NCBI RefSeq assembly: GCF_900104725.1
Contig: NZ_LT629758.1
Span: forward strand, 5,966,501 to 6,030,500
Direction of reading: 5' to 3'
Source: Actinoplanes derwentensis
Lineage (GTDB): Bacteria > Actinomycetota > Actinomycetes > Mycobacteriales > Micromonosporaceae
Length of the DNA stretch: 64,000 bases
The notes under the pieces are model-generated. The model was not told where the DNA came from. It did not search any database and worked only from the letters and a program-made list of their open reading frames with translations. Positions 1 through 64,000 of the stretch are shown here, piece after piece. The position numbers and the translations under genes were made by a program. Within the stretch, counting starts at the first letter, position 1. The number at the start of each line of letters is the position of its first letter.

Positions 1-855
1 GCCAAACGCAACCGGCTCGGGATCGCCGTCTACGACCCGGAGGCGGACCGGCACAACTCTCGGGAACTGGGTCTGATCGGCGAACTGCGCCGGGCCATCG
101 ACGAGGACGAACTGGTGCTGTTCTACCAGCCGAAGGTGTCCACCCGGACCGGCCGGGTGGTCGGCACCGAGGCGCTGATCCGCTGGGAACACCCGTCCCG
201 TGGCCTGCTCATGCCCGGCGACTTCATCCCGCAGGCCGAGGAGAACGAGATCATCGTCCCGCTCACCGACCGGGTGCTGGCGATGGCCCTGGAGCAGCAC
301 CGGCTCTGGCACGACGCCGGGACGGTCCTGTCGGTCGCGGTGAACGTGCCGACGGTCTGCCTGCTCGACGAGGCGTTCGCCGACCGGGTCGGTGCGGCCC
401 TCGACGTGGCCGGCGTGACACCCGGACTGCTCACCCTGGAGATCACCGAGACTTCGATCATCAGCGATCCGGTACGCGCGTCAGCGGTCCTGACCCGGTT
501 GCGCGAGATGGGGGTCCGGCTGTCGGTGGACGACTTCGGTACCGGGTACTCGTCGATGTCGTACCTGCAGAACATGCCGCTGCACGAGCTGAAGATCGAC
601 CGCAGTTTCGTCGCCACGGTCGCCGACTCGCGCGGTGGCGCCGCGATCGTCCGGGCCGTGCTCGAACTGGCCCGGGCCCTCGACCTGGAGGTGGTGGCCG
701 AGGGAGTCGAGGACGAGGCCACTCTCGTGCTGCTCGGGAGCATGGAATGCGCCTACGCGCAGGGCTACCACATCAGTCGGCCGGTCCGGCCCGCCGACCT
801 GATCACGTGGCTGGCGTCATGGCGTACCCAGAAGGATTTTCAGCCGGTCCTGTGA
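1..855 (+). CDS. GGDEF/EAL cyclic-di-GMP phosphodiesterase, C-terminal part (5' end outside window)
   Basis: The frame is open from base 1 and ends at TGA 853-855, so only the last 284 residues are visible. The first residues (AKRNRLGIAVYDPE) look like the end of a GGDEF domain; a complete EAL domain follows. EAL domains hydrolyse cyclic-di-GMP to pGpG using two metals. The visible signature residues are the EAL-type motif (TEALIRWEHP), VNVP, LEITE, the double Asp of DDFGTGYSS, the Lys of LKIDRSF, AEGVED and QGYHISRP, so the domain should be catalytically competent. A GTG at 115 lies inside the domain and is not the real start. Whether the GGDEF half is active cannot be judged here. Confidence 0.93.
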   Translation, partial: AKRNRLGIAVYDPEADRHNSRELGLIGELRRAIDEDELVLFYQPKVSTRTGRVVGTEALIRWEHPSRGLLMPGDFIPQAEENEIIVPLTDRVLAMALEQHRLWHDAGTVLSVAVNVPTVCLLDEAFADRVGAALDVAGVTPGLLTLEITETSIISDPVRASAVLTRLREMGVRLSVDDFGTGYSSMSYLQNMPLHELKIDRSFVATVADSRGGAAIVRAVLELARALDLEVVAEGVEDEATLVLLGSMECAYAQGYHISRPVRPADLITWLASWRTQKDFQPVL

Positions 856-921
856 TTCGCTACAACCGATCCCTGCCGATCGCCGTCGGGTGTTCAGAGA
901 CAGCGACAGGGAGCGGGGCCA

Positions 922-1443
922 ATGCCGGACGGATCCGACAAAAAGTACCTGGAGTACGTGCACGGGCGCGCCACCGAACTACGCCGCACCGCCTACCTGC
1001 TCTGCGGCGACACCCACCAGGCCGACGACTTCGTGCAGGAGACCCTGACGAAGTTGTACGCCCGGTGGCCGCGGATCGGGCGGGTCGACAACGTCGACGC
1101 GTACGTGCACACCATGCTGGTCCGGGTCTTCCTCGACGACCGGCGGCGCGGCTGGTGGAAGGTCCGGTTGCTGACCGGCCAGGACGAACCGCCGCCCGTC
1201 ACCGGTAACCCGGAGGACCGGCCGGCGGTCCGGGCCGCGCTGGCGAGACTGCCGGCCCGGCAGCAGGCGGTGCTGGTGCTGCGCTACCTGTGCGACAAGC
1301 CGGTCCGTGAGGTGGCCGAACTGCTGAAGTGTTCCGAGGGCACGGTGAAGAGCCAGACCTCGCACGGCCTCACCCGGCTGCGGACCCTGCTCGGCCCGGA
1401 CCACCGCGAACCCGCGGTCGCCGTCTCCCGGGAGCGATCATGA
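922..1443 (+). CDS. SigE-family ECF RNA polymerase sigma factor
   Basis: The 173-residue protein has the two-domain ECF layout. Region 2 includes RRTAYLLCGDTHQADDFVQETLTKLY and a Trp-rich stretch (RRGWWKV). Region 4 has ARLPARQQAVLVLRYLCDKPVREVAELL followed by CSEGTVKSQ, the helix-turn-helix that reads the -35 element. This pattern matches the actinobacterial SigE-type subfamily. A purine-rich stretch (GGGAGCGGGG) precedes the ATG. The stop overlaps a possible ATG of the next gene at 1440, and the next protein is membrane-anchored, so the pair probably forms a sigma/membrane-sensor unit. That pairing is inferred from coupling only. Confidence 0.92.
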   Translation: MPDGSDKKYLEYVHGRATELRRTAYLLCGDTHQADDFVQETLTKLYARWPRIGRVDNVDAYVHTMLVRVFLDDRRRGWWKVRLLTGQDEPPPVTGNPEDRPAVRAALARLPARQQAVLVLRYLCDKPVREVAELLKCSEGTVKSQTSHGLTRLRTLLGPDHREPAVAVSRERS

Positions 1444-1457
1444 GAGGTGAGGACGAG

Positions 1458-2696
1458 ATGAACGATGACGGTGCGGTCCGGATGCTGCAGCCGTTGCGGG
1501 AGGAGCCGGCCGGCCCACCGCGGTTCGACGTGGCGCGGGCGATGGCGGAGGGTCGCCGGCGCCGGGGACTGCGGCGCTGGACCGGAGGGCTGGCGCTGAT
1601 CGCGCTGACCTCGGTGACGGCCGGCGGCGGCACCCTCGCCATCGCCGCGATGCAGCCGGAGACCCCGGCCCGGAAACCGGCCACGGTCACCTCGGTGGCG
1701 CCGAGCACGCAGGCGGCGGCCGCCCCCGCGGCCGCGCCGCCGCCGAAGAGCTGCCAGGTGGCGCTGCTGCCGACCGGCGGGGTGCGCAAGTCCGTGGTCA
1801 CCGCTGGTGACCCGAGTGGGCGCTATCAGGCCGGGCGGCTCTACGACGCGGCCGAGAATCTGATCGTCTGGAAGAACGGGAAGATCGACGCCAGGCTCCG
1901 GATTCCCGGGGCGGACGCCAGTATCGACGACCTCAACCAGTCCGGAGTGGGAGTCGGATCGTCCTACCTCGGCGAATCGCAGCAGGCGTTCGTCTACCGC
2001 GACGGCACGTACTCCGAACTGGACGGTTCGCAGACCTCGGCGCTGGCGATCAACGAGGCCGGCGTGATCGTCGGCGCCCTCGGCCCCTTCAACGGCGAGG
2101 TTCCGGTCCGGTGGACGTCGGCCTCCGCCAAGGTGGAACGGCTGCCACTCCCGTCCGGCTACCCGGTCGGCATCGCCAAGTTGATCGCCGATGACGGCAC
2201 GGTGGTCGGCTCCGTCGGCCGCGGACGGCTCACGCTGACCGCCTACCTCTGGCTACCGGACGGGACCGGAAAACTGATGCCGTTACCCACGGTCGGTGGG
2301 AAGAAGGCGGACTACTTCGAACCGACCTCGATCGCCGGCGACTGGATCCTCGGCGCGGCGATCATCGAGACCGACGACTCCGAGGGGAGACCCAGCCGCG
2401 CCCTCACACCCATCAAGTTCCGGATCTCCGACGGTACCTACCACCCGGTGCCGGCCACCGACGGGATCGGATTCGGTCAGCTGGCCGACAACGGCTGGAT
2501 CCTGGCACTCAACAACGAGTCGTACAAGCCGGTCATCCTGTCCGGTTCGAAGGTCGTGAAACTGCCCGAGTACCAGCGGTTCAAGGAATACCAGGTCACC
2601 AGCTTCAGCGCGGACGGGAAGACGGTCGGCGGCTACAGCACCGACATGGGCCCCGAGGAGGTCGACAACCGGCCGTTCCTCTGGACCTGTAAATAG
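1458..2696 (+). CDS. membrane-anchored protein with extracellular HAF-type repeats, coupled to a sigma factor
   Basis: A 412-residue protein has a cytoplasmic N-terminus of about 40 residues (RFDVARAMAEGRRRR), one membrane segment around residues 42-63, an Ala/Pro linker and a long extracellular part. The outer part contains repeats of the HAF type: INEAGVIVGALGPF, IADDGTVVGSVGRG, and WLPDG/RWTS strands, probably a beta-propeller-like fold. The start at 1458 has AGGTGAGG 6 bases upstream; an in-frame ATG at 1440 overlaps the sigma stop and is possible. The layout resembles one-helix anti-sigma proteins, but no zinc finger or known anti-sigma domain is visible. An anti-sigma role is therefore inference from position. 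Confidence 0.8.
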   Translation: MNDDGAVRMLQPLREEPAGPPRFDVARAMAEGRRRRGLRRWTGGLALIALTSVTAGGGTLAIAAMQPETPARKPATVTSVAPSTQAAAAPAAAPPPKSCQVALLPTGGVRKSVVTAGDPSGRYQAGRLYDAAENLIVWKNGKIDARLRIPGADASIDDLNQSGVGVGSSYLGESQQAFVYRDGTYSELDGSQTSALAINEAGVIVGALGPFNGEVPVRWTSASAKVERLPLPSGYPVGIAKLIADDGTVVGSVGRGRLTLTAYLWLPDGTGKLMPLPTVGGKKADYFEPTSIAGDWILGAAIIETDDSEGRPSRALTPIKFRISDGTYHPVPATDGIGFGQLADNGWILALNNESYKPVILSGSKVVKLPEYQRFKEYQVTSFSADGKTVGGYSTDMGPEEVDNRPFLWTCK

Positions 2697-2700
2697 AGCC

Positions 2701-2726
2701 GCGCGGGGCCCCCGGGGGCCCCGCGC
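2701..2726. terminator. bidirectional terminator-like perfect palindrome
   Basis: A perfect 26-base palindrome (13 + 13, GCGCGGGGCCCCC arm) sits between the convergent ends of the HAF-repeat gene (2696) and the PAQR gene (2757). There is no T tract, which is usual for GC-rich actinobacterial terminators. Confidence 0.7.
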
Positions 2727-2756
2727 GTAGCCGCGGAAGCGGGTCGACCGGAGAGT

Positions 2757-3467
2757 TCAGGCGGTGGCGGTGCGCAGAGCGAAGAAGATGCCGACGCAGT
2801 GCGCGGCGAAACCAGCGACGGTCAGGGCGTGGAACACCTCGTGGAAACCGAACCAGCGAGGGTCGGGATTCGGCCGCCTGAAGCCGTAGACCACCGCACC
2901 GAGAGTGTAGAGAGCGCCGCCGATCAGCAGGAACGTGACGACCGGCGCGCCGCCGGAACGCCAGAATCCGGGCAGGTAGAGCACGGCGACCCACCCCAGG
3001 GCCATGTAGACCGGCACATACAGCCATCGCGGAGCGCCGACCCACATGACCCGGAAGGCGACCCCGGCCAGCGCACCGCACCACACGATCCACAGCAGGG
3101 TCCGAGCTTGCCCCGGCGGCAACGCGAGCACGCAGAACGGCGTGTAGCTGCCCGCGATGATCAGGAAGATGTTGGCGTGGTCGAACCGCCGCAACACACC
3201 CTCAGCAAGCCCTACCCAGTCACCACGGTGATACAGCGCGCTGACACCGAACAGGAGCGCGGCCGACAGCGTGAACAGCACCAGAGCCAGCCGGGAACCG
3301 GCATCCGGGGACAGCACCGTCAACAGCGCCCCCACCGTCACCGCGAAGGGAAAAGCGCCGGTGTGCAGCCACCCCCGCAGCCGGGGCTTGACCTCGGCGC
3401 CGACCCGATCCTCCGGCCGATTCAGCCGGACCTCTTCTCCGCTCGTTTCGCCCGGCACGTGGGCCAC
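2757..3467 (-). CDS. hemolysin III / PAQR family seven-helix membrane protein
   Basis: Seven hydrophobic segments fill the protein after GWLHTGAFPFAVTVGALL. The family's metal-site motifs are present: SALYHR in the first part, DHANIFLIIAGSYTP in the middle, and HEVFHALTVAGFAAHC near the C-terminus. PAQR proteins are integral membrane proteins with a histidine-bound zinc and putative hydrolase activity; the hemolysin name is historical. The frame stays open upstream to a GTG at 3632, but that extension is Arg-rich and unlike the family. I use GTG 3467 (236 residues, usual length); GTG 3458 is equally possible. No good ribosome site decides between them. Confidence 0.85.
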   Translation of the reverse strand: MAHVPGETSGEEVRLNRPEDRVGAEVKPRLRGWLHTGAFPFAVTVGALLTVLSPDAGSRLALVLFTLSAALLFGVSALYHRGDWVGLAEGVLRRFDHANIFLIIAGSYTPFCVLALPPGQARTLLWIVWCGALAGVAFRVMWVGAPRWLYVPVYMALGWVAVLYLPGFWRSGGAPVVTFLLIGGALYTLGAVVYGFRRPNPDPRWFGFHEVFHALTVAGFAAHCVGIFFALRTATA

Positions 3468-3727
3468 GACTCGGGCGACGGCGTCGCTCAACGCCGGCTC
3501 CGCATCCGCGTCGAGGTCCCGGCGACATGGACGTTCACGGGCCGCTGATCCGGCACCACTGCGACCATGACGGTGCAACCGGATGTCGAATATCTGGTCA
3601 TGAGGCCTACCCACTAGAGCGCAGTCACACACGCCAGGGTCCGAGGCGGCGGCCGATTACGGGCCGCATCGATGACAGTACGCGCAGATCGGCTCCACCG
3701 CTCGGCGCTTCGGTCGCTGCATGACGA

Positions 3728-3756
3728 GGGCCCCGGCGCTTCAAGCGCCGGGGCCC
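3728..3756. terminator. strong GC hairpin
   Basis: Arms GGGCCCCGGCGCTT and AAGCGCCGGGGCCC pair over 14 bases around a single central C; in practice a small loop would open. It stands alone, about 260 bases beyond the PAQR start, and may be a terminator for a lost gene. Confidence 0.5.
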
Positions 3757-3783
3757 AGGGTTTACGGGTTGAATACACCATCT

Positions 3784-3801
3784 ACCGACAGAATCGTCGG
3801 T
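3784..3801 (+). terminator. weak T-rich terminator-like hairpin
   Basis: ACCGAC and GTCGGT pair around AGAATC and are followed by a T-rich stretch (TTGCCTTTT). The stem is only 6 bases, so this is weak evidence. Confidence 0.3.
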
Positions 3802-4093
3802 TTGCCTTTTCCGCGCCAACCGCTGTCAGCGGATTGCGGCGCGAGGATCGCTTAAGCGTGACCGGAGACCACCTCACGTTCGATGGAGACTGCGGTGTCC
3901 ACCCCAGAACCAGAAAACACGTCCCGACGGCGGGCGATCCAACGGTGTTCGGCCCTCCCTTTCCTCTGCTTCCATGACCTGCAGTGCTAGCCGGCGACGG
4001 AGCCCCACGCAAACTTCACGGCCCCGCACACGTGCGGCAGATCCCGCTGCACCAGACAGAGCCCCGAACCTGCATCAGCCCTGCCTGCAACCG

Positions 4094-4117
4094 CCCTGAC
4101 CTGGAAAAACGTCAGGG
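4094..4117 (+). terminator. hairpin CCCTGAC / GTCAGGG
   Basis: A 7-base perfect stem encloses a 10-base loop with five A residues and is followed by TCTTGTGTTAC. No intact gene precedes it on either strand. Confidence 0.35.
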
Positions 4118-4367
4118 TCTTGTGTTACACCTACCTCGATCACTTACGGTCTGCGCCTTCAACGATCTTCGTTCCGTACAAGAGAAACACTAACCAGACC
4201 TCGCAAGAATGTCTAGTCCTGTCAGCATAGATTTTCTCGGCGCCTGACTCGGGACTCAGCAGCCGAGCCGGCTGGGGGTGGGGTCGGCAGTCACTACCGA
4301 TCTCGCCGTCGGGCGGGCGACGGCCGGTCGGGCAGGGGGCCGTGCCGGCGCCGATCAGCTGTCCCCG

Positions 4368-4540
4368 TTACCGCATCGGGACGGCGCGGGCGGAACGGTA
4401 GCCGTCACGGTGGGCCCAGGCGGCGAACAGGCTCCAGCGCGGGTCAGGAGTGCGAGGTGGCAGTGCTCGACAGCCTCGCCGGTGCGGTAGGCGGTGAGAC
4501 AAGGCCCTCGATCGCCGTCGATCTCGAACCGCTGTGACCT
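4368..4540 (-). pseudogene. decayed GAF-domain (GAF/ANTAR-type) regulator fragment
   Basis: On the minus strand one frame reads QRFEIDGDRGPCLTAYRTGEAVEH. After a frame change near 4440, a second frame reads DPRWSLFAAWAHRDGYRSARAVPMR and stops at TAA 4368. Joined, they reproduce the central part of the GAF domain found in actinobacterial GAF/ANTAR regulators: a GPC-xxAYRTGE segment, then RW-F-A, then a GYRS-x-A-P-R strand. Neither the N-terminal part nor the ANTAR half is present. It is a short, frameshifted relic and should not be expressed as protein. Confidence 0.65.
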
Positions 4541-4558
4541 GCCCGCATCGGGGTGATC

Positions 4559-6043
4559 TCAGGAGATCGCGACGTCGTCGAACCAGACCGTGCCGGTGTT
4601 GTCGCCGGACTTCAGGTGCAGCTGGACGCTGGTGGCACCGGCCGGGGCGACCGCCTCGACGACCAGCTTGGTCCAGCCGGAGTTGCCGGCCGGGAGCCGG
4701 TTCGACAGGTTCTGGCTGATCCACTTACCGTTGACGTCGAACCAGCTCAGCGCGATCTCGGTGGTGCCGGTGGCGTTGATCCCCCGGGCGAACGCCTCGG
4801 CCCGCCACCGGAAACCGGCCTGCACTGGAGTGATCGGCGAGATGATCAGGGACGGCAGACCGGCCGCGGTACGGGTGGTGCCACTGAACCGGGCCGACCG
4901 CGCGCCGGTGCGGGCCATCTCGGGAGCGATCACGGCCGTACCCGCCGTGCTGTTGCCCTGCCGCCAGGCCGACTCCGTCGGCGACAGCTCGAAACCCAGG
5001 TTGAGCAGGCTGTTCGGCACCGTGCCGGTGGTCCACACGGTACGGACCACGGTGGCCGCGAACTTCGGGGTGCCGTCGGCGCGGTACAAGCCGAACTTGT
5101 ACTGGGCGGGCATCGCCGACACCGACGAGTTGGCGGGGATCGCCCCGTTCGCGAAGTCGTTGAGCGTCCACGGCGACACCGACCCGACCCCGGCCTCGGT
5201 CGCGGCCCGGAACACCCGGGCCAGGTAGGCGCCCTGTTCCCCTTCGCTGACGACGGCGCTGCTGACACCGGTCTCGCCGATCACCACCGGGTCCGGGGCG
5301 ACCGCTGCCTGCGCCTTGCGGATCTCGGCGAGCGCCCGCTCCGACGAGCCGTAGAAGTGGTAGTCGTAGTAGTCCAGCGAGGTGCCGGCCAGCGACGACT
5401 TGAGCCGCTGCAGACCGGCTGCCCCGACGCTGCCGTCGACCGAGAGGGTCAGCGGCATGGTCGGCAGCGCGGTCCGCATCGCGGGGATCAGCTGCCGGAC
5501 CCAGGTCACCGCGGCCGTGTCACCGGGCTGGATCTCGTTCTTCAGCTCGACGGCGATCACTCGCGGGTCGTTCGCGTACGGCGCCAGAATCGTCTTGGCC
5601 CAGGTGACACTGTTGGTGACCTCGCCGTAGGCGGACCACCAGTCGAAGAGCGTCACCTTCACGGTCAGGCCGTGCGAGTCGGCGATGCTGATGAACTTGC
5701 GCAGCTTCGCGGTGTTCTCGGCCTTCGGCGCCGGCCAGCCGAACGCCTGCGGGAAGACGATCACCCGGACGTTGTCGGCGCCCAGCCCGGCGACCTTCGC
5801 CAGGTCCGCGTCGACGCGGGCGGCGTCGAACCCGGTCCACATCGCCGACCAGCCGGCGTCCGACGGGTAGTAGTTCATCGACTTCGCGGTCTTCGCCTCG
5901 GCGAGCCGGCTCGCCAGCGTCGGGGAAACGTCCATGACCGCAGTCTTAGCCGAGGACGCCGACGAGGCCGGCGTTGCGGGCAGACCGAGAGTCACCAGGA
6001 CGGCGGAGGCCACGAGACCGGTACGGACACGCAAGCTGTTCAT
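4559..6043 (-). CDS. secreted GH5-like glycoside hydrolase with C-terminal carbohydrate-binding domain
   Basis: The 494-residue protein starts with a signal peptide (residues 1-30, ending near PASSASSA). Residues 50-330 form a TIM-barrel hydrolase of the cellulase-like clan. The acid/base Glu170 is in VELKNEI and the nucleophile Glu257 is in VIGETG. YDYHFYG and SPWTLNDF are also typical barrel motifs. Residues about 345-494 resemble a jelly-roll carbohydrate-binding module (LLNLGFELSPTESAWRQG to GTVWFDDVAIS). The substrate is probably a plant or fungal polysaccharide, but the sequence does not identify it. AAAGG lies just upstream of the ATG. Confidence 0.87.
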   Translation of the reverse strand: MNSLRVRTGLVASAVLVTLGLPATPASSASSAKTAVMDVSPTLASRLAEAKTAKSMNYYPSDAGWSAMWTGFDAARVDADLAKVAGLGADNVRVIVFPQAFGWPAPKAENTAKLRKFISIADSHGLTVKVTLFDWWSAYGEVTNSVTWAKTILAPYANDPRVIAVELKNEIQPGDTAAVTWVRQLIPAMRTALPTMPLTLSVDGSVGAAGLQRLKSSLAGTSLDYYDYHFYGSSERALAEIRKAQAAVAPDPVVIGETGVSSAVVSEGEQGAYLARVFRAATEAGVGSVSPWTLNDFANGAIPANSSVSAMPAQYKFGLYRADGTPKFAATVVRTVWTTGTVPNSLLNLGFELSPTESAWRQGNSTAGTAVIAPEMARTGARSARFSGTTRTAAGLPSLIISPITPVQAGFRWRAEAFARGINATGTTEIALSWFDVNGKWISQNLSNRLPAGNSGWTKLVVEAVAPAGATSVQLHLKSGDNTGTVWFDDVAIS

Positions 6044-6103
6044 CGGGGCCTTTCGGAGGTCGCCTGGCTGAGCGCCCCTCTCGATCGGCGGTGGCGTCGT
6101 CCA

Positions 6104-6889
6104 CTACAGCTTCCGGCTGAATGCGGTGTGGTTGCAATCCGGGTAGGTCAGCTCGGCCTCCACCCCGTAGTGATCGGAAAGGTAGGAGGTGCCCCCGCCG
6201 GGTAGCCGTACCTCATCCTGAAAGACCAGGTCAGCGCGGCACTGCACGGCCGCCGGCCGGACCAGGACGTGATCGAAGGCGGGCGGCGACGGCCAGCCCG
6301 GCGTCGGCCGATAGGTCGGCCGGGTGTCACCGGCCAGAACGTCCCGCAGCCCGGTCGCCGCGAGGAGACCGGCGAGCCCCGCCGACTCCCGCGGCACGTT
6401 CAGGTCGCCCACCACCACGACCGGCGTGCCGATCCCCGCGATCCGTTCCGCCAGCACCGCGAACTCGGTCCGCTGAGCGGCCGAATACCGGTTCCCCGGC
6501 GACCAGTCGTCGTCCCGGTTCGCCGACAGATGCGTATTGACCACGGTGAACACCCGGTCGATGGTGACGATCTGCGCCCCTTTGCGCATCAGGTACTCCG
6601 GCCGGGCCGGTGCGGTCAACGGAAACCGCCGAAACTCACTCCCCGTGATGGGCAGCCGAGAGAGCACCACAAGCCCGCCCCGGAGTACGACGGACCCGCT
6701 GCACGCCCGATACCGGTAGCTGGGCGCCACTGTCTCCAGAAGCCGCACGTTCCGCCGGTACATCACCTCCTGCAGACACACGACGTCATAGTCGGACCGC
6801 TCCAGCCGCTCCCCCAGAGCCCGAAGCCGCTCCCGGACGTCCCCCTTGAAAAGCGCATTGAACGTCAACAACCGCATGCCCAGGATCAT
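6104..6889 (-). CDS. endonuclease/exonuclease/phosphatase (EEP) family hydrolase
   Basis: The 261-residue protein has the EEP-fold active-site set in order: TFNALF (Asn), CLQEV (metal-binding Glu), NTHLS (His), GDLNVP (Asp/Asn) and YLSDHYGVE (Asp-His). Members cut phosphodiester bonds in nucleic acids, phosphoinositides or sphingomyelin. The short form with DHVLVRP before the final SDH resembles sphingomyelinase-like bacterial members, but the substrate is not determined. There is no signal peptide. The second ATG at 6877, giving MRLLTFNALF, is as likely a start as 6889. Confidence 0.83.
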   Translation of the reverse strand: MILGMRLLTFNALFKGDVRERLRALGERLERSDYDVVCLQEVMYRRNVRLLETVAPSYRYRACSGSVVLRGGLVVLSRLPITGSEFRRFPLTAPARPEYLMRKGAQIVTIDRVFTVVNTHLSANRDDDWSPGNRYSAAQRTEFAVLAERIAGIGTPVVVVGDLNVPRESAGLAGLLAATGLRDVLAGDTRPTYRPTPGWPSPPAFDHVLVRPAAVQCRADLVFQDEVRLPGGGTSYLSDHYGVEAELTYPDCNHTAFSRKL

Positions 6890-6988
6890 CTACCAGCCCA
6901 TGGGACCCAGGCGACGTCGCGCGCCTCGTTCGCCTGACGGCTGGCGGAAAGCGCGGTCCGCTGGACGCCGGGGCAGGACGATTCGGGC

Positions 6989-8338
6989 ATGGGGCATGCG
7001 GTGGTGGTCGGGGGCAGTGTCGGTGGGCTGTTGGCGGCTCGGGCTCTGAGTGATCGGTTCGAGCGGGTCACCGTGCTCGACCGGGATCGGTTCCCGGAGG
7101 TCGCTGCGGCTCGGCGTGGGGTTCCGCAGAGTCGGCAGGCTCATGTGCTGCTGGCCAAGGGTGCGGCTGCGCTCGGGGAGATGTTTCCGGGGTTCGCGGC
7201 GGAGATGGTGACCTCGGGGGTGCCGGTGGGGGACGCGCACGCCGACTGCCGGTGGTACCTCGACGGGTATGCGATGCGGCAAGCCCCGTCGTCGATGCAG
7301 TGCTACGGGGTGAGCCGGCCGCTGCTCGAACATCTGGTGCGGCGGCGGGTGCGGGCACTGCCCGATGTGGAGATCATCGACGGCGCCGAGGTCACCGGGC
7401 TGCTGCATGACGGGCCGGCACGCGGGAGCCGGGGGCGGGTGCTCGGGGTCCGGGTCCGGCAGGACGGGGCGGACCGGGAGATCGAGGCCGATCTGGTGGT
7501 GGACGCCGGTGGGCGGGGCACCCGGATGCCGGTCTGGCTGCGGGAACTCGGGTACGGGGAGGTGCCGTCGAGCACGGTCCGCACGGGGCTGGTCTACACG
7601 TCGCGGCATTACCGGTACGTGCCGGGCGGTGACGACTTCGCGGTGGTGATGGCGCCGTATCCGGGGATGCCGCGGGCCGCGGTCATCGTGCGGCAGGACG
7701 GTGACCGGGTGGTGCTGCTGCTGGCGGGCATGCTGGGTGCGGAGCCGCCGGTCGACGACGCGGGGGTGCGGGCGTACGCCGAGTCGATGCCGGGGCCGGA
7801 GATCCGGGACTTCCTGCGGACGGCCGAGCCGATCGACGAGCCGGTGCGGATGCGCTATCCGTCGAGCGTGCGCCATCACTACGAGCGGATGCCGCGACGG
7901 CCGGCCGGGTTCGTGGCGGTCGGTGACGCGCTGTGCAGTTTCAACCCGATCTATGGGCAGGGCATCACGGTCGCGGCGTTGGAGGCCCGGTTGCTGGCCG
8001 ACGAGCCGGGACGCTACTTCGAGCGGGCGGCCCGGCTGCTCGCCAATCCGTGGTCCCTGGCGACCGGTAGTGACCTGCGGTTCCCCGAGGTCAAGGGGCA
8101 GCGCCGGATGGTCGACCGGCTGTTGCACGGTTACCTGGCCCGGTTCCGGGTGGCGGCGGCCCGGGACGCGGCTCTGGGTGCGGCGTTCCTGCGGGTCTCC
8201 AACATGCTCGCCGGCCCGGCGCATCTGCTGGCCCCGCACATCGCTCTGCGTGTTCTCCGTGGGGCGAGGCGGATCCCGGTGAGCCGCGGCGGAAACCCAC
8301 CAGCCGAAGTGGATCTGAGCGGGTCCTCGCGGATCTGA
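6989..8338 (+). CDS. FAD-dependent oxidoreductase (aromatic hydroxylase/epoxidase-like)
   Basis: The 449-residue protein opens with an FAD-binding Rossmann motif (VVVGGSVGGLLAARAL, then VTVLDRDRF). It has the second flavin motif FVAVGDALCSFNPIYGQGIT, which contacts the FAD ribityl chain in the p-hydroxybenzoate hydroxylase fold. DLVVDAGGRGTRMPVWL is the third conserved stretch. This pattern is shared by FAD monooxygenases and epoxidases acting on lipids or polyketides. No biosynthetic partner lies beside it, so the substrate is unknown. It starts about 100 bases from the divergent EEP gene, with GGACG near the ATG. Confidence 0.82.
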   Translation: MGHAVVVGGSVGGLLAARALSDRFERVTVLDRDRFPEVAAARRGVPQSRQAHVLLAKGAAALGEMFPGFAAEMVTSGVPVGDAHADCRWYLDGYAMRQAPSSMQCYGVSRPLLEHLVRRRVRALPDVEIIDGAEVTGLLHDGPARGSRGRVLGVRVRQDGADREIEADLVVDAGGRGTRMPVWLRELGYGEVPSSTVRTGLVYTSRHYRYVPGGDDFAVVMAPYPGMPRAAVIVRQDGDRVVLLLAGMLGAEPPVDDAGVRAYAESMPGPEIRDFLRTAEPIDEPVRMRYPSSVRHHYERMPRRPAGFVAVGDALCSFNPIYGQGITVAALEARLLADEPGRYFERAARLLANPWSLATGSDLRFPEVKGQRRMVDRLLHGYLARFRVAAARDAALGAAFLRVSNMLAGPAHLLAPHIALRVLRGARRIPVSRGGNPPAEVDLSGSSRI

Positions 8339-8365
8339 CATTTTCAAACAGGGATAGATCCCCGA

Positions 8366-8394
8366 TTGACACGGATCACGAATGTTGCGAATGT
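8366..8394 (+). promoter_or_regulatory. candidate housekeeping promoter of the esterase gene
   Basis: TTGACA (8366-8371), 17 bases, then GAATGT (8389-8394). The -35 is perfect and the -10 is weak. A 10-base palindrome TGTGATCACA lies downstream at 8422-8431. Confidence 0.45.
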
Positions 8395-8448
8395 GCGTCC
8401 ACCACGTTTCGTGTGTGAACCTGTGATCACATCCTCCAGGAGGATCCG

Positions 8449-10155
8449 ATGTCACTCTCGCTGAAAAGCGGAGCTCTGCTCGGCACCCTACTCTTGACTC
8501 TTGCGTCTGTGAACGTTCCCACATCGGCTTCAGCAGGGCCGAAGCCATCCACTGACACCTCGTGCGCCACCACCGGCTCGGTCGACTTCGGAGTGGACCT
8601 GGCCGGGTCCGGCTGGAAGTTCACCACCGGAGACGACCCCGCGTGGGCGGCACCGTCCTTCAGCGACACCGGCTGGCGGGACTGGACCGTTCCGGACAAC
8701 TGGGGCGAACACCCCGATCTGTCGTCGTACGACGGCTTCGCCTGGTATCGGAAGACCTTCACGCTGCCGGTACGCCCGGCGGGAGTCACCGATTCCGCCG
8801 TCGTCGCGGCGCTCGGCAAGATCGACGACGCCGATCAGGCGTACCTCAACGGGCAGGAGATCGGGCGCACCGGCGGTTTCCCGCCGAACTTCGACTCCAC
8901 CTGGGAGGTGCCGCGCGAGTACTACCCGGCGGACGGACTGCTCAACTGGGGTGGCACCAACGTCATCGCGGTCCGGGTCTACGACGGCACCGGTGGCGGT
9001 GGCTTCTATCAGGGGCCGGTCGGGTTGTATTCGAAGGCTCGGCTGCGCACCCTGGCGGGGATCAGCGGGACCGCTGTCACCCGTACCCAATTGGCTCATG
9101 TCTGTGCGGTCTTGAACCGGCAGCACAGCGCTGTCGCCAAGGGGGACGTGCGAGGCTACGCCGCGACCCTGGCCCCCGGCTACTTCCACCAGGGTTACAC
9201 GGCTGAGCTACGGCTGGCCGAAGTCAAGACCTTGATCAAGAGCGGGAGCGTGGCTCTCACCGACTCGCAGGCCGAAGTGTTCAAGGACGCTCAGGGCCGC
9301 CTCGTAGTGGACACCCTCCGCACCTGGACCGGCCTGCCCACCACCCGCGAACTGCTCTACATCGACCCCCGCAAGCAGCTGGAACTCGGCGACCGATCCC
9401 GGTTCTTCCGCTCCGGCTACGCCTCGGCGGCGATGAACCGGCGGGCGCAGTTCAACGTCTACCTGCCGGAGAGCTACACCCGCACGACCGCGAAACGCTA
9501 CCCGGTCGTCTACCTGCTGAACGGCTTCAACGGCAGCAACATCGAGTGGGAGGCACGGGACATCGACACCGTGCTCGACAAGCTGATCAGGGAGAACGGC
9601 CTGGCGGAGACGATCGTGGTCTTCCCGGACGGCGGCAGCGGCTGGTACGTCGACACCTCGGCCGGCAACTACCGCTCGATGATCGTCAACGAGATCGTGC
9701 CGCTGGTCGACAGGTCGTACCGGACCGTCGCCGACCGGGACCATCGCGGCATCAGCGGCGTGTCGATGGGCGGGCAGGGCGCGTTCACCCTCGGCCTGAC
9801 GAACCCCACGGTGTTCAGTTCGATCGCCAGCCACATGGGCGCACTCAGCCTGGCACCGCTGGTCGGCACCCCGGCCGAGCAGGCCGCCAATGCTGGTCTG
9901 CGGCCGCTCACCCTGGTCGCGGGCATGTCGGCGGCCGACCTGAACCGGCACCGGTTCTACTTCGACGGCGGCGACTCCGACGAGTACCGGTTCGGTGCGG
10001 CGGCCCAGCAGATGAGCACCGCCCTCGCCGCGAAGGGTGTCCGGCACGACTACCAGCTCGGGGCCGGGCGGCATGACGACGCCTACTGGATGCCGAAGCT
10101 GGTCCGCTCGTTCCAGCTGCATTCCGAGCAGTTCAGGGCGCATCCGGTGAAGTAA
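8449..10155 (+). CDS. secreted three-domain esterase (jelly-roll, SnoaL-like, alpha/beta hydrolase)
   Basis: The 568-residue protein has a signal peptide (residues 1-29, PTSASA) and a strong ribosome site (AGGAGGATCCG, then ATG). Residues 40-195 look like the galactose-binding/sugar-hydrolase jelly-roll domain (WTVPDNWGEHPDLSSYDGFAWY, AYLNGQEIGRTGG). Residues 205-300 resemble a SnoaL-like cone fold (LNRQHSAVAKGDVRGYAATL). From residue 320 it is an esterase-D type alpha/beta hydrolase. Ser439 lies in GVSMGGQGA; candidate acid and base are Asp in FDGGDSDEYR and His in GAGRHDDAYW. The combination suggests an extracellular feruloyl- or acetyl-esterase-like enzyme; the substrate is unknown. Its 3' end overlaps the convergent DUF4132 gene by 23 bases. 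Confidence 0.83.
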   Translation: MSLSLKSGALLGTLLLTLASVNVPTSASAGPKPSTDTSCATTGSVDFGVDLAGSGWKFTTGDDPAWAAPSFSDTGWRDWTVPDNWGEHPDLSSYDGFAWYRKTFTLPVRPAGVTDSAVVAALGKIDDADQAYLNGQEIGRTGGFPPNFDSTWEVPREYYPADGLLNWGGTNVIAVRVYDGTGGGGFYQGPVGLYSKARLRTLAGISGTAVTRTQLAHVCAVLNRQHSAVAKGDVRGYAATLAPGYFHQGYTAELRLAEVKTLIKSGSVALTDSQAEVFKDAQGRLVVDTLRTWTGLPTTRELLYIDPRKQLELGDRSRFFRSGYASAAMNRRAQFNVYLPESYTRTTAKRYPVVYLLNGFNGSNIEWEARDIDTVLDKLIRENGLAETIVVFPDGGSGWYVDTSAGNYRSMIVNEIVPLVDRSYRTVADRDHRGISGVSMGGQGAFTLGLTNPTVFSSIASHMGALSLAPLVGTPAEQAANAGLRPLTLVAGMSAADLNRHRFYFDGGDSDEYRFGAAAQQMSTALAAKGVRHDYQLGAGRHDDAYWMPKLVRSFQLHSEQFRAHPVK

Positions 10156-11467
10156 GGATCCGCAAATCGTGGATCAGCTCGGAGAACGTCACCGGAGGCA
10201 GGTCGCCGAAGGTGACACCGCCGCCGCGGACCATTGTCAACTCCCGTACGGTCTGCGGCGGCGCCGAGTCCACGGTGTCCGAGGCGTGCCAGCCGGGGTC
10301 GGTCTGCAGCACCGCCCACGCGCCGCCGCCGAGCGGTTTCGCCATCTGGACGGCCGCGTCGTACCACCGGGTCCAGCCGTTGCGCTCCAGCCCGCGCAGC
10401 ACCGGATAGCTGGTCTTCCGTCCGGCGAACGGGTCGAAGAACCCCGGCCCGAACCGGTGCACCGGTCGGTCCAGCTGCGCGAACGGCTGCAACAGTTCGT
10501 AGTCGGCGAACACTTGCCCCCAGACGCCGAGCGTGCCCGCGGGGAAGTTCAGCGGATGCAGGATCACGACGGCAGCCGTCGACGGCAGGGTCACCGGCTC
10601 GTCGTCGAGGTCGGCCAGGGTGCCGTCCTCGGCGACCCGGACCGTGCCGGTCAGGGTGTCACCGGCGAGGACACCCCAGATCAGGCGCTGGGCGAGATGG
10701 GTCATCCACGGATGGCCGGCGAACCGGTCCAGGAAGATCCCGGCCGGGATCCGGCGCTCGGTGCACATGGCCCGTTCCAGGCGTGCGACGTGCAGCGACG
10801 CCGACGCACGGGCCTCCTTGCGCAGTGCGGTGAGCCGCTTCTTGTCCGAGCCGCGGGGCAGGTCGGCGTGAACTTCTCCGGTCGCGTCGCGCAACACCGG
10901 CCGGAGCCGATGATCGAAGACGATGCGGAAGTCACCCTTGGCGGTCGGCAGGACGTCGCCGCCGTCCACCAGACCCAGCGCTGGTACGAGCCGGTCCGCC
11001 AGTTCGTCCGAGGTGAGACCGCCCAGGTCGGCGATCGCCTCGATGTGCTGCCGGGCCCGGCTCTTGAAGACCGGGAACCGGGACCGCTCGGCGAGCAGGC
11101 TCAACTCGATCAGGGCGGCGTCGGTGCCCCGGTGCCGCAACGTGTCGAGGGCGGTCTGGGCGCGGGCACTGGCGTTGCCGCCGGCCCACTGTTTGGCGTG
11201 CGCGGCGATCCGGCGGGCGCCCGCGTCGTCGCCGATCAGCCCGACGGCGTGCATGCACCAGGTGTCCGAGGCAGGTGTCCCGGCGGTGACCCAGCGGTCG
11301 AACAGCGCCGCCGCGAACAGTGCCCGGGACGCGGCGGTCCACCGGTCACGAGCGGCGAGCACTGCGGGGTGGACCTCGTCGGAGTCGCAACTCGCCAGGC
11401 GTACCAGCAAGTGGTTGATCTCCCCCGCGGTCGCCTCGCCGCCGCCCGGAGTGACAAGCGGGGGCAA
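10133..11467 (-). CDS. DUF4132 domain protein
   Basis: The 444-residue protein matches the DUF4132 (MolR-like) pattern. It has an N-terminal helical HEAT-like part (RAAL, DTLRHRGTDAALIEL) and a C-terminal part with DFRIVFDHRLRPVLRD, LIWGVL, VILHPLNF, QPFAQLDRPVHR and KTSYPVLRGLERNGW. The molecular function of the family is unknown. An in-frame stop lies 33 bases before the proposed start, and the only start codon between is TTG at 11467, without a clear ribosome site. Either this rare start is real or the gene has lost its 5' end; full-length relatives often carry more N-terminal sequence. Confidence 0.75.
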   Translation of the reverse strand: MPPLVTPGGGEATAGEINHLLVRLASCDSDEVHPAVLAARDRWTAASRALFAAALFDRWVTAGTPASDTWCMHAVGLIGDDAGARRIAAHAKQWAGGNASARAQTALDTLRHRGTDAALIELSLLAERSRFPVFKSRARQHIEAIADLGGLTSDELADRLVPALGLVDGGDVLPTAKGDFRIVFDHRLRPVLRDATGEVHADLPRGSDKKRLTALRKEARASASLHVARLERAMCTERRIPAGIFLDRFAGHPWMTHLAQRLIWGVLAGDTLTGTVRVAEDGTLADLDDEPVTLPSTAAVVILHPLNFPAGTLGVWGQVFADYELLQPFAQLDRPVHRFGPGFFDPFAGRKTSYPVLRGLERNGWTRWYDAAVQMAKPLGGGAWAVLQTDPGWHASDTVDSAPPQTVRELTMVRGGGVTFGDLPPVTFSELIHDLRILTSPDAP

Positions 11468-11526
11468 CGCATCGCCGGTCAGCCGGTGGCGCGATCCAGC
11501 CGATCATCGCGCCACCCTAACCAGGG

Positions 11527-12357
11527 TCAGCCGCCGTAGTAACGGGTCCTTCGGTTGTTGCGGTAGCCCGGGCGGCGACCGCCGGCTAGCTGCTTGGTGG
11601 CGAAGACCCCCACGGCCAGACCGCCGGCCAGCGCGGCCAGGATGAAGCCCATGTTCGCGCCGGACATCTCGCCGCTGCCGGTCTCCGAGGCGGACAGCAC
11701 CTGCGCCGGGGCCTTGGTCGTCGCGGCGGCAGCGGGTGCGGCAGCGGCCGCGGCGGCGGCCAGGTCGGCGAAGTCGACGAGCCGGCTGCTCTCCAGCAGG
11801 GTCATGTGGGTCATGACGAACTGGTTCGCCTGCTGGGCGAGCTTGCGCACGGTGTCGTTCTGGGTGCTGGCCCGGATGTTCGCGATGGCCGGGAAGATCT
11901 TGCCGTGAGCGGCGCGGAGACGGTCGATGTAGATCTGGTCGAACTGCTCGCCCTGCGCCGACTCCATCTCGTCGAGCCAGCCTTGCTGGTCCTCGTTCGG
12001 CTCGTTCGGCAGGGTGATCTTCAATTTGGTGGCGGCGTTGCGGGCCAGCAGGTCCAGCTCGGTGTGCTGGTCGGCGATGCTGCGGCCGATCCGTTTGACC
12101 CGGTTGTTCTCGGACAGGTTCTGGGCCATCTCACCGGCCGGGATCTCCCACAGTCCGGCCAGCCGGACCTTGATGACGAAATCCTTGTCGGCGGCCGAGA
12201 TCTTGCCCGCGCCCCGGTCGGACAGCAGATTCTCCGGAGGAACCGGGACATCCGCTGCCCAGGCCGACTTGCCCGGGACCAGTACGACCATGACCGCTGA
12301 GATCAAGGCGGCGCTGCTTAGACGGCGCCACAAGGACCTCGATCCGACAACAGCCAC
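11527..12357 (-). CDS. secreted/membrane DUF4142 protein
   Basis: The start GTG 12357 is fixed by GGAGG 5 bases upstream (12363-12367); the frame is open further upstream but without a site. The 276-residue protein has an N-terminal signal (residues 8-35, cut near SAWAA). A helical DUF4142/ferritin-like domain spans about residues 45-190 (DKDFVIKVRLAGLWEIPAGEMA, DQHTELDLLARNAATKL). An Ala-rich linker follows, then a C-terminal membrane helix (MGFILAALAGGLAVGVFA) and a basic tail (RRPGYRNNRRTR). The domain therefore sits outside the membrane with both ends anchored or cleaved. Function unknown; many DUF4142 proteins belong to envelope stress regulons. Confidence 0.83.
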   Translation of the reverse strand: MAVVGSRSLWRRLSSAALISAVMVVLVPGKSAWAADVPVPPENLLSDRGAGKISAADKDFVIKVRLAGLWEIPAGEMAQNLSENNRVKRIGRSIADQHTELDLLARNAATKLKITLPNEPNEDQQGWLDEMESAQGEQFDQIYIDRLRAAHGKIFPAIANIRASTQNDTVRKLAQQANQFVMTHMTLLESSRLVDFADLAAAAAAAAPAAAATTKAPAQVLSASETGSGEMSGANMGFILAALAGGLAVGVFATKQLAGGRRPGYRNNRRTRYYGG

Positions 12358-12443
12358 GTGAACCTCCAAGGAATCCCGTCGCCCCAGGGGAGCGCCGTCG
12401 GCACAGGTTGTACACAGGGATACGGAGCGCTCCCGGAAACGGA

Positions 12444-13247
12444 TCACACAGTTGTCGACGGAATTGAATCGGCGATAGCCCAGTCCTGACTTATATAAGC
12501 CGCCGCGCTCAGCAGTTTCGGCAGGTGGTCGTCAAGCAGTGTCTCCACCGACGTCTCCGCCGCATGCACTGTTACATTGATGGCGGCCACTACCCGGCCT
12601 TCACCGTCACGGACTCCGGTGGCCACCGAACGCACGCCCGGCGCCAGATCCTGATCGGCCAGCGCCCACCCCTTGGCCCGGATCTCCCGCAGACCGGCCT
12701 CCAGCTCGGCTGGATCCGGCAGGTTACGCGCAGTGACGCCGGAGCGGGACGGCTCGGCCAGCACCCCGGCCACCTCGCCCGGCGGCAGGGCCGCCAGCAG
12801 GATCTTGCCCATCGAGGTCGCGGCGGCCGGGAAACGGGTGCCGATGGTCACCGAGAGCGTGACGATCTTGGGGACGGCCACCCGGGCCACGTAGACGATG
12901 TCGCTGCCGTCGAGCTGGGCCATCGACGTCGACTCGTTGGTCAGCGCGACCAGCTTCTCCATGTGCGGCCGGGCCAGGTCCCACATGTTCAGCGCGTTGA
13001 CGTAGGCCATGCCCAGGTCGAGAACCCGTGGGGTGAGCGCGTAGCCCCGGCCGGCGCCGCGCACGTAACCGAGCGTCTCCAGGGTGATCAGGATCCGCCG
13101 CACCGTGGGCCGGGCCAGACCGGTCCGCCCGGCGATCTCGCTCAGCGTCATCGACGGTGTGCCCGGCTGGAAGGAACGCAGGACATCGAGGCCACGCGCG
13201 AGCGCCTCGATGAAGTCGGGCCCCGCGCCCCTTCCGGTGTCGGTCAC
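12444..13247 (-). CDS. IclR-family transcriptional regulator of the dioxygenase cluster
   Basis: The 267-residue protein has an N-terminal winged helix (LDVLRSFQPGTPSMTLSEIA, GLARPTVRRILITLETLGYV) and a C-terminal IclR effector domain (SMAQLDGSDIVYVARV, FPAAATSMGKILLAAL, GVRSVATGVRDGEGRVVAAI). Such proteins often control aromatic-acid catabolism, binding pathway intermediates. The GTG at 13247 lies 4 bases after the amidohydrolase stop; the upstream in-frame extension to 13331 overlaps that gene and is unlikely. It is probably cotranscribed with the amidohydrolase and controls the divergent promoter region at 14674-14850. Confidence 0.9.
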   Translation of the reverse strand: MTDTGRGAGPDFIEALARGLDVLRSFQPGTPSMTLSEIAGRTGLARPTVRRILITLETLGYVRGAGRGYALTPRVLDLGMAYVNALNMWDLARPHMEKLVALTNESTSMAQLDGSDIVYVARVAVPKIVTLSVTIGTRFPAAATSMGKILLAALPPGEVAGVLAEPSRSGVTARNLPDPAELEAGLREIRAKGWALADQDLAPGVRSVATGVRDGEGRVVAAINVTVHAAETSVETLLDDHLPKLLSAAAYISQDWAIADSIPSTTV

Positions 13248-13251
13248 CCGG

Positions 13252-14673
13252 CTAATGCTTCCATTGCGCGCTGCCCGCGTTCCACTCGGTGTACTGATAC
13301 GGGTTGTCGAACAGTTCGGCCTCGGGGACATCCGGGTTCATCCCCCGCAACCAGGCTTCCTCCCCCATCGTCTCGCGCAGGTGATCGACGGTGGCCTGCA
13401 CCTTCGCCCGCGCCGACACCAGATCGACATCGACCAGCTTGCCGTCCCTTTTGACCACCCGGCCGCCGACCAGCACCGTGTGCACGTCGCCGCGCTGGGC
13501 CTGGAAGGCCACGTGGCCGTACGGGTTGAGGATCGGGAACATCACCGGTGACGCGTCGTTCTTGAGCAGTACCACGTCCGCCTGCTTACCGACGGTGAGC
13601 GAGCCGATCTGGGAATCCATGCCGAGGCTGCGGGCCCCGCCGAGGGTGGCCCAGTCGACGACGTGCTCGGCGCGCAGGTGATGGTTGGTGATCGTCCGCT
13701 TCCCGGCGTGCGCCTCCAGGTGCTCGCGGGCCCGGTCGGCGCCGAGCGTGCTGCGCATAGCGGAGAAGAGGTCGCCGCTCCACCAGACGCTGGTGTCCAT
13801 CGACAGCGACACCGGGACACCGTACTTGCGGAGCTGCCAGGTGGGCGGGTAGCCCTGGCCGGCGCTCTGCTCGCTCTCGGTGGAGATCGAGACCGAGCCG
13901 CCGGTGGCGGCGATCCGATGGTACGAGTCGGCACTGAGCGTGGCGGCGTGCACGTAGACGGTGCCCGGGGTCATGAAGCCGTTCTCGTACATCAACCGGA
14001 TGCCCTCGTCATTGGTGGCACCCCACACCCCGGCATGCGTGGTGACCGGGGCACCGAGCTCACGGGCGGTCTCGAAGGCCGCCTTCTCGGGGAACGCCGG
14101 GTCACCGGTGACGTCGAAGGCGAGCTGGAACCCGGCCAGCCGCCCGCCGTCGATCCGCCGCCGGTGGAAGTCGCGGAACCCGGCGGAGGTGGACCACTCC
14201 CACGGGCCCTGCTGGATGTTGCCGTAGGCGAGGACGAACCGGCCGGGCACCGCTTCCAGGGCGTCCACCGCGGCGTCGGCGTGCTGCGGGGTCTGCAGGC
14301 CGTGTGACCAGTCGACGGTCGTGGTGACGCCGGAGTCGATGGCCTCGATCGCGGACAGCAGGTTGCCTGCGTAGACGTCCTCGGGGCGGAAGTGCTTGCC
14401 GGATTCCAGGTAGTACCAGACGAAGTACTGGCTGAGGGTCCAGTCGGCTCCGTAGCCGCGCATGGCGGTCTGCCACATGTGCCGGTGCGTGTCGATCATG
14501 CCGGGCATCACGATGCCGCCGGAGGCGTCGATCTCCTCGGCGCCGTCCGGGGCCGTCAGCCCATGGCCGATCGCGGCGATGTGGCCGTCGACCACCAGGA
14601 CGTCGGCTCCGGGCAGCACCCGGTGCTCGTCGTCCATGGTGAGCACCAGGCCGTTTCGGAAGATCACACTCAT
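13252..14673 (-). CDS. amidohydrolase-superfamily enzyme (cytosine deaminase/TrzA-like)
   Basis: The start ATG 14673 is supported by GAAGGTGA 3 bases upstream. The 473-residue enzyme has the metallo-dependent hydrolase set: His63 and His65 in DTHRHMW, THAGVWGA, YVHAATL, and the Asp in SLSMDTSVWW. A composite beta domain lies at both ends (LVLTMDDEHRVLPGADVLVVDG; GSLTVGKQADVVLL). This subgroup deaminates or dechlorinates heterocycles or opens rings, with one catalytic metal. In this cluster it may act on the aromatic or heterocyclic substrate before ring cleavage, or hydrolyse a ring-fission product. The sequence alone does not decide. Confidence 0.86.
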   Translation of the reverse strand: MSVIFRNGLVLTMDDEHRVLPGADVLVVDGHIAAIGHGLTAPDGAEEIDASGGIVMPGMIDTHRHMWQTAMRGYGADWTLSQYFVWYYLESGKHFRPEDVYAGNLLSAIEAIDSGVTTTVDWSHGLQTPQHADAAVDALEAVPGRFVLAYGNIQQGPWEWSTSAGFRDFHRRRIDGGRLAGFQLAFDVTGDPAFPEKAAFETARELGAPVTTHAGVWGATNDEGIRLMYENGFMTPGTVYVHAATLSADSYHRIAATGGSVSISTESEQSAGQGYPPTWQLRKYGVPVSLSMDTSVWWSGDLFSAMRSTLGADRAREHLEAHAGKRTITNHHLRAEHVVDWATLGGARSLGMDSQIGSLTVGKQADVVLLKNDASPVMFPILNPYGHVAFQAQRGDVHTVLVGGRVVKRDGKLVDVDLVSARAKVQATVDHLRETMGEEAWLRGMNPDVPEAELFDNPYQYTEWNAGSAQWKH

Positions 14674-14740
14674 CGTCACCTTCTTTCGGACGGCTGTCCG
14701 CTGTACGGGCAGCGCGATCTTCTTAGAGTGCTCCAGGTCA

Positions 14741-14755
14741 CCTTGAGCGTCAAGG
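14741..14755. promoter_or_regulatory. 15-base inverted repeat, candidate operator
   Basis: CCTTGA-GCG-TCAAGG is a perfect 6 + 3 + 6 inverted repeat in the 177-base divergent intergenic region, on the amidohydrolase side. It is a candidate binding site for the cluster's IclR protein. Confidence 0.5.
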
Positions 14756-14817
14756 ATGCGTTTCTTTCTTGTAACGCGGATGTTGACAGGCCAGCTCGGC
14801 GCGGGGACGCTGAATCG

Positions 14818-14833
14818 GCGGACACGTGTCCGC
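14818..14833. promoter_or_regulatory. 16-base perfect palindrome, candidate operator
   Basis: GCGGACACGTGTCCGC is self-complementary over 16 bases. It lies 17 bases before the GTG of the CoA transferase gene and 29 bases after a TTGACA hexamer (14783-14788). This position suits repression or activation of the plus-strand operon. Confidence 0.55.
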
Positions 14834-14850
14834 AGAACGGACGGTTGTGA

Positions 14851-15987
14851 GTGACTACGCATCCCACGGGACCGCTGGCGGGCCTGCTCGTCGCCGATTT
14901 CTCCCGGATCCTTGCCGGGCCGTACGCGACGATGCTCCTGGCCGACCTCGGCGCCCAGGTGATCAAGGTGGAGGGGCCGGGTGGTGACGACACCCGAACC
15001 TGGATGCCACCGGTCCGCGACGGCGTCTCGACCTACTACCTCGGCATCAACCGCAACAAGCGCTCGATCTCGCTGGACCTGAAGAACCCGGCGGATCTCG
15101 AAGTCGCACAGGAGCTGGCCCGGCGTGCCGACGTGCTGATCGAGAACTTCCGGCCCGGCGGCCTGGCCCGGTTCGGACTGGACTACGACGCCGTCGCGGC
15201 CGGCAATCCGAAAGTCGTCTACGCCGGTATCAGCGGCTTCGGCTCCGGCGAAGGCGCCGCACTACCCGGGTACGACCTGATGGTCCAGGCGATCTCCGGG
15301 CTGATGAGCCTCACCGGCGATCCGGACGGTTCGCCGTACCGGGCCGGGATCTCGGTCTTCGACGTGATGGCCGGAATGCACGCGAGCATCGGCATCCTCG
15401 CCGCTCTGAACCACCGCGCGACCACCGGCCGCGGCCAGCATGTGGAGGTCAACCTGCTCAGTTCGGCACTGTCCGGCCTGGTCAACCATTCCAGCGCCTA
15501 CGTCGCCGGGGGCACCGTGCCGTTCCGGATGGGCAACGCACACCCCAGCCTCTTCCCGTACGAACCGCTGCCCACCGCCGACGGCGAGCTGATCGTCATC
15601 GCCGGCAACGACGGCCAGTTCCGCAAACTCTGCCAGGTCCTCGGCCTGCCGGAACTGCCCGAGGACCCACGGTTCGGCCGCAATCAGGACCGCACCGCCA
15701 ACCGGGAGGAGCTGCGGCCGATCCTGCTCGAACGGCTGGCCACCCGCACCCGCGACGAGTGGTTCCGTGACCTGCTCGCCGCCGGGGTGCCGTGCGCACC
15801 GATCAACACCATCGACGAGGGTGTCGCGTTCGCCGGTGAACTGGGCCTGAACCCGGTGATCGACTCCGGCGGGATCCCGTCGGTTCGCAACCCGATCACA
15901 TTCTCCGAGACCCCGGCCCGGTACGAACTCCCGCCGCCGGGACTGAACGAGCACGGCGAGGAGATCCGCGCATGGCTGAAGAGCTGA
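14851..15987 (+). CDS. family III CoA transferase (CaiB/BaiF type)
   Basis: The 378-residue protein has the family III signatures: DFSRILAGPYATMLLADLGAQVIKVE at the N-terminus, RNKRSISLDLK, LIENFRPGG, and catalytic Asp142 in PGYDLMVQAISG. The enzyme swaps CoA between acyl-CoA and a free acid through an aspartyl-CoA intermediate. The gene begins with GTG and overlaps the citryl-CoA lyase-like gene by 16 bases. A reasonable idea is that it activates the tricarboxylate-like product of ring cleavage for C-C lysis by the next protein. That is inference from gene order. Confidence 0.9.
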   Translation: MTTHPTGPLAGLLVADFSRILAGPYATMLLADLGAQVIKVEGPGGDDTRTWMPPVRDGVSTYYLGINRNKRSISLDLKNPADLEVAQELARRADVLIENFRPGGLARFGLDYDAVAAGNPKVVYAGISGFGSGEGAALPGYDLMVQAISGLMSLTGDPDGSPYRAGISVFDVMAGMHASIGILAALNHRATTGRGQHVEVNLLSSALSGLVNHSSAYVAGGTVPFRMGNAHPSLFPYEPLPTADGELIVIAGNDGQFRKLCQVLGLPELPEDPRFGRNQDRTANREELRPILLERLATRTRDEWFRDLLAAGVPCAPINTIDEGVAFAGELGLNPVIDSGGIPSVRNPITFSETPARYELPPPGLNEHGEEIRAWLKS

Positions 15988-16697
15988 AATTCCCGACCGG
16001 CCTCGGTACGTCCGACGCCGACTCGATCTCGCTGCTCGGGCAGGATCTGGCCGCCGATCTGATGGGGAAGGTGGGGTTCGGCGAACTGGCGTTCTGGCTG
16101 GTCGCCAAGCGCCGCCCCAGCTCCGGTGAGGTGCGGGTCTTCGAGTCGGTGCTGGTGGCGCTCGCCGATCACGGGTTCACCCCGACCGCGATCGCGGCCC
16201 GGCTCACCTACCTGTCCGCGCCGAATTCGATCCAGGGCGCGCTGGCCGCCGGGTTGCTCGGCGGCGGGTCCCGGTTCCTGGGCGTGACCGAGGACTGTGG
16301 ACGGTTTCTGGCGTCGGCTCTGGCAGCCGGCCGGACCGCGGAGGACATCGCCGGCTCCGGTGAACGGATCCCCGGCCTCGGCCATCCGGTGCACAAGGTG
16401 CGAGACCCCCGGACACCGGTGCTGATCGGAATCGCCAAGGAAGAAGGGCTCTACGGACCCCACCTCCGGCTGCTGGACGGAATCGCCGCCGTACACCCCA
16501 AGAAGTTGCCGTTGAACGGCGCCGGGGTCTGTGGAGCCGCACTGGCCGATCTCGGTCTCCCGGTGGAAATGCTGCGGGGTTTCGCCCTGCTGGCCCGCGC
16601 GGCCGGGCTGCTCGGGCAGATCGCCGAGGAACAGCAGCGGCCCATCGCCAATGACATCTACATGACTGTCGATCGCAACGCGGTATTCGAACCCTAA
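15972..16697 (+). CDS. citryl-CoA lyase-like protein (short citrate-synthase family)
   Basis: The 241-residue protein has the citrate-synthase core motif GLGHPVHKVRDPRTPVL, with its active-site His, plus LTYLSAPNSIQGALAAGLLGGG and NGAGVCGAALADLGLP. It is much shorter than a citrate synthase (about 370-430), as expected for stand-alone citryl-CoA lyase-like proteins. These cleave 3-hydroxy-tricarboxyl-CoA compounds into acetyl-CoA and a 2-oxoacid. Placed between a CoA transferase and an extradiol dioxygenase, it may cleave a CoA ester made from the ring-fission product. Expected regulation is with the operon. Confidence 0.8.
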   Translation: MAEELKFPTGLGTSDADSISLLGQDLAADLMGKVGFGELAFWLVAKRRPSSGEVRVFESVLVALADHGFTPTAIAARLTYLSAPNSIQGALAAGLLGGGSRFLGVTEDCGRFLASALAAGRTAEDIAGSGERIPGLGHPVHKVRDPRTPVLIGIAKEEGLYGPHLRLLDGIAAVHPKKLPLNGAGVCGAALADLGLPVEMLRGFALLARAAGLLGQIAEEQQRPIANDIYMTVDRNAVFEP

Positions 16698-16706
16698 GGA
16701 CGGACC

Positions 16707-17570
16707 ATGGCCAGCATCGTCGCGGTCATCGCCTCGACACATCATCCCTTCTACTACCGGGCCAGCACCGCCACCGGCGCGGACCGGCCCCCGTTTGCCG
16801 ACGAGTGGGTCCACAAGATCACCGCCTTCCGGGAGACCCTGACCAAGGCGAACCCGGACGTGCTGGTGATGGTCGGCTCGGACCACTTCCATCAGCTGTG
16901 GCTGGACAACATGCCACAGTTCCTGGTCGGCAAGGCGCCGTTCTACGACGCGAACTGGTACAACGAGGAACGCGAATTCGGCCTGCCGAAGATGCGCCTG
17001 AAAGGCCACGAGGACCTGTCCGCGCACATCCTGCGGGCCGGTCTGGACTCCGGATTCGACCTGGCGTTCAGCAACGAGCTGCGCATCGACCACAGCGTGA
17101 CCTGCCCGATCATCACGTTGCGGCCGGAGGCGGACCTGCCGATCGTGCCGATCTACACCAATATCTTCGCACCACCACTGCCGCAGCCCTCCCGGTTCGT
17201 CAAACTCGGCGAGAGCATTCGTACGATCATCGAGCAGTGGCCGTCACACCTGCGCGTCGCCGTGATCGGAACCGGTCACCTGTCGCTGGAGCTGGGCGGA
17301 CCACGACAGTTCGGGCCGCAGGGACCCGATCCTGAGTTCGACCAACGGGCCGTCCAGTGGATCGCCGACGGCGACCTGGACGGCTGCCTGCGTGAAGTGA
17401 CTCTGGACAGCCTGCACGAGCCGGGCAACGCCACCCACGGCTTCATGGACTTCATGCTGATGATGGGGGTCGCCGGGGCCGGGGTGAAAGCCGACTACGT
17501 CGACACGCTCGACCTGTTCCACACCATGGAGGCCTACTTCACCTGGTACCCGCAGGGAGCCCCGGCATGA
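16707..17570 (+). CDS. class III extradiol ring-cleavage dioxygenase, catalytic LigB-type subunit
   Basis: The 287-residue protein carries the iron-site pattern of the LigB superfamily: His12 in ASTHHPFYY, His60 and His62 in GSDHFHQLW, and later conserved GTGHLSLEL and FMDFMLMMG. LigB-type subunits hold non-haem Fe(II) and open catechol rings at the meta position with O2. GGACGG stands before the ATG, 9 bases after the lyase gene. Its stop overlaps the LigA-type gene by 4 bases (ATGA), so equal synthesis of both subunits is likely. Protocatechuate- or gallate-type substrates are typical; the real one is not visible. Confidence 0.9.
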   Translation: MASIVAVIASTHHPFYYRASTATGADRPPFADEWVHKITAFRETLTKANPDVLVMVGSDHFHQLWLDNMPQFLVGKAPFYDANWYNEEREFGLPKMRLKGHEDLSAHILRAGLDSGFDLAFSNELRIDHSVTCPIITLRPEADLPIVPIYTNIFAPPLPQPSRFVKLGESIRTIIEQWPSHLRVAVIGTGHLSLELGGPRQFGPQGPDPEFDQRAVQWIADGDLDGCLREVTLDSLHEPGNATHGFMDFMLMMGVAGAGVKADYVDTLDLFHTMEAYFTWYPQGAPA

Positions 17571-17929
17571 GCAAGTACCTGCTGAACAAGTTCCTCTTCA
17601 CCGTGGACCGGGACCCCGCGCTGGTCGAACGCTATCGGAACGATCCCGCCGAACTGGTCACCTGGTGGGAGTCCACGATGGCCAACGACCTGCTCAACTG
17701 CCACAGCGGCGAGAACACCACCTGGCTGGCCCTCACCGCCGAGGAACGAGCCGCCCTGATCGCCCGGGACCAGGTGCGACTGTTCGAGTTCGGCGCGCAC
17801 CCGTTCCTGACACTGACCCTTTTCATCGCGGTGTTCGAACGGGACAACACCGAACCCCTCGAATACCAGAAGGCGTACGGTGCGTCGCTCGCCCACATCA
17901 CCCGGCCCTACCCCGACATCGCGACGTGA
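17567..17929 (+). CDS. LigA-type small subunit of the extradiol dioxygenase
   Basis: The 120-residue all-helical protein resembles the alpha subunit of protocatechuate 4,5-dioxygenase: NKFLFTVDRDPALVERYRND, WWESTMANDLLNC, LTAEERAALIARD and FEFGAHPFLTLTL. The small subunit caps the active site of the LigB-type partner. Translation is coupled through the ATGA overlap. The gene ends 2 bases from the stop of the convergent zinc-finger gene at 17932, with no terminator between. Confidence 0.9.
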   Translation: MSKYLLNKFLFTVDRDPALVERYRNDPAELVTWWESTMANDLLNCHSGENTTWLALTAEERAALIARDQVRLFEFGAHPFLTLTLFIAVFERDNTEPLEYQKAYGASLAHITRPYPDIAT

Positions 17930-17931
17930 GC

Positions 17932-18306
17932 TCAAGTCGGGGTGTTGTCGCGTGTGGCGTTCGTGGCCTGCCCCGTACGGCGGACCGGGAGGTCGCGCCG
18001 CACCTGGTTTCCGCCCCGGTGCGGGCCGGGGCCGGTGAACCGGCAGACGGCGCGGCCGGCCGCCACCGGTCGCAGTGCCGGGGCCGCTTCGGCGGTGGAG
18101 GTGGCCAGCAACTCGGCGATGTCCACCACTGACAACAGGTCCAGCGCGGAGGCGGTCCGGCGCAGGTCGGCGGCCTGACCCCGGCAGGCCGCGCACTGGG
18201 CGAGATGCGCCTCGGCCACCTCGGTGTCGTCCGGACCGAGCCGGCCGAGCGCAAGAAATCCCAGCAGATCCTGCACGGGTGGATCCGTGCACGGTTCACT
18301 CGTCAT
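17932..18306 (-). CDS. small soluble zinc-finger (anti-sigma ZAS-like) protein
   Basis: The 124-residue protein, from ATG 18306, has an N-terminal ZAS-like domain: VQDLLGFLALGRLGPDDTEVAEAHLAQCAACRGQ, with the HxxxCxxC zinc ligands. It continues with ASALDLLSVVDIAELL. The same layout is in the N-termini of the membrane proteins at 40746-41690 and 45923-46960, but this copy has no membrane helix. An ECF-type promoter box lies 80-104 bases upstream (18386-18410). It may be a soluble anti-sigma factor or decoy for the island's sigma factor; the target is inferred. Confidence 0.72.
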   Translation of the reverse strand: MTSEPCTDPPVQDLLGFLALGRLGPDDTEVAEAHLAQCAACRGQAADLRRTASALDLLSVVDIAELLATSTAEAAPALRPVAAGRAVCRFTGPGPHRGGNQVRRDLPVRRTGQATNATRDNTPT

Positions 18307-18385
18307 GCCGGAACCCATCGGGGCCCCCGGCGCTCCCTGTACCGCATGGTGCCTGCCTTCGTGCGAAAGGATACGTCGCCACTTA

Positions 18386-18410
18386 AACGTTGCGGGACCG
18401 CATCGCGTTC
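18386..18410 (-). promoter_or_regulatory. ECF-type promoter box for the small zinc-finger gene
   Basis: On the minus strand GAAC (18407-18410), 17 bases, then CGTT (18386-18389). The spacing is identical in the other island boxes. The element AGGGTAATCCCCT lies at 18423-18435, just upstream. Confidence 0.62.
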
Positions 18411-18505
18411 GACGAACAAGTGAGGGTAATCCCCTTTCCAAACACTCGGACATGGTCAGCCGGCAAGCGGACCGAATCGGGCGTGAACGCAGCGAGACGG
18501 AGGCG

Positions 18506-20092
18506 TCAGGAGACCCGGATCTCGTACAGCGAGTAGCCGTAACCGTTGGAGCGGGCCGTGCCGACGACCTTCACGTACCGTCCCGGGACCTTTCCGGCCG
18601 AGATGAGCGTGTCACCCTCGACACCCGAGGTCGTGGTGTAGACCGTGGTCCAGGTGGTGCCGTCCACCGAGACCTCCACCCGGTACGTGGTCGCGTGCGA
18701 ACGCTCCCAGGTCAGGTTCACGGTGCTGACGGCCCAGACGTCACCCAGATCCACCAGGAGCCACTGCGGGTCGGAGAACTCGCTGCTCCACCGGGTCGCC
18801 GCGTCACCGTCGACGGCCATCGACGCGGGCCAGCGCCCGTCCTCCTGGCTGGAGGCGCTCGCCGGGCGGCCCAGCGCCAGGTTCGCGCCGGCAGTGTTCG
18901 GCTTGCCGGTGACCACTGTCGTCTTCCCCGGCGTGGTGGTGGCGGCCGCGGCCGGGGTGCTGGGAGTGCGTTTCGGCGTGACCGACCGTGGGGCGGAGGC
19001 CGCCGACGGGACCGGCTGCCCGGCCGCCCGGGTGACACCGCTCGGCGCGACACTGAGCGGCGGCGGCGGAGGTACGGCGTCCGACGGAGGCCCGAGCGTG
19101 ATCATCGTCCGGCCGGGCACCGGCTCCCGCTGCGGCTCGGCTACCTGGTCGGTGCTGCCGCGGTTGTTCGCGATCAGGGCGGTGCCGATCACGACCGCGC
19201 CGGTCAGCACCAGCGGCACCAGCCAAGGCGCGAACCGGGAGGCCCGCGAACGGCTGCCGCCGGGCTCCGGCTCGGCCGGTCCGAGCATGTTCGGCGCGGC
19301 GGCGCTCAGGACCGGGGCATGCTGGACCGGGGCGTGCTGGACCGGGGCGTGCTGGACCGGGGCGTGCTGGACCGGGCGCGGGAGCGGGTGGGGAAGGACC
19401 TCCGTGGGGCGGCTGAAGGGCTCCACGGGCGGGGTGGCGACCACCTGACCAGCAGAAACTCCAGCCGGATGCACCGGCGCCGGTGTCCCGGCGGGGTGCG
19501 GCACCGGTGTGGTCGTCGACTGATCGGCCTTCGCCCCGGTGGATCGCTGCGGGCCGGAAAGTGCCTGGCCGTCGGACGGCGGGGTGACGCGGGCATCGGT
19601 CTCGGGCTTGACCAGCGGATTCGGTCGAGGTGTACCGACCGGCACCGGACGGGGTGTACCCACCGGCGTCGGTTGCGGCGTGCCGGCCTGCGGCGGCAGG
19701 GGCGTGCCGGGCCTGGCGGTGATCGATCCGTTGGTGGGTTCCGGAACGGGCTTGCCGACCGAGGCAGGGGCAGGCTGGGGCGATGCGGCCGAGGCAGAGG
19801 CGGGCTGGGGCGAGGCAAGCGGGCCAGGAGCAGGCTGGGGCGAGGTGGTCGGAGCGGGCCTGGTCAGGGGGGCTGGCGGCGGCAGTTGTTCGGCGGGCTG
19901 TACCTCGTAGGGCGGCAGTCCACTCAGCGCCACCGCCCGTTGCACTGGCGGCCGCTGGCCGGGGCGTGGGACCGGACTCCCGGTGTCACCGCCGCGGGCC
20001 GCGGGCGACCGGGAGGTGCCGCTGTCGTCCGTACCTTCGGCGGGCTTGCGAAGGCCGTCGCTCTCCTGGGGCTCCCGGTCATCCTTGTCCAT
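18506..20092 (-). CDS. proline-rich membrane protein with extracellular F5/8-type (discoidin) domain
   Basis: The 528-residue protein has a cytoplasmic Pro/Ala-rich half. This includes a four-fold PVQHA repeat and several PxPVGTPRP repeats. One membrane helix follows near residues 290-310 (WLVPLVLTGAVVIGTALIA), then a Pro/Thr-rich wall-spanning linker. The C-terminal F5/8-type C domain covers about residues 395-528 (NLALGRPASASSQEDGRWPASMAVDGDAATRWSS; PQWLLVDLGDVW; GYGYSLYEIRVS). Such domains bind carbohydrates, so the protein probably contacts a glycan outside the cell. AAAGG precedes ATG 20092. It resembles the one-helix proteins of the island but has no zinc finger. Confidence 0.85.
   Translation of the reverse strand: MDKDDREPQESDGLRKPAEGTDDSGTSRSPAARGGDTGSPVPRPGQRPPVQRAVALSGLPPYEVQPAEQLPPPAPLTRPAPTTSPQPAPGPLASPQPASASAASPQPAPASVGKPVPEPTNGSITARPGTPLPPQAGTPQPTPVGTPRPVPVGTPRPNPLVKPETDARVTPPSDGQALSGPQRSTGAKADQSTTTPVPHPAGTPAPVHPAGVSAGQVVATPPVEPFSRPTEVLPHPLPRPVQHAPVQHAPVQHAPVQHAPVLSAAAPNMLGPAEPEPGGSRSRASRFAPWLVPLVLTGAVVIGTALIANNRGSTDQVAEPQREPVPGRTMITLGPPSDAVPPPPPLSVAPSGVTRAAGQPVPSAASAPRSVTPKRTPSTPAAAATTTPGKTTVVTGKPNTAGANLALGRPASASSQEDGRWPASMAVDGDAATRWSSEFSDPQWLLVDLGDVWAVSTVNLTWERSHATTYRVEVSVDGTTWTTVYTTTSGVEGDTLISAGKVPGRYVKVVGTARSNGYGYSLYEIRVS
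19309..19376 (-). repeat. 15-base tandem repeat in coding sequence
   Basis: GCTGGACCGGGGCGT is repeated head to tail from 19321 through 19376, with a diverged copy before it. It encodes PVQHA repeats in the proline-rich part of the discoidin protein. It is in frame, so copy changes would alter linker length without breaking the gene. Confidence 0.9.
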
Positions 20093-20146
20093 GGGTCGCG
20101 CCTTTCGTTGTCGGTGACGTGCTGGGACCCGAACCGGCTGGAGGGC

Positions 20147-20229
20147 TGAACGCCGGAGGGCTGAACGCTGGAGGCAGTGCTGAAGGGATCAACGCTGGGG
20201 AAATGAACGCTGGTGTGGATCAACGCTGG
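20147..20229. repeat. five phased copies of a 10-base element T(G/C)AACGC(T/C)GG
   Basis: Copies start at 20147, 20162, 20189, 20204 and 20220, so spacings are 15, 27, 15 and 16 bases. They straddle the 3' end of the gene at 20189 and the leader of the discoidin gene. They may be a decaying minisatellite or a cluster of protein-binding sites. Confidence 0.6.
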
Positions 20230-22387
20230 AGGGGTCGACTCCGCCGTCGCGTGGTGTGACCGTGAACCATCCGGACGCCGCTGTGGCCGACGGCACGTCG
20301 GCCACCAGCCGGGAGCGGGCGCTGACCGGGGCACGGAGGTAGTTGGCGAGCAGGCGCAGCATCGGTTCGGCGATCTCGCCCACCTCCAGCCGGACCGGTT
20401 CCGGCCTGCCGGCCCAGCCCGGTCGCTGGTCGGCCACGGCGATGGCGAACTCCCAGGCGGTGACGGGGCGGCCGTCGAGCCGGAACGGCTGGCGCTGATC
20501 AGGGCCACGAGCCGCGACGACGGTACGGGACCCGTCGCCGGCCGGGAATCCCTCCGGCACCGGGGCCAGGGCCAGCAGCGGTGCGGCATCCGACGGTCCG
20601 GACGGTGCTCGCAGCGGTGCGGCGCCCGCTGGCCCGAACGGTGCCTGCAGCGGTGCGGCGCCCGGCGGTCCGGACGGTGCCCGTGGCGGTGCGGGACGGG
20701 GCGGCGTCAGCACGGTGGCCAGGTCGTCGTCGGAGAACGGGAAGGCGGTGGTCAGGCGGATCGCCGGGCGGGGCTGCCGGTCGACGCGGCGGGGCAGGCT
20801 CGCCCACCAGCCGTCGGCGCGGCGGCCGATCGTGACGGCCTGGAGCTGGTCGGCCAGGAGTTGTTCGACGTCGGGGGCGACCGGCGCGGAGCCGATCAGC
20901 AGGACCGGGCGGGGGTCGGGATCGCGGTAGGCGGCGAGGATCTCGCCCAGTTGGCCGGGCTCGACGTCACCGGCGTCGGTGCGGACGGTGCCGGTGGGCC
21001 CGTCGACGGTGAGCAGGACGGCGAAGAAGCGGCTGTCGCGATGCCACCAGCGCGGCGGGGTGGAGCGTTGCGCGGCGAGCACCACGTCAGGCCGGTCGGT
21101 GGAGTCCGGGGTGAGCAGGTGATCCAGTTCGGCCGGTTCGAAATCGACCCGGGCCCGCGCCTCGGCGGTGAGCCGGTTGAGGAGCATGTGCAGCACCGGC
21201 AGCACGTCGTCCGGTAGCGGCAGGCCGGGCAGTCCGACCAGGATCATCAACCGCCGCGACTGTCCGGGGCGGCGGCGCACGTCGCCGAGGTGCTGGCCGG
21301 CGAACGGTGGCCGCACCCAGAGACCGAACTGGGTGGCCTCGACCACCCAGCGTTCGTTGAGGCGGTAACTACCGGGTCCGGCGGGTCGCAGGTCGGCGAG
21401 GAAGTCCACCGGGCCGACCGGGACCGGCGGGCCGTCGGCGGTGCAGCGCAACCGGGACACCGGCGGGGTCCACCAGCCCTGCCCGTCGGCGTCCAGGGAC
21501 ACCGAGACGAGCCGGTCCGCACCGTCCAGGGTAGGCAGTCCGGTGGCCACCTCGACGGGGGTGTCCCAGTGCCGGGCGACGGTGCCGGCGAGCTGGAGCG
21601 CCGCACCGGCGGCGTCGCCGTAGGAGGCGATCAGCATCGACGGGTCGAGCGCCTCCACAAGCGAGAAGACCGCTTCGGCGTCGGGTGGGGGCGTGCCGGG
21701 ACGGCCGAGTACGACGGTGACCCGGTCGCGGTCCATGGGCACGGCGAGGACGAGGTCGTCCAGGCCGGGTTCGGGCAGGTGCGGGGCGTCGGTGAAGAGC
21801 CAGATCCCGGCGGGTACGGCGTACGCCCGGACGCCCGGGGCGGCGTGCCGGACGAGCGTGTCCACTTCGGCCTCCCAGTGGGGCCGGGGATGCCGACGCC
21901 CGCCCCGCCGGACCCGGCCGTCCGGGGCGAACCAGCGCCAGCCGTCGATGGCGAACATGCCACCACCGGGGATGAGCAGCAGTTGCCCGCTGGGCGCGTA
22001 CACATCGGCCTGTAGCTGGCGGGCCAGAGCGGCGGCCGGCGGCCCGCTGCCGGCCGCGTCCATACCGGCGCCGGAGACGGCGAGGCGGGCGGCGGAGCCG
22101 GGCGGGACCGCGATCGGCAGCGCTTCGGTGAGGAAGGCCCAGTCGTCGGGCCCGGCGAGCTGACCGACGACGGTGACGACGCCGGACTCGGGGGGCATCA
22201 GGGCGGCGAGTGACGCGATCGCGCCGTGCGGATCGGGACCGACGACGGCCAGCTGCTCACCGACCCAGTTGAGGGCACTCGCGGTGCCGCGCCGGGCACC
22301 GGGCTGAGACGGAGATCCACCAGACCCGCGGGCCATCACGACCGATGTCCGCGAGGGCTCCGCGATGACGGATGGAAACGCTCCCAT
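20189..22387 (-). CDS. large repeat protein of the type VII island (paralogue of 50302-52716)
   Basis: I do not recognise a named domain. The protein (732 residues from ATG 22387) has no signal peptide and no clear membrane helix. It contains several copies of a Rossmann-like module of about 110 residues: a strand such as RLAVSGAG, a helix AALARQLQADVYAPSG, then LLIPGG and WRWFAPDG. Another copy is near RPVLLIGSAPVAPDVEQLLADQLQAVTIG. The same module is in the 804-residue protein at 50302 and recalls modules of large actinobacterial secreted proteins. A four-fold AAPLxAPxGP linker lies near residue 600. The start is uncertain: GTG and TTG codons lie further upstream, and no good ribosome site marks 22387. 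Confidence 0.7.
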   Translation of the reverse strand: MGAFPSVIAEPSRTSVVMARGSGGSPSQPGARRGTASALNWVGEQLAVVGPDPHGAIASLAALMPPESGVVTVVGQLAGPDDWAFLTEALPIAVPPGSAARLAVSGAGMDAAGSGPPAAALARQLQADVYAPSGQLLLIPGGGMFAIDGWRWFAPDGRVRRGGRRHPRPHWEAEVDTLVRHAAPGVRAYAVPAGIWLFTDAPHLPEPGLDDLVLAVPMDRDRVTVVLGRPGTPPPDAEAVFSLVEALDPSMLIASYGDAAGAALQLAGTVARHWDTPVEVATGLPTLDGADRLVSVSLDADGQGWWTPPVSRLRCTADGPPVPVGPVDFLADLRPAGPGSYRLNERWVVEATQFGLWVRPPFAGQHLGDVRRRPGQSRRLMILVGLPGLPLPDDVLPVLHMLLNRLTAEARARVDFEPAELDHLLTPDSTDRPDVVLAAQRSTPPRWWHRDSRFFAVLLTVDGPTGTVRTDAGDVEPGQLGEILAAYRDPDPRPVLLIGSAPVAPDVEQLLADQLQAVTIGRRADGWWASLPRRVDRQPRPAIRLTTAFPFSDDDLATVLTPPRPAPPRAPSGPPGAAPLQAPFGPAGAAPLRAPSGPSDAAPLLALAPVPEGFPAGDGSRTVVAARGPDQRQPFRLDGRPVTAWEFAIAVADQRPGWAGRPEPVRLEVGEIAEPMLRLLANYLRAPVSARSRLVADVPSATAASGWFTVTPRDGGVDPSSVDPHQRSFPQR

Positions 22388-22534
22388 GACAGAGTCATCG
22401 TCTCTGAACCTCTCACTTTCAGCTATCACCCCGCGCCGAGAACCACCGACACATGCGTCCAGGATCAAGGAATTATCGATGAACGGATCTGCCGCCGGCC
22501 AACTGCCCGTCGGTAGCGATCAAACTGTGACCCG

Positions 22535-23062
22535 TTACGACTCCATCGCCTTCATGACGTCGCGGAGAGCACGGAGCGCGTAGTGCGCCCGAGACTTGAC
22601 CGTCCCCTCCGGAACGCCCAGCCGGGCGGCGACGTCGACCGCCTGGGACTCGGTGAAGTACAGCTCGACCAGCACGGCGCGGTGTGCGGGACTGAGCCGG
22701 CGCAGGGCCTCGCGGACCACGTCGGCGGTGAGCACCCGCTCCATCGCGTCACCGGCGGCAGGCACCTGGGCCAGGTCCGGCGGGCTCATCTCCGGCGGGC
22801 GGATCCTACGGGCCCGGCCCACGTCGATGACCAGGTTACGGGCGACCCGAAAGAGCCAGGCACGCACTCCGGCCGGATCCCGGGAGAGCATCGGATGATG
22901 CCGCCAGGCGCGCAGGAGCGTCTCCTGCAACAGATCCTCGGCGGCCGCCCGGTCGCCGAGGGTGAGCCCGGAGAGGTACCGGTACACGGCGGGGCCGTGC
23001 TCGGCCTGCACACTACGCAGCCAGGCGTCGCCGTCGATCGGCACTTGCTCCCGTACGTCCAC
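22535..23062 (-). CDS. ECF sigma factor (RpoE/SigK-like)
   Basis: The 175-residue protein has region 2 (VYRYLSGLTLGDRAAAEDLLQETLLRAWRHH, then WLFRVARNLVIDVGRARR) and region 4 (REALRRLSPAHRAVLVELYFTESQAVDVAARLGVPEGTVKSR). It begins with GTG 23062. It is similar in style to the second island sigma factor at 45226. No anti-sigma gene is adjacent; the zinc-finger protein at 17932 could serve it. The leader contains a perfect 15-base inverted repeat (23152-23166). Confidence 0.93.
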   Translation of the reverse strand: MDVREQVPIDGDAWLRSVQAEHGPAVYRYLSGLTLGDRAAAEDLLQETLLRAWRHHPMLSRDPAGVRAWLFRVARNLVIDVGRARRIRPPEMSPPDLAQVPAAGDAMERVLTADVVREALRRLSPAHRAVLVELYFTESQAVDVAARLGVPEGTVKSRAHYALRALRDVMKAMES

Positions 23063-23151
23063 AGTCTCCTACCGTGCCAGACCGGCGAACGATCCGCCGA
23101 CGGACCTTCGGGCCACGATGCATCGGTGCTGCGCGGGCCAAGCAGAGCGTA

Positions 23152-23166
23152 GAAACACTGTGTTTC
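23152..23166. promoter_or_regulatory. perfect inverted repeat GAAACAC-T-GTGTTTC
   Basis: A 7 + 1 + 7 inverted repeat lies 90 bases upstream of the sigma gene start, between it and the end of the AAA+ gene. It is a candidate operator for control of the sigma factor. Confidence 0.55.
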
Positions 23167-23194
23167 ATAGATGATTCCGACTTCTTGCGGAACT

Positions 23195-25618
23195 TCACTT
23201 TCCCGACAAGCCGGCCGCTCCGATCGCCGCGGGCAGATCCTCGGCGGTGAGCAGGGCCAACTCGGCGGTGGTCACCTCGACCGAGGCGGCGAGCCGGGAC
23301 GCCTGCATGTCCGCCATCCGCTCGAAGACCTTACGCGCCTCCCGGCCGTTGCCGAAGGTGCCGTCCTTCGGGATCCGGTCGAAGTACGTGAGCAACGCGG
23401 AGGCCGCGGCCGGGTCCAGCTGGTAGTCGTGCCGGATGCACTGGTTCTCCACAATGGTCACCAGCTCGGCAGGTGAATAGTTGGCGAACTCGATGGTCCG
23501 GCTGAAACGCGACTCCAGGCCCGGGTTCGCCTGCAGGAAGCGTTCCATGTCGGCGGAGTACCCGGCCGCGATGACCACCACGTCCTCCCGGTGATCCTCC
23601 ATCAGCTTGACCAGCGTGTCGATCGCCTCACGGCCGAAGTCCGGGCCGGTGCCGCCACGGCTGTTGCTCAGCGTGTACGCCTCGTCGATGAAGAGCACCC
23701 CACCGAGCGCCGAGTTGAACGCCTCGGTGGTCTTGATCGCGGTGCCACCGATGATCTGCGCCACCAGGTCGGCGCGGGCCACCTCGACCAGGTGTCCCTT
23801 CTTCAGCACGTTGAGTTCGGCGAGGATCTTGCCGTACAAGCGGGCGATCGTGGTCTTGCCCGTGCCGGGCGCACCCGCGAAGACGAGATGCCGGGCCATC
23901 GGCGGCGCGGACAGACCGGCCTCCTGGCGTCTCTTGGACATCTTGTTCAGGTTGATCAGCGATGTGACCTCCTGCTTCACCCCGTGCAGACCGACCAGCG
24001 ACTGCAGTTCCCGCAGCGGGTCGGAGCCCCGGGCGACGGATCCGCGCTCCTCCGCCGGTGGGGGTGCCGGGGCAGTGCCCGCGGTCGCCGTGCCGTACGC
24101 GTCCGGCAGCCGGTTGCGCGCGCTGGAGAGCGCCTCGACGGTGAGTGGCCCGGCGGGTTCGGCCTGGCGCAGTCCGGACCCCTGGTTGTCCCGCACGGTG
24201 CAGCCGGTGACCCGCACGGCACCGCCGGTGCGTACCGCGATCCCGTCACCGGCGTTCGCGGTGAACTCCGAATCCGTCACCGTGCCCCGCCCGCCGGCCG
24301 CGAAGACCAGCCCGTCGCCCGCGTTGTCGTGGACGCGGCAGCCGGTCAGCGAGACGTCCGCGCCGGAACCCACCGAGACTCCGTCCGCACCCGCGTCGGC
24401 GATCTCGCAGTCGCCGAACGTGGCGGTGGCGTCCTCGACGGCGACTCCGGCTCCGCCGCTGCCGCGCAGGCTCAGGCCGGACACCGAGGGCTGGGCTCCG
24501 CCGCCGACCTTCATGCCGATGCCGCCACATCGTTCGATCGTGACGTTCTCGAACCGGCCGCGGGCGCTGTCGGACACCTCGATCGCGGCGCCCTCACAGC
24601 CGAGCACCTGGAGCCGGTGCAGGAGCGGGTCGGCGCCACCGTCGAGGCGTACCCCCGCGCCGGTGCAGTCACTGACCACCATGCCGGTCACCTCGGGGGT
24701 GCTGCGATCGCCGATCGCCACGCCGGCACCCGAGATCCGGGTGGCGACGCACTCGTCCATCCGGCCGGCGGACCGGCCGGCGAAGCGGAATCCGCTACGC
24801 CGTGCGCCGGTCGCCCGGCAGCGGCGCAACGTGGGCGCGCAACGTTCGCCGGTGAAGAAGCCGTCCGCGCCGCTGCCGTCGACGGTGCAGTCCTCCAGGG
24901 TGGCCTTACCGGTGGTGGCCAGGTAGACGCCGACGCCGCTGGTCTGCCGGACGGTCAGTCGCCGCACGGTCGCCTCGGACTGCTGCTCGGCCGCGAACGC
25001 GGGTTTACCGGCCCCGATGATCTCGGTGTCCTCGATGGTGATCCGGCCGTGGCCGTTGAGGCAGATGCCGTTGCCGCGCGCCTCCCGGACCGTGCAGGAA
25101 CGGACCCGGAGGTCCCCGTGCTCGGCGACGACCACACCCGAGGTGCCCAGCCGCTCGATCCGGCAGTCGTCGAGCATGCTCCCGGTCCGGGAGGTGATCA
25201 CGACACCCGCACCGGCCTCGTTGGTCACCCGGCTGCCGCGCATCGTCAGTGAACCCTGGTCGCGGACGAAGACTGCGGCCCACGACGACGCGGTCAGCTC
25301 GCACTCGGTGACGCTGATCTGGCCCATCGCGAGGACCAGCGCCGGGCTGTCGCCGTCGGCGGCCGTGATGGACAGACCGGCGAGGGCGGCCGACTCGGCG
25401 GCCAGCACGACCGGGATCCCGGTCGGCGCGGTCAGCCGCACCGTACCGGGCCCGTCCTGTGCGGTGATGGTGACGATCTTCGTCAGCACCAGGTTCTCGG
25501 TGTAACTGCCGGGCTGCACGGTGATGACCGCCCCGTCCGCCGCCGCCGCGAGCGCCTCGCCGAGCGTCCGGTAACCGGATCCCGCCGACTGCGTGACGGT
25601 AATCCTCCGCTGGTTCAC
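23195..25618 (-). CDS. EccA-like AAA+ ATPase fused to an N-terminal parallel beta-helix
   Basis: GTG 25618 is chosen because GGAGGG lies 9 bases upstream (25628-25633). Residues 1-515 form a right-handed parallel beta-helix with many PbH1-type coils (for example VTGCTVRDNQGSGLR, IEDTEIIGAGKPAF). Residues 535-807 are a CbxX/CfqX-type AAA+ domain: LVGLHGVKQEV, Walker A GAPGTGKTT near residue 580, Walker B GVLFIDEAYTL, a sensor region IAAGYSADMERFLQANPGLESRF, and a C-terminal helical lid. Mycobacterial EccA has the same ATPase but a TPR N-terminus. It is the last gene of the ecc run and probably remodels secretion substrates in the cytoplasm; the beta-helix may bind them. Confidence 0.85.
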   Translation of the reverse strand: MNQRRITVTQSAGSGYRTLGEALAAAADGAVITVQPGSYTENLVLTKIVTITAQDGPGTVRLTAPTGIPVVLAAESAALAGLSITAADGDSPALVLAMGQISVTECELTASSWAAVFVRDQGSLTMRGSRVTNEAGAGVVITSRTGSMLDDCRIERLGTSGVVVAEHGDLRVRSCTVREARGNGICLNGHGRITIEDTEIIGAGKPAFAAEQQSEATVRRLTVRQTSGVGVYLATTGKATLEDCTVDGSGADGFFTGERCAPTLRRCRATGARRSGFRFAGRSAGRMDECVATRISGAGVAIGDRSTPEVTGMVVSDCTGAGVRLDGGADPLLHRLQVLGCEGAAIEVSDSARGRFENVTIERCGGIGMKVGGGAQPSVSGLSLRGSGGAGVAVEDATATFGDCEIADAGADGVSVGSGADVSLTGCRVHDNAGDGLVFAAGGRGTVTDSEFTANAGDGIAVRTGGAVRVTGCTVRDNQGSGLRQAEPAGPLTVEALSSARNRLPDAYGTATAGTAPAPPPAEERGSVARGSDPLRELQSLVGLHGVKQEVTSLINLNKMSKRRQEAGLSAPPMARHLVFAGAPGTGKTTIARLYGKILAELNVLKKGHLVEVARADLVAQIIGGTAIKTTEAFNSALGGVLFIDEAYTLSNSRGGTGPDFGREAIDTLVKLMEDHREDVVVIAAGYSADMERFLQANPGLESRFSRTIEFANYSPAELVTIVENQCIRHDYQLDPAAASALLTYFDRIPKDGTFGNGREARKVFERMADMQASRLAASVEVTTAELALLTAEDLPAAIGAAGLSGK

Positions 25619-25694
25619 CCTCGTGATCCCTCCGTGTGACACCGCGGCCGGACGGCCCCGGTCCCTGCCCTCGTCCGCCCGGTGGCGGCCGTGG

Positions 25695-26009
25695 TCAGGA
25701 GTTGGGGCCCAGACCGCCGCCGTTGTCCCGGTCCAGGCTGACGAATTCGTTGACGGCTCCGCGTCCCTCGGTGCTCAGGTCCCGCACGAAGGTGATCGCC
25801 TTGTCGACGTACCCCAGTGTCTCGATGGCGCTCGGCTCTTTGCTCTTGGCGAAGTTCTGGCCGGTCTCGTCGGTGCCCCACGGCTCGCTGAGCGTAGTGC
25901 GCACGGTCTTGACCCGGGCCACCGCGGCTTCCAGGTCACCGACCAGGTCACCGATCGTGTTGAAGAGGCGGAGCGCACCGTCCGGCTCGAGTGTGGTCTC
26001 GTCAGCCAT
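25695..26009 (-). CDS. WXG100-like small protein
   Basis: The 104-residue helical protein has a central turn motif EPWGTDETGQNF between two predicted helices, like ESAT-6/WXG100 proteins (Trp-Gly in the hairpin), and a Gly-rich tail. It overlaps the YbaB-like gene by 8 bases, so it is coupled to it. It is probably a secreted substrate or its partner. The WG is followed by T rather than the usual spacing, so it is a divergent member. Confidence 0.7.
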   Translation of the reverse strand: MADETTLEPDGALRLFNTIGDLVGDLEAAVARVKTVRTTLSEPWGTDETGQNFAKSKEPSAIETLGYVDKAITFVRDLSTEGRGAVNEFVSLDRDNGGGLGPNS

Positions 26010-26469
26010 CGGCCCGGCCCGCCTCCTTCTTGGTGTTGGCCTTCCGCGCGTTCTCCACGAGATCGGGCAGGTTGATCGCGGAGGTCAGCAGCGTACCGAC
26101 CACGTCGTTGATGTCGACCTTGCCGGCGGCGAGGTCGCCGAACTTGATGCCGGGCAACACGTCGCCGCCGGTCATCTCGTCAATCTTGCCGAAGGCCGTG
26201 CCGCGCCCACGGCGCAGGGTCTCCAACATGGTCGACGCCAGCTCGGTCGGGGACATCGTGCGGTAGCGGGTGGTGTTGAAGGTGAGCCCGGTCAGTTCGC
26301 CACGGCCGTCGAACGTGGCGGTGACCATCTTGTTCGACGACTCGACGACCGTGGTCGCCTCGTTCATCTTCCGCTGGAAGTCCTCCAGCTTGCGCTGCTC
26401 CTCGGCGAGTTTGACCAGCATCGCCTCCAACTGGCCACTGCGCCGCGGAGCGCCCTGTTCGTCAGCCAT
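26002..26469 (-). CDS. YbaB/EbfC-family protein (EspL-like)
   Basis: The 155-residue protein has a long N-terminal helix (LEAMLVKLAEEQRKLEDFQRKMNEA). A YbaB core follows (VTATFDGRGELTGLTFN, MSPTELASTMLETLRRGR), then a polar C-terminal extension. YbaB proteins are dimeric nucleoid-associated proteins; EspL in mycobacterial ESX-1 is the related cytosolic partner that stabilises Esp substrates. Eight-base overlaps with both neighbours (26002/26009 and 26462/26469) indicate translational coupling. A chaperone-like role for nearby substrates is likely by analogy. Confidence 0.8.
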   Translation of the reverse strand: MADEQGAPRRSGQLEAMLVKLAEEQRKLEDFQRKMNEATTVVESSNKMVTATFDGRGELTGLTFNTTRYRTMSPTELASTMLETLRRGRGTAFGKIDEMTGGDVLPGIKFGDLAAGKVDINDVVGTLLTSAINLPDLVENARKANTKKEAGRADG

Positions 26470-27382
26470 CCCTGTCTCCCCTCATCGCCTTCTTGATCTC
26501 CTGGTCGAAGTCCTTACGGAAGTCCTCCCGGGCCGCTTCGAGGCGCTGCTCCTTACGGCCGAGGACGTTCCAGCCGTTCTCCTGGCCGCTGTTCCAGGCG
26601 GACGGGTCACCCTGGAGGCCGTTGCGTTTCGCGGCCGACGAATCGAACAGCGAACCGCCGCCACCCGGCCCGCCACCCATGCCACCGCCCATGCCACCGC
26701 CACCCATCGGCGGCATGAACGGCATCATCGGCGCGCCGGAACCCGCCGCGCCGCCGGCCGCCGGTGGACTGACCGGATCGCCGGGCTGGCCCAGGCCGAG
26801 GGTCGGGACGGCCGGGCGGAACAGGTCCGCCGGGGCGGACCCGCTGGACGCCAGCGTGAGCCCGCCGGAATCGCCACGGGCGGCTTCGATCAGTGCCCGG
26901 CCGATCGAGGGCTCCTCGACGGCCACCGGTGGCGGCGGCGATTGGCCACCGATCGTCAGGCCCACGTCGCGGTACGCGTTCGCCACGTCGTGCAGGATCT
27001 GCTGAGCCTGCTGGTCGTACGGGCCGTCCGCGCCGCCCGCCCGCTGCACCTTGAGGTCACGGACCCGGGCCTGTCCGGCGGCGAGCCCGTTCGCGGTGAT
27101 CCTCAGCTGGCGGCCGAGTTCGGCTTCGTCGAGTGTGTGCAGCAGCTCACGGGTACGGCGCAACGGCGCCTCCAGCCGTTCGCCGACGGCCGAGACCGAG
27201 TGGGACCACGCGTCGTCCAGTTCGCCGATCGCCCGGTCCAGCCGGCTCGCGATCGCCCGCAGGGCACGGCGCGCCTCGTCGAAGGCGGCGGCGCCACGCT
27301 CGACTTCAGACGGCGACGCCGCCTCCAGCACCGCCGAGACCTCCTGGAGGGTGTACGGCCGTCCTGCTCCCCGAGTGGTCAC
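26462..27382 (-). CDS. ESX-substrate-like protein with Gly/Met/Pro-rich centre
   Basis: The 306-residue protein has an N-terminal helical hairpin domain (residues 10-160: EVERGAAAFDEARRALRAIAS, DAWSHSVSAVGERLEAPLRRTREL). A low-complexity Pro/Gly/Met region follows (residues 205-250), then a C-terminal charged helix (EQRLEAAREDFRKDFDQEIKKAM). The segment LFDSSAAKRNGLQGDPSAWNSG and its layout recall Esp/PPE-type secreted proteins. It begins with GTG 27382, directly after the repeat-protein gene. Its exact role is unknown. Confidence 0.68.
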   Translation of the reverse strand: MTTRGAGRPYTLQEVSAVLEAASPSEVERGAAAFDEARRALRAIASRLDRAIGELDDAWSHSVSAVGERLEAPLRRTRELLHTLDEAELGRQLRITANGLAAGQARVRDLKVQRAGGADGPYDQQAQQILHDVANAYRDVGLTIGGQSPPPPVAVEEPSIGRALIEAARGDSGGLTLASSGSAPADLFRPAVPTLGLGQPGDPVSPPAAGGAAGSGAPMMPFMPPMGGGGMGGGMGGGPGGGGSLFDSSAAKRNGLQGDPSAWNSGQENGWNVLGRKEQRLEAAREDFRKDFDQEIKKAMRGDRDG

Positions 27383-27384
27383 GG

Positions 27385-30246
27385 TCAGTCCCGGCCCAGA
27401 GCCTTGCTGGAGACGACGCTGCCGTCGTCCTCACCCCACATGCCGTCCTCGCCGGCCAGCCAGGTGTTGCGCTCCCGGTCGCGATCGCCCTGGCCACCGG
27501 CACCTCCGCCACCCATCGGCGGGGACATCGGCATGCCGGAGCCAGCCGTCTGGCCGGCCGCAGTACCGGGCATGAGCGGAGTCATCTGGGAGTCTCTCGC
27601 CGCGGGGCCGGTGACGGGTGCCAGTTCCAGTGGGGCGGGCTGTTCGGGGTCACCGCCACCACCACCGCTTCCGCCACCACTGCCTCCGCCGCTTCCGCCT
27701 CCGCTACCGCCGCCACTGCCTGCGGTGTCCTTGCCGGTGAGGAAGTCGGAGAGTGAGGTGTGGTCGCCGCCCTCGTCGATCAGGTCGCCGATGACACCGT
27801 CGGCCGCCTTCTTGGCGTCCTCCAGCGCGTCGATACGGGCCTGCCGCTCGTCCTCGGTCAGTCCCTTCTCGCCGCCGCCGGACTCCAGCTCGTCGATCAT
27901 GTCGTCCAGCGACTCGTCCACCGCGTGCCTGGCCTCGGTGAGCGCGTTGTCGCGAAGCTGCTCGGCCTCGTCCGCGTCGATCTTCCCGTCGCCGTTGAGG
28001 TCGCCGCCGTTCTCGCCGAGCGCCTTCTCCATCGCGTCGTCGCCGAGCAGGCCCTCGATCGCCTCGTCGGCGGCCTCCTTCGCGTCCTCCAAGGCGTCGT
28101 CGCGGGCCGCCTGTTCCTCGGCGGAGAGGTCGTCCTTGTCACCGGTGGAGCTGTCGCCCTTCCCGTCGGTCGAGCTGTCGCCCTTGTCCCCGGTCGAGCC
28201 GATCGCGTCGGCGGCCGCCTTCCGGGCGTCCTCCAGCGCGTCGGCAGCGGACGGGTCGCCCGAGGTGGAGAGATCCTCGATGGCGTCGTCGGCGGCCTTC
28301 TTCGCCTCCTCCAGAGCCTTCTCGCGAGCCTCCTCGGGGGTGACGTCCCCCGCGTTGGTGTCGCCCAGGTCGTCGATGGCGTCGTTCGCCGCCTTCTTCG
28401 CCTCCTCCAGGGCCTTGTCGCGGGCCTCGTCGGCTGCCTTGTCGCCGGTGTCCTTACCCATCAGGTCGTCGATGGCCTCGTCCGAGGCCTTCTTGGCCTC
28501 GTCGAGTGCGTCCTGGCGAGCCTTCTCGGTCTCCGGGTCACCAGCTTCTACGGGGTCAGCCGACTCAAGACCTTCGATGGCTTCCTGCGCCGCCTCCTGA
28601 GCGTCCTCCAGCGCCTGCTCCCTGGCCTTCTCAGCGGCGGCCTCCTCCGCGGCGGGGTCGGCCGAGGACGTCGGGGGCAGGTCACTGCCCCCGCCGGTCC
28701 CACCGCCGCTGCCACCACCGGTCTCACCACTACCACCGCCGGACTCGCCGCCACCGGCTCCCAGTCCCTCGATGGCGTCGTTCGCCGCCTGCTGCGCGTC
28801 CTCCAGAGCCTTCTCGCGGGCCGCGGCGGCGTCGTCAGCCGCGCTACCGCCACTCGTGCCGGTCGCCTTCTTGCCGCCGGTCGACCCGCTCGTGGCACCC
28901 GGGGTGCCGGAGGTCGTCGGAATGCCGGAGCCGCCGCCGGTCTCGCCCGCGCCACTCTCCCCCGCGCCGAGGCCGTCGATGGCGTCGGAGGCCGCCTCCT
29001 TGGCGTCCTCGAGCGCGTCGTCGTACGTCGGTTCGCCGGTCTTGAGGTCGTCGATGGCGTCGTTCGCGGCCTTCTTGGCATCGTCCAGGGCCTGCTGACG
29101 CGCGGCGTCCTCCTTGCCCGAGCCGGAGCCCGAAGAACCGCCGCCGCTGCCGGTGCCAGCACCCGTGCCGGCACCGCTACCGCTGCCACTGCCTTCGCCG
29201 GATCCCTCGCCCTCGCCTTCACCTGAGCCGGATCCTGAGCCGGATCCTGAGCCGGACTCCTCGTCCTTCAAGTCCTCGAGGGCCTTATCGGCGGCTTCCT
29301 TCGCGTCGTCGAGCGCGGCGTCGTGTTCCGGGTCACCGTTCTTCAGGTCGTCGATGGCGTCGTTGACCTTGTCCTTGGCCTCGTCAAGGATGTCGTCCTT
29401 GTCGTCGCCCGAACCGCTGCCCGAGCCACCGCCCGTACCGCCGCCTTCTTCCTTCTCGTCCTTCTCGTCTTCGTCTTTCTCGTCCTCGTCCTTGCCGTCC
29501 CCGCCCTCGACCTCTTCGTCCTCGGGCTTGTTGTTGCCGCCGGTTCCGCCGCCTTCTTTGGGCTGCGTCTGCAGGTTGATGTCGAAGGGGCCGAAGCTCT
29601 CGGCGATGTCGCGGTAGCCCTGGGCCAATTGGTTCAGCCGGGCACGCAGATTGGTGAAGATCCAACGGTCGGAAGCCTTGACGGCGGCGGCCTTACCGTC
29701 GGTGATGTCATCGTCATACGACTTCTTGACATCCGACTTGGTGAGGTCCGCACCGGCCTTCCGATAGATCGAGGTGATCTGGTTGACCGCGCTCTCCTCG
29801 AGCTTCACGCGGAGCCGCTCGCCCTCGTTCTCGATGGCCGTCCACTCTTCGCGGAACTCTTTGATCGCGGTGCCGATGCCGTGGGAGTGCGCGCCGAAGT
29901 TGTACTTCCTGATGACGTCGAGCACGCCTTTGCGGCTCTTCTCGACCTTCTTCGCCACCAGGTCCTGGAAGGCGGTGCCCGCCGCGCCGCCCAGAAGCGA
30001 GTTGTCCTCACTCGTGCCGGCGATCTTCTTGGCGAGATCCTCCAGGCCGTCGAGCATGTGCTCCATCTCGCCCAGGGAGCTGGTCCAGTACTTGCCGGCG
30101 TCGTACCAGGCGTTGTCGGCGGGATTCGTCACCGCCAGCAGGTCCTCCACGTAGGCCTTGAGTTGGGCCTTGTCGGTGTATTTGGCGAACTTCTCGCCAA
30201 CCGGCGGGCTCTTCTCGTCGAATGTCCCGACTTCACCCGTGGCCAC
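27385..30246 (-). CDS. 953-residue acidic repeat protein, probable type VII substrate
   Basis: GTG 30246 follows GGGGTGAG. Residues 1-230 are helical, with [24 protein letters not shown] like the N-terminus of large WXG-type substrates. From about residue 280 there are 13 imperfect copies of a helix with consensus [16 protein letters not shown], separated by Gly/Ser/Asp-rich linkers. One copy is preceded by a canonical EF-hand loop [12 protein letters not shown] (27967-28002), predicting calcium binding. A Gly/Ser tract follows. The C-terminus ([19 protein letters not shown]) has the TWL-x-ED-x-WG tail common in actinobacterial WXG-linked proteins. It lacks a classical signal peptide and is therefore a likely ESX substrate. 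Confidence 0.75.
27775..29396 (-). repeat. 13 protein-coding helical repeats
   Basis: Thirteen copies of about 16 residues plus variable linkers are encoded here. Linkers are rich in Gly, Ser and Thr, and the helices alternate Ala with Asp/Glu/Lys, which suits coiled-coil or solenoid packing. Copies differ at the DNA level, so the array is old rather than a recent slippage product. Confidence 0.85.
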
Positions 30247-30348
30247 AACTCACCCCAAAGACTCGAGCCCTGCACAAGAGTTCGCGCCGCCGGCCGACGG
30301 GCGAGGAAAGGCACCGGGCAGCTTGATCAGCTCCCCGGTATCACCTGA

Positions 30349-30651
30349 CTACCTGACGTCGCCGAACCGGTTACCGGAACGGACGTCCTGCGCCTGCATG
30401 TCGTCGGCACGGACACCGAGTTCGGTGGCGAGCTCGTGCACGATCTGGTTCATGTCACCGAAGTTCTTCTCGATGCGCAGCGACAGCTCGTTGTAGTTCG
30501 CGGCCGCCGGACCGGTCCAGTTGTCCAGCGCGGTGCCGGTCTCCATCGAGAGCTTCTGAATGAGCCCCTCGACGGCCTTGTTGACGTTGTTCATCTTCGT
30601 GATGCCTTCGAAGATCTGGCTGTAGTCATAACCGATGAAATCGTCGGGCAT
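30349..30651 (-). CDS. WXG100/ESAT-6-like protein
   Basis: The 100-residue protein is a classical WXG100 member: two helices with NWTG (Trp-x-Gly) at the turn (TALDNWTGPAAANYNEL), and length near 100. The C-terminal GVRADDMQAQD resembles the YxxxD/E-type export signal region but lacks the Tyr. It is paired with the 109-residue gene at 30692 and placed between eccB and the repeat protein, as EsxA/EsxB pairs usually are. Confidence 0.9.
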   Translation of the reverse strand: MPDDFIGYDYSQIFEGITKMNNVNKAVEGLIQKLSMETGTALDNWTGPAAANYNELSLRIEKNFGDMNQIVHELATELGVRADDMQAQDVRSGNRFGDVR

Positions 30652-30691
30652 GTCGTTCTCCTATTCCGTGTTCCGTACGCCGCGGGGTGGC

Positions 30692-31021
30692 TCAGATGTC
30701 TTTGAGGATGCTCACGCCGACCGTGCCGATCTGACCGGCGTTGTCGTAGTCCTGCTGATCGAAGTCCTGAATGGTGCCGTCCACGTTCCCGGCCATCGTG
30801 TTCAGGTCGGCGATGATGAGCTTCAACTCGCTGACCCACGAGTCACGCGCGCTGAGCAGCGCCCGCATCATCGCGCCGTCGCAGTGCTCGTCCATGACGG
30901 CGACTGCCTCGTCGAAGTGCTGCACCTCGAGACCGACGTCGACCGCCGTCTCGCGGTGGTCGGTGGCTACCCGGCCGGCAACGCTCGGATCGAGTTTGGT
31001 GTTCGCATTGGGGCTGCTCAT
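30692..31021 (-). CDS. ESX partner protein (WXG-like)
   Basis: ATG 31021 is preceded by GGGGAGAAG. The 109-residue helical protein has a turn with RDSWVSELK (Trp-x-Ser instead of Trp-x-Gly) between helices EAVAVMDEHCDGAMMRALL and LIIADLNTMAG. It is the likely heterodimer partner of the 100-residue WXG100 protein 40 bases downstream. The upstream in-frame extension to 31189 overlaps the eccB end and is not used. Confidence 0.82.
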   Translation of the reverse strand: MSSPNANTKLDPSVAGRVATDHRETAVDVGLEVQHFDEAVAVMDEHCDGAMMRALLSARDSWVSELKLIIADLNTMAGNVDGTIQDFDQQDYDNAGQIGTVGVSILKDI

Positions 31022-31136
31022 CGGGTTTCTTCTCCCCTTCTGGACACTGACGAACTGGTACGGATATGGAATCAGCCGGTGCCGTGATCGAACCGGTCCA
31101 TCCAGGACGGGAGCGCTTTGGAGGGGATATCCCCCG

Positions 31137-32549
31137 TCAACCGCCCCAGACCAGGCTCTGCAACGCGGCGGCCGGATCCAGCACCGCACCGGTGGGGAGC
31201 AGTTCGAGCAGCTCCGACGGCACGTCCACCGGGGTCTGGCCGGAGTAGCCGAGCGCCTGGACGCCGTCCGGCCGCAACGGATGTTTCACGCCGTACTCGG
31301 TGATCAGGAAGAGGGCGCCACCGGGAGTTCCCGGCGCGTAGGGGTTGCGGGCCAGCACACCGGTACCGGCGGCGATCAGCACCCGGTCCACCGTGCCGCC
31401 CGCCGCGGTGAGCCGGGGCACCGGAAGCGCGGCGTCGGCGGCCGCGGCGGAGACCCGGGAGAGACTGACCGACACGGTCGTACCGGACGAGCGGAAGGCG
31501 ACACACGGCAACCCGCCTCCCCCGGTCACCGGCGACGGCGGTGCCGGCGGATAGCCCTCCATCAGTTCGGTGCTCTTGCTGACCGTCGCACCGGCCAACT
31601 CGTCCGGCCGGATCGGGATCGGCACCACGGCGCCGCCCGCGTACGCCTGCCTGATCGCCGGATCCGCCAGCAGCAGCGCCGCGCTGGTCCGGCTCAGCCG
31701 CACGAACCCGTCACCGCGGGCCAGGAACTGCTCACTGGTCCCGCTGGCCGGGTTCTGCACCTCGTAGATCTGGCCGATCGTGCTGGCCCGGCCGCTGATC
31801 GACGGCCCGGTCCGGCCACGGTTCGCGACGACGGGGAACGCCAGGTCCCGGCCGGGCGGGATCGGGTTCAGCCAGGCGGCGGTGACCAGCGCCGGTTCGA
31901 CGGCCGCATAACCGAGCGCCACCGCGGCCGTCTCGGTCAGGCGGTAGCGGCGGCCCTGCCAGATGAGGTACGTCTTCAGGTCCGCGGTCTGCGCCAGGAA
32001 CGCCTGGTTCCCGGTGACCGCGACCGGTGCCGTCACGTCGCCGAGCAGCAGCGTGGTGGCGGGAGCACCGGCCGGGGTCGGCGGTTGCGCGCAGACCGTC
32101 CACGCGCCGGTGTAGAGCCGGCTCGCGGCGGGCACCGAGTCGGGTGCGCCGGGGATGCCGATCGGCGCGCCCACCGGAATGCCCTTCAGCGACTCCCGGG
32201 ACACCTGGACCATCCGCGGGTCGGAGTCGCCGCCCAGCACCAGCCGGGCGGACGAGTAGTTGAGCACCGGCCGGAGCTGGTCGCCCATCAACAAGTAGCG
32301 GGCGCCGGTCTCCTTCACCGCGATGACCACACCGGCCTGTCGCCAGGACTTGTCGCCGCCGGGCCGGAAGATGCCGTAGATGCCGAAGCCGCCCGCGATC
32401 ACCACGGCCAGCAGGATGCCGATGACAAAACCGAGCATGGCCCGGTGGTTCGGCGGCTCGTACGGGTCCGGGCGCCCTTTCATCAGCGCCGCGTTGAGGC
32501 GGCTGACGACGTAGAAGTAGGCGTGGACCTGATCTCTGCGGGACTCCAC
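31137..32549 (-). CDS. eccB: type VII secretion protein EccB
   Basis: The 470-residue protein starts with the typical EccB N-terminus (SRRDQVHAYFYVVSRLNAALM), one membrane helix at residues 38-61, and a large periplasmic part. Core elements are YLLMGDQLRPVLNYSSARLVLG, PVGAPIGIPGAPDSVP, VEPALVTAAWL and YGVKHPLRPDGVQALGY. EccB belongs to the membrane channel complex with EccC and EccD, and its outer domain reaches into the periplasm. GTG 32549 abuts the eccD stop (32551), so translation is coupled. Confidence 0.96.
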   Translation of the reverse strand: MESRRDQVHAYFYVVSRLNAALMKGRPDPYEPPNHRAMLGFVIGILLAVVIAGGFGIYGIFRPGGDKSWRQAGVVIAVKETGARYLLMGDQLRPVLNYSSARLVLGGDSDPRMVQVSRESLKGIPVGAPIGIPGAPDSVPAASRLYTGAWTVCAQPPTPAGAPATTLLLGDVTAPVAVTGNQAFLAQTADLKTYLIWQGRRYRLTETAAVALGYAAVEPALVTAAWLNPIPPGRDLAFPVVANRGRTGPSISGRASTIGQIYEVQNPASGTSEQFLARGDGFVRLSRTSAALLLADPAIRQAYAGGAVVPIPIRPDELAGATVSKSTELMEGYPPAPPSPVTGGGGLPCVAFRSSGTTVSVSLSRVSAAAADAALPVPRLTAAGGTVDRVLIAAGTGVLARNPYAPGTPGGALFLITEYGVKHPLRPDGVQALGYSGQTPVDVPSELLELLPTGAVLDPAAALQSLVWGG

Positions 32550-32550
32550 C

Positions 32551-33966
32551 TCAGCTCGCCCAGGCCCGGACCATCTGGTAGATCCCGAGCACCGCGGCGA
32601 GCAGCGGGATCAGGGCGACCGCGAAGCCGATCTCCAGGACGTCCACGGCCCGGCCCCAGTACGGCCGCAGCCGGCGCCCGGGCATCGTGCCGGCCGCCGT
32701 CAGCGCGAGGGCGGCGGTCACGGTCACGGCGGGGACCAGCACCGCCGCGCGGATCAGGTCGTCCTGGTCCGCGCCGAAGCGGAACAGGACGAAGAGGACC
32801 AGTGTCGCCGCCGGTGTCATCACCGCCCAGCGGACCACCATGCCGGTCAGATGCCGGGCGCGCATGCTCATCAGCGTCGCGATCACCAGCGCCATGATCA
32901 TCGGCCACATGCCGCCGGGGTGGATCAGCACCGCGGCCATCAGGATCTGCCCGGTGCCCAGGCCGACGGCGAGCGCGGCGAGATAGGCGAGGCCGGCGGT
33001 GCCACGCTCGACCACGAGGCGGTACGGCATCGGGTCGATGTCCTCGGAGAGCTGCTCGGGTTTGCCGGGCAGCAGTGGCAGTGCCAGCCCGCCGAGCCGG
33101 AACCCGAGGGGCGGCAGCATCACCCCCGCGATCAGGCTGAGCACGAGACCGCTGGCGGCGGCCTCCTGCGGTGTCACCGGTCCGACCGCGGCGAGCAGAG
33201 CCGGCACCGCGACGCTCACCACGAACGTGATGGCGCCGGTGAACAGCAGACCCGAGTCGGCCACGGCGGAGAGGCCGGCGGCCAGCGTGACCAGTGCGGC
33301 GAGGGCGGCGAGGGAGATCCGGACCGACGACGGCGCGTGCGGGGCGATCGCCTCCGAGCCGAGCCAGCCGGCGAACGAGGCGTACCCGGCGGCCGCGGCG
33401 GCGAGCACCGTGCCGGTCTGCGGGTCCGGTACCGCCCGGCTGACCAGACCGGCGGCTGAGAGCAGCGCGACGGCGAGGACGGCGGCGACGGTGGCGCGCC
33501 AGACGGCCGGACCGCCGAAACCCAGCATGACCAGGCCGGCGGTCAGCGCGAGGCAGCCCTGGGCCAGGAACATCGAGCGGGTACGGCCGTCCGACCATTT
33601 CCACGGGCTGGTCCGGGCCTGCTCGCCCACACCGTCGACGAGATCGTCGAAGTCGATCGGCGGCAACTGTTCGGCGCGGGGCCGGAAGTGCAGCGCCTCG
33701 CCGTCGAGGAGGTTCAGCTCGACGGCGGAGCGCTCCTCGTCCAGCGGCGCCTCACCGATGCGCTGCACGACCCAGCCGTCGTGTTCGGCGCCGTGGTCGG
33801 CCGCCTCCGGGCTGAGCTGCATCAGCACGGCCGGCAGCAGGTCGATCAGCGGCGCCTCGCCGGGCAGCGCCACGTCCACGGCTTTCTCACCGAGGACGAA
33901 GCGCAGACGGACCGGCGCGGCGAGGCGTTGTCGGGTCAGGCGTTCCATGTATCCGCTACCCGTCAC
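32551..33966 (-). CDS. eccD: type VII secretion integral membrane protein EccD
   Basis: The 471-residue protein has an N-terminal ubiquitin-like domain (residues 15-95: APVRLRFVLGEKAVDVALPGEAPLIDLLP, LLDGEALHFRP). About 11 hydrophobic helices follow, separated by the cytoplasmic loop LPLLPGKPEQLSEDIDPMPYR. EccD forms the membrane vestibule of the ESX complex. Start GTG 33966 or ATG 33948 (MERLTRQRL) are both possible. It lies in the operon between a substrate-like gene and eccB. Confidence 0.95.
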   Translation of the reverse strand: MTGSGYMERLTRQRLAAPVRLRFVLGEKAVDVALPGEAPLIDLLPAVLMQLSPEAADHGAEHDGWVVQRIGEAPLDEERSAVELNLLDGEALHFRPRAEQLPPIDFDDLVDGVGEQARTSPWKWSDGRTRSMFLAQGCLALTAGLVMLGFGGPAVWRATVAAVLAVALLSAAGLVSRAVPDPQTGTVLAAAAAGYASFAGWLGSEAIAPHAPSSVRISLAALAALVTLAAGLSAVADSGLLFTGAITFVVSVAVPALLAAVGPVTPQEAAASGLVLSLIAGVMLPPLGFRLGGLALPLLPGKPEQLSEDIDPMPYRLVVERGTAGLAYLAALAVGLGTGQILMAAVLIHPGGMWPMIMALVIATLMSMRARHLTGMVVRWAVMTPAATLVLFVLFRFGADQDDLIRAAVLVPAVTVTAALALTAAGTMPGRRLRPYWGRAVDVLEIGFAVALIPLLAAVLGIYQMVRAWAS

Positions 33967-33987
33967 ATCGTGACATGACCACGGTCA

Positions 33988-34827
33988 CTAGGCCCTCACC
34001 CAGCTACGGGTGCCGTTGTCGACCCACGCCACGCTGTTGTACCAGTAGATCTTCTGACCCCTGGAGTTCGTCTGGTGCTCACCGTTGACCGAGTACCAGG
34101 TGTAGTCCTTGCCCGCGTGCCGGTGGTCGCGGTGGTCCTTGTAGATGTTCGGCTCGGCCTTGGCGTCCGGCTCGCGTTTCGGGTCGAAGCTCTCGCCGGT
34201 GTTCGGCTTGCCGCTGCCGGGGCCGGTCTCCGGCGGCTTCTCGGCCACCTTGCCGTCGACGAAGGTCTCGGTCAGGTCGAGGCCGGACTTGCCGTCCGGT
34301 CCGTACCCGTCGTTCTTCTTGAGGGTGTCCTCGAGCCCCAGGTGCTTCAGGTCGTCCTTGTTGAGGGTGTCGAGGTCGAGCTTGCCGTCCTTGAAGGTGT
34401 CCTCGTCCTTCGGATCCTCATCGGCGATGGTGTCGTAGTCGGCGAGCCACTTGTCCGTCGTCAGCGGCGGGATGTCCGTCTGGTCCATCTTCTTGATGCT
34501 GTCGAGAGCCGTCGTACCGGCCTTGCTGACCGCGTCGGCGTTGTTCTCGTCGAGGCCGGTGAAGGCGTCCGCGATCGCGATCAGGCCGGTCTTGACGTCG
34601 TCCAGCGTCTTACGAAGGTGTTTGACGTGCGCGGCCACGGCGTCCTGGCGATCCTTGTTCAGGTGCTCCAGCCAGGTGGCGACCTCGAACTTGCCCGCGT
34701 TCCCGTCGACCTTCTCCAGTTTCGGGACGGCCGAGAGGAAGTCGTCGACGATCTCGCCGATCTGTTTCGCGGCCGACTTCAGCCCCTCCGGGCGTACGGA
34801 CGTATTGGTCTCGCTCTTGGTGGCCAC
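33988..34827 (-). CDS. ESX-associated protein with WXG-like N-terminus and distinct C-terminal domain
   Basis: GGAGG touches an ATG at 34833 and lies 6 bases before GTG 34827, so GTG 34827 is chosen. Residues 10-105 are helical and related to the 110-residue upstream protein: FEVATWLEHLNKDRQDAVAAH here, FDTARWLGDLVTDRRDTVLAH there. An acidic linker follows. The C-terminal ~60 residues (HRHAGKDYTWYSVNGEHQTN, KIYWYNSVAWVDNG) form an aromatic-rich small domain I cannot name. The layout, ESX-type targeting module plus C-terminal cargo, suggests a secreted protein. Confidence 0.72.
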   Translation of the reverse strand: MATKSETNTSVRPEGLKSAAKQIGEIVDDFLSAVPKLEKVDGNAGKFEVATWLEHLNKDRQDAVAAHVKHLRKTLDDVKTGLIAIADAFTGLDENNADAVSKAGTTALDSIKKMDQTDIPPLTTDKWLADYDTIADEDPKDEDTFKDGKLDLDTLNKDDLKHLGLEDTLKKNDGYGPDGKSGLDLTETFVDGKVAEKPPETGPGSGKPNTGESFDPKREPDAKAEPNIYKDHRDHRHAGKDYTWYSVNGEHQTNSRGQKIYWYNSVAWVDNGTRSWVRA

Positions 34828-34833
34828 GACCAT

Positions 34834-34838
34834 CCTCC
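34834..34838 (-). promoter_or_regulatory. ribosome-binding site deciding the start at 34827
   Basis: GGAGG on the minus strand is directly adjacent to ATG 34833 (no spacer) and 6 bases before GTG 34827. The spacing favours GTG. Confidence 0.6.
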
Positions 34839-34926
34839 CGAGGACATCAGACCGGATCCTTCCGGCCAGACGCTAGGCACGACATACACCGGTGGCCGGG
34901 CCCGGAGCGCCGGACGGTCAGATCAC

Positions 34927-34942
34927 AGGGAAACCCCTCACC
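34927..34942. repeat. 16-base direct repeat, copy 1
   Basis: AGGGAAACCCCTCACC here is identical to 35410-35425 in the eccC leader. This copy spans the stop codon of the 110-residue gene. Confidence 0.7.
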
Positions 34943-35270
34943 CGGACGGCGGGGAGCCGAACCCGTCGACGGCCGCCGCGTTGTCGACCTCGGCCGCCTC
35001 GAACTCGCCGGCGATCCGCAGCAGCGCCGCGTCGACCTCGGCGAGCGTCGCGCGCAGGTAGGCGGCGTGGGCGAGAACGGTGTCGCGACGATCGGTGACC
35101 AGGTCGCCGAGCCATCGAGCGGTGTCGAAGTCACCGAGGTCGGGAACGTAGCCGTACAGCTGGTCGACGGTCTGGGCGTGCTCGTCGAGGAGCGCGCCGA
35201 ACACCGCCGCGAGGTCCCTCAGGCGCTGGACATCGACCTTCGTCTCCTCCGGCACGTTCCCGCTCCCCAT
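34938..35270 (-). CDS. small WXG-like ESX protein
   Basis: The 110-residue helical protein has a central motif FDTARWLGDLVTDRRDTVLAHAAYLR, with a Trp-x-Gly turn (RWLGD), and ends with a Gly/Pro tail. It is paralogous to the N-terminus of the neighbouring 279-residue protein. It is the first gene of the long ecc run on the minus strand and shares a 170-base divergent region with eccC. It is probably an EspC/WXG-type substrate or chaperone. Confidence 0.75.
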   Translation of the reverse strand: MGSGNVPEETKVDVQRLRDLAAVFGALLDEHAQTVDQLYGYVPDLGDFDTARWLGDLVTDRRDTVLAHAAYLRATLAEVDAALLRIAGEFEAAEVDNAAAVDGFGSPPSG

Positions 35271-35409
35271 TGAGGATTTGTGTTGCTATGGTGGGCTTTC
35301 TTCTTCAGCTGAGGTCCCGCAGCCCGTCACGGCAAACGCGGAACCTTCCGAGACGGTAGGCACGGTGTGCCTCGACGCGGGCGCACGCCGCACGGCGCCC
35401 GGCCGGATC

Positions 35410-35425
35410 GGAGGGAAACCCCTCA
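35410..35425. repeat. 16-base direct repeat, copy 2 (eccC leader)
   Basis: AGGGAAACCCCTCACC lies 15 bases before the eccC start and includes an AGGG-AAAC-CCCT imperfect palindrome. A related AGGGTAATCCCCT is at 18423-18435. Confidence 0.6.
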
Positions 35426-35440
35426 CCGAAGGAGACGCTC

Positions 35441-38400
35441 GTGGGCACGACCCCGTACTCGCGCAAGGCCCGCCGGGCGGGGCCGGTCGCCCCGGCCGAG
35501 GAGATCGCGCTCCAGGAGCCGCCGATCATCCCGGAACCGGCCGAACGCGGTATCAGCGCGGTCCTGATGCTCGCCCCGATGGCCATCGCGTCGCTCGCGA
35601 TGGTGCTGATGTTCCTGCGGCCCAACGCGGGCGCGCTCGCCTACGTCGGCGTCATGCTGATGGTGCTCTCCGCGGTCGCGATGATGATCGTGCCGATCAT
35701 CCGCAACGCCGGGCAGCACAAGCACCGGCTCAACGGCGAACGCCGCGACTACCTGCGGTACCTGGGTCAGGTCCGGCGCAAGGTGCGCGGATCGCTGACC
35801 GAGGAGCGACGCGCCGCCCGCTGGCTGCACCCGGACCCGGGAGCGCTCTGGTCGATGGCGCTCAGCCAGCGGCTCTGGGAGCGCCGGACCGCGCACGCGG
35901 ACTTCGGCGAGGTGCGGCTCGGGCTCGGGGCCCGGCGCTCCACCACCCGCCTGGTCGCGCCGAGCAGCAAACCCGTCGAGGACCTGGAACCGATGGCCGC
36001 GCACGCGCTGCGGCGATTCCTGCGCGCCTACTCCACGATGCAGGACGCGCCGATCGCGATCTACCTGCGCGGCTTCTCCCGCATCGGCTTCCAGGGAGAT
36101 CTGAACACCACCCGGAGCGCGGTACGGGCGATGCTGGCCCAGCTCGTGGTCGCACACTCCCCCGCTGACCTCTACCTGGTGCTCGTGACCACCGGCCCGC
36201 ACTGGGACTGGGCGAAGTGGCTCCCGCACGTGCAGGACGACTCGGCACCCGACGTCACCGGCACCCGGCGCCGGTTCGTGACGGACCTGACGCAGCTCGA
36301 TGAGGCGCTGGCCGTGCTCGGCGTACCGGAACGGCCGGGCTACGAACCCGACACCCCGGTCACCGCGATCGAGCAGTACGTCGTGGTGGTCCTGGACTGG
36401 CCGCTGCTGCCCAGCGGGCACCGGCTCGGCGCCGAGGGCTACCGCAACGTCGTCACCCTGGACATCGGCGCCACCCTCGGCTGGGAACCGCATCCACACA
36501 CCCTGCTGGTGCAGGCCGACGAGAGCCAGCTGAACATCACCTCCTTCGACCACCTCGGCAAGTCGAGCAGCAGCCCGCTCTGCCGCCCGGACCGGATGGG
36601 TACGGTCGCGGCCGGGGCACTGGCCCGTTCGCTGGCCCGCTACCGGGTCGGCGCCGGCGGCGACACCGAGGAGCCGCTGGCCACCGACTACGACCTGGCC
36701 GGGATGCTGCAGCTCGGTGACCTGACCCGGTTCGACACGGCCGCCTACCGCTCCGGGCGCAGCCCCGCACAGCGGCTGCGGGTGCCGATCGGGATGACCT
36801 CCACCGGCATGCAGATCGAACTGGACATCAAGGAGGCCGCCGAGGGCGGGATGGGCCCGCACGGCATGCTCATCGGCGCGACCGGTTCCGGCAAGAGCGA
36901 ACTGCTGCGCACGCTGGTGCTGGCACTGGCCGCCCGGCACTCGTCCGAGGACCTCAACTTCGTGCTCGTCGACTTCAAGGGCGGCGCCGCGTTCGTCGGC
37001 TTCGAGCGGCTGCCGCACACCTCCGCGGTCATCACCAACCTCTCCGAGGAACTGGAGCTGGTCGACCGGATGCAGGACGCGCTCACCGGTGAACTGAACC
37101 GCCGCCAGGAACATCTGCGGGCCAGTGGTTATCCGTCCCGGCGCGAGTACGAACGGGCCCGTTCCGAGGGCACCGCGATGGATCCGATGCCCGCGCTGTT
37201 CATCGTGGTCGACGAGTTCAGCGAGATGCTCAGCAGCAAACCGGAGTTCATCGACGTCTTCGCGATGATCGGCCGGCTCGGCCGCAGCCTCGGGGTGCAT
37301 CTGCTGCTCGCCAGCCAGCGGGTCGACGAGGGACGTATCCACACGATCGAGGGCCACCTGTCGTACCGGATCGGCCTGCGCACCTTCTCCTCCATGGAGA
37401 GCCGCAGCGTGCTCGGTGTCCCGGACGCCTACGAACTGCCGAACGCGCCCGGCAACGGGTACCTGCGCCCGGACACCACGACGCTGATCCGGTTCAAGGC
37501 CGCGTACTGCTCCGGCCCTTGGCGGCCCCCGCACCAGCGCCGCCGCCAGTCCGCGCAGGGCGGTCTCGTCCCGTTCGGCACCGAGCACCTGGTCCCGGAC
37601 GAGCCGGCCACCCCGGACGAGGACGCGGAACCGGACAGCGCGAACGAGAAGGCGCCGGTGATGGCGGACGTGCTGCTGGAGGCGCTGCGCGGGCAGGGCC
37701 CGGCCGCGCATCAGGTGTGGCTGCCCCCACTGACCGACTCCACCACGCTGGAGAAGCTGCTGCCCCCGCTGGTCGAGCACCCGACACTCGGCCTCGCGCC
37801 GGTCGGCGGGTACGGCACCGGCCAGCTCACCGTACCGATCGGCCTGGTCGACCTGCCCGCCCAGCAGCGGCGCGAGTTGCTGACCGCGAGCCTGGCCGGC
37901 AGCGCCGGCAACGTCGGTGTCGTCGGCGGCCCGCAGTCCGGCAAGAGCACCCTGCTGCGCACGCTGATCACCGCGCTGGCGCTCACCCACACCGCCGCCG
38001 AGGTGCAGTTCTACTGCCTGGACTTCGGCGGTGGCGCACTGGCGTCACTGGCCCGGCTACCGCACGTCGGTGGCGTCACCGGCCGGCTGGACCGGGACAA
38101 GGTCACCCGCACCGTCCTGGAGGTGACGAATCTGCTCGCCCACCGGGAGCAGATCTTCAGCCAGAACGGCATCGACTCGATGACCAGCTACCGCCGGGCG
38201 CGGCGGACCGGCGCGTTCCAGGACGTCGACCCGTACGGCGACGTGTTCCTGATCGTCGACGGCTGGTACACGGCCCGGCAGGACTTCCAGGAACTCGACG
38301 ACCGGTTCGGTGAGATCGCCGCGCGTGGACTGGGCTTCGGCGTCCACCTGGTGGTCTCCGCCGGGCGCTGGACCGAGATCCGGCCGTGGCTGCGCGACGT

Positions 38401-39412
38401 GCTCGGCACCCGCTTCGAACTCAAGCTCGGCGACCCGGTCGAGTCCGAGGTGCACAGCCGGACGGCCGCGACCGTGCCGAACATCCCGGGCCGCGGCATC
38501 ACCGCCGACCGGCAGCACTTCCTGGGCGCGCTGCCCCGGATCGACGGCAACCCGGACACCGAGGACCTGGCCGAGGCGACCGCGGAACTCGTCGAATCGC
38601 TCGACGTCCCGTCCGCGCCGCGCGCGCCACTGGTGAAGCTGCTGCCCGACCGGCTGCCGGTCACGATGCTGCCGGCCGCCACCGCACCGTCCAAAGAGGC
38701 GGAGATCCGGATCCCGCTCGGCCTGGACGACGTCCGCCTGGAGCCGCTCTGGCACGACTTCGACGCGAACCCGCACCTGCTGATCTTCGGCGACACCGAG
38801 ACCGGCAAGACGAACCTGCTGCGGCACATCGCCCGCAGCATCGCCGCGCACCACACGCCGAAGGAGGCGCGGATCGTCTTCGGCGACTTCCGGCGCGAGT
38901 TGCACGACGCGATCCCGCAGGTGCACCAGATCGGTTACTCGATGTCGGCGGAACGGCTCGCCGCGACGATGGCCGAGGCCGGGCAGATCCTCACCGGGCG
39001 GCTGCCCGGGCCGGAGATCCCGCCGAGCCGGCTCGCCAAACGCGACTGGTGGACCGGTGGCCGGATGTTCATCCTGGTCGACGACTTCGAGCTGATCGAG
39101 AGCGGCCGGGACTCACCGCTGGCCCCGTTGCTGCCGCTCCTGCCGCACGGCGCCGAGATCGGCCTGCACCTGATCATCGCGCGGAGCACCTCCGGTGCCA
39201 ACCGCGGCATGATGAACCCGGTGCTGCGCCGGGCCTGGGACCTGGGCTCGCCGGGTCTGCTGCTCTCCTGCCCGCGCGAGGAGGGCTCGTTCCTCGGCAA
39301 CGTGAAGCCGCGGGTGCTGCCGGTGGCCCGCGGCCAGTACATCGACCGGCGGCGCTCGGTCCGGCTGGTGCAGACGCCCGAGGTGCCGATGCCGGAACGG
39401 CCGGAGGATTAG
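35441..39412 (+). CDS. eccC: type VII secretion ATPase EccC (fused EccCa-EccCb)
   Basis: The 1323-residue protein has two N-terminal membrane helices (residues 38-57 and 64-85) and three FtsK/SpoIIIE domains. Walker A motifs are GATGSGKSELL near 478, GGPQSGKSTLL near 828 and GDTETGKTNLL near 1116. Domain 1 has a full Walker B (LFIVVDEFSEM). Domains 2 and 3 have FLIVDGW and FILVDDF, so domain 2 lacks the second acid, as is common in EccC. The motor binds substrate C-termini and drives export. GGAGA precedes GTG 35441. It is divergent from the ecc minus-strand run. Confidence 0.97.
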   Translation: MGTTPYSRKARRAGPVAPAEEIALQEPPIIPEPAERGISAVLMLAPMAIASLAMVLMFLRPNAGALAYVGVMLMVLSAVAMMIVPIIRNAGQHKHRLNGERRDYLRYLGQVRRKVRGSLTEERRAARWLHPDPGALWSMALSQRLWERRTAHADFGEVRLGLGARRSTTRLVAPSSKPVEDLEPMAAHALRRFLRAYSTMQDAPIAIYLRGFSRIGFQGDLNTTRSAVRAMLAQLVVAHSPADLYLVLVTTGPHWDWAKWLPHVQDDSAPDVTGTRRRFVTDLTQLDEALAVLGVPERPGYEPDTPVTAIEQYVVVVLDWPLLPSGHRLGAEGYRNVVTLDIGATLGWEPHPHTLLVQADESQLNITSFDHLGKSSSSPLCRPDRMGTVAAGALARSLARYRVGAGGDTEEPLATDYDLAGMLQLGDLTRFDTAAYRSGRSPAQRLRVPIGMTSTGMQIELDIKEAAEGGMGPHGMLIGATGSGKSELLRTLVLALAARHSSEDLNFVLVDFKGGAAFVGFERLPHTSAVITNLSEELELVDRMQDALTGELNRRQEHLRASGYPSRREYERARSEGTAMDPMPALFIVVDEFSEMLSSKPEFIDVFAMIGRLGRSLGVHLLLASQRVDEGRIHTIEGHLSYRIGLRTFSSMESRSVLGVPDAYELPNAPGNGYLRPDTTTLIRFKAAYCSGPWRPPHQRRRQSAQGGLVPFGTEHLVPDEPATPDEDAEPDSANEKAPVMADVLLEALRGQGPAAHQVWLPPLTDSTTLEKLLPPLVEHPTLGLAPVGGYGTGQLTVPIGLVDLPAQQRRELLTASLAGSAGNVGVVGGPQSGKSTLLRTLITALALTHTAAEVQFYCLDFGGGALASLARLPHVGGVTGRLDRDKVTRTVLEVTNLLAHREQIFSQNGIDSMTSYRRARRTGAFQDVDPYGDVFLIVDGWYTARQDFQELDDRFGEIAARGLGFGVHLVVSAGRWTEIRPWLRDVLGTRFELKLGDPVESEVHSRTAATVPNIPGRGITADRQHFLGALPRIDGNPDTEDLAEATAELVESLDVPSAPRAPLVKLLPDRLPVTMLPAATAPSKEAEIRIPLGLDDVRLEPLWHDFDANPHLLIFGDTETGKTNLLRHIARSIAAHHTPKEARIVFGDFRRELHDAIPQVHQIGYSMSAERLAATMAEAGQILTGRLPGPEIPPSRLAKRDWWTGGRMFILVDDFELIESGRDSPLAPLLPLLPHGAEIGLHLIIARSTSGANRGMMNPVLRRAWDLGSPGLLLSCPREEGSFLGNVKPRVLPVARGQYIDRRRSVRLVQTPEVPMPERPED

Positions 39413-39414
39413 CC

Positions 39415-39470
39415 GAGTCCACCGCCGGCCCGGCCCGGACTTCCGGCCGGGTCAGGCCGGCGGTGGACTC
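39415..39470. terminator. strong bidirectional terminator between eccC and mycosin
   Basis: Arms GAGTCCACCGCCGGCC (39415-39430) and GGCCGGCGGTGGACTC (39455-39470) pair perfectly over 16 bases. A smaller GC hairpin sits inside the loop. It separates the convergent eccC and mycosin units. Confidence 0.85.
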
Positions 39471-39495
39471 ACAGGTGTTCTTTCACGGGGGTTCT

Positions 39496-40743
39496 TCACG
39501 GGGGTGGTGAGCGCCGGACCTCGGCCACCCGCGCCGGGCGCCAGCCCCGCCGGTGCCCGGCCGGCATCAGCACGGTGAGCAGGCAGACCATCCCGATCAA
39601 CACGATGGCCAGGCCGGCGCCGAGCGCCGCCACCGTCGGGCCGATCGGGTCGGGCGGCGGCAGATCGGGACGTACGGCGGTCAACGGCGCCGCCACACCG
39701 CCCGTGCCGTCCTCCTCCGGCAGCACCGACGACACGGCGGCCGACGGATTGACCACTCCCCAGCCGAAACCCGGATCCGGGAGAGCCAGCGCCGGATGAT
39801 CCGACGTCGCGATCAGCCGGTGCCGGACCTCGGCCGCGGTCAGCTTCGGCCGGTAGGCGCGCACGAGCGCCGCCACCCCGACCACGAACGGCACCGCGTA
39901 GCTGGTTCCGCTGCCCTGCCAGTGGCCGGGACCACCGGGTCCGACACTGACCACGTCCACTCCGGGTGCGGTCAGGCCCAGGTGTTTGCCCTGCTGGGAG
40001 AAGTCCGCGAGTGCCCCGGAGGCGTCGATCGCCCCCACCGCCAGCACGGTGGGCAGCGCGGCCGGGTAGGCCACCGTCTTGGCCTGCTGGGCGCCGTTCG
40101 CCGCGGCGGCCACCACTACGACGTCCTTCTCCTCGGCGTACCGGATGGCCGCGACCAGGCTCGCCTCCGGGGAGGAGGTGCTGGCCGAGATGTTGACGAC
40201 GTCGGCGCCCGCGTCCACCGCGGCCCGCACCCCTTTGGCCAGCAACCCGGCGGTGCCGTCCTCCATGCTGTTGGCGACGCGCACCGGCAGCAGTCGCACG
40301 CCGGGCGCGACCCCGGTGAAACCCGTGCCCGCAGCCGGGGCCGCACCGATGATCCCGGCGATGAACGTGCCGTGCCCGAAACAGTCGTTGTCCGCGCGCG
40401 GGCTGCCGCCCTTGGTCAGGTCGACGCCGCGCATCACCCGGCCGCGCAGCTGCGGGCTGTCAGCGCCGATGCCGGTGTCCACGATCGCGACAGTCACGCC
40501 GTCGCCACGGGTCAGCGGCCAGGCGCGTTCGGCACCCAGCCGCGACTGCGGCCACGGGATACCGGTCTCGACACTCTGCGGCGCCTGAAGACACCCCGGG
40601 CTGTCCTCCGGCAGGACCGGCGCGGCGGCGGCAGGTGTGCCCACTCCGACGATCATGCCGACCACGAGAAGAGCGGCCGCCACGCGGAGCAGCGGGGCAG
40701 GCACGGAAGGAGCGGCCGCCACACGCGGCAGCGGAGCGGGCAT
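39496..40743 (-). CDS. mycP: mycosin, subtilisin-like type VII secretion protease (active)
   Basis: The 415-residue protein has a signal peptide (about residues 1-42). The S8 catalytic triad is Asp89 (IVDTGIG), His124 (FGHGTFIAG) and Ser281 (GSGTSYAVP), with oxyanion Asn216. A C-terminal membrane helix (VAALGAGLAIVLIGMVCLLTVLM) and a basic tail end the protein. Mycosins sit on the outer face of the membrane and stabilise the ESX channel. ATG 40743 lies just after the stop of the zinc-finger gene (40746); the in-frame TTG 40749 is less likely. The Ala-rich MPAPLPRVAAAP/VPAPLLRVAAAL start is internally repeated. Confidence 0.94.
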   Translation of the reverse strand: MPAPLPRVAAAPSVPAPLLRVAAALLVVGMIVGVGTPAAAAPVLPEDSPGCLQAPQSVETGIPWPQSRLGAERAWPLTRGDGVTVAIVDTGIGADSPQLRGRVMRGVDLTKGGSPRADNDCFGHGTFIAGIIGAAPAAGTGFTGVAPGVRLLPVRVANSMEDGTAGLLAKGVRAAVDAGADVVNISASTSSPEASLVAAIRYAEEKDVVVVAAAANGAQQAKTVAYPAALPTVLAVGAIDASGALADFSQQGKHLGLTAPGVDVVSVGPGGPGHWQGSGTSYAVPFVVGVAALVRAYRPKLTAAEVRHRLIATSDHPALALPDPGFGWGVVNPSAAVSSVLPEEDGTGGVAAPLTAVRPDLPPPDPIGPTVAALGAGLAIVLIGMVCLLTVLMPAGHRRGWRPARVAEVRRSPPP

Positions 40744-40745
40744 GC

Positions 40746-41690
40746 TCAATCCGGGGAGCCGGACGACGACACGCGGTCCACGACCGCTGTCACCGCCAGC
40801 GAGCCGTCGGAAGCCGTGACACTGAAGCTGGCCAACTGCACCAACGGCACCGGGCTGGCCCGGGCCACCTCCTGCGGGTGGTCACCGCCGGTCAGCACGG
40901 CCATCTCCCAGCTCTGCCCGGTGACGTCCGTGACGAAGACCTGGTACGGCTCGCCGGGGTGCAGGCCACCGACGGTCGCCCGCAGCGTGACGGGTTCCTG
41001 CTGCCCGGTGACCGTCACAGCGAGAGTCGCGCCGGTGGAACTGTCCTGTGCGTTCGCCACCAGGGTCACCGGATCGGCACCGCGCGAACCGCCGACGACG
41101 GACCGGCCGAGCAGCAGACCCACCGACAACAGCACCACCACGGCGAGCCCGCCGGCGATCAGGGCCACTCGCGGCCGGCGACGACGGCGGCCCGGACCGG
41201 CCTGGCCACCGGGGCCGGACGGGGGGCGGTTCGCGATCGGCCGGGTGGTCCCGGCCGTTGCCCCGGAATTCGGAACAGACGATCCAGACGCGGGCTCACG
41301 GTCGGGCGAAACCAGTTCGGGCGAAACCAGTTCAGGCAGAACCGGCTCGGGTACTACCGTCTCGGGCGAACTCAGCTCAAGCACTACCGACTCGGGTGTG
41401 ACCGGCACCGGCAGGACCGGCTCCGGTCGTACCGCAGCAAGCTCTTGATTTTGATCGGGGGGCCTCGTGCCGGAGACACCGAACTCGGCCACCAGCTCGC
41501 GGCGATCGGTCTCGGTGAGCAGGGCGAGCATCGCCACCGCCTCGCCGACCCGCTCCGCGTCCGCGAGGCACTGCGCGCAAGTGCCCAGATGGGACTCGAT
41601 CGCCGCGCACTCGGCGTCCTGCAGCGCACCCGCCAGGTAGAGCCCGAGCGCACTGCGGAGCTGGGGTTCAGCACACACGTCGTCAGCCAT
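40746..41690 (-). CDS. membrane-anchored zinc-finger (anti-sigma-like) protein, copy 2
   Basis: The 314-residue protein has an N-terminal ZAS-like domain (residues 10-75: ALGLYLAGALQDAECAAIESHLGTCAQC, HxxxCxxC) and a repeated Glu/Pro/Val linker (SPETVVPEPVLPELVSPEL). One membrane helix follows (VALIAGGLAVVVLLSVGLLLG), then an extracellular beta-domain (AVTVTGQQEPVTLRATVGGLHPGEPYQVFVTD) of the RskA/anti-sigma-K C-terminal style. It probably binds a sigma factor inside and senses a signal outside. It is placed between the dead and active mycosins, not beside a sigma gene. Confidence 0.85.
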   Translation of the reverse strand: MADDVCAEPQLRSALGLYLAGALQDAECAAIESHLGTCAQCLADAERVGEAVAMLALLTETDRRELVAEFGVSGTRPPDQNQELAAVRPEPVLPVPVTPESVVLELSSPETVVPEPVLPELVSPELVSPDREPASGSSVPNSGATAGTTRPIANRPPSGPGGQAGPGRRRRRPRVALIAGGLAVVVLLSVGLLLGRSVVGGSRGADPVTLVANAQDSSTGATLAVTVTGQQEPVTLRATVGGLHPGEPYQVFVTDVTGQSWEMAVLTGGDHPQEVARASPVPLVQLASFSVTASDGSLAVTAVVDRVSSSGSPD

Positions 41691-41752
41691 GGGTAATCAC
41701 GTCTTCACTCCCTGGCGAACGGAGGTCTGCGCTGTCATCTGCCGGGCCACCC

Positions 41753-43420
41753 TCAGCGAGATCCGACGACGGTGGGCTCGTCTTCCGGCCGCATCGGGCC
41801 GGCCGGCCACTCCGCGTCCAGGTCACCCTCGGCCTCGGCCCCGCGCATGGTGCGCCGCAGACGGAAGACGAGCAGGGCGCTCAGGATCAGACCGACCAGG
41901 ACCGTCACCAGGAACGCGACCCGGACGCCGTCTCCGTCGGTGGACGCCCCGGCGGGATCGTTGTCCTGGGACAGCAGCGCCGTCTCCTCGGGAAGCTCCC
42001 GGGTGACCGCCGCCTCGGGGTTGATCATGCCGTAACCGTATCGGCTGTCCGGCTGAGCGTCGCCCATCCGGTCCGCGGTGATCGCGACACGGTGAACGAT
42101 CTGCGGCGCCTTCAGCTCCGGATGCGAGCCACGGACCAGGGCGACCGCCCCGGCGGCCAGGGCCACCGCGTACTCGGTGCCGCTGCCCACGAACCGCTTC
42201 GTGCCGTTGATGCCGAGGCTGGCGATGTTCACTCCGGGCGCGACGACGTCGACCGACTGCGGGGCGTACTCCTCCGCGGTCTTGCCGTCGACACCGACCC
42301 CACCCACGATGATCACCTCGGCCGGCGGCTCCACCGCGCCGTCCCGCGGACCCGCGGGGGGCGCACCGGCCACCACGACGATGTCCTGGTCGAGGGCGGC
42401 CTGCACGGCCTGAACCACCGCGGGCCGGGTGACGTCCACGTAGGAACCCAGCGCGATGACGGTGGCCCCGGCGGAGACCGCGACCTCGATCGCGGCGGCC
42501 TGGGCGGCCTCGCCGGCGGCGGTGCCGTCGGTGACCACCCGGACCGGCATGACCACCGATTCGGGGGCCACCCCGGTGAAGGTCTCCTTGTTCACCGGCT
42601 GCGCGGCGACCAGACCCGCCATCGCGGTTCCGGTGCCCAGGCAGTCGCTGTCACCCCGGCCGTCGCCGGTAACGATGTTCGCGCCGATCGCCACCCGGCC
42701 GCTGAGCTGGGCGGCGCGACCGTCCACACCCGAGTCGACGACGGCGACCAGCTGGCCGACCCCACGGCTGTGCTCCCAGACCTGGTCGGCGGCGAGTTTG
42801 CGCATCGCCCAGTTGGACGGGGCACTGGCCGCGATCGCCGCGACGCACTTGCCGGAGGGTGGCGCGGCGGGCGGCGGCGAGGACGGCACCGCGCCCGGGT
42901 TGACCGGCGTGCTCGCCTGCGGAACACCCGGGCCCGTGGGCCTCTCGGCCTGGCCGGTCGTGGCTGGCTGCCCGCCGCCGGTCGAACCGCCTCCCGGCGC
43001 CGAGCCGGGAGTCGTCGCACCAGGAGCCGTCGTCGCACCCGTGTTCGTGTCCGGGGCCGCGGCCGGAGCCGGAGCGGTGGTGGGCAGAACGCCGTACCGC
43101 ACGCCGGAACCGACCGCGTCCCACGGGAGCACCAGGTACCAGCCCGCGGTCAGCGAGTTCGGGTTGCTGAGCGCGCCACCGGCGGGCTGGCTCCGGCCGG
43201 AGTTCAGGTTGAAGATGTCCGTCGCCCGCCCGGCACCACCGAGGAGCCGGTCGGCGATGTTACCGAGGTTCTCCTGGCCGGCCGGGTTCACCGAGCCGAC
43301 GGTGTAATAGAGGACGTAGTCCGCGGCTGCGGCCCGCGCCGGCGCGGCGCGCACCGCGCCGGTGAACAGGAGCACGGCGAGGACCGCCGCGACCCTGCTC
43401 ACCGATCGGCGCATGCTCAT
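41753..43420 (-). CDS. mycosin-like pseudoprotease with N-terminal LysM-like module
   Basis: The 555-residue protein has a signal peptide (1-32), a LysM-like module (residues 35-112: YTVGSVNPAGQENLGNIADRLL, ATDIFNLNSGR, LTAGWYLVLP), a Gly/Pro/Thr linker, and a subtilisin-like domain (200-475). A C-terminal membrane helix ends it. The Asp is kept (VVDSGVDG, 229). The His position reads CLGTGTAMAG (Thr263) and the Ser position reads GSGTEYAVA (Glu416); the oxyanion Asn is also absent (AGAPPAGP). It should be proteolytically inactive. ATG 43420 overlaps the upstream stop (ATGA). It may be a structural partner of the active mycosin. Confidence 0.9.
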   Translation of the reverse strand: MSMRRSVSRVAAVLAVLLFTGAVRAAPARAAAADYVLYYTVGSVNPAGQENLGNIADRLLGGAGRATDIFNLNSGRSQPAGGALSNPNSLTAGWYLVLPWDAVGSGVRYGVLPTTAPAPAAAPDTNTGATTAPGATTPGSAPGGGSTGGGQPATTGQAERPTGPGVPQASTPVNPGAVPSSPPPAAPPSGKCVAAIAASAPSNWAMRKLAADQVWEHSRGVGQLVAVVDSGVDGRAAQLSGRVAIGANIVTGDGRGDSDCLGTGTAMAGLVAAQPVNKETFTGVAPESVVMPVRVVTDGTAAGEAAQAAAIEVAVSAGATVIALGSYVDVTRPAVVQAVQAALDQDIVVVAGAPPAGPRDGAVEPPAEVIIVGGVGVDGKTAEEYAPQSVDVVAPGVNIASLGINGTKRFVGSGTEYAVALAAGAVALVRGSHPELKAPQIVHRVAITADRMGDAQPDSRYGYGMINPEAAVTRELPEETALLSQDNDPAGASTDGDGVRVAFLVTVLVGLILSALLVFRLRRTMRGAEAEGDLDAEWPAGPMRPEDEPTVVGSR

Positions 43421-45138
43421 TTGCTCAGTTTCCACTGCTGGTCGACGGCGTAGGTCTGCAGGTCCCATTGGGTCACCGCGGTGCCGTTGCTGCCGCAGCA
43501 GTCGTCACCGATGAGGTCCAGCGCCTTACCCGACTTGCGGTTGATGATGAAGTACGCGCCGTCGCCGGCGGCCTTCAACTTCCACTGCTGATTGTGGTCG
43601 GCGAACGCCGGGTCCAGCATCACCAGCTGGGCGGCGTTGTCGGCGGAGCCGTCCCGGATCCCGAGCGACTTGTTGTTGAAGTCGTTGGTGATGACCACCC
43701 AGCCGCCGTCGGCCGCATTGGCGACGTGCCAGTGCTGGTCCTTCTGCTTCAGGTTGTCCCACAGCTGCATGGTCGTGCCACCGGTCGTGACGGAGTCAGT
43801 GCCGGGCACCTCGAGCACCCGGCCGGTGAGCTGGTTGGTGATCTGCCAGGAGTCGGCGGCGTTCCAGACCGGCGTGGCCGGCTCGGTGGTCTTCGTCGTC
43901 TCGGGTTTCGCCGAGGTCTCCACCGGGCTCGGCGAGGACTTCGACGGGGACGGACTCGGCGAAGTGGACGGCGAGACGCTCGGCGACGGGGAACCCACCG
44001 ACGACGAGACCGACGGGGAGACCGACGGCGACGGCGACGGCACGGTCAGGCGGGTGTCGGCCTGGTAGGTACCGACCAGAGCATCCACCATGTCGGCCAG
44101 CTGCGCGACGGACGCCTCGCGGGGCACACCGCCCTCGGCCCGGACCGCGGTGGTCCCCCACTGGTACGCCGCGAGTGCCAGCGTGTAGGCATCCTCGGTG
44201 TTGCCGTCCGCGTTCTTCAGCTTCATACCGGAGAGCTGGTTCTTCAGGTCGCACATCGCGCTGCCCAGAGCCGGGATCGCCGCCTTCGGGTCCCAGACCG
44301 AGGCGCTGGCCGACGGCCGGTACTCCTGCCACATCTTGTCGGTGAACTGCGCGATGCCCTGACCGCCGCTGCCACCCTTGAGGTTCGGGTTGAAACCGGA
44401 GAGCGCCATCAGCTGCGCGGCGACCCGCTCCGCGGAGATCACGTCGGGGCAGACCTGGCCTGCTTTGACGACCAGGCTCAGGTACTCGTCGGGGATGGCG
44501 GTGCCGGTGGGCGGTGCCACCGAGGCGTTCTCCTCCGGCTCACCGGTGAACTGCGGCTGCTCCGCGTACCAGTTGGCGTAGCCGGCGACGGTGTCGACGT
44601 ACTTCTGGGCGGACTCCGGCACACCGCCGGCCTTCACCACGGTCTCCAGGCCGACCTGCCCGGCGGCCACGGCGGCTTCCCAATGGTCACCGTCGACGTC
44701 GGCCTCGCGGACCTGACCGACCGTCTCGCAGGTGCGGTGCGCGAGAGCGAGGACATTCGCCAGTACGTCGGTGCGCTGCGCCTTCTGCCACGGCGCCCAC
44801 TTCTTCCAGTCCTCCGGATCCAGGTTCGCCAGGCCCTCGCCCTCGCCGGCTTTCGCCGTGGGCTGGAACTCCGAGGCGGCCATCAGCTGAGCGGCCAACC
44901 GGGGACCGGTCACCGACGGGCAGGACGTCGCGCCGACCACGATCGCGGGAAGGACGTCGTCGGGCACCCGATCGCCCTCGATCTTCGTCTCCGCGAACGC
45001 TGGGCCGACCTGCATACCGGCCACGACGACGCAGGCAACGGCGGCCGTGAAAGCCACTCCGGCCTCGACCCGCTGCCGGGTGGTACGCAGCGACTGCCAC
45101 GCCCGCACGACAGCCCCCTTCACCGATCTCAATGCCAC
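43417..45138 (-). CDS. exported protein with two lysozyme-like domains and a C-terminal ricin-type lectin
   Basis: The 573-residue protein has an N-terminal signal/anchor (AGVAFTAAVACVVVAGMQVGPAFA) and two SLT-like domains (about 60-200 and 215-360). A Ser/Pro/Thr wall linker and a ricin-B beta-trefoil (430-573: WQITNQLTGRVLEVPGTDS, QHWHVANAADGGW, QQWKLS) follow. Lysozyme-type transglycosylases have Glu in a QESGFNP-like motif. Domain 2 reads MALSGFNPNL with GGQGIAQF, and domain 1 reads MAASEFQP, so both seem to lack the catalytic Glu. The protein may bind rather than cut peptidoglycan. GGAGAGGG precedes GTG 45138, and an ECF-type box lies 35-59 bases upstream. Confidence 0.83.
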   Translation of the reverse strand: MALRSVKGAVVRAWQSLRTTRQRVEAGVAFTAAVACVVVAGMQVGPAFAETKIEGDRVPDDVLPAIVVGATSCPSVTGPRLAAQLMAASEFQPTAKAGEGEGLANLDPEDWKKWAPWQKAQRTDVLANVLALAHRTCETVGQVREADVDGDHWEAAVAAGQVGLETVVKAGGVPESAQKYVDTVAGYANWYAEQPQFTGEPEENASVAPPTGTAIPDEYLSLVVKAGQVCPDVISAERVAAQLMALSGFNPNLKGGSGGQGIAQFTDKMWQEYRPSASASVWDPKAAIPALGSAMCDLKNQLSGMKLKNADGNTEDAYTLALAAYQWGTTAVRAEGGVPREASVAQLADMVDALVGTYQADTRLTVPSPSPSVSPSVSSSVGSPSPSVSPSTSPSPSPSKSSPSPVETSAKPETTKTTEPATPVWNAADSWQITNQLTGRVLEVPGTDSVTTGGTTMQLWDNLKQKDQHWHVANAADGGWVVITNDFNNKSLGIRDGSADNAAQLVMLDPAFADHNQQWKLKAAGDGAYFIINRKSGKALDLIGDDCCGSNGTAVTQWDLQTYAVDQQWKLSK

Positions 45139-45172
45139 GGTTGGTTTCCCTCTCCAGCGAATGTGCTCTGTG

Positions 45173-45197
45173 AACGGGACCGGGCATGCTCCGGTTC
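45173..45197 (-). promoter_or_regulatory. ECF-type promoter box for the lysozyme/mycosin unit
   Basis: On the minus strand GAAC (45194-45197), 17 bases, CGTT (45173-45176). The -35 context CGTGAACCGG is identical to that at 47658-47682. It should drive 45138 through 39496. Confidence 0.72.
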
Positions 45198-45225
45198 ACG
45201 GATACGCCAAGATTTTCCGGCGGCC

Positions 45226-45819
45226 TCAGACCGTGAAGCCGTGCGCCACCAAGTCCTCGTGCAGAGCCCGCAGCGCGTAGAAGGTGCGTGACTTGACCGT
45301 GCCCTCCGGGACGGCGAGGTTCTGCGCGGCCTCGGCCACCGAATGCTCCTGGAAATAGATCTCGATGAGCGCGCTGCGCAGGCGCTCCGGCAGCCGGGCC
45401 ACCGCGTCGCGCACCTCCCGGGTGTTGATCAGCCGGTCGATGTCGTCAGCGGTGGTGTGGTGATCCTCGATGCGCTCGTCGAGCTGTTCCGTCGGGCGGA
45501 CCTGAGCCACCCGGATGTGGTCGATGGCGATCCGCCGGGCCACGGTGAACAGCCAGCCGCGGCTCCACTCCCCGTCGGCGGTGCGCGCCTCCGGATGGTT
45601 CCACGCCCGGACCAGCGTCTCCTGGAGGATGTCCTCGGCCATCGCGCGGTTGCCCGTCGTCAGGCGCAGAAGGTAGTTCAGCAGGATCGGGCCGTGGGTC
45701 TCGTAGGCGAGCTTCAGCGCCTCGTCATGAGTCGGAAGCAACGGCGAATCGCCGTACAACGTGTTCTCCGGGGCCGGATCCATGGGAGTGATAACGACCG
45801 CATCGGGACCCGAGTTCAT
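45226..45819 (-). CDS. ECF sigma factor of the island
   Basis: From ATG 45819 the protein has 197 residues. Region 2: ILLNYLLRLTTGNRAMAEDILQETLVRAWNHPE and GWLFTVARRIAIDHIRVAQ. Region 4: RDAVARLPERLRSALIEIYFQEHSVAEAAQNLAVPEGTVKSR. It follows the zinc-finger membrane protein at 45923, the usual partner order for a sigma/anti-sigma pair. Starts at 45870 or 45783 are also possible; none has a clear ribosome site. It is the best candidate to read the GAAC-N17-CGTT boxes of the island and would then control its own unit. Confidence 0.92.
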   Translation of the reverse strand: MNSGPDAVVITPMDPAPENTLYGDSPLLPTHDEALKLAYETHGPILLNYLLRLTTGNRAMAEDILQETLVRAWNHPEARTADGEWSRGWLFTVARRIAIDHIRVAQVRPTEQLDERIEDHHTTADDIDRLINTREVRDAVARLPERLRSALIEIYFQEHSVAEAAQNLAVPEGTVKSRTFYALRALHEDLVAHGFTV

Positions 45820-45922
45820 AACTCGCGAAGGTTTTCCCGATCTTTGTCGACCGGGGCCGAGTCGACTCATCGTTCTCGATACCTTGATGGACGGTCGTGA
45901 GCTGCTCCGAGGGTCTCCGGCG

Positions 45923-46960
45923 TCATGAGGCACCGGCACTCGGATCCGGGCCCGGCGATCCGAGCACCACGTTCGCCGAGACCATCAGACCGCCGTCGAT
46001 CTCCTGAATACTGAAGTACCACAGGTCATCGACCGAAGACGCTATGTCGCCGGTGAACGTCCCGCCGCCGGTGCCGCCGGTGAGCTGTCCGAGCAGCAGG
46101 TCCTCGCCCTCGTCGGTGACGGCGTGGAGCTGGTACGCGACGTCGGGGGCCAGTCCGGTGGCGGAGAGCCGCACACTCACCCGGCCGTCGTCCTCGTAGA
46201 GCACGGCGGACATCTCCACACCACTGACGCCGTCCGAGGTGGACGCCACCGCGACCACCGGGCCTGGAGTCTCGGCCGACAGCCCCGGCATGATCAACAG
46301 TGCCGCGGTCACCACCGCGGCCAGCACGGTGGTCATACCGACGACGGCGCGGGCGCGGGGACGGCGCGAGGCCGACCTGCGGTGCGAGTGCGGGCCCCGG
46401 GAGAGCGGGCCGGTCACGGGCCGCGGCGGCAGGTAACCCTCGCCCAACCGGACACCCCGCCGATCGGCCGCGGGCACCGGGCCGATCCTGGCGACCGGGC
46501 GAAGCTCGCCGACAGCCGGGGAGGGGGATGCGACCGGAAGCGGAGGCGGGAGCGGCGCGGCAGCCGGACGCGAGACGACAACCGGCGGGGGTACGGGTCG
46601 GGGAGCGGCGATCGGCGCGACTCGCGGGGATCCCGGCACACCTCGCGGGGCTCCCTGCACACCTCGCGGGGCTCCCTGCGTGCCTCGCGGGGCTCCTGGT
46701 GCGCCGAAGAGCTGGCCCGGCACCGGGCCGGTGACCGGCACCTCGACGCCGAAGTCGGCGACGAGCGCGCGCACGTCCGCGACGGGGAGCATGCCGAGGA
46801 CCGACACGAGGCGGTCGATCTCCGCACGCTCCACACGGCAGCGTTCGCAGGTCGTCAAGTGCTGGGAAACGGTCCGGTGTTCCACCTCGGAGAGCCGGCC
46901 GAGGACCAGAAAACCGACCAGGGTGCGCATGGTCGAGTCGTCACAGGTGGGCGCGCTCAT
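45923..46960 (-). CDS. membrane-anchored zinc-finger anti-sigma-like protein, copy 3
   Basis: The 345-residue protein has an N-terminal ZAS-like domain (MRTLVGFLVLGRLSEVEHRTVSQHLTTCERC, HxxxCxxC). A Pro/Arg-rich linker with four GAPRG repeats follows, then one membrane helix (about 205-228: AVVGMTTVLAAVVTAALLIMPG) and an outer beta-domain (SAVLYEDDGRVSVRLSATGLAPDVAYQLHAV, ending DDLWYFSIQEIDGG). It lies directly upstream of the ECF gene at 45226 and is its likely anti-sigma factor. Its outer domain resembles that of the 40746 protein, so both may respond to related envelope signals. Confidence 0.86.
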   Translation of the reverse strand: MSAPTCDDSTMRTLVGFLVLGRLSEVEHRTVSQHLTTCERCRVERAEIDRLVSVLGMLPVADVRALVADFGVEVPVTGPVPGQLFGAPGAPRGTQGAPRGVQGAPRGVPGSPRVAPIAAPRPVPPPVVVSRPAAAPLPPPLPVASPSPAVGELRPVARIGPVPAADRRGVRLGEGYLPPRPVTGPLSRGPHSHRRSASRRPRARAVVGMTTVLAAVVTAALLIMPGLSAETPGPVVAVASTSDGVSGVEMSAVLYEDDGRVSVRLSATGLAPDVAYQLHAVTDEGEDLLLGQLTGGTGGGTFTGDIASSVDDLWYFSIQEIDGGLMVSANVVLGSPGPDPSAGAS

Positions 46961-47017
46961 CCGGCGTCACTCCCCCTCGCGCTCGGGCACACGACGGCAG
47001 CATCGTGCACCGGCCCC

Positions 47018-47338
47018 TCAGTCCGCCATCGGGGCGTCGGCCCCACCCAGCGGGCCGGAAGCATCGGCCCAGCCCACCCCGGGATAACCGGTCCACGTGA
47101 TCTCCATCGCATCGCTGATCAACCCGACGACACCGTCCCGGCCGAGAAGCCCGTCGGCGGCGATCGTCCACTCGTCGGCCGGGCCCAGGTCGGCCCGCGC
47201 CCCGGCCCACAACCCCCGGGTCGGCTCCAACTCCGCACGCAACCCGGCCAGTCGCCCGGCGACCTCCGCGGCCAGTGCGTCGATGGCTCGCCCGATCACG
47301 GCCAGATCGGCCTCGGCGGCCTGGTCGGCGCCGGTCAT
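47018..47338 (-). CDS. small ESX-like protein, second of a pair
   Basis: The 106-residue protein has an N-terminal helical part (AVIGRAIDALAAEVAGRLAGLRAELE). A Trp-x-Gly turn (GLWAGARADLG) and a second part with Trp residues (ADEWTIAADGLLG, ITWTGYPGVGW) follow. Its start overlaps the stop of the 96-residue gene (ATGA). The paired small helical proteins are reminiscent of WXG100 heterodimers, but similarity is weak. It sits in a unit with the anti-sigma-like and sigma genes and probably shares the promoter at 47658-47682. Confidence 0.65.
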   Translation of the reverse strand: MTGADQAAEADLAVIGRAIDALAAEVAGRLAGLRAELEPTRGLWAGARADLGPADEWTIAADGLLGRDGVVGLISDAMEITWTGYPGVGWADASGPLGGADAPMAD

Positions 47339-47625
47339 CGGCAGTCACCGCCGGCCAGCTCCACGTCGGAACGCCGCGGGGCCTCGGCCGTCTGCTGCAG
47401 GTCACCGGCGATGTCGTGCAGGGCGTCGTCGAGCATCCGGGCGTAGATGTCATAGCCCACCAGGAGATCGGCCAGCCGGGACGGGGAGATCCGCAGGCGT
47501 GCCGGGTCCAGGCCCGCCAGGTGCTCGCGCAGCATGCCGAGACGCTCGCCGATGTCGGCGGCGGCGGCCCGGCAGTTGCCGGCCGCATTGCTCCCCATCG
47601 CTGAATACGGTCTAATCCCGCTCAT
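47335..47625 (-). CDS. small helical ESX-like protein, first of a pair
   Basis: ATG 47625 is fixed by GGAGG 5 bases upstream (47631-47635). The 96-residue helical protein (NCRAAAADIGERLGMLREHLAGLD, LLVGYDIYARMLDDALHDIAGDLQQTAEA) has ESX-like length but no Trp-x-Gly. It is coupled to the 106-residue gene. Together they may form a heterodimer exported by the system, or a cytosolic adaptor. The function is not recognised. Confidence 0.65.
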   Translation of the reverse strand: MSGIRPYSAMGSNAAGNCRAAAADIGERLGMLREHLAGLDPARLRISPSRLADLLVGYDIYARMLDDALHDIAGDLQQTAEAPRRSDVELAGGDCR

Positions 47626-47657
47626 AAACACCTCCAGACTCGGAAGAACACCCTGAG

Positions 47658-47682
47658 AACGGTGGCCGGAACGTGCCGGTTC
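47658..47682 (-). promoter_or_regulatory. ECF-type promoter box of the sigma-factor unit
   Basis: On the minus strand GAAC (47679-47682), 17 bases, CGTT (47658-47661), 33 bases before ATG 47625. It should drive the small pair, the anti-sigma-like gene and the sigma gene, making the sigma factor self-controlled. Confidence 0.72.
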
Positions 47683-47693
47683 ACGATTCCGTC
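47669..47693 (+). promoter_or_regulatory. divergent ECF-type promoter box of the LysM gene
   Basis: On the plus strand GAAC (47669-47672), 17 bases, CGTC (47690-47693), 59 bases before ATG 47753. It interlocks with the minus-strand box at 47658-47682. The last -10 base differs from CGTT. Confidence 0.55.
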
Positions 47694-47752
47694 CAAAGAA
47701 CTGACGGGAACCCCGCGACACACGACGGGCTTCGGCGAAGGACGATGACAGG

Positions 47753-50188
47753 ATGAGACGACGATCCGCGGTGCTCGGCGCCGTGCCCCTTCTCATGTTC
47801 CTCGTCGTCGGCTCCCCCGCCGCGTCCGCCAACGCCGTCTCCACCACAGCCGCCTTCACCACCGCCGGCTCTACAGGCGCCTTCACCAGCGCGGCCTTTA
47901 CCACCATCGCCGCAGGTCGGCCGGTGGCGGCTCTGCGCGTGCCTGGTGAGACCGGTAAGTACTACATCGTCGGCAAACCGGTCCGGGGGCAGCGGGAATA
48001 CCTCTTCGCGATCGCCGCCAGAACCCTCGGCGACGGCAACCGGTACCGGGAGATCTTCGACCTCAACGAGGGTCGCGGACAGCCCGACGGCAAGAGCATG
48101 GACAAGTCGGCCACAGTGGAACCCGGCTGGATCCTCATCCTGCCCGCCGACGCCAAGGGGCGCGGAGTCAAGACCGGAGCGCTGCCCGGCATCGGACCCA
48201 CCGCCCCGGTCGCCAAGGCACCCTCCGTGGCTACCCCGGCCCCAGCCGCCAGCGCCGCGGCCACCACGCCCACCGTGCGACCCGAGGCGGCACGCGATGA
48301 CGACGGCGAGACCAGTGGACTTGCGGTGATCTGGTCGCCGAACGGGTTACGGATCGCGCTCTTCGCCCTGGCCGTGCTGCTGCTGGCCTGGGGGCAGGTC
48401 GCGTTGCGGTCACGGCGGCAGCCGGCCCGAGCGGCCGGTGCACAACCGGCCGGAGCTCCGGGCGCGGCCGGGTCTCCTGGCGTGGCCGCAACTCCTGGCG
48501 TGGCCGGGCCTGCGGGTAGCACCCGGACTGTGGGCGGGTCCGGAAAGTCCAGCGGCGTGTTCGGGAAAACCGGCGGCACAGCCGGCAAACGCGGGGCGCC
48601 TCCCGTACCGGATCCTCCGGCACGTCCGGTCAGGCCGGTAGTAGGTCCCGGGCCGGGCCGTTCGCTCGCGCCGACCGACCGGTCACCCAGCCGGCCGGAC
48701 ACTCCGCCGCCGGTGCCCGGCGAGCCGGCATGGGCACCGAGCAGGCCTCCTGCCGGATTCCCGGCCTGGTCACCCACGGCGGCCGGCCGGACGGACAACA
48801 CCACGACCTCCCTCCCGTTGTCATCGCTCTCCGGATCGGCCGGTGACGGCGCCGGGAAACAGTTCGCGCCGGAGCAGCCCACCGAGGCGATGACGACCCC
48901 GGTACCCGCGATGCCGCTCGCGCCATCGGCCACCCCGCCGACACCCGCGATGCCGGTCGCCCCGCCGACACCCGCGCCGTCGATGTGGCCCTCGGTGGCC
49001 TCGTCGGTACCTGCGCCGCCGATGACCCCACCGGAGAGCCCGTCGGCGGCCACGCCGCTGGCGGCCCCATCGGCCGACCCGCCAGCACCCACACTGCCGG
49101 TAGCGTCGCCGACCACCCAACCGGCACCCACTCCACCGATAGCGCCATCGGCCGGCCCGGCGGCACCCGCGCCACCGATAGCACTGGCGATCGCGCTGTC
49201 GGCCGCTCCGGCGGCACCCGCGCCGCCGCTGGCCCCATCGGCCGACCCACCGTCACCGGGGCTGCCGATGGCGCCGCCGGTACCCGCGCCACGTGCGCCG
49301 GAGTCAACGGCGGCTCTCCGGGGTCCGACGTTCAAGTCGGGGTCCACGGCGGCACCTCGGAGCCTTTCGTCCGAACCGGACAGTGACATGTGGACTACGG
49401 AGCCGCCTGCGGCCAAGCCGCTGACGCCGTTCGCGCCGTCGCGCCCGCCCGCGCGCGCCGGTGCCGGTGCCGGTGCCGGTGCCGCCAGCGTTGGCAGCGG
49501 CCGTGGCTCGGGCGGAGTTGGTGACATGGGTGGAGTCGGCCACATCCGTGGCAGTGGCCATCCGGTTCTGGCTGGGCCGATGGCGTTGGCGGTGCCTGGA
49601 CTTGAACCGAAGGTGCTGCTGGCCCCGCCGGCCACGGCGAATCCCTTCGCGGCGCTGGTCACGGACCTGTTCTGTGGTGGGGATCCGGCGAAGGCAAGGC
49701 TGATCGGCGCACGGCCGGCCCGCTGGGGATCGGCATACGGCTGGCTCGACGAAGGGCAGCAGCCACCGCCCTCGACCGCACCGGTGATCCTCGGAGAGCT
49801 GAACGGCCGGCGGCTGTGGATCGATCTGGCGGTCGTGCCGGACGCGCTGACCGTGGGTGGTGACGCCGGGGCCGCACGACGGGCCGGGTTGGCGATCGCC
49901 GCCGGATTCGGCGAGGACATCGACGTGCTGCTGGTCGGTGACGTGCTGAGTGAGACGTTGCCGGGTGGGACGCTGCCGGGGAACATTCGGCGGATCGGGG
50001 CGGTGGCGGAGCTGGCCGGGGACCGGTCGGCGGCCAGGGTTCGGGTGGTGGTGTGTGCCGGGGCCGACGCGCGGGGTCTGTGGGCTCCGTTGCGGGCGCT
50101 GGCGCCGGGACGGCAACGGACGGTTCCGGTGATCATCGGGGCCGGGGCGGCGGCCCGGTGGTCGATGCGGATGGGAGCGGCGACGTAG
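47753..50188 (+). CDS. LysM membrane protein with long Pro/Ala repeat region
   Basis: The 811-residue protein has a signal peptide (about 1-26). A LysM-like module (residues 63-145: YYIVGKPVRGQREYLFAIAARTLG, YREIFDLNEGRGQPDG, VEPGWILILP) closely matches the one fused to the dead mycosin. One membrane helix (about 187-210: LRIALFALAVLLLAWGQVAL) is followed by a very long cytoplasmic low-complexity stretch of APxPPxAPSA repeats. The C-terminal ~180 residues (FAALVTDLFCGGDPAKARLIGARP, IDLAVVPDALTVGGDAG, VRVVVCAGADARGLW) look like a globular Rossmann-type domain. It could link cell-wall binding to a cytoplasmic partner. It is not clearly EccE. Confidence 0.78.
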   Translation: MRRRSAVLGAVPLLMFLVVGSPAASANAVSTTAAFTTAGSTGAFTSAAFTTIAAGRPVAALRVPGETGKYYIVGKPVRGQREYLFAIAARTLGDGNRYREIFDLNEGRGQPDGKSMDKSATVEPGWILILPADAKGRGVKTGALPGIGPTAPVAKAPSVATPAPAASAAATTPTVRPEAARDDDGETSGLAVIWSPNGLRIALFALAVLLLAWGQVALRSRRQPARAAGAQPAGAPGAAGSPGVAATPGVAGPAGSTRTVGGSGKSSGVFGKTGGTAGKRGAPPVPDPPARPVRPVVGPGPGRSLAPTDRSPSRPDTPPPVPGEPAWAPSRPPAGFPAWSPTAAGRTDNTTTSLPLSSLSGSAGDGAGKQFAPEQPTEAMTTPVPAMPLAPSATPPTPAMPVAPPTPAPSMWPSVASSVPAPPMTPPESPSAATPLAAPSADPPAPTLPVASPTTQPAPTPPIAPSAGPAAPAPPIALAIALSAAPAAPAPPLAPSADPPSPGLPMAPPVPAPRAPESTAALRGPTFKSGSTAAPRSLSSEPDSDMWTTEPPAAKPLTPFAPSRPPARAGAGAGAGAASVGSGRGSGGVGDMGGVGHIRGSGHPVLAGPMALAVPGLEPKVLLAPPATANPFAALVTDLFCGGDPAKARLIGARPARWGSAYGWLDEGQQPPPSTAPVILGELNGRRLWIDLAVVPDALTVGGDAGAARRAGLAIAAGFGEDIDVLLVGDVLSETLPGGTLPGNIRRIGAVAELAGDRSAARVRVVVCAGADARGLWAPLRALAPGRQRTVPVIIGAGAAARWSMRMGAAT

Positions 50189-50301
50189 GGCGATCGGTGG
50201 GCACGGGCGTGGGCCCGGCCGTACCAGCAGAAAGATTGGTCCTGTCGTCGGGCCACACCGAGTCACCGGTCGATCCGCGAGACAGAATCTAGCGAGGAAC
50301 G

Positions 50302-52716
50302 TTGCGATCCAGCCGACAGCAGAAGCCTGACAGCACGCCCTCACCGCAGCGGCCGGCCGACGCGGACCTGCCCATTCCGGTGGCGGGCCTGTGTGATCTG
50401 GTCCTGGTCCGCACCGCCGACGGTGGTCTGGCCCGGCCGGACGCACCGGAGACGGCGCTGAACGCCGGGCAGCTGACCGACTACGCGCAGGCGTCCGCGG
50501 TGGCCGGGCGGGATCTGCGTGTCCTCGTCGACGACGGTGCCGGCTACGCCGCGCTACTCGGGCCGGTGGCGGACTCGCTGAGCTGCGACATCATCGTCAC
50601 ACCGGTCGGCGCCTCGGTGAAGTTGCTGGTCACGCCGGGTGGGCGGCGTGGGGAGGCGATGCCGGTCGACCGGGTGTCGGGGGACGTGGTCGAGTGGGCG
50701 CTGGTGCAGCCGGCCGCGGTCGCGACCACGTTGCCGGGCTGGTTCGACCTGGCCGGTGGGCTGGTGCTGCACCGGCCGGGGCTCGCCACGCTGCCGTTGC
50801 CGGGCGGGCTGGAGTTCGCCAACCGGGAGGATTTCGTGGTGCGCCGGGCGGCGGTCGCCCAGCTCGGCACCGGGCATCCGGATCTGGTGACGGTGGCTCT
50901 GGCGACCCGCGACGGCGGTTTCCGGCTCTCCGCCTACCTGCTGGATCCGGCCGGACGCGCGCCGGGACGGTACTCCGGGCGCGATGTCGCCGCGGCGCTC
51001 TCCTCGATCCATCTTTACGGCGGTGACCTGCGCCTGTGGCTGCGCTGGCCGGACAACGAGAGCGAGTGCCGTCAGCTGGTGGCGGAGGTGACCGCGCTGG
51101 CGGAGGCGACCGGCGCGACCGTGTGGGCGCCCGAGCCCGGCGGTGAGGCGGTGCTGCTGCGCGGGTGCCGGGATCTCGCCGCCCGGGACCGGTCCGGCGC
51201 GATCACCGGCTGGCGGGAGTTCCGTCCGCCGGGCGCGCCGGAAACATACCGTTTCGTGACCGATCGCGACGGCCGGCTGGTGCCCCGCGAGGGGCCGGAG
51301 GTGCTGACGACCGACGGCGTTGCCCTGATCAGTACCGGTCGCCTGCCGGAGGCGGCACTGCGGGAGCGGTACTCCGATCTGTCCGCCGAGACCGGCACCG
51401 TGCTGCTGGACCTGGCCGTTCTCGACGACGGGCGGGTCGCCCTGCGGTACGGCGACGGCAGCCACCTCGCGGTGAGCACCGCCGAACTGCGCGGGCTGCT
51501 GGAGGGTTCCGGCTGGGCCGGGGAGGACCTGCTGCTGCTCACGCCGGTGCCCCCGGACCGGGCCGTCGGGATGCGGGATCACCTGACGCTGCTGGAGCGG
51601 GAGCTGGGGGTCGAGGTGTGGTGCCTGCCGCCGGGCGCGACGGTGGTGGTGCGGGACGGCCTGGCCCGTGCCGTGGACGACCGCCGGCAGCCCACCCGCT
51701 GGTTGCGGGCCGGTTCGGTGGAGTCGGCCCGGTGGCGCAACGACGACGGCTGGCTGGTCCCCCGGCAGCGGCACACCCCGGCGCCGATGCCCGCGGCTCC
51801 GGCACCGGCACCGGCCGTGGCGGCCGCGCCCCCTCCGGAGCGGATGCCGACACCGTCGGGCCCACCGGCGACGGTTCCGGCCCGGGGCGATCGGCCGCAC
51901 GGGATCGGGTGGCTGCCGGCCGTCCCGGAGGTCAACGCGGAACCGCTGCAGCTCTGGCTGGCCTGCCCGTGGCCGCCACAGCGGGTGCCGGTCGAAGGGG
52001 TGCCGGCGGCGAACCTGTTCCTGATCGGCGCGCTGGACGGCGAACGGGTCGCGCGTGCCAATCCGGCTAAGTACCTGCTGAGCCTGCGGGTCGAGGCGGG
52101 CGGCGCGGTCGATCTGGGCCGGGTCACCGGCGTACCCGCCGATCTGGGTCCTCAGGTGTCGGAGCCGGGAACGTTCCTGTTGCCGGCCGGGTGGCTGAAT
52201 CAGGCCCGGTTGCGGGCCGGCTGGCGCATCGGCGCGGACGGGCGCCCGCACGAGCACACCGACCTGCCCGCGGATCCGGTGGTCCTGCGCTGCACCGGAG
52301 CCCGGCACGGCGCCGACGGCCTGCCGGACGAGGCGGTGCACTGGCCGCGCGGTGAACGAGGCGGCGGGGCGTGGGCGGTGCTCCCGGAGACTCCGGCGCC
52401 GACGGCCGGTGACTCCCTGCCACTGCTGTCCCGGCGGCCGGCGGTCCGGCCCGGCAGCCGGCTGGTGCACCTGCGGGTGGAGGCGCACCAGGCGATCGAC
52501 GTCCCGGCCACCGCGGCCGCGATGGCCGGGTTGACCTCGGTGCGGTCGCGGGTGCCCGACCTGGTGGCCGACGGGGTGACGCTGCTGCTGCCGAAGCAGG
52601 CCTGGGACCGGACCCGGGTGGATCAGGTGCTCTACGCCGACGACGGCAAGTGGCGGCAGCGGTCGAAGGGGATCGATCTGCCGTTGTCGAGCCTGCTGGC
52701 GCCGGAACGCGGTTAG
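50302..52716 (+). CDS. large repeat protein of the type VII island (paralogue of 20189-22387)
   Basis: The 804-residue protein starts at TTG 50302 with GAGGAAC close upstream; no better start is visible. There is no signal peptide or membrane helix. At least two copies of the module shared with the 20189 protein occur: LVAEVTALAEATGATVWAPEPGGEAVLL with WREFRPPGAP, and LTLLERELGVEVWCLPPGATVVV with TRWLRAG. The C-terminal 250 residues contain beta-rich domains (YLLSLRVEAGGAVDLGRVTG, LVHLRVEAHQAIDVPATA) like ADP-ribosyl/toxin accessory modules, but I cannot name them. It ends 4 bases from the convergent LuxR gene. Confidence 0.75.
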   Translation: MRSSRQQKPDSTPSPQRPADADLPIPVAGLCDLVLVRTADGGLARPDAPETALNAGQLTDYAQASAVAGRDLRVLVDDGAGYAALLGPVADSLSCDIIVTPVGASVKLLVTPGGRRGEAMPVDRVSGDVVEWALVQPAAVATTLPGWFDLAGGLVLHRPGLATLPLPGGLEFANREDFVVRRAAVAQLGTGHPDLVTVALATRDGGFRLSAYLLDPAGRAPGRYSGRDVAAALSSIHLYGGDLRLWLRWPDNESECRQLVAEVTALAEATGATVWAPEPGGEAVLLRGCRDLAARDRSGAITGWREFRPPGAPETYRFVTDRDGRLVPREGPEVLTTDGVALISTGRLPEAALRERYSDLSAETGTVLLDLAVLDDGRVALRYGDGSHLAVSTAELRGLLEGSGWAGEDLLLLTPVPPDRAVGMRDHLTLLERELGVEVWCLPPGATVVVRDGLARAVDDRRQPTRWLRAGSVESARWRNDDGWLVPRQRHTPAPMPAAPAPAPAVAAAPPPERMPTPSGPPATVPARGDRPHGIGWLPAVPEVNAEPLQLWLACPWPPQRVPVEGVPAANLFLIGALDGERVARANPAKYLLSLRVEAGGAVDLGRVTGVPADLGPQVSEPGTFLLPAGWLNQARLRAGWRIGADGRPHEHTDLPADPVVLRCTGARHGADGLPDEAVHWPRGERGGGAWAVLPETPAPTAGDSLPLLSRRPAVRPGSRLVHLRVEAHQAIDVPATAAAMAGLTSVRSRVPDLVADGVTLLLPKQAWDRTRVDQVLYADDGKWRQRSKGIDLPLSSLLAPERG

Positions 52717-52720
52717 GCCC

Positions 52721-55324
52721 TCAGCCGACCTGGTACTCACCGACCAGGACGGCCGAGGCCAGCTCGACCCGGGAGCGGTACCCGGTCCGGTTGAACAGCC
52801 GGGAGAGCCGGCCTTCGACGCTCTTCTCGCTGCTCTGGGTGGCGGCGGCCAGCTGCCGGTTGGACAGGCCCTCGGCGACCAGGGCGGCCAGTAGCTGCTC
52901 CCCTTCGGCGAGGGTTTCGGAGCGGCCGGGAACCGCGAGCCCGTGCTCGCGCATGGCCTGCCGGACGCGGGACCGGTGCAGGACCGCCCCGAGGTCGCCG
53001 AGCAGGTCGTATGCCTCGCCGAGCAGCGCGGGTGTGTGCCCGGTCCAGCGGACCACCCGTTCCAGGGCGCGAGCCAGTTCGTAGGGCGCACCGAACTCAC
53101 GGGCCAGCGACACCACCTCACCGGCGAGTTCCGGGTTCCGGTCGGCGACCAGCCGGGCCGAGGCCGCCCGCAGCCGGGCCGCCACGGTGTCCAGTGCGGC
53201 GGCGGTCCCGGCCGCGGCGTCGGCGGCAGCCGCGGCCTCGGCCGGGTCGCCGCGTTCCATGGCCAGTTCGGTGGCGGTCAGCCAGAGTTCGTCGACACCG
53301 GCGACCAGACCGCGGCGGGCGGTTTCGGCGAGCGCCGCACCGGTGACCCGGGCGGCTGCCGCCGGATCGCCGAGGATCTGATCGATTTCGGCCGCGACCG
53401 GTTCCAACAGGTGCGGCAGGGGTGCACCGTCGGCACGGGCGGTCTCCAGCATCGCTCTGGCCCGGGACGGCCAGCCCCGCGCAAGCAGCACCTCCGCGGC
53501 CATCCGGTGCACGGTGGACTGGGCCACCGGGTAGGCCACGGCGAGGTCGGCCGCGACGCCGAACAGCGCGGCTTCCAGTGCCCGGTCCCACCGGCCGGCC
53601 CGCCAGTCCCGTAGCGCCCGCGCGGGCACGGGCAGGTCGGCGTCGGTCAGCCCGGTTCCGGCCAGCGCGCGGTGCGCCCCCACCGGGTCGCCGCTGACCG
53701 TGGCGGTCAGGAAGGCGGTCACCGCAGCTGAGGCGGCCCGGCGGCCCGAACCCGCGTCGCTGTCGCCGGTGCCGGGGTGTGGCCGGGGCGTCGCGGACGT
53801 GCGGCCGGTGACGGCCCGGATCTGGGTGCCGAGCGCCTCCGCCGTGCTGGTGATCCGGGCGGTCTCGCGTATCAGCCGCGCCGCTTCGGCCCAGCGGTCC
53901 AGCACGGTGAGTGCGGCGGCCCGGGTGACCGGTCCCCCGCACTCCCCCGAGGCGGTGGCGCGGACGGCGTCCATGTCGCGTTCGCCGCGGGCACCGATCA
54001 GGGCCAGAAGTGCGGCCTCCTCGCGAGCGGCCGGTGACAGGTCGTTCTCGGACAGAAGACCCAGCAGCGGGGTACGGGCGGAGCCGTACCGACCGGCGCG
54101 CAGTTCGGCACCGGCCCGGTTCAGCACCGCCTCGGCCCGGTCCGCGGGGTCGCCGCTGAGGTCGGCCGCGCCACTCCACCAGCGGGCCGCGTCCGCGGGC
54201 GACCGGAGCGCGGCAGCGGTGGCGTGTTCCCGGAGCAGGGTGATCGACCGTGCGGGATCGACCAGTCCACCGGCGGTGGCGACCGCGTCGGGCAGGAACC
54301 CGGGGTCACCGGAGTGCGCGTCGCCGGACCAGAGGGCCTGCACCGCGACCTGGGCCAGCCGGCGCCGCTCGTACGGTCCGAGACCGGCGCCGAGCGCGAC
54401 GGCCACCGCCGGCACCGGGATCCGCCAGCCGCGCCGGTCCACCCGGGCGACGCCCTCGTCCCGCAACGTGCCCAAGTGCGCGCCCACCTCGTCGGAGGTC
54501 ATGCCGAGCGCGCGGCCGATCAGAGCGGGTACCGCCGGGCCGAGCGGTTCCAGCACGGCCAGCGACCGGGCGACCGCGAAGGTGCCCGGGTCAAGACGGT
54601 GAACCGGCCGGAGCAGGTCGTGGCCCACCGGTATCCGGGGCGGCACGGTCACGTCGGCCAGGTAGGCGCGCCTGTCCACGACCCGCAGGGTGTCCGACCC
54701 GCGGTAGCCCTCGACGGCCGCCAGCAACGGGCCGGGCCGGCCACGGCTGAGCCGGCGCAGTTCGGTGCGCAACGAGTCGTGCGGCACGGCCTGCAGCAGC
54801 CGGAACACGAGCGCGTCGGCTTCGGCGGGCGGCAGTGGGCGCAGCCGGTCCATCTTGGCCAGCCCGGCCGCGCGCAGCCCGTCGAAACCGGTCAGCAGGA
54901 CGGGGTTGACGGCGGCGCCGGTACGCCACGCGGCGACACATCGCACCGGCGTACGGGCCAGTTGGTGCAACGCGGCCAGCAGGGCGGTCGCGGATTCCGG
55001 GTCGGCCCACTGCGCGTCGTCGACGACGATCACCAGGCCCGGATGGCGGCGCAGCGCGCGGGTCAGCGCGGCGGCCGGTGGCTCGACGAAACCACCGCGC
55101 CCGGCACCCAACCGGGTGGGGATCGGGGCCAGTCCGGCGAGCACCCGCCCGGCCAGGTACCACGGTTCGTCCCGGTCCTCCGGCGCGAGCCGCACCTCGA
55201 CGACCGGCCGCCCGGCCGCGGCCGCCGCCTCGCGCAGACCGCGCAGCGCATGGCTGCGGCCGATGCCCGCGGGGCCGGTGAGCAGGGTCAGCGCGGGTTC
55301 GGCCGGATCGACGATGGTCGTCAT
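52721..55324 (-). CDS. large ATPase-type LuxR regulator with altered Walker A
   Basis: The 867-residue protein has an N-terminal STAND/AAA-like domain (LLTGPAGIGRSHALRG, Walker B LVIVVDDAQWAD), a long TPR-like helical middle, and a C-terminal LuxR helix-turn-helix (LVAEGLSNRQLAAATQSSEKSVEGRLSRLFNRTG). The Walker A reads GIGRS, so the phosphate-binding Lys is Arg. ATG 55324 is used; GTG 55360 would overlap the upstream gene by 14 bases and is also possible. It is the third gene in a unit with 58507 and 58007 and probably pairs with its paralogue. Confidence 0.88.
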   Translation of the reverse strand: MTTIVDPAEPALTLLTGPAGIGRSHALRGLREAAAAAGRPVVEVRLAPEDRDEPWYLAGRVLAGLAPIPTRLGAGRGGFVEPPAAALTRALRRHPGLVIVVDDAQWADPESATALLAALHQLARTPVRCVAAWRTGAAVNPVLLTGFDGLRAAGLAKMDRLRPLPPAEADALVFRLLQAVPHDSLRTELRRLSRGRPGPLLAAVEGYRGSDTLRVVDRRAYLADVTVPPRIPVGHDLLRPVHRLDPGTFAVARSLAVLEPLGPAVPALIGRALGMTSDEVGAHLGTLRDEGVARVDRRGWRIPVPAVAVALGAGLGPYERRRLAQVAVQALWSGDAHSGDPGFLPDAVATAGGLVDPARSITLLREHATAAALRSPADAARWWSGAADLSGDPADRAEAVLNRAGAELRAGRYGSARTPLLGLLSENDLSPAAREEAALLALIGARGERDMDAVRATASGECGGPVTRAAALTVLDRWAEAARLIRETARITSTAEALGTQIRAVTGRTSATPRPHPGTGDSDAGSGRRAASAAVTAFLTATVSGDPVGAHRALAGTGLTDADLPVPARALRDWRAGRWDRALEAALFGVAADLAVAYPVAQSTVHRMAAEVLLARGWPSRARAMLETARADGAPLPHLLEPVAAEIDQILGDPAAAARVTGAALAETARRGLVAGVDELWLTATELAMERGDPAEAAAAADAAAGTAAALDTVAARLRAASARLVADRNPELAGEVVSLAREFGAPYELARALERVVRWTGHTPALLGEAYDLLGDLGAVLHRSRVRQAMREHGLAVPGRSETLAEGEQLLAALVAEGLSNRQLAAATQSSEKSVEGRLSRLFNRTGYRSRVELASAVLVGEYQVG

Positions 55325-55346
55325 CGGGAAAGCACCGATCTGCTGG

Positions 55347-58007
55347 TCAGGACGCGACACCGAGGATGTCCGTGGTGAGGCTGACCGCGGCCAGTTCGAC
55401 CCGGGACCGGCAGCCGGTACGGGCGAAGAGCCGGGTCAGGTAGTTCTCGATCGTCTTCTCGCTCATCCGTACCTGCACAGCGATCTGCCGGTTGGTACGT
55501 CCCCGCCGGATCAGCTCGATGGTCTGCATCTCGACGGCGCTGAACGCGGCCTGCGGAGACCGGGACCGCGGTCGCCGTACGCCACGCTCCCGCATCGTGG
55601 TGGTGACCGCGGACCGCAGCACCGGCGAGCCGATCTCCTCGGCCTGTGCCTGCGCTTCGAGCAGCCACGGACGCGGATCCGGGGCGACCCGGCCGAGTGC
55701 CAGCGTGGCGAGAGTCAGGTCGGGCCGGTGACCGCGGGCCCGGATCAGGCCGGTCGCCCGAGTCGCCGCGGTGGTGTCCCCAGTGGTCAGCGCCCGGATC
55801 AGCAGCGTGGTCCCGGCACTGAGACGGCGGTGCGGCCCGCTGGCGTCCGCGTCCACGATCCCGGCCAGATGGGTGGACTCCCCGGCCAGATCGAACCGCG
55901 CCGCGAGACCGGCGGCTCGGGTCAGCAACTGTTCGACGCCGATCCGGCTGCCGTGCGCCAACTGCCGGGCGTGTGCCACCCGTGCCGCGCGCAGTCGCCC
56001 GGCCGCCTCCAGCGCGGTCGCCGGTTCGGTGGCCGGGCCGTTCGCCGCCCACCACCGCAGTGCCGCGTAGGGCGCCTCGTCGGGAACCCCGGCGATCCGG
56101 GACGCGGCCTCCTCCGCGCGGCCCTGCAGGGCGAGCGCTTCGGCGGCCCAGAGCCGGGTGAACCGGCGGACTGCCGGGGCTTGGGCACCGGCCAGGTCCA
56201 CCTCGCGGGCGGCGGAGAGCATGCCGGGCAGGTCACCGTGGGCGTGACAGGCGTGCAGGCGGTGGTACGCGGCGAGCAGTCCGTCAGCGGGAGTGTCGTA
56301 CCGCGCCTCGCCGAGGATCAGTTGCAGGACCGTGGCCAGGTCACCCGTACCGCCGGCGGTCAGTAGTTCGTCGTTCTTCTCGTCCGCAGGGATGAGACCG
56401 GCACCGATCGATCGGGCCGCGAGGGCGACCTCCGCAGCGCTGATCAGCGTCGCCGGGCGGGCGTCCGGGGCCGCGACCGGACCGGCTGGGCGGCCGTCGA
56501 GCCACCGGTCGGCGAGGTAGGTCACGGCCGGGTCGGTCGCCTCCGGGGCGGGTGTTCCGGTGTGGACGGCCGCGAGGGTGGCGGCGGCGGCCAGGTCACC
56601 GGTGCGCCCGGCTGGTCCGGCGGCCCGCACGACGTCGGAGAGCCGGGCGAACTGGCCGGTGCGGACCAGCAGCCGCAGCAGCCGGGCGAGAATGTCGTCG
56701 GCGACCTGACCGCCACCGGCGTGCCAGAGCGCGGCGCGCAACCAGTCGGCGGCCCGGCCCGGTTCCCGGTCGGTGGCCTGGGCCGCGGTGGCGGCGAGAC
56801 TCACCGCGGTACGCCGGTCGGTCGGCATGGCCACCCCGGCCGAGGTGACGTGGTCGGCCAGCGCGGCCCGGTCGGCGGGGGCCCCGGCACCGGCCCGGCG
56901 GAACATCGCCGCCGCGTACGCGCGGTGCAGCCGGGCCACCGCGGCCGGGCCCGCGTCCGCGACGAGGCGGGCCGCCAGGGCGGGACTCTGCGGCCGGATG
57001 CTGCCCCGCCGGTCGGCCACCAGCACACCGTCGGTGACCAGGGCGTCGACGATCCAGCCGTAATCGTCGAGGCGGCCGAGCGTGGCATGCGCGAAGAGCG
57101 GCAGGTCGTCCAGGCCGAACCGGGTGACGGCGGCCATGGTGGCCAGCCGGACCGCGTCGGGACCGCGCCCGAGCAGGGCGGTGACGAGCCGGTGCCCGGC
57201 GGGCAATCCGATCGGGTCCCGCGGATCCAGCAGGCACAGGTGCCCGCCGACAACCTTCAGGCGGCCGGTACGAAGGAGTTCGGCCGTCGTCTCCAGCACG
57301 GTCGCCGGGTTTCCGGCCAGCGGGCCGAGCGCGGTGGCCAGCGCGGGCAGAACCGCCTCGTCCAACGGCACCCCGTGCCGGCGGACCAGCAGGTCCCGAA
57401 CCGCGTCCGCGGGCAGTGGGGGCAGGTCGACGACCGTGTCGGCGAGGGCGGCGAGCCGGCCCCGGGCGGTACGGGCGGTGGCGACCACCAGGCAGCCGGC
57501 GCGAACCGCGGCGGCCAGGGCGGCGGTCAGACCGGGGGCGTCGTCGGCGTCGTCGGCGAGCAGGACGGTCGGCACCCGGCGGCCGATCAGCCCGAACGCG
57601 GCCGAGGTCTCCTGTGACAGTTCGGCGAGGCGGCCGGGCCGGACCGGTCCGGTGTCCGCGCAGAGCGCGCCGATCGTGCTCAGCGGACCGGCCAGCAGCG
57701 GGTCGCCGAGGCGCTCGTACTGCTCGCGGACGACGTGCAGCACTGCGGCGAAACCCGCCACCGCGCCGGTCTCCTCCGGATGCGACACGCGCAGGATCGC
57801 CACGCCCGCGGGCTGCCAGGCGTCGGCGAGCGCTTCCAGAAGAGCCGTCCGGCCACTGCCGGGCACGCCGGTGACCAGCACGAACCGGCCGCCGTCGGCC
57901 GCTTCCCGGCGGGCGGTGCCGAGGATGCCGATCTGTTCGTCGCGGCCCGCTACGGTGCGCCGCCGCGGTGTGTTCCCCTTGACGCCGGGCGGCCGCCGGG
58001 CGGTCAC
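55347..58007 (-). CDS. large ATPase-type LuxR regulator, paralogue with altered Walker A
   Basis: The 886-residue protein has the same layout as its neighbour. The N-terminal ATPase has GVPGSGRTALLEAL (Walker Lys again replaced by Arg) and VLLADDADDAPG. A TPR-like middle leads to a C-terminal LuxR domain (LIRRGRTNRQIAVQVRMSEKTIENYLTRLFARTG). GTG 58007 overlaps the stop of the 167-residue gene (GTGA). Retention of Arg in both paralogues points to a shared, perhaps non-hydrolytic, nucleotide mode. Their target could be the ecc operon, which lacks the ECF box; this is inference. Confidence 0.9.
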   Translation of the reverse strand: MTARRPPGVKGNTPRRRTVAGRDEQIGILGTARREAADGGRFVLVTGVPGSGRTALLEALADAWQPAGVAILRVSHPEETGAVAGFAAVLHVVREQYERLGDPLLAGPLSTIGALCADTGPVRPGRLAELSQETSAAFGLIGRRVPTVLLADDADDAPGLTAALAAAVRAGCLVVATARTARGRLAALADTVVDLPPLPADAVRDLLVRRHGVPLDEAVLPALATALGPLAGNPATVLETTAELLRTGRLKVVGGHLCLLDPRDPIGLPAGHRLVTALLGRGPDAVRLATMAAVTRFGLDDLPLFAHATLGRLDDYGWIVDALVTDGVLVADRRGSIRPQSPALAARLVADAGPAAVARLHRAYAAAMFRRAGAGAPADRAALADHVTSAGVAMPTDRRTAVSLAATAAQATDREPGRAADWLRAALWHAGGGQVADDILARLLRLLVRTGQFARLSDVVRAAGPAGRTGDLAAAATLAAVHTGTPAPEATDPAVTYLADRWLDGRPAGPVAAPDARPATLISAAEVALAARSIGAGLIPADEKNDELLTAGGTGDLATVLQLILGEARYDTPADGLLAAYHRLHACHAHGDLPGMLSAAREVDLAGAQAPAVRRFTRLWAAEALALQGRAEEAASRIAGVPDEAPYAALRWWAANGPATEPATALEAAGRLRAARVAHARQLAHGSRIGVEQLLTRAAGLAARFDLAGESTHLAGIVDADASGPHRRLSAGTTLLIRALTTGDTTAATRATGLIRARGHRPDLTLATLALGRVAPDPRPWLLEAQAQAEEIGSPVLRSAVTTTMRERGVRRPRSRSPQAAFSAVEMQTIELIRRGRTNRQIAVQVRMSEKTIENYLTRLFARTGCRSRVELAAVSLTTDILGVAS

Positions 58008-58507
58008 GCCAGTTCGCGGGTGGAGCCCCCGCGTGCTCCGGCCGCGACCGCGTCCTCGCGGATCACCAGGAAGATCTCACCGGCGACGGCCAAGGAACGC
58101 AGGTAGGAGTCCGTGTCGCCGGTCTCCAGCCAGACGATCCGGCCGCCCGCCTCACGGGGACGCGGTCCGCCGCTCTCGTCGGAGAAATGCGCGTCGATCA
58201 GCAGCAACGGCACCGGTGCGGACCACAGATCCGGCACCTGCCGGCTCGCGGACGTGTCGAGCAGCACGTCGAGCTCGGCGTCGTCGCAGTCCTCGGAGCC
58301 GTACGCGGTCAGCACCCGCTGCTGCATCCGCTCCAGGTCACGTTCCGCGTGCGCGATCCGGGCCGCGTGCCGGTTCGCCGGTGCGACGGCCAGGTAGCCG
58401 GGGATCAGTTCGGCCAGCAGTTGCTCCGGATCATCGGACGTCACATGCTGGCGACCGCCTGGGTGAACCATCCGGTAGCGACCCTCGTCCTGCACAGAAC
58501 CTGCCAC
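58004..58507 (-). CDS. acidic protein of unknown function before the LuxR pair
   Basis: GTG 58507 is chosen because GGAGG lies 6 bases upstream (58514-58518); the in-frame GTG 58522 lacks a site. The 167-residue protein has no signal peptide or membrane helix. It is helical in the first half (ERDLERMQQRVLTAYGSEDCDDAELDVLLD), then has strands (PVPLLLIDAHFSDESGG, GRIVWLETGDTDSYLRSLAVAGEIFLVIRE). It is not a family I recognise. It is coupled to the LuxR genes, so it may modulate them; being next to the toxin gene, it could also be considered as an immunity protein. Confidence 0.7.
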   Translation of the reverse strand: MAGSVQDEGRYRMVHPGGRQHVTSDDPEQLLAELIPGYLAVAPANRHAARIAHAERDLERMQQRVLTAYGSEDCDDAELDVLLDTSASRQVPDLWSAPVPLLLIDAHFSDESGGPRPREAGGRIVWLETGDTDSYLRSLAVAGEIFLVIREDAVAAGARGGSTRELA

Positions 58508-58553
58508 CTCACACCTCCGCACGGGCCGGGCGTCTCGCCGGCCGTGCCTTGCA

Positions 58554-58578
58554 AACGGACGCCGGACCGGTTCCGTTC
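58554..58578 (-). promoter_or_regulatory. ECF-type promoter box of the LuxR unit
   Basis: On the minus strand GAAC (58575-58578), 17 bases, CGTT (58554-58557), 47 bases before GTG 58507. The context CGTGAAC...CCGGC..CCGTT matches the boxes at 45173 and 47658. Confidence 0.68.
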
Positions 58579-58640
58579 ACGGAGATTCCCCAGCCACGCT
58601 CCAGCGGGGTGTGGTGTCCGCCTCATCCCGCCGGCGTGGC

Positions 58641-61600
58641 CTAGCTCCTGTCCAGCGCCGGAGCGGGTCCGAGGTGGAACAACGCGGCGAGATCGGCCCG
58701 GTCCGGCCGGTCGGCAGCGATGAGGTCCAGCAGGCTGCGGGCCTCGACCGTGTCGTCTCCCGGCCGGCCCGGCGCGGCCGCCGGTGGGTGGTGGTCCGCA
58801 CCGGCGGCCCGCAGCGCCGACAGCAGGCTCAGCTGGGCCTGCAGCACGCCGAGGTGCACCACCGAGCCGGGAATCGTCGCGCGCAGCACACCGTCACCGA
58901 CCGTGACCTCACCGCGTGGCGGGCGGGCGCCGGTGCCGGCGTCCGTGGCGAGCATCCCGGCCAGCGTCGTCTCGTAGGTGCCGAGCAGACCGTGCAGGCC
59001 GGACCGGCCGGCACCGAGCGTCGCGTCCACGGTGACATGGGTGATCTCGGCGACGCGGGCGGCGCGGACCGCCGTCCGCAGATCCGTCCAGGTCTCACGG
59101 GAGTCGCCGGTCAACCGCAGGGTGACCGAGTCACCGGTGGGCGCGACCGTCACGGCGTCCGGCTGGGCCAGGCGGGCGGTGAGCGCTGCGGCGTCGATCC
59201 CGGCCGGGCCGGTGTGCAGGGTCACGGTCAGCGCCTGACCGGGCTCCCGGCCGAGGCCGGGCAGGGCGTTCACGACGCGGTACGGCACCGGGTCGTCGCC
59301 CGCTTCGAGGCGCCGCTGAACCGTGGCCCGGACCGCGCCGAAGCTCTCCGGCCCGCGAACGTACCCGTCGGCCGGCCACTGGGTCTCCACCGCGATCTCC
59401 CGAGCCACCTCGGGGGTGTCCCGGCCGGAATCCGACGGCTGATCCGATGTCTCGTCGGGCTCGGCCAGAACGGCCAGCTCGCTTTCGAGGAGCGTCCGGA
59501 TCGGCCCGACCGCGTCGGCCAGCACCGAGTGGCTCGCCGCGATCGCGGCCATCAACACCGGCCAGTCACTGAACAACACGGCGGGCAGTTCCCGGCGCAG
59601 TTCGGCGATGGTCTCCGACGCGGTCTCCGGCCGTCCGCCGGTGTGGTGGTTGAGGGCGACCATCACCATGGCGTCGCCGACCTCGGTCGTCTCGGAGTCC
59701 TCGGTGACCACACCGCCCATGATGTCCAGCAACAGATCGGGCAGGTCCGCCCCGGGCTGGTCGAGCAGCCCGACCAGGCGGGTACGGCGCCGCTGCGGAT
59801 CGGTCTCCTGGAGGTAGCGCAACGCGTCGTCACTGCCGGTGCGGACCAGAAGCTGCCAAGCGGACAGCACCGCCCGCACCAGCCGGTTCTCGGGATCCAC
59901 TTCGGATCGTTCTTTCATCAGGTCGTACACCTGATGGGCGAGGGGATGTCCGCCAGCGGCCAGGAACGGCTGGAACGCTCGCCAGGTCGCCCGGTCGAGG
60001 GGCGCGGCCAGCCACGTCTCCAACTCGGGGGCGGCCAGTTGCAGCGCGAGTTTGGAGAGGCTCTCGGCCACGTCGTTCCGGGCCTCGCTCCAGCGGCGCA
60101 GCCGGCCCAGCCAGCGGGAGCGGGCGATATCCGGCAGGTTGGGCACCGCCAAGCTGAGGACCAGGTCCGCGTCCGAGTCCCGGCTGGCGGACGCCAGCTG
60201 GGCCGCGGCGAGGACGTGGAGATTCGCCTGCTCGGCCGGACTACCGGGCCGGACCGCGTCGGTCACCAGCTTGAGCGGTTCGAGACGCAACGGTCCGAGC
60301 CGGTCCGCGATGGCGTTCAGCCGCGCCACGCGTACGTCCGGCTCGGTGTCCTGAAGGTAGTCCAGGACGGATCGGTCCTCGTGGCCGGCGGCGAGCGACA
60401 GCAGACCGACCACCACCTGGTTCCGGTCGGCACCCGCAGCCGGCGGCTGCCGGGTCTGCAGGTAACGGGCGAGCGTACCGACGATCTGTTGCCCCTCGGT
60501 GCGGAACAGCTCACTCAACGGCGACCAGCGTTCGGCGGCGACGGCCCAGGACGAACTGTCGGCCACCGCGTCCAGCCAGGGCAGGAGTTGCCGGGCCGCC
60601 AACTGTCCGAGGGTGCTCGCCAGGACGGTGTCACCCCGGTGCTGTTCCACCGACGCGATCCGGATCAGGTGAGAGCCCCACTCCCCCGCCAGCGCTGCCG
60701 ACAGGTGCGGCATCGACTGCTGGACATGGACCACCCCGTCGAGCTCGCCGCCGCCGATCGTCAGTTCGGTCGCCTCGATCATCGCGAGGGTGCCCTGGTC
60801 CGCGGTGGCGAGCGTGGCGTCGAACTCCGGCAACGGCTCGTCACGCAGCAGCACCGGCTCGGCGGCCGCCTCGCGGTAGAGGTCGCCGGAGAGTGCGACC
60901 AGACGCTCGAAGTTCTCCCGGGCACGGGCCGGAGAAGCGAACTTCTCGCCGTACGACCGGATCTCCAGCACGCCGACCGGAACCTTGAGATGGCCGTTGT
61001 TGGTGTCGAGCTTGGCGAACTCACTCATCCCGCCGAAGACCTGGACCTGGTTGATCAGTTTCCCGCTCAGTGTGGATTTGAGGAAGTCCTCCACACTGAG
61101 GCGACCGGCCAGGTGAGCCGTGTACCACGGCTTCGCCGGGTCCCACTGCAGAATGTCCGACGGGACGATCGACACGTTCTCGGTGAGCCGCTCCTCGTAG
61201 TCCGGGTTGCGGGTGTCGTGGAACTCGGCGAACCGCTCGAAGATCTGCGGCGTCCGGGCGCCGATCTGGACCCGGACCCACCAGGGCAACTCGGCGTAGT
61301 AGAGGAACATGGCCTCGCGGGCGAGGACGGCGTTCTGCCGCTTCAGCATGTTGTTCGAGTCGGCCAACCCGGCGGCTATGGCGGCCGTGTGCGAGTAGAC
61401 CAGGGCCATGAACCCGCCGATCGCAGTCTCCACCCGCGCGGACGGCCGGTATCCGAGCGCGGCGAGACCGATCATGACCTCGTCCGCGGCGAGGCGGCCG
61501 AAGTCGATGGCGTCGTCGAGCCGTTCCCGGACCGGTACCCCGGTGCTCGCGTCCCGCCAGGTGTGCTGCTCGACGTGCCGCAGCGCGGTCAGCAGCTTCT

Positions 61601-64000
61601 CGACCGGGAAGCCGACGGAGTAGTGCCAGTGCCACTGGCTGGTCTCACCCGCGGGAGTGGGCCCGATCAGGGCGCCCTCGGCGGTGCCGGGGGCCATCGT
61701 GAGCCCGTCGGAGGCGAGAACCGACTCCAGCTCTTGGTCGGGCAGTCCCGGCACGCCACCCTCGCGGGTGTTCAGCGCGTTGAAGCGCTCGTCCAGTCCA
61801 TCGATCTCGCGCCACATGAACGCGGTGTCCTCGACCCGGCCGACCTCGTCCGGGAAGGTCTTGACGACCGCGGTGACGATCTCGGGCAGCGCGACGTGGC
61901 GGGCCGTCTCGTCGGTGCCGTCCAGCCGGTAGCGGACGGGCGCGTCCGGGTCGGTGGGGTCGGTGGACTCCGTGTAGACCCCTCGGGTCTCGACCTCGAC
62001 GTGGAAGGACCCGTCACCAGCGGTGGCGAGCACGTCCAGACGAAGATCCTCGACGTCCTCGACGTCCTCGTAGATGTCCCGGCGCAGCTCGATCGGCATC
62101 AGGCGTTCGCCTTCGAGACCCGCGCCCTCGAACGGGCCGCCCAGCGATCTGTCCACGACGGACCGGGCGGTGGAGCCGGACTGGGTCTCCGGGCCCGGCC
62201 GCGGTGCGCGGACCAGGTGGTCGGCGCCGATGGTCAGCGCCCGGGCCTCGGCCGGGGCCTCCAGCAGTTCCGGCCGCTCGGCACGGGTGAACGCGTTGTC
62301 GCCGTCCGCACGGGTCGGGTCCGACCAGCGGACCACGCCGTCCGCGTCGTGGTAGGCGAGGTACACGTGCCCGATCGACCGGCCGGGACGGCGCAACAAC
62401 ACCACCGTGGCCGCCCCACGACCTGCGTCGATCAGGTTCCGCTCGACGTCGTACCAGGTACTCACCGGCGCCCAGTCCCGGCGGTCCGCCAGCCACGATT
62501 CAGCCGTCCGTTCCAGGTCGGCGTCGTCGCGGGTGCGGCCCACCCGGGAGGCGAGGCCGATCGGGTCGCCGCCCAGCAGCCGGGACGTCAGGTCGCGCGC
62601 CAGGGTGAGGCAGGTGGCCAGGGTGAGCAGTCCGGCGTCGCGGGCAGCCCGGCCCTGAGCGGAGACGGCCCGGACCTCGCGGGCGAACTCCGCCTCGCCG
62701 AGCGCGGGACGGCCGGCCGGCAGCTCCGGCGCCGACGGCAGGCCCCGGTCAGCGGCGCCGGCCAGGTCCAGGCCGGTGGGATTGAACGCCTGTGCAGCGG
62801 AGGCGGGATCCGGGACGACGCCCGAGGTCGGCACGAACCGCACCACGAACTCGCCCGGCGGCACCCCCGCGGGCTCACCGACCTGACCGTCCCAATACAA
62901 CACCCGGCCGTCCTCGCCGGTGAACACGTTGAACGCGTGCGCCAACTCACCACCCGGCCAGTTGATCACCACGATGCCAGTCGAACCCGCAGAAGCCTCC
63001 CCCATCGCGGCCGTGACCGCGTCGATCCCCGCCACCGTCCGCAACTCGGCACCGGCATAGAAACCCAACGTGTCCACCTCGACCGGAACCACCGACTCCG
63101 GCGCCTCGAACCGCTCACCCCGCCCCTCGGCCCGGCGCTTCGCCATGTCCGTCACGATCGCCGCGAACACACAGTTCACCACCGAACCACTCGGGTTGAT
63201 CCGCCTACCCGTCAACAACCCGAGCTCAGCCCGCTCCGCCGCCGTGAACTCCCACACCCGGCCCGCCCGAACCCACCCCACCCGATCCTCCGGCAACGCA
63301 CCCGCCCTGCCACCCCTCACCGGCAGAATCGCATCCGGATCGTTCGGGTCCTGCGACTTCGTCGTCGGACGCTTCCGCGGGCCACCACTTCCGCTGCCGG
63401 ACGATCCGCTGTTCGGCTGCAGCGCGCCGGTGGTGCGCCCGGTGTCCAGGGCCAGGATCTGCGCGGGCAACGGCGCGGTTCGCGACCCCGCGGTCAGCGA
63501 GAACGGCGTGGTCGGCTTCGGGGCCGGCCGGGTGGCGTCGATGGAGTTGTCCAGGAGCACGACCGCCTGGGCGACGTTGTCCGCCTGGACCGTTCCCGCC
63601 AGGCGGCCGTTGCGGTAGATCGAGTAGGTGCCCTCGGTGGCGAGCGCCTCGTTGGCGGCCGCCGGGGTGAAACTGCGTACCCGGCCCTGGTCGTCGACGG
63701 CCATGATGTCGCCGACCACCACCGGCCCGGTACGCCCGGTGGAGAGTTCCTCGGCGAAGGTCCGGTTCACGCCACCCTGCACGATGAGGCCGGTGTCGCG
63801 GGAGACCCCCGCCTCGTCGAGCCCGTCACGGATCCGCGAGGCGGTCTCACCACCCAGCGTGGACCGCCCACCGATGGTGAGGCCGCGGCCGAACAGCCCG
63901 ATCCAGTCACCGGTCTTCGGCTCGGCCACGACGAACGCGGCCTGCTCGGCGCTGTCGCCCTCGCTGGGCAGGTGGAAACCGGCGGTTACCTCCTTACCGA
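58641..64000 (-). CDS. very large polymorphic toxin-like protein with two papain-fold (Tox-PL) domains, 5' end outside window
   Basis: The frame is still open at base 64000 (GKEVTAGFHLPSEGDSAEQ precedes GTG 63929), so the N-terminus is missing and GTG 63929 is not the start. About 1785 residues are visible. Domain A has the Tox-PL glutamine-deamidase triad: Cys in SVVNCVFAA (63171-63173), His in GELAHAFNVF (62937-62939) and Asp in LYWDGQ (62889-62891). Domain B repeats the pattern: LTLATCLTL, GHVYLAYHD, VRWSDPT. A long unassigned region follows (HWHYSVGFPVEKLL, HLKVPVGVLEIRSYGEKF), then helical repeats with YLQDTEP/YLQETDP. A C-terminal beta-region ends it. It is probably a large ESX effector. 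Confidence 0.82.
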   Translation of the reverse strand, partial: GKEVTAGFHLPSEGDSAEQAAFVVAEPKTGDWIGLFGRGLTIGGRSTLGGETASRIRDGLDEAGVSRDTGLIVQGGVNRTFAEELSTGRTGPVVVGDIMAVDDQGRVRSFTPAAANEALATEGTYSIYRNGRLAGTVQADNVAQAVVLLDNSIDATRPAPKPTTPFSLTAGSRTAPLPAQILALDTGRTTGALQPNSGSSGSGSGGPRKRPTTKSQDPNDPDAILPVRGGRAGALPEDRVGWVRAGRVWEFTAAERAELGLLTGRRINPSGSVVNCVFAAIVTDMAKRRAEGRGERFEAPESVVPVEVDTLGFYAGAELRTVAGIDAVTAAMGEASAGSTGIVVINWPGGELAHAFNVFTGEDGRVLYWDGQVGEPAGVPPGEFVVRFVPTSGVVPDPASAAQAFNPTGLDLAGAADRGLPSAPELPAGRPALGEAEFAREVRAVSAQGRAARDAGLLTLATCLTLARDLTSRLLGGDPIGLASRVGRTRDDADLERTAESWLADRRDWAPVSTWYDVERNLIDAGRGAATVVLLRRPGRSIGHVYLAYHDADGVVRWSDPTRADGDNAFTRAERPELLEAPAEARALTIGADHLVRAPRPGPETQSGSTARSVVDRSLGGPFEGAGLEGERLMPIELRRDIYEDVEDVEDLRLDVLATAGDGSFHVEVETRGVYTESTDPTDPDAPVRYRLDGTDETARHVALPEIVTAVVKTFPDEVGRVEDTAFMWREIDGLDERFNALNTREGGVPGLPDQELESVLASDGLTMAPGTAEGALIGPTPAGETSQWHWHYSVGFPVEKLLTALRHVEQHTWRDASTGVPVRERLDDAIDFGRLAADEVMIGLAALGYRPSARVETAIGGFMALVYSHTAAIAAGLADSNNMLKRQNAVLAREAMFLYYAELPWWVRVQIGARTPQIFERFAEFHDTRNPDYEERLTENVSIVPSDILQWDPAKPWYTAHLAGRLSVEDFLKSTLSGKLINQVQVFGGMSEFAKLDTNNGHLKVPVGVLEIRSYGEKFASPARARENFERLVALSGDLYREAAAEPVLLRDEPLPEFDATLATADQGTLAMIEATELTIGGGELDGVVHVQQSMPHLSAALAGEWGSHLIRIASVEQHRGDTVLASTLGQLAARQLLPWLDAVADSSSWAVAAERWSPLSELFRTEGQQIVGTLARYLQTRQPPAAGADRNQVVVGLLSLAAGHEDRSVLDYLQDTEPDVRVARLNAIADRLGPLRLEPLKLVTDAVRPGSPAEQANLHVLAAAQLASASRDSDADLVLSLAVPNLPDIARSRWLGRLRRWSEARNDVAESLSKLALQLAAPELETWLAAPLDRATWRAFQPFLAAGGHPLAHQVYDLMKERSEVDPENRLVRAVLSAWQLLVRTGSDDALRYLQETDPQRRRTRLVGLLDQPGADLPDLLLDIMGGVVTEDSETTEVGDAMVMVALNHHTGGRPETASETIAELRRELPAVLFSDWPVLMAAIAASHSVLADAVGPIRTLLESELAVLAEPDETSDQPSDSGRDTPEVAREIAVETQWPADGYVRGPESFGAVRATVQRRLEAGDDPVPYRVVNALPGLGREPGQALTVTLHTGPAGIDAAALTARLAQPDAVTVAPTGDSVTLRLTGDSRETWTDLRTAVRAARVAEITHVTVDATLGAGRSGLHGLLGTYETTLAGMLATDAGTGARPPRGEVTVGDGVLRATIPGSVVHLGVLQAQLSLLSALRAAGADHHPPAAAPGRPGDDTVEARSLLDLIAADRPDRADLAALFHLGPAPALDRS

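Follow-up and report, generated by a model that had tools for sequence, protein, structure and literature searches.

A conserved, probable ECF sigma box before accessory genes of a type VII secretion island in Actinoplanes derwentensis

In a type VII secretion island of Actinoplanes derwentensis, the helper genes of the secretion machine, and not its core, appear to be switched on from boxes read by the ECF sigma factor SigA. Four predicted promoters on the minus strand carry one conserved box, CGTGAAC-N17-CGTT-NNCA or a close variant of it. We consider it likely that SigA is an autoregulated, SigL-like sigma factor, and that its small regulon forms an accessory layer of the island. The window analysed here is a stretch of 64,000 nucleotides (positions 5,966,501-6,030,500; the genome is one contig, 10.65 Mb long), for which a sequence-only reading had proposed that five GAAC-N17-CGTT strings (CGTC in one case) define a private ECF regulon. 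That such a regulon exists in the island is strongly supported, as the box is conserved between genera and as both a matrix built from relatives only and genome-wide pattern counts point to it, but its membership has to be revised: the site at 47669 is removed, that at 18386 is moved to a different box, and a site at 45793 is added. Features are listed in Table 1.

Genomes and Methods

Orthologs of SigA were searched in 150 genomes of the family, own genome included. They were found in ten other genomes, at 72-85% identity: five Catenuloplanes genomes, three genomes of another genus (G121, G079 and G034), G036, and G130, which belongs to the genus Actinoplanes itself. A SigA fragment at a contig end in a further genome, G012 (69% identity over 129 residues), was excluded before counting. 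Regions of 39-60 kb around SigA were compared in the ten relatives, together with regions of 40-60 kb in four genomes having SigA paralogs of 53-62% identity, and window proteins were mapped onto all of them. A related-locus search of genome contigs returned one true relative, in C. japonicus, and 16 distant sigma factors.

The matrix was made of 34 sites from nine relatives, with the own genome left out; the sigA sites of G121 and G079, which have drifted, were kept out of the training set, as were every zf2 site and the whole of G036. Each leave-out matrix was built without the genome under test or without the clade closest to it. The own genome was scanned with patterns, and the matrix was applied to the window and to the sites that the patterns had found. 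Operon extents were deduced from gene direction and spacing.

Table 1. Predicted promoters and genes of the SigA and SigB systems in the window
Feature	Position	Strand	Remarks
Predicted SigA-type promoter CGTGAAC-N17-CGTT of the lysozyme/pseudo-mycosin/zf2/mycosin unit	45173..45200	-	matrix 32.0; predicted start ~45163
Predicted SigA-type promoter of sigA itself	45793..45818	-	matrix 21.5, fourth in window; missed by the sequence-only reading
Predicted SigA-type promoter of the small pair/anti-sigma/sigma operon	47658..47685	-	matrix 34.2; predicted start ~47648
Predicted SigA-type promoter of the g58004/LuxR pair unit	58554..58581	-	matrix 35.4; predicted start ~58544
Proposed LysM promoter, not supported	47669..47693	+	matrix 10.7
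Second box, CGTCGAAC-N17-CGTTnAA, before soluble ZAS zinc-finger gene	18386..18413	-	SigA matrix 5.2
zf3, zinc-finger protein (ZAS, soluble); its gene follows the 18386 box	17932..18306	-	zf-HC2 29.3 bits; start from N-terminal alignment
SigB, the other SigL-like ECF sigma of the window; may read the 18386 box	22535..23062	-	
mycosin	39496..40749	-	catalytic triad intact
zf2, second membrane ZAS anti-sigma-like protein	40746..41690	-	HLGTCAQC; zf-HC2 30.0 bits; one hydrophobic stretch
pseudo-mycosin, subtilase fold	41753..43468	-	catalytic His to Thr/Ser, Ser to Gln/Glu
lysozyme-like (SLT) protein that has lectin repeats of the ricin type	43417..45138	-	strong ricin lectin match; weak SLT match (E 0.0015; 18.5 bits, cut-off 21.3)
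SigA, ECF sigma factor, 185 aa	45226..45783	-	sigma regions 2 and 4
ASigA, anti-sigma-like	45923..46960	-	ZAS motif HLTTCERC; zf-HC2 21.2 bits, just under the Pfam cut-off of 22.2
smallB, W-x-G small protein, second gene of the pair	47018..47338	-	
smallA, helical-hairpin small protein	47335..47625	-	start ATG 47625 with GGAGG
g58004 and two large ATPase proteins, both with a C-terminal LuxR-type domain	52721..58522	-	GerE 37.5 bits; second 20.7 (cut-off 23.5)

Results

One box before four accessory units

All five strings proposed earlier exist, four on the minus strand and the one at 47669 on the plus strand, each with the 17-base spacing, and the wider CGTGAAC/CCGTT context is common to 45173, 47658 and 58554. 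In the leaders of the SLT lysozyme-like gene, of smallA and of the LuxR unit, the box was kept at spacing 17 in ten of the ten genomes with each unit, own genome included. For the SLT leader, CGTGAAC and CGTTC were invariant in all ten genomes, and none of the 17 spacer columns was. The conserved A of NNCA reached 2.0 bits in the matrix.

The relatives-only matrix placed 58554, 47658, 45173 and 45793 at the top of the own window (21.5-35.4). The fifth-best match, at 16.9, was the 45173 box read on the opposite strand, followed by a match at 14.6, and the best score in 12 simulated windows was 15.5. With leave-out matrices, SLT leaders scored 21-35 and smallA leaders 25-38, both in 10/10 genomes, and the LuxR unit 21-35 in 9/10. 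The tenth LuxR unit, that of G130, scored -7 because its extrapolated start lay beyond the box; the box itself scored 28.9. Over 15 islands, a scan restricted to positions with GAA in the -35 element gave 56 matches of at least 16.5, and none fell within a mapped gene, that is, a homolog of a window protein. Three Catenuloplanes genomes have conserved extra boxes in the fetched region, before the genes of two proteins which, as judged by reading their sequences, begin like a kinase in one case and resemble F5/8-C in the other. In G036, SigA is present without the lysozyme or LuxR unit, the homologs of the small pair (only 32-33% identity) lie about 22 kb off, and the best box near SigA, scoring 16.7, lies before ASigA.

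At the sigA-internal site (45793), exact TGAAC-N17-CGTT was present in seven of 11 genomes, three had a spacing of 18 and/or CGTC, and in G036 the site was lost. Taking alignment and leave-out matrix together, this box has drifted or disappeared in G130, G121, G079, G034 and G036; with leave-out matrices the sigA leader scored 22-26 in six of the genomes, the other four giving -12 to 4. Its CGTT ends 10 bases before ATG 45783. Transcription was earlier expected to start about 7 bases past CGTT, but SigL numbering, with a spacer of 5-6 bases, gives 10-11 bases, which puts the sigA start on its ATG, so that the box predicts a leaderless sigA mRNA. Crude gene calling lengthens sigA upstream, across the 45793 box. 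ATG 45783 was retained, since in G121, G079 and G034 the frame stays open for no more than 190-196 codons and since the alignment begins at this ATG.

Core secretion genes

As far as its leaders were open to testing, the ecc core is free of the box, as claimed earlier. No box was found before EccC, EccB and EccD (seven genomes each), nor before the WXG100 and EccA-like genes (five genomes each), the matrix score being at most 5 bits in all of them. The leader of g27385, a gene of the core region, scored 10 in the own genome. In the regions fetched from three Catenuloplanes genomes, a core was not found.

SigA as the likely reader of the box

SigA contains sigma regions 2 and 4 and no further domain, and its best solved relative is SigL of M. 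tuberculosis (E 3e-29). Homology alone cannot assign the box, because SigB is about as close to SigL (E 1e-30). That SigB reads the SigA-type box in place of SigA, or that both read it interchangeably, would fit this likeness, the His54 that both window proteins retain, the Asp60 that both lack, and their location in the same island. However, at E 1e-50 SigB has no ortholog in G130, G121, G079, G034 and G036, which all keep SigA, and the first four retain the SigA boxes. Since five genomes keep SigA without SigB, four of them with the boxes, SigA is the likely reader. Genomes with a close SigB, moreover, carry another box before zf3 (6/6), and a role of SigB at the SigA box was rejected as improbable.

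The other box is that of 18386, a string that was first taken for a copy of the same motif, but has a different -35 element, GTCGAAC. Two boxes therefore coexist within the island. CGTCGAAC-N17-CGTT stands before zf3 in all six genomes with SigB at 74% identity or more, two of which have the SigB unit at a separate locus, and in the own genome 18386 is its sole match at up to one mismatch. SigB orthologs (74-83%) were found in five Catenuloplanes genomes, G001 holds a 58% relative, and at E 1e-50 there was none in any other of the 150 genomes. From this co-occurrence, SigB probably owns the separate box at zf3. A membrane segment was looked for in the zf3 sequence and none was found.

The -10 element of SigL is T-12 G-11 N C/A A G-7, preceded by CG; His54 sets T-12, Asp60 sets G-11, and the bases at -11 and -7 are flipped into pockets (PMC6372665). 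His54 is kept in SigA of 11/11 genomes. Asp60 is replaced in ten of the 11 proteins and present in that of G079, and the next position is Asp in all 11. The SigL combination of Asp60 with G at -11 is not found, as the SigA boxes have T at -11. The residue match would thus support T-12, and is too loose to account well for T at -11. Counting positions, the flipped -7 base would be the A that is conserved in NNCA. The gene g50380, beside the LysM gene, has homologs of at least 57% identity in exactly the 11 SigA genomes, and of 44-46% in others.

Symmetry of the box, and chance

The symmetry GTGAAC...GTTCAC could instead mark an operator for a dimeric regulator, for example the LuxR proteins of the island. 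The SLT box is indeed a near-perfect inverted repeat, and its opposite strand ranks fifth in the window. The LuxR and sigA boxes are less symmetric, yet they retain TGAAC, CGTT and mostly the A at -7. In addition, G001 has a box scoring 33.7 before its lysozyme gene, and homologs of LuxR1 and LuxR2 were not found in the 60 kb fetched from it. The position of the box relative to ribosome sites also fits a promoter, and we hold the operator to be very improbable.

That the box is a chance product, five picks of a motif recurrent in high-GC DNA, is hardly credible: the window does hold 15 GAAC-N17-CGTY strings, so that the five were a selection that left ten unlisted, but conservation and the matrix tests oppose chance everywhere except at 47669. 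Among the ten, 45793-45817 is a true member and 30980 falls within a called gene. In the window, the 15 GAAC-N17-CGTY strings compare with a shuffle mean of 5.77 (largest 14); GAAC-N17-CGTT occurred six times against a mean of 1.20, none of 100 shuffles reaching six, and TGAAC-N17-CGTT four times against a mean of 0.18 (largest 2 in 100 shuffles). Conservation before orthologous units, expected of all five sites, was complete in the SLT, smallA and LuxR leaders, whereas at 47669 the full motif at spacing 17 was present in only 2/10 genomes and GGAAC was missing in 5/10. The site at 47669 was dropped from the regulon as not conserved, and with 18386 belonging to a different box, the idea of one box for all five sites was rejected.

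How private the box is depends on how strictly it is defined. Exact CGTGAAC-N17-CGTT-NNCA has three copies in the 10.65 Mb of the own genome, all in this island. Without NNCA, five copies were found, three of them in the island, and in the ten relatives 66 copies, versus 2 for a reversed control; 35 of the 66 lie in the islands that were fetched, which make up about 0.57 of 90 Mb, and the other 31 elsewhere, a few of them near SigA paralogs. In the own genome, the term private is justified for the strict box. TGAAC-N17-CGTT occurred 25 times in the whole genome versus 7 for the reversed control, and four of these 25 places are in the window, which is 0.6% of the genome. Outside the island some of its matches are in genes and some between genes, according to crude gene calls; the best, at 2,023,399, scored 18.4 and lies 32 bases before a called start. 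Allowing up to two mismatches, the strict box had 293 places in the genome versus 89 for the reversed control. With one mismatch there were nine, six inside called genes and three outside, scoring from -0.8 to 19.1, the highest being a site inside a called gene.

Anti-sigma-like genes and target units

The motif H-x3-C-x2-C is common to ASigA, zf2 and zf3. ASigA lies in the putative operon of sigA, has a single hydrophobic stretch (residues 206-224, by hydropathy) and is 32% identical to zf2 across 72 residues. It matches weakly (E 0.21) chain 3hug_B, which we take to be the SigL partner RslA. In three of the 11 genomes no HxxxCxxC gene stands beside sigA: in G121, G079 and G034 ASigA is gone, since the smallB-sigA gap is only 78-105 bases, and zf2 remains. 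G130, conversely, has a 182-base gap in the place of zf2 and keeps ASigA. The seven other genomes carry both, so that each of the 11 has at least one. These complementary losses would fit an action of both proteins on SigA without proving it. As for autoregulation, the 47658 box precedes the predicted sigA operon in 10/10 genomes having a close smallA.

The fold model of smallA has helices at 14-37 and 48-81 (mean pLDDT 80.5), a confident hairpin without WXG; that of smallB is of a confidence too low for use (pLDDT 65.7), and LW(A/S)G is present in most smallB homologs. Neither protein matched Pfam at E 0.1. In NCBIfam there was no match for smallB and one unrelated match (0.045) for smallA; a WXG100 family match was found for neither. 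The source of one smallA homolog names it ESX-1 secretion-associated. A search for homologs of smallB gave eight proteins, own included, none with Pfam domains. In the pseudo-mycosin, the His and Ser of the catalytic triad are lost in 11/11 genomes.

Discussion

In the explanation that we favour, membrane anti-sigma factors, ASigA and/or its paralog zf2, would hold SigA at rest through the ZAS domain. An envelope or secretion-linked signal might then remove them, by analogy with Rip1-type proteolysis. Free SigA would steer RNA polymerase to CGTGAAC-N17-CGTT-NNCA, or close variants, before four units: the operon in which sigA lies with the small pair and ASigA, sigA alone as a leaderless message, the lysozyme/pseudo-mycosin/zf2/mycosin unit, and g58004 with the LuxR genes. 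Encoded in one of these target units, zf2 would complete a negative feedback loop. Expression of the ecc core would rely on other means.

Such a mechanism is of a known kind, because its elements have been described. SigM, an ECF sigma factor with an anti-sigma, activates the ESX-4 genes of M. tuberculosis, including eccC4 (PMC10117145, PMC10449499); Rip1 targets the anti-sigma factors of SigD, SigK, SigL and SigM (PMC10449499); and AAC/CGT boxes, anti-sigma partners and autoregulation are early hallmarks of ECF sigma factors (PMC8103513). The SigM/ESX-4 system resembles the present one in tying an ECF sigma and its anti-sigma to type VII genes. It differs in that the targets of SigM include eccC4, whereas here no box of the sigma factor was found before the core leaders tested. 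SigL-RslA contains the closest solved relative of SigA, and has in common with the predicted SigA system the CG-T context of the -10 element and autoregulation (PMC6372665, PMC10449499). The SigA system differs from it by the T in place of G at -11, by the replacement of Asp60 in ten of 11 SigA proteins, and by its target genes. In S. aureus, a type VII system, of type VIIb, has a cell-wall hydrolase of its own, EssH (PMC13059805); in the present island it is position and a shared sigma box that link the lysozyme gene with the system. DegU activates the type VII system of B. subtilis (PMC3701619). Among titles and abstract openings, a literature search found none that names an ECF sigma factor controlling type VII secretion in an actinobacterium other than mycobacteria. 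What would be new here is control of accessory genes only, the pair of anti-sigma-like genes whose losses complement each other, and the interleaving of two boxes.

A further proposal, which we regard as doubtful, is a feedback circuit on the state of secretion: the small pair upstream of sigA would report type VII traffic, and mycosin-driven assembly would clear zf2, whose gene lies between those of the pseudo-mycosin and the mycosin, and free SigA. The pair still adjoins sigA, at 78-105 bases, in the three genomes without a neighbouring anti-sigma. If the circuit were true, building the machine would release the sigma factor that makes its lysozyme and mycosins. In flagella, sigma control is coupled to export, and the circuit would be the type VII counterpart.

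In the literature surveyed, type VII regulation outside mycobacteria is little described. A SigA regulon that covers accessory parts and spares the core would separate helper functions from the channel. It would also place the pseudo-mycosin, the small pair and g58004, genes with no assigned role, into one functional unit. Finally, the boxes provide a handle, as forced expression of SigA should switch on the accessory set in soil bacteria.

SigA-type boxes in related genomes and neighbouring features

In three Catenuloplanes genomes, a conserved copy of the SigA-type box, the proposed promoter element of the ECF sigma factor SigA, was found before a gene whose product is very long and begins with a kinase-like sequence. 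This protein is likely an additional regulon member in Catenuloplanes.

Features and their coordinates (joined, joined-island coordinates)
Feature	Location	Position	Strand	Remark
SigA-type box	G084, joined	14020		precedes very long protein
SigA-type box	G067, joined	13323		precedes very long protein
SigA-type box	G098, joined	17417		precedes very long protein
SigA-type box, score 33.7	G001 island, joined, within L110	56337–56362		before lysozyme gene
Third ECF sigma gene	window	922–1443	plus	left end of window
Near-palindromic lysozyme promoter box	window	45171–45200
Pseudo-mycosin, subtilase fold	window	41753–43468
Conserved stretch	window	18414–18450	minus	directly upstream of zf3 box

The promoter box of the lysozyme gene is close to a palindrome, and the SigA-type matrix gives its opposite strand a score of 16.9, so antisense transcription could run from it into the 3' end of sigA. 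The pseudo-mycosin has lost the catalytic His and Ser, a loss conserved in all 11 genomes. Upstream of the box of zf3, a zinc-finger protein gene, some 26 bases (GTCCGAGTG..TGGAAAGGGGATTACC) were near-identical between our genome and three Catenuloplanes genomes, and perhaps form a regulator site.

No SigA-type box near the third ECF sigma gene was among the best matrix matches in the window. In G001, the strong box adjoins a sigma gene whose product resembles SigB (57%), the second ECF sigma of the window, which suggests that the SigA-type box is common to a wider family of secretion-linked sigmas.
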